A stretch of DNA of 64,000 nt, from contig CANTAL010000143.1 of the NCBI GenBank assembly GCA_947650365.1, positions 372,001 to 436,000 on the forward strand. Reading direction: 5' to 3'. The notes below the pieces were generated by a model. The model made no database searches. It saw only the letters and a list, made by a program, of their open reading frames with translations, and was not told the origin of the DNA. The stretch is from Chamaelirium japonicum (taxonomy: Eukaryota; Streptophyta; Magnoliopsida; Liliales; Melanthiaceae). Shown here piece after piece: positions 1 to 64,000 of this stretch; the stretch's first letter is position 1, and every line of letters starts with the position of its first letter. The position numbers and the translations under genes are program-made.

Positions 1-3000
1 CGAATGAAATAGAATGGATACAAATGAATTAGAATGGATCATACGAATGAATTAGAATAACGATCCATTCTTACTCATTCGTATGATCCATTCTAATTTA
101 TTCGCACGAATGTATCCATTCTAATTCATTCGTACGTCTAATTCATTCGTACGGTCCATTCTAATTCATTCGCACAATCCATTCTATTTCATTCATACGG
201 TCCATTCTTACTCATTCGTATGATCCATTATGGATACATTCGTGCGAATGAATTAGAATGGATCATACGAATGAGTAACATTGGATCGTACGAATGAAAT
301 AGAATGGATTGTGCGAATGAATTAGAATGGATCGTACGAATGAATTAGAATGGATCGTGTGAAAGAATTAGAATGGATTGTATGAATGAATTAGAATAGA
401 TCGTACGAATGAATTAGAATGGATACATTCGCGAATGAATTAGAATGGATCGTACGAATGAATTAGAATGGATCGTACGAATGAATTAGAATGGATCTTA
501 CGAATAAATTAGAATGGATCGTATGAATGAATTAGAATGGATACATTTGTGCGAATAAATTAGAATGGATCGTACGAATGAATTAGAATGGATCGTCATT
601 CATACGATCCATTCTAATTCATTCGCACGAATATATCCATTCTAATTCATTCATACGATCCATTCTACTTCATTCGTACTATCCGTTCTAATTCACTCAT
701 ATGATCCATTCTAATTCATTCATACGATCCATTCTAATTCATTTGCACGAATATATCCATTCTAATTCATTCGTACGATCCATTCTAATTCATTCGTACG
801 ATCCATTCTAATTCCTTCGTATGATCCATTCTAATTCCTTCGTATGATCCATTCTAATTCCTTCTTACGATCCATTCTAATTCATTCGTATCCATTCTAA
901 TTCACTCATACGATCCATTCTAATTCATTCGTACGATCTATTCTAATTCATTCATACAATCCATTCTAATTCTTTCACACGATCCATTCTAATTCATTCG
1001 TAGGATCCATTCTAATTCATTCGTACAATCTATTCTATTTCATTCGTACGATCCATTCTTACTCATTCGTATGATCCATTCTAATTCATTCGGACGAATG
1101 TATCCATTCTAATTTATTCGTACGATCCATTCTAATTCATTCGTACGATCCATTCTAATTCAATCGTACGATCCATTCTAATTCATTCGTCCGATCCATT
1201 CTAATTCATTCGCACGAATGTATCCATTGTAATTCATTCGTACGATCCATTCTAATTCATTCGTAAGATCCATTCTAATTCATTCGTACGATCCAATCTA
1301 ATTCATTCGTACGATCCATTCTAATTCATTCGTATGAATGTATCCATTCTAGTTCATTCGTACGATCCATTCTAATTCATTCGTACGATCCATTCTAATT
1401 CATTCGCACGATCCATTCTAATTCATTCGTCGATCAATTCTAATTCATTCATATGATCCATTCTAATTCATTCGCACGAATGTATCCATTATTAATGAAT
1501 TAGAATGGATCGTGCGAATGAATTCGAATGGATCGCATGATCCATTCGAATAGAATATATCATATGAATGAATTAGAATGGATCGGGCGAATGAATTAGA
1601 ATGGATTGTAGGAATGAATTAGAATGGATTGTATGAATGAATTAGAATGGATCTTATGAATGAATTAGAATGGATCGTGCGAATGAATTAGAATGGATCG
1701 TATGAATGAAATAGAATGGATCGTACGAATGAATTAGAATGGATCATACGAATGAATTAGAATGGATCATGCAAATGAATTAGAATGGATCATACGAATG
1801 AATAAGAATGGATCGGACGAATGAAATAGAATGGATCGTACGAATGAATTAGAATGGATCAAATGAATGAATTAGAATGAATTAGAATGAAATAGAATGG
1901 ATCGTACGAATGAATTAGAATGGATTGTACGAATGAATTAGAATAGATCGTACGAATGAATTAGAATGGATCGTACAAAGGAATTAGAATGGATCGTACG
2001 AATGAATTAGAATGGATATATTCGTGCAAATGAATTACAATAGATCGTATGAATGTATTAGAATGGATCGTATGAGTGAATTAGAATGGATCGTACGAAT
2101 GAATTAGAATGGATTGTATGAATGAATTAGAATGGATACATTCGTGTGAATGAATTAGAATGGATCGTATGAATGAATTAGAATGGATTGACGAAGGAAT
2201 TAGAATGGATCGTACGAATGAATTCGAATGGATATATTCGTGCAAATGAATTAGAATGGATCGTATGAATGAATTAGAATGGATCGTATGAGTGAATTGG
2301 AACGGATAGTACGAATGAAGTAGAATGGATCGTATGAATGAATTAGAATGGATACATTCGTACGAATGAATTGGAATGGATCGTATGAATGAATTAGAAT
2401 AGATTGTGCGAATGAATTAGAATGGATCGTACGAATGAATTAGAATGGATACATTCGTGCGAATAAATTAGAATGGATTGTATGAATGAATTAGAATGGA
2501 TCGTACGAATGAATTAGAATGGATCGTACGAATGAATTAGAATAGATTGCATGAATGAATTAGAATGTATCGTACGAATGAATTAGAATGGATCGTACGA
2601 AGGAATTAGAATGGATCGTACGAATGAATTAGAATGGATCGTACGAATGAATTAGAATGGATCGTACGAAGGAATTAGAATGGATCGTACGAATGAATTA
2701 GAATGGATCGTACGATTGAATTAGAATGGATCATACGAATGAGTAAGAATGGATCGTATGAATGAATTAGATTGGATCGTATGATCCATTCTAATTCATT
2801 AGCATGGATCGTGTTAAGGAATTAGAATGGAATATACGAATGAATTAGAATGGATCGTAGAATGGATCGTACGAATGAATTAGAATGAATTAGAATGGAT
2901 CGTACGAATGAATTAGAATAGATCATAGGAATGAATTAGAATGGATCGTGCAAATGAATTAGAATGGATACATTCGTGCAAATGAATTAGAATGGATCGT

Positions 3001-6000
3001 GCGAATGAATTAGAATGGATCGTACGAATGAATTAGAATGGATATATTTGAACGAATAAATTAGAATGGATCATACGAATGAATTAGAATGGATCGTACG
3101 AATGAATTAGAATGGATAGTGCGAATGAATTAGAATCGATCGTACGAATGAATTAGAATGGATCGTACGAATGAATTAGAATGGATCATACGAATAAGTA
3201 AGAATGGATCGTACGAATGAATTAGAATGGATCGTACGAATGAATTAGAATGGATACATTCGCCCGAATGAATTAGAATAGATCATACGAATGAGTAAGA
3301 ATGGATCGTACGAATGAAATAGAATAGATTGTACGAATGAATTAGAATGGATCCTAGTACGATCCATTCTAATTCGTTCGTACGATCCATTCTAATTCAT
3401 TCATACAATCCATTCTAATTCTTTCACACGATCCATTCTAATTCATTCGTACGATCCATTCTAATTCATTCGTGCAATCCATTCTATTTCATTCATACGA
3501 TCCATTCTTACTCATTCGTACGATCCATTCTAATTCATTCACACGAATGTATCCATTCGAACGAATGAATTAGAATAGATTGTACGAATGAATTAGAATG
3601 GATCGTACGAATGAATTAGAATGGATCGTACGAAGGAATTAGAATGGATCGTACGACTGAATTAGAATGGATCGTACGAATGAATTAGAGTAGATCATAC
3701 GAATGAATTAGAATGGATTGTACGAAGGAATTAGAATGGATCGTACGAATGAATTAGAATGGATCGTGTGAAAGAATTAGAATGGATTGTATGAATGAAT
3801 TAGAATAGATCGTATGAATGAATTAGAATGGATCGTACGAATGAATTAGAATGGATCGTACGAATGAATTAGAATGGATATATTCGTGCGAATGAATTAG
3901 AATGGATACATTCGTGCGAAAAAATTAGAATAGATCGTATGAATGAATTAGAATGGATCCTATGAATGAATTAGAATGGATCGTGCAAATAAATTAGAAT
4001 GGATCGTACGAATGAATTAGAATGGATCGTGCTAATGAATTAGAATTGATCGAACGAATGAATTAGCATGGATCGTGCTAATGAATTAGAATGGAATGTA
4101 CGAATGAATTAGAATGGATCGTGTGAAAGAATTAGAATGGATTGTATGAATGAATTAGAGTGAATTCGTACGATCCATTCGAATTCATTCGCACGATCCA
4201 TTCTAATTCATTCATACGATCCATTCTAATTCATTCGTACGATCCATTCTAATTCATTCGCACAAATGTATCCATTCTAATTTATTTGTAGGATTCATTC
4301 TTACTCATTCGTATGATCCATTCTAATTCATTCGTACGATCCATTCTAATCCATTCGTACGATACATTCTAATTCATTCGCATGAATGTAACCATTCTAA
4401 TTCATTCATTTGATCCATTCTAATTCATTCGTACGATCCATTCTAATTCATTCGTCCGATCCATTCTAATTCATTCGCACGAATGTATCCATTCTAATTC
4501 ATTCATACGATCCATTCTAATTCATTCGTACGGTCCATTCTAATTCATTCGCACAATCCATTCTAATTCATTCGTACGATCCATTCTATTTCATTCTAAT
4601 TCTTTCACACGATCCATTCTAATCCATTCTAATTCTTTCACACGATCCATTCTAACTCATTCGTACGTTCCATTCTAATTCATTAGCACGATCCATGTTA
4701 ATTCATTCGTTCGATCAATTCTAATTCATTAGCACGATCCATTCTAATTCATTCGTACGATCCATTCTAATTCATTCGTACGATCCATTCTAATTCATTC
4801 GCACGATCCATTCTAATTCATTCATAGGATCTATTCTAATTCATTCATACTATCTATTCTAATTCTTTCACACGAATGTATCCATTCTAATTCATTCGCA
4901 CGAATGTATCCATTCTAATTCATTCGTACGATCCATTCTAATTCATTCGTACGATCCATTCTAATTCATTCATACGATCTATTCTAATTCATTCATACAA
5001 TCCATTCTAATTCTTTCACACGATCCATTCTAATTCATTCGTACGATCCATTCTAATTTATTCGCACAATCCAATCTATTTCATTCGTACGATCCATTCT
5101 TACTCATTGGTACGATCCATTCTAATTTATTCGCACGAATGTATCCATTCTAATTCATTCGTACGAATCCATTCTAATTCATTCGTACAATCTATTCTAT
5201 TTCATTCGTACGATCCATTCTTACTCATTCGTATGATCCATTCTAATTCATTCGGACGAATAAATCCATTCTAATTTATTCGTACGATCCATTCTAAATC
5301 ATTCGTACGATCCATTCTAATTCATTCGTACGATCCATTCTAATTCATTCGTCCGATCCATTCTAATTCATTCGCACGAATGTATCCATTCTAATTCATT
5401 CGTACGATCCATTCTAATTCATTCGTACGATCCATTCTAATTCATTCGTATGATCCATTCTAATTCATTCGCACGAATGAATCCATTCTAGTTCATTCGT
5501 ACGATCCATTCTAATTCATTCATACGATACATTCTAATTCATTCGCACGATCCATTCTAATTCATTCGTACGATCCATTCTAATTCATTCATACGATCCA
5601 TTCTAATTCATTCGTACGATCCATTTTAATTCATTCGCACAAATGTATCCATTGTAATTCATTCGTACGATCCATTCTAATTCATTCGCACAATCCATTC
5701 TAATTCATTCGTACGATCCATTCTAATTAATTCGTACGATCCATTTTAATTCATTCATACAATCCATTCTAATTCATTCGCACGAATGTATCCATTCTAA
5801 TTCATTCGTACGATCAGTTCTAATTCATTCACAAAATCTATTCTAGTTTATTCATACGATCCATTCTAATTCATTCACACGAATGTATCCATTCTAATTC
5901 ATTCATACGATCCATTCTAATTCATTCGTACGATCCATTCTAATTCACTCATACGATCCATTCTAATACATTCATACGATCCATTCAAATTCATTTGCAT

Positions 6001-9000
6001 GAATATATCCATTCTAATTCATTCGTACGATCCATTCTAATTCCTTCGTACGATCCATTCTAATTCATTCATATGATCTATTCTATTTCATTCGTACGAT
6101 CCATTCTTACTCATTCGTACGATCCATTCTAATTCATTCGTCCGATCCATTCTAAATCATTCGCACGAATGTATCCATTCTAATTCATTCGTTCGATCAA
6201 TTCTAATTCATTAGCACGATCCATTCTAATTCATTCGTACGATCCATTCTAATTCATTCGCACGATCCATTCTAATTCGTTCATACGATCCATTCTAATT
6301 CATTCATACGATCTATTCTAATTCTTTCCCACGAATGTATCCATTCTAATTCATTCGCACGAATGTATCCATTCTAATTCATTCATACGATCCATTCTAA
6401 TTCATTCGTACGATCCATTCTAATTCATTCGTACGATCCATTCTAATTCATTCGTACGATCCATTCTAATTCATTCGCACGAATGTATCCATTCTAGTTC
6501 ATTCGTACGATCTATTCTAATTCATTCGCATGGATCGTGCATTCGTACGATCCATTCTAATTCATTCGTAAGATCCATTCTAATTCATTCGTACAATCCA
6601 TTCTAATTCATTCGTACGATCCATTCTAATTCATTCGCACGAATGTATCCATTCGAGTTCATTCGTACGATCCATTCTAATTCATTCGTACGATCCATTC
6701 TAATTCATTCATACGATCTATTCTAATTCATTCATACAATCCATTCTAATTCTTTCACACGATCCATTCTAATTCATTCGTACGATCAATTCTAATTCAT
6801 TCGCACAATCCATTCTATTTCATTCGTACGATCCATTCTTACTCATTCGTATGATCCATTCTAATTCATTCACACGAATGTATCCATAATGGATCATACA
6901 AATGAGTAAGAATGGATCGTACGAATGAAATAGAATGGATTGTGTGAATGAATTAGAATGGACCGTACGAATGAATTAGAATGGATACATTCGTGTGAAT
7001 GAATTAGAATAGATCGGACGAATGAATTAGAATGGATCGTACGAATGAATTAGAATGGATCGTACGAATAAATTAGAATGGATACATTCGAATGAATTAG
7101 AATGGATCATACGAATGAGTAAGAATGGATCGTACGAATGAAATAGAATAGATTGTACGAATGAATTAGAATGGATCCTACGAATGAATTAGAATAGATC
7201 GTGTGAAAGAATTAGAATGGATTGTATGAATGAATTAGAATGAATTCGTACGATCCATTCGAATTCATTCGCACGATCCATTCTAATTCATTCATACGAT
7301 CCATTCTAATTCATTCATACAATCCATTCTAATTCTTTCACACGATCCATTCTAATTCATTCGTAGGATCCATTCTAATTCATTCGTACAATCTATTCTA
7401 TTTCATTCGTACGATCCATTCTTACTCATTCGTATGATCCATTCTAATTCATTCGGACGAATGTATCTATTCTAATTTATTCGTACGATCCATTCTAATT
7501 CATTCGTACGATCCATTATAATTCATTCGTACGATCCATTCTAATTCATTCGTCCGATCCATTCTAATTCATTAGCACGAAAGTATCCATTCTATTTCAT
7601 TCGTACGATCCATTCTAATTCATTCGCACGATCCATTCTAATTCATTCGTACGATCCATTCTAATTCATTCATACGATCTATTCTAATTCATTCATACAA
7701 TCCATTCTAATTCTTTCACACGATCCATTCTAATTCATTCGTAGGATCCATTCTAATTCATTCGTACAATCTATTCTATTTCATTCGTACGATCCATTCT
7801 TACTCATTCGTATGATCCATTCTAATTCATTCGGACGAATGTATCTATTCTAATTTATTCGTACGATCCATTCTAATTCATTCGTACGATCCATTATAAT
7901 TCATTCGTACGATCCATTCTAATTCATTCGTCCGATCCATTCTAATTCATTAGCACGAAAGTATCCATTCTATTTCATTCGTACGATCCATTCTAATTCA
8001 TTCGTACAATCCATTCTAATTCATTCGTAAGATCCATTCTAATTCATTCGTACGATCCATTCTAATTCATTCGTACGATCCATTCTAATTCATTCGCACG
8101 AATGTATCCATTCTAGTTCATTCGTACGATCCATTCTAATTCATTCGTACGATCCATTCTAATTCATTCGCACGATCCATTCTAATTCATTCGTACGATC
8201 CATTCTAATTCATTCATACTATCCATTCTAATTCATTCGTACGATCCATTCTAATTCATTCGCACAAATGTATCCATTCTAATTCATTCATACGATCCAT
8301 TCTAATTCATTCGCATGATCCATTCTAATTCATTTGTACGATCCATTCTAATTCATTCATACGATCCATTCTAATTCATTCGCACGATCCATTCTAATTC
8401 ATTTGTACGATCCATTCTAATTCATTCGCACGATCTGTTCTTATTCATTCGCACAATCCATTCTAATTCATTCGCACGAATGTATCCATTCTAATTCATT
8501 CGTACGATCCATTCTAATTCATTCGTACGATCCATTCTAATTCATTCGTATGATCCATTCTAATTAATTCGTATGATCCATTCTAATTCATTCGTACGAT
8601 CCATTCTAGTTCATTCATACAATCCATTCTAATTCATTCGCACGAATGTATCCATTCTAATTAATTCGTACGATCCATTCTAATTCATTCGTATGATCCA
8701 TTCTAATTCATTCGCACAATCCATTCTATTTCATTCGTACGATCCATTCTTACTCATTGGTACGATCCATTCTAATTCATTCGCACGAATGTATCCATTC
8801 TAATTCATTCGTACGAATCCATTCTAATTCATTCATACAATCTATTCTATTTCATTCGTATGATCCATTCTTACTCATTCGTATGATCCATTCTAATTCA
8901 TTCGGACGAATGTATCCATTCTAATTTATTCGTACGATCCATTCAAATTCATTCGTACGATCCATTCTAATTCATTCGTACGATCCATTCTAATTCATTC

Positions 9001-10389
9001 GTCCGATCCATTCTAATTCATTCGCACGAATGTATCCATTCTAATTCATTCGTACGGTCCATTATAATTCATTCGCACAATCCATTCTATTTCATTCGTA
9101 CGATCCATTCTTACTCATTCGTATGATCCATTATGGATACATTCGTGCGAATGAATTAGAATGGATCATACGAATGAGTAAGAATGGATCGTACGAATGA
9201 AATAGAACGGATCGTACGAATGAATTAGAATGGATCGTACGAATGAATTAGAATGGATCGTCTGAAAGAATTTGAATGGATTGTATGAATGAATTAGAAT
9301 AGATCGTATGAATGAATTAGAATGGATCGTACGAATGAATTAGAATAGATCGTACGAATGAATTAGAATGGATCGTACGAATGAGTAAGAGTGGATTGTG
9401 CGAATGAATTAGAATGGATCGTATGAATGAATTAGAATGGATCGTGTGAAAGAATTAGAATGGATCGTACGAATGAATTAGAATAGATCGTACGAATGAA
9501 TTAGAATGGATCGTACGAATAAATTAGAATGGATACATTCGTCCGAATGAATTAGAATGGATCATACGAATGAGTAAGAATGGATCGTACGAATGAAATA
9601 GAATAGATTGTACGAATGAATTAGAATGGATCCTACGAATGAATTAGAATAGATCGTGTGAAAGAATTAGAATGGATTGTATGAATGAATTAGAACGAAT
9701 TCGTACGATCCATTCGAATTCATTCGCATGATCCATTCTAATTCATTCATACAATCAATTCTAATTCTTTCACACGATCCATTCTAATTCATTCGTAGGA
9801 TCCTTTCTAATTCATTCGTACAATCTATTCTATTTCATTCGTACGATCCATTATTACTCATTCGTATAATCCATTCTAATTAATTCGGACGAATGTATCC
9901 ATTCTAATTTATTCGTACGATCCATTCTAATTCATTCGTACGATCTATTCTAATTCATTCGTACGATCCATTCTAATTCATTCATCCGATCTATTCTAAT
10001 TCATTCATATGATCCATTCTAATTCATTCGCATGATCCATTCTAATTCATTCGTACGATCCATTCTAATTCATTCGCACGAATGTATCCATTCTAGTTCA
10101 TTCGTACGATCCATTCTAATTCATTCGTACGATCCATTCTAATTCATTCGTACGATCCATTCTAATTCATTCATACAATCCATTCTAGTTCATTCGTACG
10201 ATCCATTCTAATTCATTCGTACGATCCATTCTAATTCATTCGCACGATCCATTCTAATTCATTCGTACGATCCATTCTAATTCTTTCACACGATCCATTC
10301 TAATTCATTCGTACGATCCATTCTAATTCATTCGTACGATCTATTCTAATTCATTCGTACGATCCATTCTAATTCATTCGTACGATCCA

Positions 10390-13300
10390 TTCTAATTCCT
10401 TTGTACGATCCATTCTAATTCATTCATACAATCCTTTCTAATTCTTTCACACGATCCATTCTAATTCATTCGTACGATCCATTCTAATTCATTCGTACAA
10501 TCCATTCTATTTCATTCGTACGATCCATTCTTACTCATTCGTACGATCCATTCTAATTCATTCACACGAATGTATCCATTCATACGAATGAATTAGAATA
10601 GATTGTATGAATGAATTAGAATGTATCGTACGAATGAATTAGAATGGATCGTACGAAAGAATTAGAATGGATCGTACGAATGAATTAGAATGGATCGTAC
10701 TAATGAATTAGAATAGATCGTACGAATGAATTAGAATGGATCGTACGAAAGAATTAGAATGGATAGTACGAATGAATTAGAATGGATATATTCTTGCAAA
10801 TGAATTTGAATGGATCGTATGAATGTATTAGAATGTCACACGATCCATTCTAATTCATTCGTACGATCCATTCTAATTCATTCGTACGATCCATTCTAAT
10901 TCATTCGTATGATCCATTCTAATTAATTCGTATGATCCATTCTAATTCATTCGTACGATGCATTCTAATTAATTCATACAATCCATTCTAATTCATTCGC
11001 ACAAATGTATCCATTCTAATTAATTCGTACGATCCATTCTAATTCATTCGTATGATCCATTCTAATTCATTCGCACAATCCATTCTATTTCATTCGTACG
11101 ATCCATTCTTACTCATTGGTACGATCCATTCTAATTTATTCGCACGAATGTATCCATTCTAATTGTTTCGTACGAATCCATTCTAATTCATTCGTACAAT
11201 CTATTCTATTTCATTCGTACGATCCATTCTTACTCATTCGTAAGATCCATTCTAATTCATTCGGACGAATGTATCCATTCTAATTTATTCGTACGATCCA
11301 TTCTAATTCATTCGTACGATCCATTCTAATTCGTTCGTACGATCCATTCTAATTCATTCGTCTGATCCATTCTAATTCATTCGCACGAATGTATCCATTC
11401 TAATTCATTCGTACGATCCATCCTAATTCATTCGTAAGATCCATTCTAATTCATTCGTACGATACATTCTAATTCATTCGTACGATCCATTCTAATTCAT
11501 TCACACGAATGAATTCATTCTAGTTCATTCGTACGATCTATTCTAATTCATTCGCATGGATCGTGCATTTGTACAATCCATTCTAATTCATTCATAAGAT
11601 CCATTCTAATTCATTCGTACGATCCATTCTAATTCATTCGTACGATCCATTCTAATTAATTCGCACGAATGTATCCATTCTAGTTCATTCGTACGATCCA
11701 TTCTAATTCATTCGTAGGATCCATTCTAATTCATTCATACGATCTATTCTAATTCATTCATACAATCCATTCTAATACTTTCACACGATCCATTCTAATT
11801 CATTCGTACGATTCATTCGTAGGATCCATTCTAATTCATTCGTACGATCCATTCTAATTCATTCGCACGAATGTATCCATTCTAGTTCATTCGTACGATC
11901 CATTCTAATTCATTCGTACGATCCATTCTAATTCATTCGCACGATCCATTCTAATTCATTCGCACGATCCATTCATACGATCCATTCTAATTCATTCGTA
12001 CGATCCATTCTAATTCATTCGTACGATCCATTCTAATTCATTCTCACGAATGTATCCATTCTAGTTCATTCGTACGATCCATTCTAATTCATTCGTTTGA
12101 TCCATTCTAATTCATTCGCACGATCCATTCTAATTCATTCGTACGATCCATTCTAATTCCTTCGTACGATCCATTCTAATTCATTCGTACGATCCATATT
12201 AATTCTATCGTACAATCTATTCTAATTCATTCGTACGAATGGATACATTCGTGTGAATGAATTAGAATGGATCGTACGAATGAGTAAGAATGGATCGTAC
12301 GAATGAAATAGAATGGATTGAACGAATGAATTAGAATGGATCGTACGAATGAATTAGAATGGATCGTGTGAAAGAATTAGAATGGATTGTATGAATGAAT
12401 TAAAATGGATCGTACGAAGGAATTAGAATGGATCGTACGAATGAATTAGAATTGATCGTACGAATGAATTAGAATGGATCGTACGAATGAATTAGAATGG
12501 ATCGTGTGAAAGAATTAGAATGGATCGTACGAATGAATTAGAATGGATCGTGCGAATGAATTAGAATGGATCGTACGAATGAATTAGAATGGATCGTGCT
12601 AATTAATTAGAATTGATCGAACAAATGAATTAGCATGGATCGTGCATTCGTACGATCCATTCTAATTCATTCGTATGATCCATTCTAATTCATTCGTACG
12701 ATCCATTCTATCTCATTCGTACGATCCATTCTAATTCATTCGCACGAATGTATCCATTCTAGTTCATTCGTACGATCCATTCTAATTCATTCGTACGATC
12801 CATTCTAATTCATTCATTCGATCTATTCTAATTCATTCATACAATCCAATCTAATTCTTTCGTACGATCCATTCTAATTCATTCGCACAATCCATTCTAT
12901 TTCATTCGTACGATCCATTCTTACTCATTCGTATGATCCATTCTAATTCATTCGCACGAATGAATCCATAATGGATCATACGAATGAGTAAGAATGGATC
13001 GTACGAATGAAATAGAATGGATTGTGCGAATGAATTAGAATGGACCGTACGAATGAATTAGAATGGATACATTCGTGCGAATGAATTAGAATGGATCGGA
13101 TGAATGAATTAGAATGGATCGTACGAATGAATTAGAATGGATCGTACGAATGAATTAGAATGGATCGTACGAATAAATTAGAATGGATACATTCGTCCGA
13201 ATGAATTAGAATGGATCATACGAATGAGTAAGAATGGATCGTACAAATGAAATAGAATAGATTGTACGAATGAATTAGAATGGATCCTACGAATGAATTA

Positions 13301-15945
13301 GAATAGATCATGTGAAAGAATTAGAAAGGATTGTATGAATGAATTAGAATGAATTCGTACGATCTATTCGAATTCATTCGCACAATCCATTCTAATTCAT
13401 TCATACGATCCATTCTAATTCATTCATACAATCCGTTCTAATTCTTTCACACGATCCATTCTAATTCATTCGTAGGATCCATTCTAATTCATTCGTACAA
13501 TCTATTCTATTTCATTCGTACGATCCATTCTTACTCATTCGTATGATCCATTCTAATTCATTCGGACAAATGTATCCATTCTAATTTATTTGTACGATCC
13601 ATTCTAATTCATTCGTACGATCCATTCTAATTCATTCGTACGATCCATTCTAATTCATTCGTCCGATCCATTCTAATTCATTCGCACGAATGTATCCATT
13701 CTAATTCATTCGTAGGATCCATTCTAATTCATTCATACGATCCATTCTAATTCATTCGTAAGATCCATTCTAACTCATTCATACAATCCATTCTAATTCA
13801 TTCGTACGATCCATTCTAATTCATTCGTAAGATCCATTCTAACTCATTCATACAATCCATTCTAATTCATTCGTACGATCCATTCTAATTCATTCGCATG
13901 ATCCATTCTAATTCATTTGTACGATCCATTCTAATTCTTTCACACGATCCATTCTAATTCATTCGTAGGATCCATTCTAATTCATTTGTACAATCTATTC
14001 TAATTCATTCGTATGATCCGTTCTAATTCATTCGTACGATCGTACGAATGAATTAGAATGGATCGTACGGAATGAATTAGAAAGGATTGTATGAATGAAT
14101 TAGAATGGATACATTCGTGCGAATGAATTAGAATGGATCATACGAATGAGTAAGAATGGATCGTACGAATGAAATAGAATGGATTGTACGAATGAATTAG
14201 AATGGATCGTACAAATGAATTAGAATGGATCGTACGAATGAATTAGAATGGATCATACGAATGAATTAGAATGGATCGTGTGAAAGAATTAGAATGGATT
14301 GTATGAATGAATTAGAATAGATCGTATGAATGAATTAGAATGGATCGTACGAATGAATTAGAATGGATCGTACGAATGAACTAGAATGGATACATTCGTG
14401 CGAATGAATTAGAATAGATCGTACGAAGGAATTAGAATGGATCGTACGAATGAATTAGAATGGATCGTACGAATGAATTAGAATAGATCGTACGAATGAA
14501 TTAGAATGGATCGTACGAAGGAATTAGAATGGATCGTACGAATGAATTAGAATGGATATATTCGTGCAAATGAATTAGAATGGATTGTATGAATGTATTA
14601 GAATGGATCGTACGAATGAATTAGAATGGATTCGTACGAATGAATTAGAATGGATACATTCGTGCGAATAAATTAGAATGGATCATACGAATGAATTAGA
14701 ATGGATCGTACGAATTAATTAGAATGGATATATTCGTGCAAATGAATAAGAATGGATCGTATGAATGTATTAGAATGGATCGTATGAGTGAATTAGATAG
14801 GATCGTACGAATGAATTAGAATGGATCGTATGAATGAATTAGAATGGATCGTACGAATGAATTAGAATGGATACATTCGTGCGAATGAATTAGAATGGAT
14901 ACATTCGTGCGAAAGAATTAGAATAGATCGTATGAATGAATTAGAATGGATCCTATGAATGAATTAGAATGGATCGTGCGAATGAATTAGAATGGATCGT
15001 ACGAATGAATTAGAATAGATCGTACGAATGAATTAGAATGGATCGTACGAAGGAATTAGAATGGATCGTACGAATGAATTAGAATGGATATATTCGTGCA
15101 AATGAATTAGAATGGATCGTATGAATGTATTAGAATGGATCGTGCGAATGAATTAGAATGGATCGTACGAATGAATTAGAATGGATCGTACGAATGAATT
15201 AGAATGGATCTTACGAATGAATTAGAATGGATCGTACGAATGAATTAGAATGGATCCTACGAATGAATTAGAATGAATACATTCGTGCGAATGAATTAGA
15301 ATGGATCGGACGAATGAATTAGAATGGATCGTACGAATGAATTAGAATGGATCGTACGAATGAATTAGAATGGATCGTACGAATAAATTAGAATGGATAC
15401 ATTCGTCCGAATGAATTAGAATGGATCATACGAATGAGTAAGAATGGATCGTACGAATGAAATAGAATAGATTGTACGAATGAATTAGAATGGATCCTAC
15501 GAATGAATTAGAATGGATCGTGTGAAAGAATTAGAATGGATTGAATGAATGAATTAGAATGGATCGTATGAATGAATTCGAATGGATCGTACGAATTCAT
15601 TCTAATTAATTCATACAATCCATTCTAATTCTTTCACACGATCTATTCTAATTCATTCGTAGGATCCATTCTAATTCATTCGTACAATCTATTCTATTTC
15701 ATTCGTACGATCCATTCTTACTCATTCGTATGATCCATTCTAATTCATTCGGACGAATGTATCCATTCTAATTTATTCGTACGATCCATTCTAATTCATT
15801 CGTACGATCCATTCTAATTCATTCGTACGATCCATTATAATTCATTCGTCCGATCCATTCTAATTCATTCGCACGAATGTATCCATTCTAATTCATTCGT
15901 ACGGTCCATTCTAATTCATTCGCACAATCCATTCTAATTCCTTTG
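10390..15945. repeat. Higher-order satellite segment, copy 1 (about 5.55 kb)
   Basis: This satellite segment is followed directly by a second copy. It carries the same series of inverted blocks and the same rare monomer variants. Markers include CCTTTG at 10398 (15950 in copy 2), AGAATGTCACACG near 10832 (16374), the GCATGGATCGTGCATTTG junction near 11554 (17096), GTACGGAATG near 14065 (19418), and GATTGAATGAATG near 15539 (20911). The offset falls from about 5,550 to 5,330 bp because copy 1 has about 210 bp more F-oriented monomers near 12.0-12.2 kb. This was read by eye; exact ends need a dot plot. Confidence 0.8.
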
Positions 15946-18900
15946 TACGATCCATTCTAATTCATTCATACAATCCACTCTAATTCTTTCACACGATCCA
16001 TTCTAATTCATTCGTACGATCCATTCTAATTCATTCGTGCAATCCATTCTATTTCATTCGTACGATCCATTCTTACTCATTCGTACGATCCATTCTAATT
16101 CATTCACACGAATGTATCCATTCATACGAATGAATTAGAATAGATTGTACGAATGAATTAGAATGTATCGTACGAATGAATTAGAATGGATCGTACGAAA
16201 GAATTAGAATGGATCGTACGAATGAATTAGAATGGATCGTACGAATGAATTAGAATAGATCGTACGAATGAATTAGAATGGATCGTACGAAAGAATTAGA
16301 ATGGATAGTACGAATGAATTAGAATGGATATATTCATGCAAATGAATTAGAATGGATCGTATGAATGTATTAGAATGTCACACGATCCATTCTAATTCAT
16401 TCGTACGATCCATTCTAATTCATTCGTACGATCCATTCTAATTCATTCGTATGATCCATTCTAATTAATTCGTATGATCCATTCTAATTCATTCGTACGA
16501 TGCATTCTAATTAATTCTTACAATCCATTCTAATTCATTCGCACGAATGTATCCATTCTAATTAATTCGTATGATCCATTCTAATTCATTCGTATGATCC
16601 ATTCTAATTCATTCGTATGATCCATTCTATTTCATTCGTACGATCCATTCTTACTCATTGGTACGATCCATTCTAATTTATTCGCACGAATGTATCCATT
16701 CTAATTCATTCGTACGAATCCATTCTAATTCATTCGTACAATCTATTCTATTTCATTCGTACGATCCATTCTTACTCATTCGTAAGATCCATTCTAATTC
16801 ATTCGGACGAATGTATCCATTCTAATTTATTCGTACGATCCATTCTAATTCATTCGTACGATCCATTCTAATTCGTTCGTACGATCCATTCTAATTCATT
16901 CGTCCGATCCATTCTAATTCATTCGCACGAATGTATCCATTCTAATTCATTCGTACGATCCATTCTAATTCATTCGTAAGATCCATTCTAATTCATTCGT
17001 ACGATCCATTCTAATTCATTCGTACGATCCATTCTAATTCATTCGCACGAATGTATCCATTCTAGTTCATTCGTACGATCTATTCTAATTCATTCGCATG
17101 GATCGTGCATTTGTACGATCCATTCTAATTCATTCGTAAGATCCATTCTAATTCATTCGTACGATCCATTCTAATTCAATCGTACGATCCATTCTAATTA
17201 ATTCGCACGAATGTATCCATTCTAGTTCATTCGTACGATCCATTCTAATTCATTCGTACGATCCATTCTAATTCATTCATACGATCTATTCTAATTCATT
17301 CATACAATCCATTCTAATACTTTCACACGATCCATTCTAATTCATTCGTACGATTCATTCGTAGGATCCATTCTAATTCATTCGTACGATCCATTCTAAT
17401 TCATTCGCACGAATGTATCCATTCTAGTTCATTCGTACGATCCATTCAAATTCATTCATACGATCCATTCTAATTCATTCGCACGATCCATTCTAATTCA
17501 TTCGCACGATCCATTCATACGATCCATTCTAATTCATTCGTACGATCCATTCTAATTCATTCGTACGAATGGATACATTCGTGTGAATGAATTAGAATGG
17601 ATCGTACGAATGAGTAAGAATGGATCGTACGAATGAAATAGAATGGATTGCACGAATGAATTAGAATGGATCGTACGAATGAATTAGAATGGATCGTGTG
17701 AAAGAATTAGAATGGATTGTATGAATGAATTAAAATGGATCGTACGAAGGAATTAGAATGGATCGTACGAATGAATTAGAATGGATCGTACGAATGAATT
17801 AGAATCGATCGTACGAATGAATTAGAATGGATCGTACGAATGAATTAGAATGGATCGTGTGAAAGAATTAGAATGGATCGTACGAATGAATTAGAATGGA
17901 TCGTGCGAATGAATTAGAATGGATCGTACGAATGAATTAGAATGGATCGTGCTAATTAATTAGAATTGATCGAACAAATGAATTAGCATGGATCATGCAT
18001 TCGTACGATCCATTCTAAATCATTCGTAAGATCCATTCTAATTCATTCGTACGATCCATTCTAATTCATTCGTACGATCCATTCTAATTCATTCGCACGA
18101 ATGTATCCATTCTAGTTCATTCGTACGATCCATTCTAATTCATTCGTACGATCCATTCCAATTCATTCATACGATCTATTTTAATTCATTCATACAATCC
18201 AATCTAATTCTTTCGTACGATCCATTCTAATTCATTCGCACAATCCATTCTATTTCATTCGTACGATCCATTCTTACTCATTCGTATGATCCATTCTAAT
18301 TCATTCGCACTAATGTATCCATAATGGATCATACGAATAAGTAAGAATGGATCGTATGAATGAAATAGAATGGATTGTGCGAATGAATTAGAATGGACCG
18401 TACGAATGAATTAGAATGTATACATTCGTGCGATTGAATTAGAATGGATCGGATGAATGAATTAGAATGGATCGTACGAATGAATTAGAATGGATCGTAC
18501 GAATGAATTAGAATGGATCGTACGAATAAATTAGAATGGATACATTCGTCCGAATGAATTAGAATGGATCATACGAATGAGTAAGAATGGATCGTACGAA
18601 TGAAATAGAATAGATTGTACGAATGGATTAGAATGGATCCTACGAATGAATTAGAATAGATCGTGTGAAAGAATTAGAATGGATTGTATGAATGAATTAG
18701 AATGAATTCGTACGATCCATTCGAATTCATTCGCACAATCCATTCTAATTCATTCATACGATCCATTCTAATTCATTCATACAATCCGTTCTAATTCTTT
18801 CACACGATCCAGTCTAATTCATTCGTAGGATCCATTCTAATTCATTCGTACAATCTATTCTATTTCATTCGTACGATCCATTCTTACTCATTCGTATGAT

Positions 18901-21320
18901 CCATTCTAATTCATTCGGACGAATGTATCCATTCTAATTTATTCGTACGATCCATTCTAATTCATTCGTACGATCCATTCTAATTCATTCGTACGATCCA
19001 TTTTAATTCATTCGTCCGATCCATTCTAATTCATTCGCACGAATGTATCCATTCTAATTCATTCGTAGGATCCATTCTAATTCATTCATACGATCCATTC
19101 TAATTCATTCGTAAGATCCATTCTAACTCATTCATACAATCCATTCTAATTCATTCGTACGATCCATTCTAATTCATTCGTAAGATCCATTCTAACTCAT
19201 TCATACAATCCATTCTAATTCATTCGTACGATCCATTCTAATTCATTCGCATGATCCATTCTAATTCATTTGTACGATCCATTCTAATTCTTTCACACGA
19301 TCCATTCTAATTCATTCGTAGGATCCATTCTAATTCATTTGTACAATCTATTCTAATTCATTCGTATGATCCATTCTAATTCATTCGTACGATCGTACGA
19401 ATGAATTAGAATGGATCGTACGGAATGAATTAGAAAGGATTGTATGAATGAATTAGAATGGATACATTCGTGCGAATGAATTAGAATGGATCATACGAAT
19501 GAGTAAGAATGGATCGTACGAATGAAATAGAATGGATTGTACGAATGAATTAGAATGGATCGTACAAATGAATTAGAATGGATCGTACGAATGAATTAGA
19601 ATGGATCATACGAATGAATTAGAATGGATCGTGTGAAAGAATTAGAATGGATTGTATGAATGAATTAGAATAGATCGTATGAATGAATTAGAATGGATCG
19701 TACGAATGAATTAGAATGGATCGTACGAATGAACTAGAATGGATACATTCGTGCGAATGAATTAGAATGGATCGTACGAAGGAATTAGAATGGATCGTAC
19801 GAATGAATTAGAATGGATCTTACGAATAAATTAGAATAGATCGTACGAATGAATTAGAATGGATCGTACGAAGGAATTAGAATGGATCGTACGAATGAAT
19901 TAGAATGGATATATTCGTGGAAATGAATTAGAATGGATTGTATGAATGTATTAGAATGGATCGTACGAATGAATTAGAATGGATTCGTACGAATGAATTA
20001 GAATGGATACATTCGTGCGAATAAATTAGAATGGATCATACGAATGAATTAGAATGGATCGTACAAATTAATTAGAATGGATATATTCGTGCAAATGAAT
20101 AAGAATGGATCGTATGAATGTATTAGAATGGATCGTATGAGTGAATTAGATAGGATCGTACGAATGAATTAGAATGGATCGTACGAATGAATTAGAATGG
20201 ATCGTACGAATGAATTAGAATGGATACATTCGTGCGAATGAATTAGAATGGATACATTCGTGCGAAGGAATTAGAATAGATCGTATGAATGAATTAGAAT
20301 GGATCCTATGAATGAATTAGAATGGATCGTGCGAATGAATTAGAATGGATCGTACGAATGAATTAGAATAGATCGTACGAATGAATTTGAATGGATCGTA
20401 CGAAGGAATTAGAATGGATCGTATGAAATGAATTAGAATGGATCGTATGAATGAATTAGAATGGATCGTGCGAATGAATTAGAATGGATCGTATGAATGA
20501 ATTAGAATGGATTGTGCGAATGAATTAGAATGGATCGTACGAATGAATTAGAATGGATCGTACGAATGAATTAGAATGGATCTTACGAATGAATTAGAAT
20601 GGATCATACGAATGAATTAGAATGGATCCTACGAATGAATTAGAATGGATACATTCGTGCGAATGAATTAGAATGGATCGGACGAATGAATTAGAATGGA
20701 TCGTACGAATGAATTAGAATGGATCGTACGAATGAATTAGAATGGATCGTATGAATAAATTAGAATGGATACATTCGTCCGAATGAATTAGAATGGATCA
20801 TACGAATGAGTAAGAATGGATCGTACGAATGAAATAGAATAGATTGTACGAATGAATTAGAATGGATCCTACGAATGAATTAGAATGGATCGTGTGAAAG
20901 AATTAGAATGGATTGAATGAATGAATTAGAATGGATCGTACGAATGAATTAGAATGGATCGTGCGAATGAATTTGAATGGATCGTACGAATTCATTCTAA
21001 TTCATTCATACAATCCATTCTAATTCTTTCACACGATCTATTCTAATTCATTCGTAGGATCCATTCTAATTCATTCGTACAATCTATTCTATTTCATTCG
21101 TACGATCCATTCTTACTCATTCGTATGATCCATTCTAATTCATTCGGACGAATGTATCCATTCTAATTTATTCGTACGATCTATTCTAATTCATTCGTAC
21201 GATCCATTCTAATTCATTCGTACGATCCATTATAATTCATTCGTCCGATCCATTCTAATTCATTCGCACGAATGTATCCATTCTAATTCATTCGTACGGT
21301 CCATTCTAATTCATTCGCAC
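15945..21320. repeat. Higher-order satellite segment, copy 2 (about 5.37 kb)
   Basis: This is the tandem partner of the preceding segment, with orientation blocks and rare variants in the same order. The shared rare variants and junctions are unlikely to arise independently in a 23-bp array. They indicate one duplication of a block that already contained several inversions. Confidence 0.8.
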
Positions 21321-24300
21321 AATCCATTCTATTTCATTCGTACGATCCATTCTTACTCATTCGTATGATCCATTATGGATACATTCGTGCGAATGAATTA
21401 GAATGGATCATACGAATGAGTAAGAATGGGTCGTACGAATGAAATAGAATGGATTGTGCGAATGAGTTAGAATGGATCGTACGAATGAATTAGAATGGAT
21501 CGTGTGAAAGAATTATAATGGATTGTATGAATAAATTAGAATAGATCGTATGAATGAATTAGAATGGATCGTACGAATGAATTAGAATGGATCGTACGAA
21601 TGAACTAGAATGGATACATTCGTGCGAATGAATTAGAATGGATCGTACGAATGAATTAGAATGGATCGTACGAATGAATTAGAATGGATCTTACGAATGA
21701 ATTAGAATGGATCGTACGAATGCACGATCCATGCTAATTCATTCGTTCGATCAATTCTAATTCATTAACACGATCCATTCTAATTCATTCGTACGATCCA
21801 TTCTAATTCATTCGTACGATCCATTCTAATTCATTCGTACGATCTATTCTAATTCATTCGTACGATCCATTCTAATTCATTCGTACGATCCATTCTAATT
21901 CCTTCGTACGATCCATTCTAATTCATTCATACAATCCATTCTAATTCTTTCACACGATCCATTCTAATTCATTCGTACGATCCATTCTAATTCATTCGTG
22001 CAATCCATTCTATTTCATTAGTACGATCCATTCTTACTCATTCGTACGATCCATTCTAATTCATTCACACGAATGTATCCATTCGTACGAATGAATTAGA
22101 ATAGATTGTACGAATGAATTAGAATGGATCGTACGAATGAATTAGAATGGACCGTATGAATGAATTAGAATGGATCGTACGAATGAATTAGAATGGATCG
22201 TGCGAATGAATTAGAATGGATCGAACGAATGAATTAGAATGGATCGTACGAATGAACTAGAATGGATACATTCGTGAGAATGAATTAGAATGGATCGTAC
22301 GAATGAATTAGAATGGATCGTACGAATGAATTAGAATGGATCGTACGAATAAATTAGAATGGATCATATGAATGAATTAGAATGGATCATACGAATGAGT
22401 AAGAATGGATCGTACGAATGAAATAGAATGGATTGTACGAATGAATTAGAATGGATCGTACGAATGAATTAGAATGGATCGTGTGAAAGAATTAGAATGG
22501 ATTGTATGAATGAATTAGAATGGATCATATGAATGAATTAGAATGGATCGTGCGAATGAATTCGAATGGATCGTACGAATGAATTAGAATGGATCGTACG
22601 AATGAATTAGAATGGATACATTCGTGCGAATGAATAAGAATGGATACATTCGTGAGAAAGAATTAGAATAAATCGTATGAATGAATTAGAATGGATCCTA
22701 TGAATAAATTAGAATGGATCGTGCAAATGAATTAGAATGGATCGTACGAATGAATTAGAATGGATCGTGCTAATGAATTAGAATTGATCGAACGAATGAA
22801 TTAGCATGGATCATGCTAATGAATTAGAATGGAACGTACGAATGAATTAGAATGGATCGTGTGAAAGAATTAGAATGGACTGTATGAATGAATTAGAATG
22901 AATTCGTACGATCCATTCGAATTCATTCGCACGATCCATTCTAATTCATTCATACGATCCATTCTAATTCATTCATACAATCCATTCTAATTCTTTCACA
23001 CGATCCATTCTAATTCATTCGTAGGATCCATTCTAATTCATTCGTACAATCTATTCTATTTCATTCGTATGATCCAATCTTACTCATTCGTATGATCCAT
23101 TCTAATTCATTCGGACGAATGTATCCATTCTAATTTATTCGTACGATCCATTCTAATTCATTCGTACGATCCATTCTAATTCATTCGTACGATCCATTCT
23201 TACTTATTCGTTTGATCCATTCTTATTCATTCGTACGATCCATTCTAATTCATTCGTACGATCCATTCTAATTCATTCGCATAATCTATTCTAATTCATT
23301 CGTACGATCCATTCTAATTCATTCGTACGATCGTACGAATGAATTAGAATGGATCGTACGGAATGAATTAGAATGGATTGTATGAATGAATTAGAATGGA
23401 TACATTCGTGCGAATGAATTAGAATGGATCATATGAATGAGTAAGAATGGATCGTACGAATGAAATAGAATGAATTGTACGAATGAATTAGAATGGATCG
23501 TACGAATGAATTAGAATGGATCGTACGAATGAATTAGAATGGATCATACGAATGAGTAAGAATGGATCGTACAAATGAAATAGAATGGATTGTACGAATG
23601 AATTAGAATGGATCGTACGAATGAATTAGAATGGATCGCGTGAAAGAATTAGAATGCATTGTATAAATGAATTAGAATGGATCGTATGAATGAATTAGAA
23701 TGGATCGTGCGAATGAATTCGAATGGATCGCATGATCCATTCGAATAGAATGGATCGTATGAATGAATTACAATGGATCGGGCGAATGAATTAGAATGGA
23801 TTGTAGGAATGAATTAGAATGGATCGTATGAATGAATTAGAATGGATCGCATAAATGAATTAGAATGGATCGTGCGAATGAATTAGAATGGATCGTACGA
23901 ATGAATTAGAATGGATCGTACGAATGAATTAGAATGGATCATACGAATGAATTAGAATGGATCATACGAATGAGTAAGAATGGATCGTACGAATGAAATA
24001 GAATGGATACATTCGTGCGAATGAATTAGAATGGATCGTACGAATAAATTAAAATGGATCGTACGAATGAATTAGAATGGATCGTACGAATGAATTAGAA
24101 TGGATCCTACGAATGAATTATAATGGATCGTACAAATGAATTAGAATGGATCGTACGAATGAATTAGAATGGATACATTCGTGCGAATGAATTAGAATGG
24201 ATCGGACGAATGAATTAGAATGGATCGTACGAATGAATTAGAATGGATCGTACGAATGAATTAGAATGGATCGTACGAATAAATTAGAATGGATACATTC

Positions 24301-27300
24301 GTCCGAATTAATTAGAATGGATCATACGAATGAGTAAGAATAGATCATACGAATGAAATAGAATAGATTGTACGAATGAATTAGAATGGATTCGTACGAA
24401 TGAATTAGAATGGATACATTCGTGCGAATGAATTAGAATGGATCGTACCATTGAGTAAGAATGGATCGTACGAATGAAATAGAATGGATTGTGCGAATGA
24501 ATTAGAATGAATCGTACGAATGAATTAGAATGGATCGTACGAATGAATTAGAATGGATCCTATGAATGAATTAGAATGGATCGTGCGAATGAATAAGAAT
24601 GGATCGTACGAATGAATTAGAATGGATCGTGCTAATGAATTAGAATTGATCGAACGAATGAATTAGAATGGATACATTCGTGCGAATAAATTAGAATGGA
24701 TCGGACGAATGAATTAGAATGGATTGTACGAATGAGTAAGAATGGATCGTACGAATGAAATAGAATAGATCGTATGAATGAATTAGAATGGATCGTACGA
24801 AGGAATTAGAATGGATCGTACGAATGAATTAGAATAGATATATTCGTGCAAATAAATTAGAATGGATCGTATGAATGTATTAGAATGGATCGTACGAATG
24901 AATTAGAATGGATCGTATGAATGAATTAGAATGGATACATTCGTGTGAATGAATTAGAATGGATCATATGAATGAATTAGAATAGATTTTGTGAATGAAT
25001 TAGAACTGATCATACGAATGAATTAGAATGGATACATTTGTGCAAATGAATTAGAATGGATTGTATGAATGAATTAGAATGGATCGTGCGAATGAATTAG
25101 AATGGATCGTACGAATGAATTAGAATGGATCGTGCTAATGAATTAGAATTGATCGAACGTATGAATTAGCATGGATCGTGCTAATGAATTAGAAAGGAAC
25201 GTACGAATGAATTAGAATGGATCGTGTGAAAGAATTAGAATGGATTGTATGAATGAATTAGAATGAATTCGTACGATCCATTCGAATTCATTCGCACGAT
25301 CCATTCTAATTCATTCATACGATCCATTCTAATTCATTCATACAATCCATTCTAATTCTTTCACACGATCCATTCTAATTCATTCATAGGATCCATTCTA
25401 ATTCATTCGTACAATCTATTCTATTTCATTCGTATGATCCATTCTTACTCATTTGTATGATCCATTCTAATTCATTCGGACGAATGTATCCATTCTAATT
25501 TATTCGTACGATCCATTCTAATTCATTCGTACGATCCATTCTAATTCATTAGTACGATCCATTCTAATACATTCGTCCGATCCATTCTAATTCATTCGCA
25601 CGAATGTATCCATTCTAATTCATTCGTACGATCCATTCTAATTCATTCGTACGATCCATTCTAATTCATTCGCACGAATGTATTTATTCTAGTTCATTCG
25701 TACGATCTATTCTAATTCATTCATACAATCCATTCTAATTTATTCGCACGAATGTATCCATTCTAATTCATTCGTACGATCAGTTCTAATTCATTCACAA
25801 AATCTATTCTAATTCATTCATACGATCCAATCTAATTCATTCACACGAATGTATCCATTCTAATTCATTCATACGATCCATTCTAATTCATTCGTACGAT
25901 CCATTCTAATTCACTCGTACGATCCATTCTAATACATTCATACGATCCATTCTAATTCATTTGCATGAATATATCCATTCTAATTCATTCGTACGATCCA
26001 TTCTAATTCCTTCGTACGATCCATTCTAATTCATTCGTACGATCCATTCTAATTCATTTGTACGATCCATTCTAATTCATTCGTACGATCCATTCTAATT
26101 CATTCGTACGATCCATTCTAATTCATTCATACAATCCATTCTAATTCTTTCACACGATCCATTCTAATTCATTCGTACAATCCATTCTAATTCATTCGTG
26201 CAATCCATTCTATTTAATTCGTATGATCCATTCTTACTCATTCGTACGATCCATTCTAATTCATTCACACGAATGTATCCATTCGTACGAATGAATTAGA
26301 ATAGATTGTACGAATGAATTAGAATAGATCGTACGAATGAATTAAAATGGATCGTACGAAGGAATTAGAATGGATCGTATGAATGAATTAGAATGGATCG
26401 TACGAATGAATTAGAATAGATCGTACGAATGAATTAGAATGGATCGTACGAAGGAATTAGAATGGATCGTACGAATGAATTAGAATGGATATATTCGTGC
26501 AAATGAATTAGAATAGATCGTATGAATGTATTAGAATGGATCGTATGAGTGAATTAGAATGGATCGTACGAATGAATTAGAATGGATCGTATGAATGAAT
26601 TAGAATAGGTACATTCATGTGAATGAATTAGAATGGATCGTATGAATGAATTAGAATAGATTTTATGAATGAATTAGAACTGATCGTATGAATGAATTAG
26701 AATGGTTACATTCGTGCGAATGAATTAGAATGGATTGTATGAATGAATTAGAATGGATCCTATGAATGAATTAGAATGGATCGTACGAATGAATTAGAAT
26801 GGATACATTCATGCGAATGAATTAGAATTGATCGTACGAATGAATTAGAATGGATCGTGCGAATGAATTAGAATGGATCGTACGAATGAATTAGAATGGA
26901 TACATTCGTGCGAATGAATTAGAATGGATACATTCGTGCGAAAGAATTAGAATAGATCGTATGAATGAATTAGAATGGATCCTATGAATGAATTAGAATG
27001 GATCGTGCGAATGAATTAGAATAGATCGTACGAATGAATTAGAATGGATCATGCTAATGAATTAGAATTGATCAAACGAATGAATTAGCATGGATCGTGC
27101 TAATGAATTAGAATGGATCGTACGAATGAATTAGAATGGATCAAATGAATGAATTAGAATGGTTACATTCATGCGAATGAATTAGAATGGATCATACGAA
27201 TGGATTAGAATGGATCGTACGAATGGATTAGAATGGATACATTCGAGCGAATGAATTAGAATGGATCGTACGAATGAATTAGAATGGATCGTACGAATAA

Positions 27301-30300
27301 ATTAGAATGGATACATTCGTCCGAATGAATTAGAATGGATCATACGAATAATTAAGAATGGATCGTACGAATGAAATAGAATAGATTGTACGAATGAATT
27401 AGAATGGATCGTACGAATAAATTAGAATAGATTGCGCGAATGAATTAGAATGGATCGTGCGAATGAAATAGAATGGATACAAATGAATTAGAATGGATCA
27501 TACGAATGAATTAAAATGATGATCCATTCTTACTCATTCGTAGGATCCATTCAACTTTATTCGCACGAATGTATCCATTCTAATTCATTCGTACGTCTAA
27601 TTCATTCGTACGGTCCATTCTAATTCATTCGCACAATCCATTCTATTTCATTCGTACGATCCATTCTTACTCATTCATGAATTAGAATGGATCGTACGAA
27701 TGAATTAGAATGGATCGTGTGAAAGAATTAGAATGGATTGTATGAATGAATTAGAATAGATCGTATGAATGAATTAGAATGGATCGTACGAATGAATTAG
27801 AATGGATCGTACGAATGAATTAGAATGGATACATTCGTGCGAATGAATTAAAATGGATACATTCGTGCGAAAGAATTAGAATAGATCGTATGAATGAATT
27901 AGAATGGATCCTATGAATGAATTAGAATGGATCGTGCGAATGAATTAGAATGGATCGTACGAATGAATAAGAATGGATCGTGTGAAAGAATTAGAATGGA
28001 TCATACGAATGCATTAGAATGGATCGTGCGAATGAATTAGAATGGATCGTACGAATGAATTTGAATGGATACATTTGTGCGAATGAATTAGAATGGATCG
28101 TACGAATGAATTAGAATGGATTGTGCTAATGAATTAGAATTGATCGAACGAATGAATTAGCATGGATCGTGATAATGAATTAGAATGGATCGTACAAATG
28201 AATTAGAATGGATCGTGCGAATGAATTAGAATGGATCGTACGAATGAATTAGAATGGATACATTTGTGCGAATGAATTAGAATGGATCGTACGAATGAAT
28301 TAGAATGGATCGTATGAATGAATTAGAATGGATCGTGAGAAGGAATTCGAATGGATCGTACGAATTCATTCTAATTCATTCATACAATCCATTCTAATTC
28401 TTTCACACGATCCATTCTAATTCATTCGTACGTTCCATTCTAATTCATTAGCACGATCCATGCTAATTCATTCGTTCGATCAATTCTAATTCATTAGCAC
28501 GATCCATTCTAATTCATTCGTACGATCCATTCTAATTCATTCGCACGATCCATTCTAATTCATTCATAGGATCCATTCTAATTCATTCATACGATCTATT
28601 CTAATTCTTTCGCACTAATGTATCCATTCTAATTCATTCGCACGAATGTATCCATTCTAATTCATTCGTACGATCCATTCTAATTCATTCGTACGATCCA
28701 TTCTAATTCATTCGTACGATCCATTCTAATTCATTCATACGATCTATTCTAATTCATTCATACAATCCATTCTAATTCTTTCACACGATCCATTCTAATT
28801 CATTCATACCATCCATTCTAATTCCTTCGTACGATCCATTCTAATTCATTCGTACGATCTATTCTAATTCATTCGTACGATCCATTCTAATTCATTCGTA
28901 CGATCCATTCTAATTCCTTCGTACGATCCATTCTAATTCATTCGTACGATCCATATTAATTCTATCGTACAATCTATTCTAATTCATTCGTACGAATGGA
29001 TACATTCGTGTGAATGAATTAGAATGGATCGTACGAATGAGTAAGAATGGATCGTACGAATGAAATAGAATGGGTTGCACGAATGAATTAGAATGGATCG
29101 TACGAATGAATTAGAATGGATCGTGTGAAAGAATTAGAATGGATTGATTGAATGAATTAGAATGGATCGTACGAATGAATTAGAATGGATCGTACAAGGA
29201 TCCATTCTAATTCATTCGTACAATCTGTTCTATTTCATTCGTACGATCCTTTCTTACTCATTCGTATGATCCATTCTAATTCATTCGGACGAATATATCC
29301 ATTCTAATTTATTCATACGATCCATTCTAATTCATTCGTACGATCCATTCTAATTAATTCGTACGATCCATTCTTACTCATTCGTATGATCCATTCTAAT
29401 TCATTCGTACGATCCATTCTAATTCATTCGTACGATCGATTCTAATTCATTCGCACTATCCATTCTAATTCACTCATACGATCCATTCTAATTCATTCGT
29501 ACGATCCATTCTAATTCATTCATACAATCCATTCTAATTCATTCGCACGAATGTATCCATTCTAATTCATTCGTACGATCAGTTCTAATTCATTCACAAA
29601 ATCTATTCTAATTCATTCATACGATCTATTCTAATTCATTCACACGAATGTATCCATTCTAATTCATTCATACGATCCATTCTAATTCATTCGTACGATC
29701 CATTCTAATTCACTCATACGATCCATTCTAATACATTCATACGATCCATTCTAATTCATTTGCACGAATATATCCATTCTAATTCATTCGTACGATCCAT
29801 TCTAATTCCTTCGTACGATCTATTCTATTTCATTCGTACGATCCATTCTTACTCATTCGTACGATCCATTCTAATTCATTCGTCCGATCCATTCTAATTC
29901 ATTCGCACGAATGTTTCCATTCTAATTCATTCGTTCGATCAATTCTAATTCATTAGCACGATCCATTCTAATTCATTCGTACGATCCATTCTAATTCATT
30001 CGCACGATCCATTCTAATTCATTAATAGGATCCATTCTAATTCATTCATACGATCTATTCTAATTCTTTCGCACGAATGTATCCATTCTAATTCATTCGC
30101 ACGAATATATCCATTCTAATTCATTCGTACGATCCATTCTAATTCAATCGTACGATCCATTCTAATTCATTCGTACGATCCATTCTAATTCATTCATACG
30201 ATACAATCTAATTCATTCGTATGATCCATTCTAATTCATTCACACGAATGTATCCATTCTAGTTCATTCGTACGATCTATTCTAATTCATTCGCATGGAT

Positions 30301-30670
30301 CGTGCATTCGTACGATCCATTCTAATTCATTCGTAAGATCCATTCTAATTCATTCGTACGATCCATTCTAATTCATTCGTACGATCCATTCTAATTCATT
30401 CGCACGAATGTATCCATTCTAGTTCATTCGTACGATCCATTCTAATTCATTCGTACGATCCATTCTAATTCATTCATACGATCTATTCTAATTCATTCAT
30501 ACAATCCATTCTAATTCTTTCACACGATCCATTCTAATTCATTCATACGATCCATTCTAATTCATTCGCACAATCCATTCTATTTCATTCGTACGATCCA
30601 TTCTTACTCATTCGTATGATCCATTCTAATTCATTCGCACGAATGTATCCATAATGGATCATACGAATGA

Positions 30671-30675
30671 GTAAG
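30671..30675. repeat. Target-site duplication GTAAG, left of the Cassandra element
   Basis: GTAAG directly precedes the TGTAAC end of the Cassandra element and is repeated right after its TTACA end. The target is the satellite variant that reads GAATGAGTAAGAATGG, so the insertion point inside the satellite is exact. Confidence 0.9.
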
Positions 30676-31015
30676 TGTAACATCCGCCCTAAACACACAA
30701 GATTTTGTCCGCTTTGCCCGTGCTCGCATGAGAACTTCCCAGGGGGTCACCCATCCTGGTACTACTCTCGCCCGAGCACGCTTAACTACGGAGTTCTTAC
30801 GAAATCCGTAGTGGCGCACGGTTTTAAAACGCGTCTCTATGTTTGGGAGGGGAAATTATATAACTAGCTCAGGATCTCCTTCTCTCCAGGCGATGTGGGG
30901 TTAACTCATGGCCTTGTACACCTCACCTCACCTCACCTTACCTCATCCATCTTGGCATTCCCGCCTCAGGAGTCTTGGCTCTTGGCTATTGGCCTATTGG
31001 ATCTTGGTCATCACA
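30676..31015 (-). repeat. Cassandra LTR A
   Basis: This 340-bp LTR reads TGTAACATCC...CATCACA on the plus strand. It contains the 5S-like segment, a TTATATAA stretch near 30855-30862, and a short CACCT pentamer run whose copy number differs among the three LTRs. Confidence 0.9.
30715..30832 (-). other. 5S rRNA-like segment in Cassandra LTR A
   Basis: The minus strand matches the 3' two-thirds of plant 5S rRNA closely, including the AGTTAAGCGTGCTCGGGC stretch (A-box region), GGCGAGAGTAGTACCAGG and the box C motif GGATGGGTGACC. The 5' third is less like 5S. This is an LTR component and not a 5S gene, because it sits between LTR-specific sequences and lacks the tandem 5S spacer context. In Cassandra this segment is known to keep RNA polymerase III promoter features. 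Confidence 0.88.
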
Positions 31016-31079
31016 ATCCACCCCCCTCAGGGCTACACGTCCTCGTATAGGGTTAGACCCCCCATCCCAAGGAGAACCG

Positions 31080-31091
31080 GCTCTGATACCA
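31080..31091 (-). other. Primer binding site 1 (initiator tRNA-Met type)
   Basis: TGGTATCAGAGC on the minus strand, three bases inside the LTR edge, is complementary to the 3' end of initiator tRNA-Met. Confidence 0.9.
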
Positions 31092-31094
31092 GTT

Positions 31095-31436
31095 TGTAAC
31101 ATCCGCCCCAAACACACAAGATATTGTCCGCTTTGCCCGTGCCCGTACGAGAACATCCCAGGGAGGTCACCCATCCTGGTATTACTCTCGCCCGAGCACG
31201 CTTAACTATGGAGTTCTTACGAATTCTGTAGCGGCGCAAGGTTTTAAAACGCGTCTTCTATATTTGGGAGGGGAAATTATATAAGTAGCTCAGGATCTCC
31301 TTCTCTCTAGGCGATGTGGGGCTAACTCATGGCCTTGTACACGTCACCTCACCTCACCTCACCTCATCCATCTTGGCATTCCCGCCTCAGGAGTCTTGGC
31401 TCTTGGCTATTGGCCTATTGGATCTTGGTCATCACA
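31095..31436 (-). repeat. Cassandra LTR B (middle)
   Basis: This 342-bp LTR is shared by the two internal units. Its 5S-like segment lies at about 31135-31253. The middle LTR is the mark of a tandem Cassandra formed by LTR-LTR recombination. Confidence 0.9.
31135..31253 (-). other. 5S rRNA-like segment in Cassandra LTR B
   Basis: The same 5S-derived block appears here, with GGATGGGTGACC and the AGTTAAGCGTGCTCGGGC region on the minus strand. It differs from LTR A at several sites. Confidence 0.87.
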
Positions 31437-31501
31437 ATCCACCCCCCTTAGGGCTACACGTCCTCGTGTAGGGTTAGACCCCCCCATAGCGAGGAGAACC
31501 G

Positions 31502-31513
31502 GCTCTGATACCA
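31502..31513 (-). other. Primer binding site 2 (initiator tRNA-Met type)
   Basis: TGGTATCAGAGC on the minus strand lies next to LTR C, the 5' LTR in element orientation. Confidence 0.9.
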
Positions 31514-31516
31514 TTT

Positions 31517-31845
31517 TGTAACATCCGCCCCAAACACACAAGATTTTGTCCGCTTTGCCCGTGCCCGCACGAGAACTTCCCAAGGGTCACCCATCCTGGT
31601 ACTACTCTCGCCCGAGCACGCTTAACTACGGAGTTCTTACGAAATCCGTAGCGGCGCACGGTTTTAAAATGCGTCTCTATGTTTGGGAGGGGAAATTATA
31701 TAACTAGCTCAGGATCTCCTTCTCTCCATGCGATGTGGGGTTAACTCATGGCATTGTACACCTCACCTCACCTCATCCATCTTGGCATTCCCGCCTCAGG
31801 AGTCTTGGCTCTTGGCTATTGGCCTATTGGATCTTGGTCATTACA
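31517..31845 (-). repeat. Cassandra LTR C (5' LTR in element orientation)
   Basis: This 329-bp LTR is shorter than the other two mainly through fewer CACCT pentamers. It ends in ...GGTCATTACA on the plus strand and is followed by the GTAAG duplication. Confidence 0.9.
31555..31672 (-). other. 5S rRNA-like segment in Cassandra LTR C
   Basis: This is the third copy of the 5S-derived block, again with box C (GGATGGGTGACC) and the A-box region readable on the minus strand. Confidence 0.87.
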
Positions 31846-34800
31846 GTAAGAATGGATCGTACGAATGAAATAGAATGGATTGTGCGAATGAATTAGAATG
31901 GACCGTACGAATGAATTAGAATGGATACATTCGTGCGAATGAATTAGAATGGATCGAACAAATGAATTAGAATGGATCGTACGAATGAATTAGAATGGAT
32001 CATACGAATGAATTAGAATGGATCGTATGAATAAATTAGAAAGGATACATTCGTCCGAATGAATTAGAATGGATCATAGGAATGAGTAAGAATGGATCGT
32101 ACGAATGAAATAGAATAGATTGTACGAATGAATTAGAATGGATCCTACGAATGAATTAGAATAGATCGTGCGAAAGAATTAGAATGGATTGTATGAATGA
32201 ATTAGAATGAATTCGTACGATCCATTCGAATTCATTCGCACGATCCATTCTAATTCATTCATACGATCCATTCTAATTCATTCATACAATCCATTCTAAT
32301 TCTTTCACACGACCATTCTAATTCATTCGTAGGATCCATTCTAATTCATTCGTACAATCTATTCTATTTCATTCGTACGATCCATTCTTACTCATTCGTA
32401 TGATCCATTCTAATTCATTCGGACGAATGTATCCATTCTAATTTATTCGTACGATCCATTCTAATTCATTTGTACGATCCATTCTAATTCATTCGTACGA
32501 TCCATTCTAATTCATTCGTCCGATCCATTCTAATTCATTCGCACGAATGTATCCATTCTAATTCATTCGTACAATCCATTCTAATTCATTCGTACGATCC
32601 ATTCTAATTCATTCGTACGATCCATTCTAATTCATTCGCACGAATGTATCCATTCTAGTTCATTCGTACAATCCATTCTAATTCATTCGTACGATCCATT
32701 CTATTTCATTCACACGATCCATTCTAATTCATTCATACGATCTATTCTAATTCATTCATACGATCCATTCTAATTCATTCGTACGATCCATTCCAATTCA
32801 TTCGCACAAATGTATCCATTCTAATTCATTCGTACGATCCATTCTAATTCATTCGCACGATCCATTCTAATTCATTCGTACGATCCATTCTAATTCATTC
32901 GCACGATCTGTTCTTATTCATTCGCACAATCCATTCTAATTCATTCGCACGAATGTATCCATTCTAATTCATTCGTACGATCCATTCTAATTCATTCGTA
33001 CAATCCATTCTAATTCATTCGTATGATCCATTCTAATTAATTCGTATGATCCATTCTAATTCATTCGTACGATCCATTCTAATTCATTCATACAATCCAT
33101 TCTAATTCATTCACACGAATGTATCCATTCTAATTAATTCGTACGATCCATTCTAATTCATTCGTATGATCCATTCTAATTCATTCGCACAATCCGTTCT
33201 ATTTCATTCGTACGATCCATTCTTACTCATTGGTACGATCCATTATAATTCATTCGCACGAATGTATCCATTCTAATTCATTCGTACGAATCCATTCTAA
33301 TTCATTCGTACAATCTATTCTATTTCATTCGTACGATCCATTCTTACTCATTCGGGATACATTCGTGCGAATAAATCTAAATGGATTGTATGAATGAATT
33401 ACAATGGATCGTACGAATGAATTACAATGGATCGTACGAATGAATTAGAATAGCTCATACGAATGAATTAGAATGAATCGTATGATTGAATTAGAATGGT
33501 TACATTCGTGCGAATGAATTAGAATAGATCGTACGAATGAATTAGAATGGATCGTACGAATAAATTAGAATGGATCGTGGGAATGAATTAGAATGGATCG
33601 TACGAATGAATTAGAATGGATCCACCGAATGAGTTAGAATGGATCATACGAATGAATTAGAATGGATTGTATGAATGAATTAGAATGGATTGTGCGAATG
33701 AATTAGAATGGATCCTACGAATAAATTAGAATGGATCGTGGGAATCAATTAGAATGGATCATGCGAATGGATTAGAATGGATACATTCGTGCGAATGAAT
33801 TAGAATGGATTGTGCGAATGAATAAGAACAGATCATGCGAATGAATTAGAATAGATCGTACGAATGAATTAGAATGGATCGTACGAATGAATTAGAATGG
33901 ATCGTTCGAATGAATTAGAATGGATCGTACGAATGAATTAGAATGGATCGTATGAATGAATTAGAATGGATACATTCGTGCGAATGAATTAGAATGAATC
34001 GGACGAATGAATTAGAATGGATCGTACGAATGAATTAGAATGGATCGTACGAATGAAATAGAATGGATTGTGCGAATGAATTAGAATGGACCGTACGAAT
34101 GAATTAGACGTACGAATGAATTAGAATGGATACATTTGTGCGAATAAATTAGAATGGATCATACGAATGAGTAAGAATGGATCGTCATTCTAATTCATTC
34201 GTATGATCCATTCTAATTCATTTGTATCCATTCTATTTTATTCGCACGATCCATTCTAATTCATTCGCGCAATCTATTCTAATTCATTCGTATGATCCAT
34301 TCTAATTCATTCGTACGATCCATTCTAATTTATTCGTACGATCCATTCTAATTCATTCATACAATCCATTCTAATTTATTCGCACGAATGTATCCATTCT
34401 AATTCATTCGTATGATCCATTCTAATTCATTCGCACAATCTATTCTAATCCATTCGTACGATCCATTCTTACTCATTCGTATGATCCATTCTAATTCATT
34501 CGTATGATCCATTTCTAATTCATTCGTACGATCCATTCTAATTCATTCATACGATCCATTCTAATTCATTCGCACGGTCCATTCTAATTCATTCATACGA
34601 TCCATTCTAATTCATTCATACGATCCATTCTAATTCATTCCTACAATCCATTCTAATTCATTCGCCTGATCCATTCTAATTCATTCATACGATCCATTCT
34701 ATTCAAATGGATCATGCGATCCATTCGAATTCATTCGCACGATACATTCTAATTCATTCATACGATCCATTCTAATTCATTCATACAATGCATTTTAATT

Positions 34801-35540
34801 CTTTCACACGATCTATTCTAATTCATTCGTACGATCCATTCTAATTCATTCGTACAATCCATTCTATTTCATTTGTACGATCCATTCTTACTCATTCGTA
34901 TGATCCATTCTAATTCATTCGTACGATCCATTCTAATTCATTTGTACGATCCATTCTAATTCAATCGTACAATCCATTCTATTTCATTCGTACGATCCAT
35001 TCTTACTCATTCGTATGATCTATTCTAATTCATTCGCATGAATGTATCCATTCTAATTCATTCATACAATCCATTCTAATTCATTCCGTACGATCCATTC
35101 TAATTCATTCGTACGATCGTACGAATGAATTAGAATGGATCGTACGAATGAATTAGAATAGATTGTGAGAATGAATTAGAATGGATCGTACGAATGAATT
35201 AGAATGGATCGTATGAATGAATTAGAATGGATCATACGAATGAGTAAGAATGGATCGTACGAATGAATTAGAATGGATCGTACGAATGAATTAGAATGGA
35301 TCGTACGAATAAATTAGAATGGATACATTCGTCCGAATGAATTAGAATGGATCATACGAATGAGTAAGAATGGATCGTACGAATGAAATAGAATAGATCG
35401 TACGAATGAATTAGAATGGAATATACGAATGAATTAGAATAGATCGTACGAATGAATTAGAATGGATCGTATGAATGAATTAGAATGGATCGTACGAATG
35501 AATTAGAATGGATCGTGCGAATGAATTCGAATGGATCATA

Positions 35541-38500
35541 CAATCCATTCTAATTCATTAATACAATCCATTTTAATTCATTCGCACGAATGTATCCATT
35601 CTAATCCATTCGTACAATCCATTCTAATCCATTCGTACGATACATTCTAATTCATTCGCACAAATGTATCCATTCTAATTCATTCGTACGATCCATTCTA
35701 ATTCATTCGTACGATCCATTCTAATTTATTCGTACGATCCATTCTAATTCATTCATATGATCCATTCTAATTAACTCGTATGATCCATTCTAATTCATTC
35801 GTACGATCCATTCTAATTCATTCGTACGATCCATTCTAATTCATTCGTACGATCCATTCTAATTCTTTCGTATAATCCATTCTAATTAATTCGTATGATC
35901 CATTCTAATTCATTCGTACGATCCATTCTAATTCATTCGTGCGATCCATTCTAATTCATTCGCACAATCCATTCTATTTCATTCGTACAATCCATTCTTA
36001 CTCATTGGTATGATCTATTCTAATTCATTCGCACGAATGTATCCATTCTAATTCATTCGTACGAATCCATTCTAATTCATTCGTACAATCCATTCTATTT
36101 CATTCGTACGATCCATTCTTACTCATTCGTATGATCCATTTTAATTCATTCGCACGAATGTATCAATTCTAAATCATTCATATAATCCATTCTAATTCAT
36201 TCGTACGATCCATTCTAAATCATTCGTACAATCCATTCTATTTAATTCGTACGATCAATTCTAATTCATTAGCACGATCCATTCTAATTCATTCGTACGA
36301 TCCATTCAAATTCATTCGCACGATCCATTCTAATTCATTCGTACAATCCATTCTATTTCATTCGTACGATCCATTCTTACTCATTCGTATGATCCATTCT
36401 AATTCTTTCGCACAAATGTATCCATTCTAATCCATTCGTACGATCCATTCTAATTCATTCGCATGAATGTAACCATTCTAATTCATTCATTTGATCCATT
36501 CTAATTCATTCGTACGATCCATTCTAATTCATTCGTCCAATCAATTCTAATTCATTCGCACGAATGTATCCATTCTAAACCATTCATACGATCCATTCTA
36601 ATTTATTCGTACGATCCATTCTAATTCATTCGTAAGATCCATTCTAATTCATTCGTACGATCCATTCTAATTCATTCGTACGATCCACTCTAATTTATTC
36701 GAAAGATCCATTCTAATTCATTCGTACGATCCATTCTAATTCATTCGTGGGATCCATTCTAATTCATTCGCACGAATGTATCCATTCTAGTTCATTCGTA
36801 CGATCCATTCTAATTCATTCATACGATCCATTCTAATTCATTCGCACGATCCATTCTAATTCATTCATACGATCCATTCTAATTCATTCATACGATCCAT
36901 TCTAATTCATTCACACAAATGTATACATTCTAATTCATTCGTACGATCCATTCTAATTCATTCGCACGATCCATTCTAATTCATTCATACGATCCATTCT
37001 AATTCATTCACACGAATGTATCCATTCTAATTCATTCATACGATCCATTCTAATTCATTCGTACGATCCATTCTAATTCACTCATACGATCCATTCTAAT
37101 ACATTCATACGATCCATTCTAATTCATTTGCACGAATATATCCATTCTAATTCATTCTACGATCCATTCTAATTCCTTCGTACGATCCATTCTAATTCAT
37201 TCGTACGATCTATTCTTTTTCATTCGTATGATCCATTCTTACTCATTCGTACGATCCATTCTAATTCATTCGTCCGATCCATTCTATTTCATTCGCACGA
37301 ATGTATCAAATTTAATTCATTCGTACGATCCATTCTAATTCATTCGCACGATCCATTCTAATTCATTCGTACGATCCATTCTAATTCTTTCACACGATCC
37401 ATTCTAATTCATTCGTACGATCCATTCTTATTCATTCGTACGATCCATTCTAATTCATTCGCACAAATGTATCCATTCTAATTCATTCGTACGATCCATT
37501 CTAATTCATTCGCACGATCCATTCTAATTCATTCGTATGATCCATTGTAATTCTTTCACACGATCCATTCTAATTCATTCGTACGATCCATTCTAATTCA
37601 TTCGCACGATCCATTCTAATTCATTCATAGGATCCATTCTAATTCATTCATACGATCTATTCTAATTCTTTCGCACGAATGTATCCATTCTAATTCATTC
37701 GCACGAATGTATCCATTCTAATTCATTCGTACGATCCATTCTAATTTATTCGTACGATCCATTCTAATTCATTCATACGATCTATTCTAATTCATTCATA
37801 AAATCCATTCTAATTCTTTCACACGATCCATTCTAATTCATTCGTACGATCCATTCTAATTTATTCGCACGAATGTATCCATTCTAATTCATTCGTACGA
37901 TCCATTCTAATTCATTCGCACAATCTATTCTAATTCATTCATACGATCCATTCTAATTCATTCGCACGAATGTATCCATTCTAATTCATTCATACGATCC
38001 ATTCTACTTCATTCGTACTATCCGTTCTAATTCACTCATACGATCCATTCTAATTCATTCATACGATCCATTCTAATTCATTTGCACAAAGGAATCCATT
38101 CTAATTCATTCGTACGATCCATTCGAATTCATTCGCACGATCCATTCTAATTCATTCGTACGATCCATTCTAATTCATTCGTACGATCCATTCTAATTCA
38201 TTCGCACGATCCATTCTAATTCATTCGTACAATCTATTCTATTTCATTCGTACGATCCATTCTTACTCATTCGTATGATCCATTCTAATTCATTCGGACG
38301 AATGTATCCATTCTAATTTATTCGTACAATCCATTCTACTTCATTCGTACGATCCATTCTAATTCATTCGCTCGAATGTATCCATTCTAATCCATTCGTA
38401 CGATCCATTCTAATCCATTCGTATGATCCATTCTAATTCATTCGCATGAATGTAACCATTCTAATTCATTCATTTGATCCATTCTAATTCATTCGTACGA

Positions 38501-41500
38501 TCCATTCTAATTCATTAGCACGATCCATGTTAATTCATTCGTTCGATCAATTCTAATTCATTAGCATGACCTATTCTAATTCATTCGTACGATCCATTCT
38601 AATTCATTCGCACGATCCATTCTAATTCATTCATAGGATCCATTCTAATTCATTCATACGATCTATTCTAATTCTTTCGCACGAATGTATCCATTCTAAT
38701 TCATTCGCACGAATGTATCCATTCTAATTCATTCGTACGATCCATTCTAATTCATTCGCACGATCCATTCTAATTCATTCGTACGATCCATTCTAATTCA
38801 TTCGCACGAATGTATCCATTCTAATTCATTCGTACGATCCATTCTAATTCATTCATAGGATCCATTCTAATTCATTCATACAATCCATTCTAATTCATTC
38901 GCACGAATGTATCCATTCTAATTCATTCGTGCGATCCATTCTAATTCATTCGTCCAATCAATTCTAATTCATTCGCACGAATGTATCCATTCTAAACCAT
39001 TCATACGATCTATTCTAATTTATTCGTACAATCCATTCTAATTCATTCGTAAGATCCATTCTAATTCATTCGAACGATCCATTCTAATTCATTCGTACAA
39101 TCCACTCTAATTCATTCGAAAGATCCATTCTAATTCATTCGTACGATCCATTCTAATTCATTCGTACGATCAATTCTAATTCATTCGCACGAATGTATCC
39201 ATTCTAGTTCATTCGTATGATCCGTTCTAATTCATTCGTACGATCCATTCTAATTCATTCGCACGATCCATTCTAATTCATTCGTACGATCCATTCTAAT
39301 TCATTCATACGATCCATTCTAATTTATTCATATGATCCATTCTAATTCATTCACACAAATGTATCCATTCTAATTCATTCGTACGATCCATTCTAATTCA
39401 TTCGCACGATCTATTCTAATTCATTCATACGATCCATTCTAATTCATTCACACGAATGTATCCATTCTAATTCATTCATACGATCCATTCTAATTCATTC
39501 GTACGATCCATTCTAATTCACTCATACGATCCATTCTAATACATTCATACGATCCATTCTAATTCATTTGCACAAATATATCCATTCTAATTCATTCGTA
39601 CGTTCTATTCTAATTCCTTCGTACGATCCATTCTAATTCATTCGTACGATCTATTCTATTTCATTCGTACGATCCATTCTTACTCATTCGTACGATCCAT
39701 TCTAATTCATTCGTCCGATCCATTCTAATTCATTCGCACGAATGTATCCAATCTAATTCATTCGTACGATCCATTCTAATTCATTCGCACGATCCATTCT
39801 AATTCATTCGTACGATCAATTCTAATTCTTTCACACGATCCATTCTAATTCATTCGTACGATCCATTCTAATTCATTCGTATGATCCATTCTAATTCATT
39901 CGTACAAATGTATCCATTCTAATTCATTCGTACGATCCATTCTATTTCATTCGCACGATCCATTCTAATTCATTCGTACGATCCATTCTAATTCTTTGAC
40001 ACGATCCATTCTAATTCATTCGTACGATCCATTCTAATTCATTCGCACGATCCATTCTAATTCATTCATAGGATCCATTCTAATTCATTCATACGATCTA
40101 TTCTAATTCTTTCGCACGAATGTATCCATTCTAATTCATTCGCACGAATGTATCTATTCTAATTCATTCGTACGATCCATTCTAATTCATTCGAACGATC
40201 CATTCTAATTCATTCGTACGATCCATTCTAATTCATTCATACGATCTATTCTAATTCATTCATAAAGTCCATTCTAATTCTTTCACACGATCCATTCTAA
40301 TTCATTCGTACGATCCATTCTAATTTATTCGAACGAATGTATCCATTCTAATTCATTCGTACGATCCATTATAATTCATTCGCACAATCTATTCTAATTC
40401 ATTCATACGATCCATTCTAATTCATTCGCACGAATGTATCCATTCTAATTCATTCATACGATCCATTCTACTTCATTCGTACTATCCGTTCTAATTCACT
40501 CATACGATCTATTCTAATTCATTCATACGATCCATTCTAATTCATTTGCACAAGGATATCTATTCTAATTCATTCGTACGATCCATTCGAATTCATTCGC
40601 ACGATCCATTCTAATTCATTCGTACGATCCATTCTAATTCATTCGTACGATCCATTCTAATTCATTCGCACGATCCATTCTAATTCATACGTACAATCTA
40701 TTCTATTTCATTCGTACGATCCATTCTTACTCATTCGTATGATCCATTCTAATTCATTCGGACGAATGTATCTATTCTAATTTATTCGTACAATCCATTC
40801 TAATTCATTCGTACGATCCATTCTAATTCATTCGCTCGAATGTATCCATTCTAATCCATTCGTACGATCCATTCTAATCCATTCGTACGATCCATTCTAA
40901 TTCATTCGCATGAATGTAACCATTCTAATTCATTCATTTGATCCATTCTAATTCATTCGTACGATCCATTCTAATTCATTAGCACGATCCAAGCTAATTC
41001 ATTCATTCGATCAATTCTAATTCATTAGCACGATCCCTTCTAATTCATTCGTACGATCCATTCTAATTCATTTGCAAGATCCATTCTAATTCATTCATAG
41101 GATCCATTCTAATTCATTCATACGATCTATTCTAATTCTTTCGCACGAATGTATCCATTCTAATTCATTCGCACGAATGTATCCATTCTAATTCATTCGT
41201 ACGATCCATTCTAATTCATTCGCACGATCCATTCTAATTTATTCGTACGATCCATTCTAATTCATTCGCACGAATGTATCCATTCTAATTCATTCGTACG
41301 ATCCATTCTAATTCATTCATAGGATCCATTCTAATTCATTCATACAATCCATTCTAATTCATTCGCTCGAATGTATCCATTCTAATTCATTCGTACGATC
41401 TATTCTAATTCATTCGTCCAATCAATTCTAATTTATTCGCACGAATGTATCCATTCTAAACCATTCATACGATCCATTCTAATTTATTCGTACGATCCAT

Positions 41501-44500
41501 TCTAATTCATTCGTAAGATCCATTCTAATTCATTCGTACGATCCATTCTAATTCATTCGTACGATCCACTCTAATTCATTCGAAAGATCCATTCTAATTC
41601 ATTCGTACGATCCATTCTAATTCATTCGTACGATCCATTCTAATTCATTCGCACGAATGTACCCATTCTAGTTCATTCGTACGATCCATTCTAATTCATT
41701 CGTACGATCCATTCTAATTCATTCGTACGATCCATTCTAATTCATTCGTACGATCCATTCTAATTCATTAATACGATCCATTCTAATTCATTCATACGAT
41801 CCATTCTAATTCATTCACACAAATGTATCCATTCTAGTTCATTCGTACGATCCATTCTAATTCATTCGCACGATCCATTCTAATTCATTCATACGATCCA
41901 TTCTAATTCATTCACACGAATGTATCCATTCTAATTCATTGATACAATCCATTCTAATTCATTCGTACGATCCATTCTAATTCACTCATACGATCCATTC
42001 TAATATATTCATACGATCCATTCTAATTCATTTGCACGAATATATCCATTCTAATTCATTCGTACGATCCATTCTAATTCCTTCGTACGATCCATTCTAA
42101 TTCATTCGTACGATCTATTCTATTTCATTCGTACGATCCATTCTTACTCATTCGTACGATCCATTCTAATTTATTAGTCCAATCCATTCTAATTCATTCG
42201 CACGAATGTATCCAATCTAATTCATTCGTACGATCCATTCTAATTCATTCGCACGATCCATTCTAATTCATTCGTACGATCCATTCTAATTCTTTCACAC
42301 GATCCATTCTAATTCATTCGTACGATCCATTCTAATTCATTCGTACGATCCATTCTAATTCATTCGCACAAATGTATCCATTCTAATTCATTCGTACGAT
42401 CCATTCTAATTCAATCGCGCGATCCATTCTAATTCATTCGTACGATCCATTCTAATTCTTTCACACGATCCATTCTAATTCATTCGTACGATCCATTCTA
42501 ATTCATTCGCACGATCCATTCTAATTCATTCATAGGATCCATTCTAATTCATTCATACGATCTATTCTAATTCTTTCGCACGAATGTATCCATTCTAATT
42601 CATTCGCACGAATGTATCCATTCTAATTCATTCGTACGATCCATTCTAATTCATTCGTACGATCCATTCTAATTCATTCATACGATCTATTCTAATTCAT
42701 TCATAAAATCCATTCTAATTCTTTCACACGATCCATTCTAATTCATTTATACGATCCATTCTAATTTATTTGCACGAATGTATCCATTCTAATTCATTCG
42801 TACGATCCATTCTAATTCATTCGCACAATCTATTCTAATTCATTCATATGATCCATTCTAATTCATTCGCACGAATGTATCCATTCTAATTCATTCATAC
42901 GATCCATTCTACTTCATTCGTACTATCCGTTCTAATTCACTCATACGATCCATTCTAATTCATTCATATGATCCATTCTAATTTATTTGCACAAAGATAT
43001 CCATTCTAATTCATTCATACGATCCATTCGAATTCATTTGCACGATCCATTCTAATTCATTCGTACGATCCATTCTAATTCATTCGTACGATCCATTCTA
43101 ATTCATTCGCATGATCCATTCTAATTCATTCGTACAATCTATTCTATTTCATTCGTACGATCCATTCTTACTCATTCGTATGATCCATTCTAATTCATTC
43201 AGACGAATGTATCCATTCTAATTTATTCGTACAATCCATTCTAATTCATTCGTACGATCCATTCTAATTCATTCGCTCAAATGTATCCATTCTAATCCAT
43301 TCGTACGATCCATTCTAATCCATTCGTACGATCCATTCTAATTCATTCGCATGAATGTAACCATACTAATTCATTCATTTGATCCATTCTAATTCATTCG
43401 TACGATCCATTCTAATTCATTAGCACGATCCATGCTAATTCATTCGTTCGATCAATTCTAATTCATTAGCACGATCCATTCTAATTCATTCGTACGATCC
43501 ATTCTAATTCATTCGCACGATCCATTCTAATTCGTTCATAGGATCCATTCTAATTCATTCATATGATCTATTCTAATTCTTTCGCACGAATGTATCCATT
43601 CTAATTCATTCGCACGAATGTATCCATTCTAATTCATTCGTACGATCCATTCTAATTCATTCGCACGATCCATTCTAATTCATTCGTACGATCCATTCTA
43701 ATTCATTCGCACGAATGTATCCATTCTAATTCATTCGTACGATCCATTCTAATTCATTCATAGGATCCATTCTAATTCATTCATACAATCCATTCTAATT
43801 CATTCGCACGAATGTATCCATTCTAATTCATTCGTACGATCCATTCTAATTCATTCGTCCAACCAATTCTAATTCATTCGCACGAATGTATCCATTCTAA
43901 ACCATTCATACGATCTATTCTAATTTATTCGTACGATCCATTCTAATTCATTCGTAAGATCCATTCTAATTCATTCGTACGATCCATTCTAATTCATTCG
44001 TACGATCCACTCTAATTAATTCGAAAGATCCATTCTAATTCATTCGTACGATCCATTCTAATTCATTCGTACGATCCATTCTAATTCATTCGCACGAATG
44101 TATCCATTCTAGTTCATTCGCACGATCCATTCTAATTCATTCGTACGATCCATTCTAATTCATTCGCACGATCCATTCTAATTCATTCGTACGATCCATT
44201 CTAAACCATTCATACGATCCATTCTAATTTATTCGTACGATCCATTCTAATTCATTCGTAAGATCCATTCTAATTCATTCGTACGATCCATTCTAATTCA
44301 TTCGTACGATCCACTCTAATTAATTCGAAAGATCCATTCTAATTCATTCGTACGATCCATTCTAATTCATTCGTACGATCCATTCTAATTCATTCGCACG
44401 AATGTATCCATTCTAGTTCATTCGCACGATCCATTCTAATTCATTCGTACGATCCATTCTAATTCATTCGCACGATCCATTCTAATTCATTCATACGATC

Positions 44501-46790
44501 CATTCTAATTCATTCGTACGATCCATTCTAGTTCATTCGCATGATCCATTCTAATTCATTCATACGATCTATTCTAATTCATTCACACGAATGTATCCAT
44601 TCTAATTCATTCATACGATCCATTCTAATTCATTCGTACGATCCATTCTAATTCACTCATACGATCCATTCTAATACATTCATACGATCCATTCTAATTC
44701 ATTTGCACGAATATATCCATTCTAATTCATTCGTACGATCCATTCTAATTCCTTCGTACGATCCATTCTAATTCATTCGTACGATCTATTCTATTTCATT
44801 CGTACGATCCATTCTTACTCATTCGTACGATCCATTCTAATTAATTCGTCCGATCCATTCTAATTCATTCGCACGAATGTATCCAATCTAATTCATTCGT
44901 ACGATCCATTCTAATTCATTCGCACGATCCATTCTAATTCATTCGTACGATCCATTCTAATTCTTTCACAGGATCCATTCTAATTCATTCGTACGATCCA
45001 TTCTAATTCATTCGTACGATCCATTCTAATTCATTCGCACAAATGTATCCATTCTTATTCATTCGTACGATCCATTCTAATTCATTCGCACGATCCATTC
45101 TAATTCATTCGTACGATCCATTCTAATTCTTTCACACGATCCATTCTAATTCATTCGTACGATCCATTCTAATTCATTCACACGATCCATTCTAATTCAT
45201 TCATAGGATCCATTCTAATTCATTCATACGATCTATTCTAATTCTTTCGCACGAATGTATCCATTCTAATTCATTCGCACGAATGTATCCATTCTAATTC
45301 ATTCGTACGATCCATTCTAATTCATTCGTACGATCCATTCTAATTCATTCATACGATCCATTCTAATTCATTCATACGATCTATTCTAATTCATTCATAA
45401 AATCCATTCTAATTCTTTCACACGATCCATTCTAATTCATTCGTACGATCCATTCTAATTTATTCGCACGAATGTATCCATTCTAATTCATTCGTACGAT
45501 CCATTCTAATTCATTCGCACAATCTATTCTAATTCATTCATACGATCCATTCTAATTCATTCGCACGAATGTATCCATTCTAATTCATTCATACGATCCA
45601 TTCTACTTCATTCGTACTATCCGTTCTAATTCACTCATACAATCCATTCTAATTCATTCATACGATCCATTCTAATTCATTTGCACAAAGGTATCCATTC
45701 TAATTCATTCGTACGATCCATTCGAATTCATTCGCACGATCCATTCTAATTCATTCGTACGATCCATTCTAATTCATTCGCACGATCCATTCTAATTCAT
45801 TCGTACAATCTATTCTATTTCATTCGTACGATCCATTCTTACTCCTTCGTATGATCCATTCTAATTCATTCGGACGAATGTATCCATTCTAATTAATTCG
45901 TACAATCCATTCTAATTCATTCGTACGATCCATTCTAATTCATTCGCTCGAATGTATCCATTCTAATCCATTCGTACGATCCTTTCTAATCCATTCGTAC
46001 GATCCATTCTAATTCATTCGCATGAATGTAACCATTCTAATTCATTCATTTGATCCATTCTAATTCATTCGTTCGATCAATTCTAATTCATTACCACGAT
46101 CCATTCTAATTCATTCGTACGATCCATTCTAATTCATTCGCACGATCCATTCTAATTCATTCATAGAATCCATTCTAATTCATTCATACGATCTATTCTA
46201 ATTCTTTCGCACGAATGTATCCATTCTAATTCATTCGCACGAATGTATCCATTCTAATTCATTCGTATGATCAGTTCTAATTCATTCACAAAATCTATTC
46301 TAATTCATTCATACGATCCATTCTAATTCATTCACACGAATGTATCCATTTTAATTCATTCATACGATCCATTCTAATTCATTCGTACGATCCATTCTAA
46401 TTCCTTCGTACGATCCATTCTAATTCATTCGTACGATCCATTCTAATTCCTTCGTACGATCCATTCTAATTCATTCGTACGATCCATTCTAATTTATTCA
46501 TACAATCTATTCTAATTCTTTCACACGATCCATTCTAATTCATTCGTACGATCCATTCTAATTCATTAGCACGATCCATGCTAATTCATTCGTTCGATCA
46601 ATTCTAATTCATTACCACGATCCATTCTAATTCATTCGTACGATCCATTCTAATTCATTCGCACGATCCGTTCTAATTCATTCATAGGATCCATTCTAAT
46701 TCATTCATACGATCTATTCTAATTCTTTCGCACGAATGTATCCATTCTAATTCATTCGCACGAATGTATCCATTCTGATTCATTCGTATG
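35541..46790 (+). repeat. Longest single-orientation satellite block with 2.4-2.7 kb higher-order repeats
   Basis: The rare variant GCATGAATGTAACCATTC occurs at 36461, 38444, 40908, 43349 and 46020, with spacings of 1983, 2464, 2441 and 2671 bp. The linked variant ACTATCCGTTC occurs at 38017, 40481, 42922 and 45616, with spacings of 2464, 2441 and 2694 bp. The two independent markers agree, so this is a true higher-order repeat of about 2.45 kb with roughly four copies and a shorter first interval. The last unit is longer partly because of a local 304-bp duplication (CTAAACCATTC at about 43898 and 44202). Confidence 0.85.
43900..44510 (+). repeat. Local 304-bp tandem duplication inside the last higher-order unit
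   Basis: ACCATTCATACG appears at 43901 and again at 44205, followed by the same order of monomer variants (GTAAGATCC, CACTCTAATTAATTCGAAAG, the 28-bp variant, then CTAGTTCATTCGCACG). This accounts for most of the extra length of this unit. Confidence 0.75.
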
Positions 46791-48582
46791 AATGAATTAG
46801 AATGGATCGTACGAATGAATTAGAATAGATCGTACGAATGAATTAGAATGGATCGTACGAAGGAATTAGAATGGATCGTACGAATGAATTAGAATGGATA
46901 TATTCGTGCAAATGAATTAGAATGGATCGTATGAATGTATTAGAATGGATCATATTAGTGAATTAGAATGGATCGTGCGAATGAATTAGAATGGATTGTA
47001 TGAATGAATTAGAATGGATCGTACGAATGAATTAGAATGGATCAGACGAATTAATTAGAATGGATCGTACGAATGAATTAGAATGGATCGTACGAATGAA
47101 TTAGAATGGATCGTGCTAATGAATTAGAATAGATCGTACGAAAGAATTAGAATGGATCGTACGAAGGAATTAGAATGGATCGTTCGAATGAATTAGAATG
47201 GATATATTCGTGCAAATGAATTAGAATGGATCGTATGAATGTATTAGAATGGATCGTATGAGTGAATTAAAATGGATCGTGTGAAAGAATTAGAATGGAT
47301 CGTATGAATGAATTAGAATGGATCGTGCGAATGAATTCGAATGGATCGTACGAATTCATTCTAATTCATTCATACAATCCATTCTAATTCTTTCACACCA
47401 TCTATTCTGATCCATTCTACGATCCATTCTAATTCATTCGCACAATCCATTCTATTCCATTCGTACGATCCATTCTTACTCATTCGTATGATCCATTCTA
47501 ATTCATTCGCACGAATGTATCCATAATGGATCATACGAATGAGTAAGAATGGATCGTACGAATGAATTAGAATGGATCGTACGAATGAATTATAATGAAT
47601 TAGAATGAATCGTACGAATGAATTAGAATAGATCATAGGAATGAATTAGAATGGATCGTGCAAATGAATTAGAATGGATACATTCGTGCGAATGAATTAG
47701 AATGGATCGTGCGAATGAATTAGAATGGATCGTACGAATGAATTAGAATGGATCTTACGAATCAATTAGAATGGATCGTACGAAGGAATTAGAATGGATC
47801 GTACGAATGAATTAGAATGGATATATTCGTGCAAATGAATTAGAATCGATCATATGAATGTATTAGAATGGATCGTATGAGTGAATTAAAATGGATCGTG
47901 TGAAAGAATGGATCGTACGAATGAATTAGAATGGATCGTACGAATGAATTAGAATGAATTAGAATGAATCGTACGAATGAATTAGAATAGATCATAGGAA
48001 TGAATTAGAATGGATCGTGCAAATGAATTAGAATGGATACATTCGTGCGAATGAATTAGAGTGGATCGTGCGAATGAATTAGAATGGATCGTACGAATGA
48101 ATTAGAATGGATCTTACGAATGAACTAGAATGGATCGTACGAATGAATTAGAATGGATCGTACGAATGAATTAGAATGGATACATTCGTGCGAATGAATT
48201 AGAATGGATCGGACGAATGAATTAGAATGGATCGTACGAATGAATTAGAATGGATCGTACGAATGAATTTGAATGGATCGTTCGAATAAATTATAATAGA
48301 TACATTCGTCCGAATGAATTAGAATGGATCATATGAATGAGTAAGAATGGATCGTACGAATGAAATAGAATAGATTGTACGAATGAATTAGAATGGATCC
48401 TACGAATGAATTAGAATGGATCGTGTGAAAGAATTAGAATGGATTGTATGAATGAATTAGAATGGATCGTATGAATGAATTAGAATGGATCGTATGAATG
48501 AATTAGAATGGATCTTACGAATGAATTAGAATGGATCGTACGAATGAATTAGAATGGATCGTACGAATGAATTAGAATGGAT

Positions 48583-49107
48583 ATGTGGGGGAAAATCTTC
48601 GTGCCGACCCGAAGACCTCGCCTCACCAGTCAATTAAAGTTGATGTGGACGTCGAAGATCATTGATCGATCTGTTGATTGGAGTTATAGCTTTTGATATA
48701 TAAACAGAGAGATGCAATCAGAGAGTGTTGACATGAGAAGTGATCTCGGAGTTCAGCCGAAGCCTACGTCTCCGTGCTATAGGGAGCAACCCGAATTCAC
48801 TAACACTTTTCTCGAAGTAACCTCGACAGGCCGAGTGCTACTGAAGCCTTTTTGATCTCTTCAAAGACAAGAAGATGATCAAGTAGAGGTGAAGGGTGAG
48901 GAGATAGAAATTCCGGAGCTCTGGTTCTGAAAATTAGATCTCAGAGTGGAAATCAGCAATTCTGGATCCTTTTTACATTCGAAGGCTTTGCTATTTATAG
49001 GATTCTCTGGTGGTAAATGGCGATTTCTGCTGCAGTATCTGGGGATCTTCCAGGTAAAGTTGGTGGGCCCTACTACCGTCTTCTGGGGGATTCTGCAGGC
49101 TCTCGGT
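48583..49107. other. Non-satellite junction with LTR-like edge; no gene recognised
   Basis: At 48584 unique sequence starts with TGTGGGGGAAAATC, the TG start expected of an LTR. A TATATAAAC stretch lies about 110 bp further on, near 48699. Together with the transposon-type gene downstream this could be the 5' edge of a large LTR element, but no matching second LTR, primer site or far-end duplication is in the window, so the call stays open. The minus-strand reading of the edge (...CCCCCACA) would fit an LTR end equally well. Nothing else is recognised here. Confidence 0.4.
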
Positions 49108-49313
49108 CCCACCAGGCGGGGCCGGTGGGTCCCGTGGTAGTCCTCATGGGCCCACCAGGCAGGGCCGGTGGGCCCCGTGGTAGTCTTCGTGGGTCCACCA
49201 GGCAGGGCCGGTGGGTCCCGTGGTAGTCTTCGTGGGCCTACCAGGCAGGGCCGGTGGGTCCCGTGGTAGTCTTCGTGGGCCCACCAGGCAGGGCCGGTGG
49301 GTCCCGTAGTAGT
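49108..49313. repeat. GC-rich 43-bp minisatellite (about 4.8 copies)
   Basis: Units start at 49108, 49151, 49194, 49237 and 49280, exactly 43 bp apart. Each contains CCACCAGGCAGGGCCGGTGG followed by GTCCCGTGGTAGTCTTCGTG. The fifth unit is partial. Since 43 is not a multiple of 3, the repeat keeps several frames open and generates spurious open frames, including a 183-codon one on the minus strand (48879-49430). Confidence 0.92.
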
Positions 49314-49465
49314 TGGAAAACTTCTGCCAAAATTTGCACCCACAGTTACCCCCTCCAAGTTAGCTAGAGTTCGTTCTGGCTGGCTTGGATTTGGTGCAAA
49401 AAACAGCAACCCCCTATCTAGAAAAGGCACAAAGAAGCTTGTTGAAATGTTAGTATAAAAAAGAT
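49314..49465. other. Short spacer, no feature recognised
   Basis: This mixed-composition sequence lies between the minisatellite and the first GATCGGTC-type repeats. No promoter, gene or repeat stands out. Confidence 0.6.
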
Positions 49466-50148
49466 CGATCGGTCAATTTTGACCGATCGGTCAATTTTAA
49501 CCGATCGGTCAAATTTGACCGATCGGTTAATTTCAACCGGTCAAGGATTGGGTGATCGGTCAAAAAACATGGTTTTTTGCCAGATCCAGTAGAAATTCGA
49601 CCGATCGGTTGGTTTTAGACGATCGGTCAAGTTTGACTGATCGGCTAAAATCAGCCGGTCAGGTTTTTGGTGATCGGCAAAAAACCTAAGTTTTTTGCCA
49701 GATCCAGTAGAAATTCGACCGATCGGTTGGTTTTAACCGATCAATCAAGTTTGACTGATCGGCTAAAAATCAGCCGGTCAGGTTTTTGGTGATCGGCAAA
49801 AAACCTAAGTTTTTTGCCAGATCGAGTAGAAATTCGACCGATCGGTTGGTTTTAGCCGATCAGTCAAGTTTGACTGATCGGCTAAAATCAGCCGGTCAGG
49901 TTTTTGGTGATCGACAAAAAACCTAAGTTTTTTGCCAGATCGAGTAGAAATTCGACCGATCGGTTGGTTTTAGCCGATCAGTCAAGTTTGACTGATCGGC
50001 TAAAATCAGCCGGTCAGGTTTTTGGTGATCGGCAAAAAACCTAAGTTTTTTGCCAGATCTAGTAGAAATTCGACCGATCGGTTGGTTTTAGCTGATCAGT
50101 CAAGTTTGACTGATCGGCTAAAATCAGCCGGTCAGGTTTTTGGTGATC

Positions 50149-50172
50149 GGCAAAAAACCTAAGTTTTTTGCC
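50149..50172. other. Representative 24-bp inverted repeat in the 118-bp unit
   Basis: GGCAAAAAAC (50149-50158), the spacer CTAA, and GTTTTTTGCC (50163-50172) form a second conserved hairpin per unit. Confidence 0.88.
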
Positions 50173-50439
50173 AGATCCAGTAGAAATTCGACCGATCGGT
50201 TGGTTTTAGCCGATCAGTCAAGTTTGACTGATCGGCTAAAATCAGCCAGTCAGGTTTTTGGTGATTGGCAAAAAACCTAAGTTTTTTGCCAGATCCAGTA
50301 AAAATTCGACCGATCGGTTGGTTTTAGCCGATCAGTCAAGTTTGACTGATCGGCTAAAATCAGCCGGTCAGGTTTTTGGTGATCGGTAAAAAACCTAAGT
50401 TTTTTGCCAGATCGAGTAGAAATTCGACCGATCGGTTGG

Positions 50440-50477
50440 TTTTAGCCGATCAGTCAAGTTTGACTGATCGGCTAAAA
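50440..50477. other. Representative 38-bp inverted repeat in the 118-bp unit
   Basis: The arms TTTTAGCCGATCAGTCAA (50440-50457) and TTGACTGATCGGCTAAAA (50460-50477) are perfectly complementary around GT. The same structure recurs in most units of the array and could form a hairpin in single-stranded DNA or RNA. Confidence 0.9.
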
Positions 50478-51088
50478 TCAGCCGGTCAGGTTTTTGGTGA
50501 TCGGCAAAAAACCTAAGTTTTATGCCAGATCCAGTAGAAATACGACCGATCGGTTGGTTTTAGCTGATCAGTCAAGTTTGACTGATCGGCTAAAATCAAC
50601 CGGTCAGGTTTTTGGTGATCGGCAAAAAACCTAAGTTTCTTGCTAGATCCAGTAGAAATTCGACTGATCGGTTGGTTTTAGCCGATCAGTCAAGTTTGAC
50701 TGATCGGCTAAAATCAGTCGGTCAGGTTTTTGGTGATCGGCAAAAAACCTAAGTTTTTTGCCAGATCCAGTAGAAATTCGACCGATCGGTTGGTTTTAGC
50801 CGATCAGTCAATTTTGACTGATCGGCTAAAATCAGCCGGTCAGGTTTTTGGTGATCGACAAAAAACCTAAGTTTTTTGCCAGATCCAGTAGAAATTCGAC
50901 CGATCGGTTGGTTTTAGCCGATCAGTCAAGTTTGACTGATCGGCTAAAATCAGCCGGTCAGGTTTTTGGTGATCGGTAAAAAACCTAAGTTTTTTTGCCA
51001 GATCCAGTAGAAATTCGACGATCGGTTGGTTTTAGTCGATCAGTCAAGTTTGACTAATCGTTTAAAATAAGCCGATCAAGTCAAAGTT

Positions 51089-51406
51089 TCGAACCTGCAT
51101 CTTCGAGGAAGTGGTATAGCTTGCTCTCTTCCTTTGATCTTTGGCAGAGTCTTGAATATCGATGGAGTTCAAATTTTTCTGTTTTTTCATCTTTGGTCTG
51201 TCTTGGACGGTTTCTCTGAACCGGTGGTCCGGTTCACTCGGACCGGTGGTTTGCTTGGACCTGTGGTCTGACGTTTCGCCTGGTCGCGACTGTTCGCCTG
51301 GTTTTGCGCTTGCTACGGATGGATGCCATGTGTACCTACAAAAACACGCGATTTGATATGGTGAAGACAAGTGTCTTCTCGATTTGCGCGCCTGTTTCAC
51401 CCCGGG
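51089..51406 (+). other. Upstream region of the Transposase_28-like gene
   Basis: No gene is seen here. The stretch has a cluster of CCGGTGG / CCGGTTC motifs near 51220-51250, including the inverted repeat GAACCGG-TGGT-CCGGTTC, and becomes pyrimidine-rich after the TATA box. It may hold proximal promoter elements, but this rests on position only. Confidence 0.4.
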
Positions 51407-51414
51407 TATATAAG
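51407..51414 (+). promoter_or_regulatory. Probable TATA box (TATATAAG)
   Basis: GGGTATATAAGTTTTT lies 111-118 bp before the ATG at 51525, a normal plant spacing that allows a leader of about 80-90 bases. The leader is pyrimidine-rich (CTTTCTCTGTTCTCTTG), as is common for plant 5' leaders. Confidence 0.65.
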
Positions 51415-51524
51415 TTTTTCTTGCTGTCATTTTTGCCTCACGCTTTCAGAAAAATTTTCGAAGTCCAGAGCTTTTGCTTTAGATCTCCCTTTCTCTGTTC
51501 TCTTGTTCTCTCTTGATCGATCGA

Positions 51525-53342
51525 ATGGCCTCCTCCGGCAGTTCAAAGAAGGCAGTGGTTCCATCCAAGAGGAAAGGGAAGGAAATAGCTGAAGAGTCAT
51601 CCCCACCCCCAGGTAGGGGCAAGGGCAAGGCGGTGCTGGTGGAGCTGGGCCAACTGGGCAAGAGGCATCAAGGAGTAGGGTTTGCCTCAGCGCCATCGAG
51701 GCCGGAGCAAATCCCGAAGGTAAAGTTTGTCAAGGGTCCCTTGCTACCTCTAGCTGAAGAGCCATCCTACATCTACAACTCAGGTGGAGAGTTTACTGAC
51801 AAGAAGAGGGCAAAGTGGCAAGGACTGTTGGCCTACTTCTCGGAAGGGAAGATCCGGCCTGCACTGTCTGGGATTCAAGCTGGATTTGGCATTGACAAGC
51901 AAACTGTGTTTGTGAACATCGCCAGCAATGAACAGGTGATGGGGACAGTGGTCTCCCTAGGCCAGATGAACTGCGGGCTTCGTCTTCCGCTGCTACCATT
52001 TGCCGCGAGGCTGCTGAACTCCTCCGGCCTTTGCCCAGGACAAATCACCGGCAACGCCTGGAGGATAATCTACGCCTTCTGCCGTGTAGAGTCCGATTTT
52101 CAGAAGGAGCTGAGGGAGTGCTACTCCAGCATTCCAGATGACGAAGATGCTCGGATCGAACTGGGTTACTTCTTCTTCCACTATCGATGGGTTTCAAGGA
52201 ACGACAGCCCTTTCTTCAACCTCACAGGGGTTTTTGCTCTACGTCCCCTCACCGACACGGTTGCCTCCGATAAGCTGTACACAGAGTGGCCGCTCTTAGT
52301 AGCTGGTGCCTGGACGCCACTCTCAGTGCCCGAGACTCCTCGCGCTGAGGTCAACAAGGGGATCAAACTGTATTTCGCAGTAGGAGAGTTGGCGTGGCCT
52401 TCGGAGAGGGTTGGGGCCATCGACAACCTGTTTCTCGAGTTGACTTGCGGTACCAGGTCCTGGAAGCAGTTTTCAAACTGCCCAGTAAGGTATGGTAAGG
52501 CTAATCTTCTCCATCGATCGCAGGCCAGATACGAAGACAATGAGGTCTTGTACTCAAACTACGAGGAGGATCCTCAGTCTGGCAAGATCGTCAGGAAGGT
52601 TAGGATTGAGAAAAAGGCCTATGGTGCAAGGCGTCGATTGCCCACCTCTGAGGAAAAGCTGGTGACGCAGAGGGGTCCAGCGAAGAAGAAGAGGAAGATC
52701 CTCGTCAAGCAGGCTGAAGAAGAGGATCAAGAAAAGAAAGATGAAGATAAAGAAGAAGAGGAGGAAGAAAAAAAGAAGGAAGATGAAGAAGAAGAAGAAG
52801 AGACAGAAAATGGCAGCAATGATAACGGCGGCGACGATGAGGACGAGGAGGATGGGGGTGGTGAGGATGATCTTCCTCCCACCCCCACTGATGGAGACGA
52901 GGGAAACGGGGGTGGTGAGGAAGAAATTCCTCCCACCCCCATTGATGTTGATCAAGAACAGGGGGGTAGTGGGGATGAACTTCCTCCCACCCCCACTGGT
53001 GGTGTAGAAGAGGAAGACTCTCTTCCTATCCTTATTGACGAGGCTAAGGCCCGTCGAATGGAGGGAGTTATGGACGTGGAGAGCGAAGGCCACAAGGTAG
53101 TTCCCGCTTATCACTTCGAGGAGCTGAAGAAGCCGATGCGCTTTAAGATAAAATTGTCAAGGAGTGGTGGGGTTGGAAGCAACCCTACGCCCCTTGATCA
53201 AGTTCCTCCCGAAGTTCCCCGTCTTGAAGGAGCGACAACAAGCGGGGGTATGGAAGTTGAGCAACCCCCACCCCCCTCTCGCTCTCTGGCTGAGGAGGTG
53301 GCTGCTATGGTGGTGGGGCTCGCCCAACCAAGCGAGTGTTAG
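51525..53342 (+). CDS. Transposase_28-like ('putative gypsy type transposon') protein, 5' part, interrupted by a Copia insertion
   Basis: An open frame of about 600 codons. I chose the ATG at 51525 (MASSGSSKK..., ATGG context) because the frame extends upstream only to a TTG. The first 60 residues are basic and Ser/Lys-rich (KRKGKE at 15-20). Residues of about 80-330 form the one globular region; the stretch from GLRLPLLPF (151) through PGQITGNAWR (171-180), FFFHYRW and ending near WPLLVAGAW resembles plant PF04195 proteins, which are tied to Gypsy-like elements. I recognise the family from memory of its motifs, without a search. Then come a basic PAKKKRKIL stretch (385-393, possible nuclear signal), a Glu/Asp/Lys-rich tract (about 398-450) and three 18-residue repeats with PPTP cores. 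The biochemical role of the family is unknown. The Copia LTR starts at 53337 and the frame ends just inside it. Coding beyond the element is listed at 63341. It could be a captured or accessory gene of a large non-autonomous element starting near 48584. Confidence 0.8.
   Translation: MASSGSSKKAVVPSKRKGKEIAEESSPPPGRGKGKAVLVELGQLGKRHQGVGFASAPSRPEQIPKVKFVKGPLLPLAEEPSYIYNSGGEFTDKKRAKWQGLLAYFSEGKIRPALSGIQAGFGIDKQTVFVNIASNEQVMGTVVSLGQMNCGLRLPLLPFAARLLNSSGLCPGQITGNAWRIIYAFCRVESDFQKELRECYSSIPDDEDARIELGYFFFHYRWVSRNDSPFFNLTGVFALRPLTDTVASDKLYTEWPLLVAGAWTPLSVPETPRAEVNKGIKLYFAVGELAWPSERVGAIDNLFLELTCGTRSWKQFSNCPVRYGKANLLHRSQARYEDNEVLYSNYEEDPQSGKIVRKVRIEKKAYGARRRLPTSEEKLVTQRGPAKKKRKILVKQAEEEDQEKKDEDKEEEEEEKKKEDEEEEEETENGSNDNGGDDEDEEDGGGEDDLPPTPTDGDEGNGGGEEEIPPTPIDVDQEQGGSGDELPPTPTGGVEEEDSLPILIDEAKARRMEGVMDVESEGHKVVPAYHFEELKKPMRFKIKLSRSGGVGSNPTPLDQVPPEVPRLEGATTSGGMEVEQPPPPSRSLAEEVAAMVVGLAQPSEC
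52854..53015 (+). repeat. 54-bp coding repeat, three copies
   Basis: Three in-frame 18-codon units encode GGGEDDLPPTPTDGDEGN-like peptides with a constant PPTP core. The preceding 150 bases are an acidic GAA/GAT/AAG-rich tract that also opens long antisense frames without coding meaning. Confidence 0.85.
53332..53336. repeat. Target-site duplication GCGAG, left of the Copia element
   Basis: GCGAG directly precedes TGTTAGAATT and is repeated at 63341-63345 after ATCCAACA. A 5-bp duplication is standard for LTR retrotransposon integration. Confidence 0.93.
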
Positions 53343-55615
53343 AATTGGTGAGGTCTATAGCTCGTAAAAAACCTAGTGTTTAGCTTTGTATGGTTGATAG
53401 TATAGGATTGCGTATTGGTACGTACCTTAGTACGTGTTTTGATTATAGAACAGAGAGCCATGGCTACATGGTAATCCACTTGAGTGGGAGACTCAAGGGA
53501 CTGGTCCCATGTAACCTAAATACGTTCGCAGCTCTGATAAGGGTTGGTCGCCCTATCAGGATAAGCTGTTAGGATGACAGAGCGTAGGTGTCTCCACCAC
53601 GGTCATTACCAGGCACAGTGTCTGTGGCCGAACGGAACCAACACGGTGTACAGATCGATGAGCAGACATCGGTGCACTAAACCGTGTTTCTGCTTAGGGT
53701 AAAACGATCCTAAACCCTGAGGAACCATGTCTGGTGGACTAACCAGTTGTGTGGTGCTTTGGCGCACCAATGTGTGAGGATCCGGATGCAGTGATCCAAA
53801 ACCACGGTGTACTGGGTTACCCGGCTGGCGTTGCATCAGCGTGTCACTCCTGCAGGCTATCCACACCCCTAACGGGAGGTGCGTTCCTTGGTCTGACCTA
53901 CGTCGTATTAAACCCTGGCTAGGTGGTCATCAGTTGGACTGGTGACGGATCCGGTTGCTCGGAAGAGTAATCGGAGGTACGATGTATGTGGTCAACCGGG
54001 AAGGAACCGAGTCATATAAGCACTCGAGTCTGACGGTATTCTCCACTGCTCGAGTTGCATCATGGCACCAAGTGGAGGGACAGCGAGTTTACCATACTAA
54101 GCGGAGAGCAGGGGTATGAGAGAGAACATAGTAAGTCCGAGGGAATTGGAGTGCAGCCTGCGTCGCACTCTGGGTGGCTACGCAGGTTAACTCGGACTCA
54201 GAGGATCGATGGTACACTCGGGTAGTGTGTCGATCGAGTCTGAGTTGGAAGCCATGAACCCTGGTCCCTGAAGGTTCCACCTTATCGACATTATGTACGG
54301 TTCTTATACCATCTCCTCGAAACACAGAACGTAGTTAGAGGAAGCGAAAAGTCCAAGCATACGCTCCGTGAGTGCTTCGCACTAGTGCACGGTAGATGCG
54401 TAGCTACGTGTGTGCACTAAGGGGAAACCCTAGGTTAGTGCAGAGACGCATGTAGCAATTCCTTGCCATAAGTGGACTTTGCCACATGGGTGCGATGCAC
54501 CGGGACATGTTGCGAGTTGACTAGTTGACTTCACTAGGGGCACCCTACGGGAACCTCAGAGAATAGTGAAATCACTGGTGCACTTCACTTATGTGTGCCT
54601 TGCAAAGTCTCGTACACGAGGAACGACCAACTAGTCGCATAAGGGCGTTTTGGTCATACCATGCGCCACTATGCACTAAGGGGGCCGGCCCAAAGTGTTG
54701 AGAGACTGGTCAAGGCCGGCCCCATTAGTTTCAGGAGGTTGTTGCCTCCGATGAAGGGGCCGGTTATGAGGCGCAGAAAACGGGCTGGTTTTGACCGTTT
54801 TCGAAAACAAGGAAAGGATAGAGATAAAGAAGAGATATATAGGGATAAGGTTTGAATCTATCATCCTTATCCATACTGTCCTTATCCATATGAATAGGTC
54901 GGCCCTATATATGAGAAGTAGAGAGAGGGTGCACGAAATTAATAGAGCCATGCAAGCCCTAGGGCTGGCCATGGCATGGGGAAACCCTAGCCGCCCCCTC
55001 TCCTCTCTTCGCATCTCCTCTCTCGTCTCTCTCTCCCTCGCTTGCGCCATTGGATGGCGACTCGTCTTTCTCACGTGGTGTTTTGTAGAAGGAGAAGGCT
55101 CGTTGTATGGAGGCACTCAGAGATCCATCGACGAGGTGCCGTGCATCGTGTGAGATCGGGTGAACTAGAAGGCGTCTCCCGCAACCTTTTGCTGTCCAGA
55201 ATCTGCACAGAAAATCAACGTTGTTTCTGTGATTCCGAGAGCTACAGAAGTCCAAACGACATGAAACTTGTTGAAAAAGTTGCACAGAAAGTTATGGCCG
55301 TCGCACCGAAGCTATGTCGAGCAGATCCGTAGCCCGTCTCCATCGACAAAGAAGAAATTTGTCGCGGTGAAAGATTCCGCACGCAGGTATGACCTCTAAC
55401 AAGTAGATCTAACATAATTAGAACATGCATTCATGCTAGTTTGTTCTTTCGCGTTAGATCATCGTTAGGGGTTCGCGTAGTTGCCATGCTAGATTCATAC
55501 ACGCATATGTAGATCGTTTCGATGAAAATTTTGATATGTAACGCACACCGCTCATGGTCCTCGGACCTTCCCATTGCTTCCGCTGCGGGCCTCTGCCAAG
55601 GATTTACATCCAACA
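53337..55615 (+). repeat. Copia 5' LTR
   Basis: This 2,279-bp LTR runs from TGTTAGAATTGG to ATTTACATCCAACA. It is the near-identical partner of the 3' LTR at 61010-63340, and the two differ in length by 52 bp. Open frames within it are duplicated in the other LTR and resemble no known protein. Confidence 0.95.
54905..54913 (+). promoter_or_regulatory. Possible LTR promoter TATA element (CTATATATG)
   Basis: CTATATATGAGAAG lies about 700 bp before the LTR end, in a position consistent with the U3/R boundary. The identical motif is in the 3' LTR at 62578-62586. It is placed by motif only. Confidence 0.4.
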
Positions 55616-55617
55616 AT

Positions 55618-55629
55618 TGGTATCAGAGC
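55618..55629 (+). other. Copia primer binding site (initiator tRNA-Met)
   Basis: TGGTATCAGAGC begins three bases after the 5' LTR end, complementary to the initiator tRNA-Met 3' end, as is typical of plant Copia elements. Confidence 0.93.
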
Positions 55630-57660
55630 ATGCTAGTGGTGTGCGTTTCATGTTTTTTTTTCATGAAACCGTCATGTGCGCGCATGAATAGTATGTGCCG
55701 CCATCGGGGTTCTACGAGTAGATCATGCATAGTAGATTTTGTATGTTCTATGAATCGTTCTTGCAGGGCGCCGCTTCTAAAATTATTCTGGATATGTGAT
55801 TGCTTGCTACCGGGGGTCGGACCCCGTGTTAGCGATTTTGTCTGGATATTTTTTCTTCTGTGTGTGGATAGATTTTAGAGCCATAGTCGGGCAAGAGGTG
55901 AAGATTTACCACCCTTGATTCCCAGGCTTTTGCTAGGTTTGTTTTCCTTTTCTTTCTAGGAAATTGTGTACGAGCGAGCACTTGCTCGAAGCGTACTAGA
56001 TCTTTTTCGGTTACAGATTAAAGAGGAGGACTTACCGTGGAGATCCACCACTGGGAAGATGAGCGGAACCTTGGAGGACGATGGCGATCCGGCGAAGCGT
56101 ACACGATGACAGCAAAGGGCATAAAGCGTCAGAAGATCGTATACAGAGGCTTGCACCGGATCGAGGAGCCTTGTGAAGGAGACAGAGAGCCTGCGCTGTG
56201 CCAGTCAGGTTCAGGGGTCGGACCCTGAACTTGATTCAGTTGTGTGCTTATTTCTTTCAGTAGTTCTTTATATTTCTGTAGAGAACCCCGATGCGATAAT
56301 TTGATTATCTGTGTCAGAGGGATGCCCTTTCCCCTCGGGTCCTAGCGACCTTATTAGGATTGGATTCCACTAGTGACGCCTATTATTTAATTGACCCTTG
56401 ATGATAGTATGAATTCCTCACATTTGGTTATGCCCCCATTAGGTCAACACCCGATTAGTCGGGTGTGCCTATTTGGCAAGCATCGAAACCTAGAATGAGT
56501 TGGAATTCTACTATGACATCATTCGTCAAATTTATAAGCAAGGCGCCATGGTAGTGGAAGACCTTTCCTGTCAGTCTGACCTTAGGCTAGGCTCCAGGGC
56601 ATTAGCGTGATAGCCAAGTTTGCAAAGCATCAATGTTCTTGGGATATGTAATGTGACCCTTGAGTGGAGAAATCCACTCGAGGCAGGGACTATGATATTC
56701 CAAGATCGATTAATGCTTCGCGAAAGGTTTGAATGCTAGTGGGAGCACGGTATGACCAGGGTCTAGTGTATAGGTTGTCGTGACCTTAGTGTACACTCAT
56801 ACTTGCATTAAATAACCCTCAACTTTAATAAGGGATGTAAGAGAGGACTTTTAGAGATCCTCTGGCCTCCACGGCCAGTCGTTTTGTGTTTGGGTGGGGA
56901 TGCATAACTTCACACCCCCTAGGGTGGGAGCTGTGTGTTTCCATACCAAATTACTTAATGACCTCCCTAAGGATATGGCGATTACGAGGCCAGGAGAGAA
57001 GGGCTTTTCATCCCACCCTAGTGGGGGCCGCATGAACTCCCGTGTCATAATTGCTTAGGCTCGTGGGTAAGCATCCTAAGTGCACGTGAGGTATTCGTTG
57101 CGAAGACAACGGTGATCACGTGGCACTGGCCAAAAGATAACCATGGTCCATCAAAGCCCTTAGTTGGCAGATTTGGACTGGGTCAAGGAAAGGCCCGTGT
57201 AAGCGGATTGACGCTGCATGATGCCCCCTAGGGCAGGTGTAGTCGATTCCGAGATCTTACATACATGGTTAATTAATCCATAGAGGTGTCTTCGCTGTGA
57301 GGGTAGCGCTGACATTTGGATATAATTAGCTTATTTTCAAAATCCATAAAATAAGTTATTTTGCATTCATTTTCATTCAACCATATAGTTCCCCTATCCG
57401 CTATCCCATAAGAGAACCAGTTATCGGGTCTCTAACTACGTAGAGTGGAAGTGCAATCTTTAGCTTATGCTTAGGGTAGTAAATGTATATTGGCATGCAA
57501 TCTAAATATCCCTGTACTAGACCTAATGGGTCCAGATATCACTAGGGCACTAACTAGGGCATATGAAGACTGGCGAGAGTCTAAGGAGATGTGCAAGTGC
57601 TATGTTATTGCAGACTTGCGGACAATTCTTTAGAAGCGAGTCAGAGATATGCCGGGTCTT
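55630..57660 (+). other. Copia 5' leader region, non-coding
   Basis: About 2 kb separate the primer site from the first gag-like sequence. Two copies of a GGGTCGGACCC hairpin motif occur, near 55814-55825 and 56214-56225. No intact open frame with recognisable family similarity was found. Confidence 0.6.
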
Positions 57661-60600
57661 CTCTAATTAAGTTTTACTTGCATTAGATGTCTGGAAGGTG
57701 AAGTCAGTCGACTCATCGCTTTTCCACTAAGATACTTGTCGGTACCGAGATGTCAGTGGGTATGCTTGTTCTGGAACACATCTTTGAGTTCCAGAACGAA
57801 CTAGATTCCCAAGACATGGTACCAGATGACGAGGTGGTGGAAGACGTCTGTCTTGCATCCTTGTCTGGAACCTTCGAAGGCGTTATCAGAGACTTTAGCT
57901 TTAACAAGTTAGAGATGATAAACGCAGAACTTCTAAGGAGATTTCCAAGAGACAAAGGATGAGATCAAGATTAAAGGCAATGCCTTTAGTGCTTAACCTA
58001 GGTCTTCTTTAGAAGAACCTAAGGGAATAACTTATAAGAGATCGAAAACTATTCTAGTGCAGAAACTGGTGTGGAATCCTAAGTCTGGTAACGCCAAGGA
58101 TGGAAGTATTTCCGCTGTGGCGAGCATAGGGGGTATTTGAAGATTGAGTATGACCTCAGGATGTTAGGAGTTGAGTCGCTATCTAGTAGCAGTTCTTATG
58201 CTTCTTGGAATGTAGACTTCTGGTCTACAGATATTCAAGGAAAGCAGAAGGCTACTTTATAGTGAAGGAATCCTAACATAGGTACTGATGCCATAAGCCG
58301 CTGCGGAAGCTGTTAGATATGATTGTCTTAGTTTTTCCGAAATACGGATTTTGTTTTTTTAGAGATGTAGTTATGTTTCCTCTTTGGTAAATGAAGTTTT
58401 TAGTTTTAGACAGCACCGTAGGTGTGTATCTTAAACTAAATAGATAGCTTCATTACTAGAGAAATAGATCAGAATAATCTCTTTATATTTAATCCTAATT
58501 CGGAAATAGATATCATGACAGCTGCAGCGTCTAATTTAAATTCATCTAAATCCTTCGGAGAAGCTATCCCATTTGTGACCCCTCTGATTTAGATATTCTG
58601 CCTTAGATAAATTCAAAGGTAAAAGAAGGCCGAGTTTCTGTTCACAGATTCATCGGAGATCCTTCTAACCTATGAATGTTATCTGGAAGGCAGAATAACT
58701 AAAAGGGCCACTAAGGTATTGGAGTTAGTTAATTTTGACATCTATGATTCCAAGAGCGTCTAGACGATAGAAGACTCTTCGATTTAATCGAAGAAATAAG
58801 TCACTATCGGACGAGTTCCATAGGATCCTGAGAGAGTATGGGATTATCTCCCAATTAAATGCTCTAAGGATGACACGTCAGAATGAAGTCTCCGAGAGAA
58901 GGAATCGGACTCTGTTTGACATGGTCCGTAGTATGATGAATATTGCCAAGTATACTACCTACCTTTGGTGGGGTTGTACCTTAAAACAGTAGCTTATATC
59001 TGAAACTATCTCTCATCTAGATCAGTACCTCAGACCTATAGAGAGCTATGGTCTAAGCGAAAGCTGACACTATAGTGTCTCGAGATATAGAGTTGTCCTG
59101 CACTTGTGCAAAACGACAAGAGGGATGAGATGGAGATGTAGTTCCAGGTATATCTGTTTGTAGGTTACCCTTAGGAGGCATAAGATGGACTGTTTTATGA
59201 TCTTGAGGTTAGGAAGGTAATCGTTTCTACGAACACCATCTACCTAGATCAAGATTATATTATAAGACCATAAGTTTATCAGTAAGGTAGTTCTGGGTGA
59301 ACTACTGGGTACTGGTAGAGAGTGCGCATTTGAAAAACGTAGTGGGAGTAGATGATACAAGAAACTAGTATACCAGGTATTAAAGAAACGATTCACTTTG
59401 TACCACCACCACCTCATCGTTGTGGGACCATCAGAGCTCCTGAAAGATACTATGGAGAAACTTCGATAGTTAATCCAGAGTTTCAGGAGGATGATCCTTA
59501 GAGCTACGAAGAAGTAGTGGGAGCTTCCTTTGTACCACCACCACCTCATCGTTGTGGGACCATCGGAGCTCCTGAAAGATACTATGGAGAAACTTTGATA
59601 GTTAATCCAGAGTTTCAGGAGGATGATCCCTAGAGCTACGAAGAAGTAGTGGGAGCTTCCGACAGCTCTGACTGACAAAAGACCATGGAGGCAAGCTTAC
59701 ATCAATGTCCCTTGGAACAGTCTTGACACTTATAGCACTATCACCCTTCAGGGTGTAGGAGCTGTATAAGAAGAGCACCCGGTTAAGACTTAAGTAGCTA
59801 GATTAGTTACCAAAGGAGAAGGGATTGACTATGTCAAAACCATCTCACTGGTAGCTATGCCTAAGTCTATAACGGATCCTCTTAATCCATCACAGCCTAT
59901 TATAGTTGGGAGATCTGGTTGATGGATGTCAAGACAGTTATTCCCTAACGGAAATTTGAAAAGGGACATATGGATGATGTAGCCTCAGGCTTTGTGTCAG
60001 TAGGTTAGGAAGATATGGAATGCAAGTTGCAATGGTCCATTTATGGACTGATGCAAGCATCCAAGTTGGAATGTCTATTTTGATCAAGGGAATCCGCTCA
60101 CACGGATTTGATCAGAATGAGGATAAACCAAGTTGGTACAAGAAAAGTGAAATAGCTACAAGGGTGTATTTAGTACTTTACGTTAACGATATTTTACTGA
60201 TTGAAAATGATGTAAGAATATTGTTTACGGTAAAGGTTTGTAGTCATCACAATTCGATGTGAAAGACCCTATTGAGGCGAGTTATGCTCTGGGAATCAAG
60301 GTAACTCGAGACAACCAGAGCAAGATTCTCTTGCTGTCACAGGCTACGCATGAAGATAAGATTCTAGCCAGATTCGTTTTAAGAGGCTAGATATCTATTG
60401 CGCAGCAGGAAGATGGGTCGGTTTCAGTCGAACCCGGGTCCAGATCTTTGGACCGATGTGAAGGGTATACTCAGAAATCCTCGTTAAGTAAGGATTGTGA
60501 GTTAGCTTGCACTTCATAGGTCCTGATATCGATTGGACACACAGGATCTGACTTTGGTGTCAGATGTGTGTTTCAGAGAATCGATTTCAGGGATTATTTT

Positions 60601-60960
60601 TATTTTGGGATTAGAAGCGGTAATTGGTAGAGTGTGAAGCAAGTGCATCACAGACCTTACCACAGATGCTTAGCACGTTGTTGCGTGCGAAGTAGTATAT
60701 CAGGTGGTAAGGCTTAGAAAGTTCTTAGAGAACTTGGGACGCGTACCAGAGGCTCAGTTATCTGTTGTTACAACAGAAGAGCGGTAAGCAAGGTCCAAGG
60801 AGACTAGGCACCGCCGTGAGGGGAAACCCATCAAGTACAAACTCCACTTGATCTGACAGTTATATGAGGAAATGCAAGTAGCGGTACTGAGGTGGAATCT
60901 ACAGACAATGTTGTCAATTCCTTTAGGGAATTCCTGCAAAGGCTTTTGGGCAGCATGTAG
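57661..60960 (+). pseudogene. Copia gag-pol remnant
   Basis: Fossil coding region. In order: a gag-like stretch from about 57700, a zinc-knuckle remnant near 58100-58140, a gag-pre-integrase remnant near 58630-58710, an integrase remnant around 58800-59060 (SERRNRTL-type motif), a reverse transcriptase remnant about 59750-60260 (IYGL and YVxDILLI-type motifs) and an RNase H-like remnant about 60480-60930. The order is that of Copia. The region is broken many times and encodes no whole protein. Confidence 0.85.
59397..59660 (+). repeat. 132-bp tandem duplication inside the Copia fossil
   Basis: Copies at 59397-59528 and 59529-59660 both start TTTGTACCACCACCACC and end GTGGGAGCTTCC, with only a few differences. 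They lie between the integrase and reverse transcriptase remnants. Confidence 0.93.
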
Positions 60961-60997
60961 AAGCTACAGAGCTCAACACCGTTATTCCTCGTTAGAC

Positions 60998-61009
60998 CTA
61001 GTGGGAGAT
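60998..61009 (+). other. Copia polypurine tract
   Basis: CTAGTGGGAGAT ends directly at the start of the 3' LTR (TGTTAG at 61010). GTGGGAGATTGTTAG-type junctions are typical of plant Copia elements and prime plus-strand synthesis. Confidence 0.9.
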
Positions 61010-63340
61010 TGTTAGAATTGGTGAGGTCTATAGCTCGTAAAAAACCTAGTGTTTAGCTTTGTATGGTTGATAGTATAGGATTGCGTATTGGTACGTACCT
61101 TAGTACGTGTTCTGATTACAGAACAGAGAGCCATGGCTACATGGTAATCCACTTGAGTGGGAGACTCAAGGGACTGGTCCCATGTAACCTAAATACGTTC
61201 GCAGCTCTGATAAGGGTTGGTCGCCCTATCAGGATAAGCTGTTGGGATGACAGAGCGTAGGTGTCTCCACCACGGTCATTACCAGGCACAATGTCTGTGG
61301 CCGAACGGAACCAACACGGTGCACAGATCGATGAGCAGACATCGGTGCACTAAACCGTGTTTCTGCTTAGGGTAAAATGATCCTAAACCCTGAGGAACCA
61401 TGTCTGGTGGACTAACCAGTTGTGTGGTGCTTTGGCGCACCAATGTGTGAGGATCCGGATGCAGTGATCCAAAACCACGGTGTACTGGGTTACCCGGCTG
61501 GCGTTGCATCAGCGTGTCACTCCTGCAGGCTATCCACACCCCTAACGGGAGGTGCGTTCCTTGGTCTGACCTACGTCGTATTAAACCCTGGCCAGGTGGT
61601 CATCAGTTGGACTGGTGACGGATCCGGTTGCTCGGAAGAGTAATCGGAGGTACGATGTATGTGGTCAACCGGGAAGGAACCGAGTCATATGAGCACTCGA
61701 GTCTGACGGTATTCTCCACTGCTCGAGTTGCATCATGGCACCAAGTGGAGGGACAGCGAGTTTACCATACTAAGCGGAGAGCAGGGGTATGAGAGAGAAC
61801 ATAGTAAGTCCGAGGGAATTGGAGTGCAGCCTGCGTCGCACTCTGGGTGGCTACGCAGGTTAACTCGGACTCAGAGGATCGATGGTACACTCGGGTAGTG
61901 TGTCGATCGAGTCTGAGTTGGAAGCCATGAACCCTGGTCCCTGAAGGTTCCACCTTATCGACATTATGTACGGTTCTTATACCATCTCCTCGAAATACAG
62001 AACGTAGTTAGAGGAAGCGAAAAGTCCAAGCATACGCTCCGTGAGTGCTTCGCACTAGTGCACGGTAGATGCGTAGCTACGTGTGTGCACTAAGGGGAAA
62101 CCCTAAGTTAGTGCAGAGACGCATGTAGCAATTCCTTGCCATAAGTGGACTTTGCCACATGGGTGCGATGCACCGGGACATGTTGCGAGTTGACTAGTTG
62201 ACTTCACTAGGGGCACCCTACGGGAACCTCAGAGAATAGTGAAATCACTGGTGCACTTCACTTATGTGTGCCTTGCAAAGTCTCGTACACGAGGAACGGC
62301 CAACTAGTCGCATAAGGGCGTTTTGGTCATACCATGCGCCACTATGCACTAAGGGGGCCGGCCCAAAGTGTTGAGAGACTGGTCAAGGCCGGCCCCATTA
62401 GTTTCAGGAGGTTGTTGCCTCCGATGAAGGGGCCGGTTATGAGGCGCAGAAAACGGGCTGGTTTTGACCGTTTTCGAAAACAAGGAAAGGATAGAGATAA
62501 AGAAGAGATATATAAGGATAAGGTTTGAATCTATCATCCTTATCCATACTGTCCTTATCCATATTAATAGGTCGGCCCTATATATGAGAAGGAGAGAGAG
62601 GGTGCACGAAATTAATAGAGCCATGCAAGCCCTAGGGCCGGCCATGGCATGGGGAAACCCTAGCCGCCCCCTCTCCTCTCTTCGCATCTCCTCTCTCGTC
62701 TCTCTCTCCCTCGCTTGCGCCATTGGATGGCGACTCGTCTTCCTCACGTGGTGTTTTGTAGAAGGAGAAGGCTCGTCGTATGGAGGCACTCAGAGATCCA
62801 TCGACGAGGTGCCGTGCATCGTGTGAGATCGGGTGAACTAGAAGGCGTCTCCTGCAACCTTTTGCTGTCCAAAATCTGCACAGAAAATCAACGTTATTTC
62901 TGCGATTTCGAGAGCTACAGAAGTTCAAACGACGTGAAACTTGTTGGAAAAGGTGCGTCTCAAAGTTGGCTACCTGCAGTCCAAATTTTAGCCCAATCGG
63001 AGTTCGGAACAGAAAGTTATGGCCGTCGCACCAAAGCTATGTCGAGCAGATCCGTAGCCCGTCTCCATCGACAAAGAAGAAATTTGTCGCGGTGAAAGAT
63101 TCCGCACGCAGGTATGACCTCTAACAAGTAGATCTAACATAATTAGAACATGCATTCATGCTAGTTTGTTCTTTCGCGTTAGATCATCGTTAGGGGTTCG
63201 CGTAGTTGCCATGCTAGATTCATACACGTATATGTAGATCGTTTCGATAAAAATTTTGATATGTAACGCACACCGCTCACGGTCCTCGGACCTTCCCATT
63301 GCTTCCGCTGCGGGCCTCTGCCAAGGATTTACATCCAACA
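61010..63340 (+). repeat. Copia 3' LTR
   Basis: This 2,331-bp LTR is collinear with the 5' LTR from TGTTAGAATTGG to ATCCAACA and is followed by GCGAG. Differences from the 5' LTR are mostly C/T and G/A changes. Confidence 0.95.
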
Positions 63341-63535
63341 GCGAGCTGCAAGAGGAAGGGGGAGTCTCACCTCCTCGGGGTGTTCCCTCTCCTAATCACT
63401 TGGAGAGGGAGAGCCGCGTGGTTGATGGGGCTCCTCAACCCCTACCAGATCTAGCTCCTACCAAGGAGAAATCAACCCCCAAGGGTAAGAGCTCCGACCG
63501 CGGGAAGGGTAAGGAGCCGAGGGTTGAAGCCTCAG
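63341..63535 (+). CDS. Transposase_28-like gene, part beyond the Copia insertion, up to the first visible intron
   Basis: After the GCGAG duplication the sequence encodes a low-complexity, Pro/Lys-rich segment (ELQEEGGVSPPRGVPSPNH..., STPKGKSSDRGKGKEPR) of the same style as the upstream N- and C-terminal tails. It ends at a splice-donor-like CTCAG/GTAATT at 63535/63536. It is the continuation of the gene interrupted at 53336. Whether it is still transcribed cannot be seen from sequence. Confidence 0.7.
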
Positions 63536-63618
63536 GTAATTGTGCTAACTTGCCTTGATTGCCATGCTTTTGAAGCTTGGAAATTTTCTAACACTTTGAT
63601 TTCTTGTGTCGATTGCAG
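63536..63618 (+). other. Predicted intron (83 bp, GT-AG)
   Basis: The donor is CAG/GTAATT and the acceptor is TTGTGTCGATTGCAG/GT. The interior is T-rich with an in-frame stop, and both flanks are open in compatible phase. Confidence 0.7.
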
Positions 63619-63755
63619 GTACGCCTGTTGGATCGACTCCAAAGATAAAGAACTTGGGTGATGTCGACATCAACCACCCGACCAGCGTGATCTGGAAGCT
63701 TTGCAATATTCCGGAAGCAACTTTTGAAGAAGCCTTCGATCGGCTAGATGTAGTG
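63619..63755 (+). CDS. Transposase_28-like gene, next exon
   Basis: A 137-bp exon encoding PVGSTPKIKNLGDVDINHPT and SVIWKLCNIPEATFEEAFDR. It is framed by a TTGCAG acceptor and a GTGGTATGTG donor. No catalytic motif is recognised. Confidence 0.68.
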
Positions 63756-63828
63756 GTATGTGCATCTGCTTGATCCACTTATTCGAGTTGTACCTTTGGA
63801 ATCATTCTAACTCTCTATTCTCCTGCAG
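63756..63828 (+). other. Predicted intron (73 bp, GT-AG)
   Basis: The donor is GTATGTGC and the acceptor is CTATTCTCCTGCAG. The alternative AG two bases later would lead quickly to a stop, so 63828 is preferred. Confidence 0.68.
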
Positions 63829-64000
63829 AGCTCAGCAGTTTTGAGAATCACAAGCTCCTTCTCTAGGAAGGCAGGAGAACGGGAGGCCGCATCTGAGGTG
63901 TCCCGTTTGAAAGCAGAACTGAAGGCTGCAAGCGAGGAGAGGGATAAGCTGAGGGATCTTCTAACCTCAAAGAAGGAGGCACTGAAGGCCAAGATTGAGG
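63829..64000 (+). CDS. Transposase_28-like gene, coiled-coil exon (runs off the window)
   Basis: Open to the window end. It encodes a Lys/Glu/Ala/Leu-rich heptad-like segment (SRLKAELKAASEERDKLRDL, then LTSKKEALKAKIE) that should form a coiled coil. A coiled coil after the globular region is common in plant proteins of this type. The gene's 3' end lies outside the window. Confidence 0.68.

Follow-up and report, generated by a model that had tools for sequence, protein, structure and literature searches.

The window, that is, the whole 64,000-bp stretch of DNA that was analysed (C155:372001-436000, C155 being our label for its contig), contains a short tandem satellite in mixed orientation, which is interrupted by a small retroelement and adjoined by a large one. 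The genome that was searched together with it comprises 1.52 Gb in 3253 contigs. The array and its insertions are laid out as follows:

1-30,675, no strand assigned: Chio1/Chio2 array in mixed orientation, first part, up to the TRIM insertion (from strand blocks and 23/28-bp spacings)
30,676-31,845, minus strand: Cassandra-like TRIM insertion, 1.17 kb (from LTR ends, target duplication GTAAG and Rfam 5S rRNA)
31,846-48,583, no strand assigned: Chio1/Chio2 array in mixed orientation, second part, up to the LTR element (from strand blocks and insertion contexts)
35,543-46,785, minus strand: longest one-way block, 11.2 kb (from strand blocks)
48,584-64,000, minus strand: left part of an LTR retrotransposon, the whole of which spans 23.2 kb (C155:420584-443782; target duplication GGATA)

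With an 18-base core of the 23-bp monomer and at most four mismatches, 1973 monomers were matched in the window, 733 on the plus and 1240 on the minus strand. They form 51 alternating strand blocks between positions 2 and 48,582, which gives 50 switches, or 48 if a block of one single monomer (2784-2801) is disregarded. The latter count is the one given by a sequence-only reading of this DNA, which had described a 23-bp plant satellite with real strand flips; the strand switches are confirmed, and the alternating blocks bear out the inverted-repeat geometry that it had derived from them. The blocks have a median length of 552 bp and a maximum of 11,243 bp, and neighbouring monomers of the same strand are spaced by 23 bp in 1624 cases and by 28 bp in 251. 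The array had also been placed at 1-48,582, and these coordinates hold; the 1.17-kb TRIM nevertheless interrupts it, and satellite resumes past the LTR element, so that there is no end at 48.58 kb. As far as we followed it, the satellite on this contig begins at about 318,790 and reaches about 471,130, at which point a further LTR element follows.

The array is almost certainly a piece of a Chionographis japonica centromere unit built of the Chio1/Chio2 satellite. This species is a holocentric monocot (2n = 24) with many centromere units per chromosome and a HiFi assembly, in which Chio1 (23 bp) and Chio2 (28 bp) differ by 5 bp and one base and the satellite possesses an 8-bp dyad, dyad symmetries and predicted hairpins (PMC10264360). 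The window likewise holds a 28-bp variant of the 23-bp monomer; 540 exact Chio1-like and 92 exact Chio2-like spacers were counted, with 5 bp and one substitution between the two kinds. The nine bases TTCGTACGA, to which a 2025 paper (PMC12722358) refers and which hold the 8-bp dyad, occur 729 times on both strands together. In monomer lengths, dyad and mixed-strand arrays we see no difference in kind from Chio1/Chio2 as reported in 2023 (PMC10264360). As published for this satellite, the work of such an array would be to carry CENH3 nucleosomes for the kinetochore; CENH3 ChIP enriched the Chio repeat 11.1-fold (PMC10264360), so that the sequence-only reading had been well advised to propose CENH3 as a target of testing. 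Exact 14-mers of the satellite number 7,641,454 in the genome (3,790,912 on one strand versus 3,850,542 on the other), compared with 5603 in the 212,039 satellite bases of a 264-kb sample drawn from three contigs (164 kb of C155, 40 kb of C129 and 60 kb of C261). Extrapolation from these counts gives about 289 Mb of satellite or about 19% of the assembly, and Chio is thus the major repeat of the genome, for which 16.11% of the genome, and about 17% interacting with CENH3, have been published (PMC10264360).

The mixed orientation and the flips themselves are already in print and hence not new: Chio arrays were found to mix forward and reverse orientation in 2023 (PMC10264360), and their "frequently alternating orientation" was contrasted in 2025 with the consistently oriented Chama arrays (PMC12722358). 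Chama, the centromeric satellite of Chamaelirium luteum from the sister genus, shares the nine bases with Chio, but has a 60-bp monomer, long consistently oriented arrays and one centromere per chromosome (PMC12722358). A literature text search with the letters of the monomer gave no match, nor did a search of viral contigs with a 41-mer of the satellite. To our knowledge, human satellites 2 and 3 share no common descent with Chio. They resemble it in being CATTC-rich, and 1,738 reads matching on two strands have been set aside as possible inversion breakpoints (PMC4022460).

Both retroelements are passengers. Cassandra TRIMs are defined by LTRs that bear 5S rRNA, a target duplication and the lack of a coding part. 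The insertion at 30,676-31,845 resembles them in its 5S-bearing LTRs in tandem: it consists of three tandem LTR copies with spacers of about 80 bp and without a coding part, and Rfam 5S rRNA matches two of the three LTRs on the minus strand. It adjoins one flip and lies outside the satellite proper. The minus orientation of the 23.2-kb element was judged from a sequence beside its right LTR that resembles a primer-binding site. Its two LTRs are identical at 752 of 761 positions (98.8%). The satellite keeps the same strand on both sides of this element, and the array therefore predates the insertion.

What we add to the published picture is an analysis at the level of the junctions, in which flips are grouped into recurring classes. 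The passages of PMC10264360 that we consulted do not describe such recurrence, and the word 'junction' is absent from its main text. A flip was counted where less than 120 bp separate the two block ends, and classes were formed at an edit distance of at most 5 on either strand, the latter being a loose limit. Of the 259 flips in the sample, from which the flip beside the Cassandra-like TRIM is absent because of the 120-bp rule, all fall into 28 classes, nine of them singletons. The nine largest classes (78, 35, 29, 20, 16, 15, 13, 9 and 8 copies) account for 223 flips, a sharing that is inflated insofar as the stretches of C129 and C261 were picked as best matches to window positions 1-1000. 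Five null sets, each made of 259 joins in which real arms were paired at random, yielded 91-111 classes, 59-83 singletons and only 103-142 joins in the top nine. Within the window, 44 of the 49 switches analysed by class belong to the nine commonest classes. Examples, with copy numbers that depend on the loose class limits, and a larger module built of such flips are:

4,152-4,187, plus to minus: class A flip, the most frequent class (sample 78/259, window 16/49)
6,858-6,913, minus to plus: class C flip (sample 29/259, window 7/49)
10,550-10,599, minus to plus: class D flip (sample 35/259, window 8/49)
14,020-14,059, minus to plus: class E flip, whose core GTACGATCGTAC is a perfect palindrome (sample 16/259, window 4/49)
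12,640-20,990, no strand assigned: tandem duplication of a multi-flip module with a period of about 5.35 kb (class order D-M-D-F-C-A-E-A twice)

An eighth window copy of class C, at 30,637-30,664 beside the TRIM element, lies outside the count. Seven of the nine commonest classes occur both ways (H reversed once only); of the other two, class E is identical to its reverse complement, and class I, with eight copies, is found in one orientation only. The exact 33-mer of class A occurs 6730 times forward and 6777 times in reverse (13,507 in total), and a reversed control not at all. From the sample about 49,000 exact copies were predicted, so that class A is 3.6 times rarer genome-wide and is over-represented in the sample. 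Class 14 was considered as a rare marker and set aside; its exact core has a single occurrence genome-wide, which lies on C155.

In most comparisons, likeness is greater between arms of one class than between arms from different classes, with the exception of the left arm of class H at 200 bp (same-class 115.7 versus a null of 126.0). Compared with the plain monomer, 11 of the 28 classes overlap by 0-4 bp at the join and one by 8 bp; in the remaining 16, 2-34 bp are left unexplained, and some of these look by eye like Chio2 variants. Such joins would fit end joining or template switching, without proving either.

Another origin, recurrent fold-back, in which a nascent strand snaps back on TCGTACGA, an 8-bp palindrome, or on a different short palindrome within the monomer and then copies itself, would leave mirrored arms. 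Class E comes closest to this among the common classes, with a core that is a perfect palindrome centred on GATC and mirrored arms that nearly match the same-class likeness (151.4 versus about 160 over 200 bp); classes 12 and 25, of two copies each, are the only ones with mirror scores above the 95th percentile of the null. However, over 256 junctions the mean mirror scores of these common classes all lie inside the null range; class E, although it ranks first among classes of five or more copies, reaches only the 76th percentile, and in classes A, C, G, H, I, K, N and O the same-class likeness is well above the mirror likeness at 100 bp. At just two of the 256 junctions do the arms agree to 98% or more along 200 bp or more. 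Class C had led us to expect fold-back as the general source of flips, an expectation supported for the common classes neither over these junctions nor by a class-calibrated version, and we consider recurrent fold-back quite unlikely.

Since the arms are so rarely mirror images, simple fold-back is disfavoured together with artefacts from palindromic reads. That the flips as such are assembly errors, arising from palindromic reads or inverted misjoins, might be suspected because large satellite arrays are hard to assemble and C155 is unplaced on the chromosome scaffolds. Palindromic reads should give arms of nearly 100% identity, yet the mean arm identity is 87.5%, which together with the two near-identical junctions makes them an unlikely general cause. 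Moreover, the same junctions recur on many contigs, the assembly is a HiFi assembly (PMC10264360), and mixed orientation has been reported independently (PMC10264360, PMC12722358), so that we give an artefact hardly any credence.

An element with inverted ends might also produce flips. Foldback elements carry long inverted repeats, and one of them, Tetris, is said to be able to seed satellites, which would speak for a foldback-type DNA transposon with terminal inverted repeats made of the monomer. But all 49 window junctions run from satellite into satellite without a spacer gene, and at none of them was a two-arm foldback unit with target duplication and spacer found. As Chio is furthermore dissimilar to annotated transposable elements according to the 2023 authors (PMC10264360), such a transposon appears extremely improbable.

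The flips recur far beyond the window, as parts of longer segments. Positions 1-1000, flips included, align in one piece over at least 904 bases at 86-100% identity in all 40 scored candidates (out of 3810 first-look candidates, the window itself being among the 40), which is more than chance or a single misassembly would give. Among these scored candidates are copies on C1 (18.4, 49.6, 51.3, 66.5-66.6 and 134.4 Mb), C2 (75.3 and 75.9 Mb), C7 (43.2 Mb) and many unplaced contigs. The class order C-F-D-A-E is common to C155, C261 and C129, and on C129 it is also present in reverse. The two copies of the tandem module in the window align directly over about 5.0 kb at 92.4-92.6% (joined coordinates 71,009-75,977 and 76,385-81,349, from which 60,000 is subtracted for window positions). 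The nearest relatives of window positions 1-1000 diverge by 4-5%, and because the LTRs of the 23.2-kb element are so much more alike, the shared flips are probably older than its insertion, provided that rates are alike.

Direct and inverted copies are about equally common, as exchange without regard to orientation would give: within the sample, 10,049 direct and 9697 inverted alignments reach 600 bp or more, with pairs counted from both sides. To these we added twelve further sites. Four were chosen as known satellite (the starts of C8, C9 and C12, and C1:1.85 Mb); the other eight were picked arbitrarily on unplaced contigs, and six of them proved to be satellite. Matches of at least 700 bp between the ten satellite sites and the sample were direct in 440 and inverted in 481 cases (223 and 221 for the six arbitrary sites). 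Nine of the ten share sequence with the sample and one has no match at all. Both strands are present at each of the ten sites, which hold 22 flips, 19 of them inside the loose class limits (nine of 11 at the arbitrary sites). Twenty ten-kb stretches all contain satellite, 19 of them on both strands, the remaining one being a minus block beside a retroelement.

We had also considered the arrays to be well mixed, as shared segments of at least 1 kb were similarly dense within and between contigs; this was rejected, C129 and C261 having been picked for likeness, and a weaker claim of mixing is kept because sites not so picked share less, and unevenly. Likewise, of 900 shared-segment ends (C129 and C261 only), 348 fall no more than 40 bp from a flip, versus 95.9 for shifted positions, but we dropped this clustering as evidence, because alignments stop at unshared flips and pass same-strand rearrangements unseen.

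Genome-wide, flips flanked by exact 14-mers total 98,577 (46,658 plus to minus and 51,919 minus to plus), a density of 0.0129 per 14-mer compared with 0.0118 in the sample (66/5603). Among the first 100 places on C1 listed for each direction are flip sequences outside our class assignment. Scaling the 259 flips of the sample by 14-mers, we extrapolate about 350,000 flips in the genome, one per approximately 0.8 kb of satellite.

How such arrays arose can be sketched as follows. A limited set of joins may have formed long ago where satellite segments of opposite orientation met. Blocks from one to several kb long, whose recurrence was described above, would then have been copied with their flips within and between centromere units, probably by homology-driven exchange that pairs a segment with a copy in either orientation. 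Pairing in either orientation would be open to every unit because each already carries both strands; direct and inverted copies would thereby accumulate about equally and the array would stay mixed. The flips in the window are thus probably not 48 separate events. We regard this mechanism, old joins amplified by orientation-blind exchange between units, as somewhat favoured, and the account as a whole, a Chio1/Chio2 centromere array together with such amplification, as our best explanation and a fairly probable one.

On the other hand, the longest shared segments favour direct orientation, which is a counterpoint to orientation-blind exchange: within the sample, 140 direct alignments face 83 inverted ones at 2 kb or more, and 13 face none at 5 kb or more. 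If segments were turned round in place, through double breaks or recombination between inverted copies and without long-range copying, this would also mix orientations. Such inversion explains the balance of the two strands in the 14-mer counts given above and the short or absent shared sequence at many joins, and inversions are among the routes of spread named by the 2023 authors (PMC10264360). Inversion alone, however, does not account for the recurrence of multi-flip modules across contigs and chromosomes, and we think it unlikely, though the least so of the alternatives. The number of founder joins concerns the sample; class mixes differ between arrays genome-wide, because class A is rarer there and some flip sequences on C1 are unclassified. 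That all of the roughly 350,000 switches descend from few founder joins, with flip-bearing modules moving between units either way, is a tentative proposal, which we hold to be conceivable but somewhat doubtful.

Whether the flips serve a purpose is a separate matter. RNAs of 400 nt centred on flips fold in silico with a mean MFE of -235.8 (n=20) versus -78.6 in mid-block controls (n=20), and their longest perfect stem averages 42.2 versus 10.1 (20 versus 20 RNAs). The suggestion of the sequence-only reading that RNA across flips could fold into long stems thus stands as a predicted possibility. Its further idea, that such double-stranded RNA feeds small-RNA silencing, agrees with these stable stems and, among published results, with a weak positive correlation of CENH3 with H3K9me2 genome-wide (r = 0.33; PMC10264360). 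Against it, however, are the low CHH methylation of the Chio arrays, which is as low as in genes, the low transcription, CENH3 chromatin being negatively correlated with the transcriptome (r = -0.50), and H3K9me2 that mainly flanks the centromere units, which are themselves partly depleted of it (PMC10264360). We consider this idea very improbable. Slightly less so, but still decidedly unlikely, is that selection keeps the flips because hairpins or dyads aid CENH3 loading. The published dyad symmetries and predicted hairpins (PMC10264360) and the about equal flip density genome-wide would be consistent with it, but the CENH3-bearing Chama arrays of the sister genus are consistently oriented, so that flips are not needed there (PMC12722358), and the window itself includes an 11.2-kb one-way block. 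Given the one-way arrays of Chamaelirium, the flips are probably a by-product of array spread.

How a satellite that builds a holocentromere has spread is a question discussed by the 2023 authors, who named interlocus gene conversion between chromocentre-clustered units, inversions, or re-insertion of eccDNA as routes (PMC10264360). Our data are compatible with gene conversion, inversion and eccDNA re-insertion, without choosing among them. If the classes are shared by descent, they would provide a marker with which these three routes could be tested against each other. If, beyond that, the switches of the whole genome descend from few founder joins and flip-bearing modules move between units either way, the junctions would be a heritable barcode that traces the spread of centromere units along holocentric chromosomes. 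In that case, orientation-blind exchange between units clustered in chromocentres would have built the holocentromere of Chionographis japonica, in contrast to the one-way arrays of its sister genus.

The satellite array on C155, the unplaced contig that contains the window, harbours the following insertions and internal repeats:

Window 30676-31845: Cassandra-like TRIM insertion that has its LTR in three tandem copies and bears the target duplication GTAAG
Window 49108-49313: 43-bp repeat, 4.8 copies, within the LTR of the LTR retrotransposon that also carries the next repeat
Window 49481-51078: 118-bp tandem repeat, 13.5 copies with 95% matches, within this LTR retrotransposon
C155:444581-455214 (position 8581 of stretch L013 to 9214 of L014): retroelement insertion with a mutually inverted LTR pair

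The LTR copies of the Cassandra-like element are 94.7-97.3% identical to each other, and two of the three possess matches to 5S rRNA on the minus strand. In the 118-bp tandem repeat, GATCGGTCAA-type palindromes are abundant. The inverted LTRs of the retroelement at C155:444581-455214 agree at 738 of 749 positions; its structure is unusual in that, despite this inversion, an identical five bases (ATATC) are present at both flanks.

At its left edge, the array adjoins a run of G and a region of degenerate repeats rich in GAGCTC (C155:317800-318790; 5800-6790 of stretch L017). Three of the 12 chromosome scaffolds (C8, C9 and C12) start within satellite, as judged from the first 300 bases of each, and scaffold C3 starts with telomere repeats. 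Across the assembly, RuBisCO_large yielded 131 matches; on many small contigs the rbcL match falls within an open reading frame some 485 codons long, and the unplaced part therefore probably contains many redundant plastid contigs.

Among the first 100 places listed for the exact class A junction, the commonest strand-flip type in our satellite sample, all those in C1:2289676-2826009 are on the plus strand and for some of them a spacing of about 169.8 kb recurs, whereas the stretch at 1.37-2.17 Mb of the same scaffold is mixed in strand. Judging from these places, C1:2289676-2826009 looks like a large tandem duplication.
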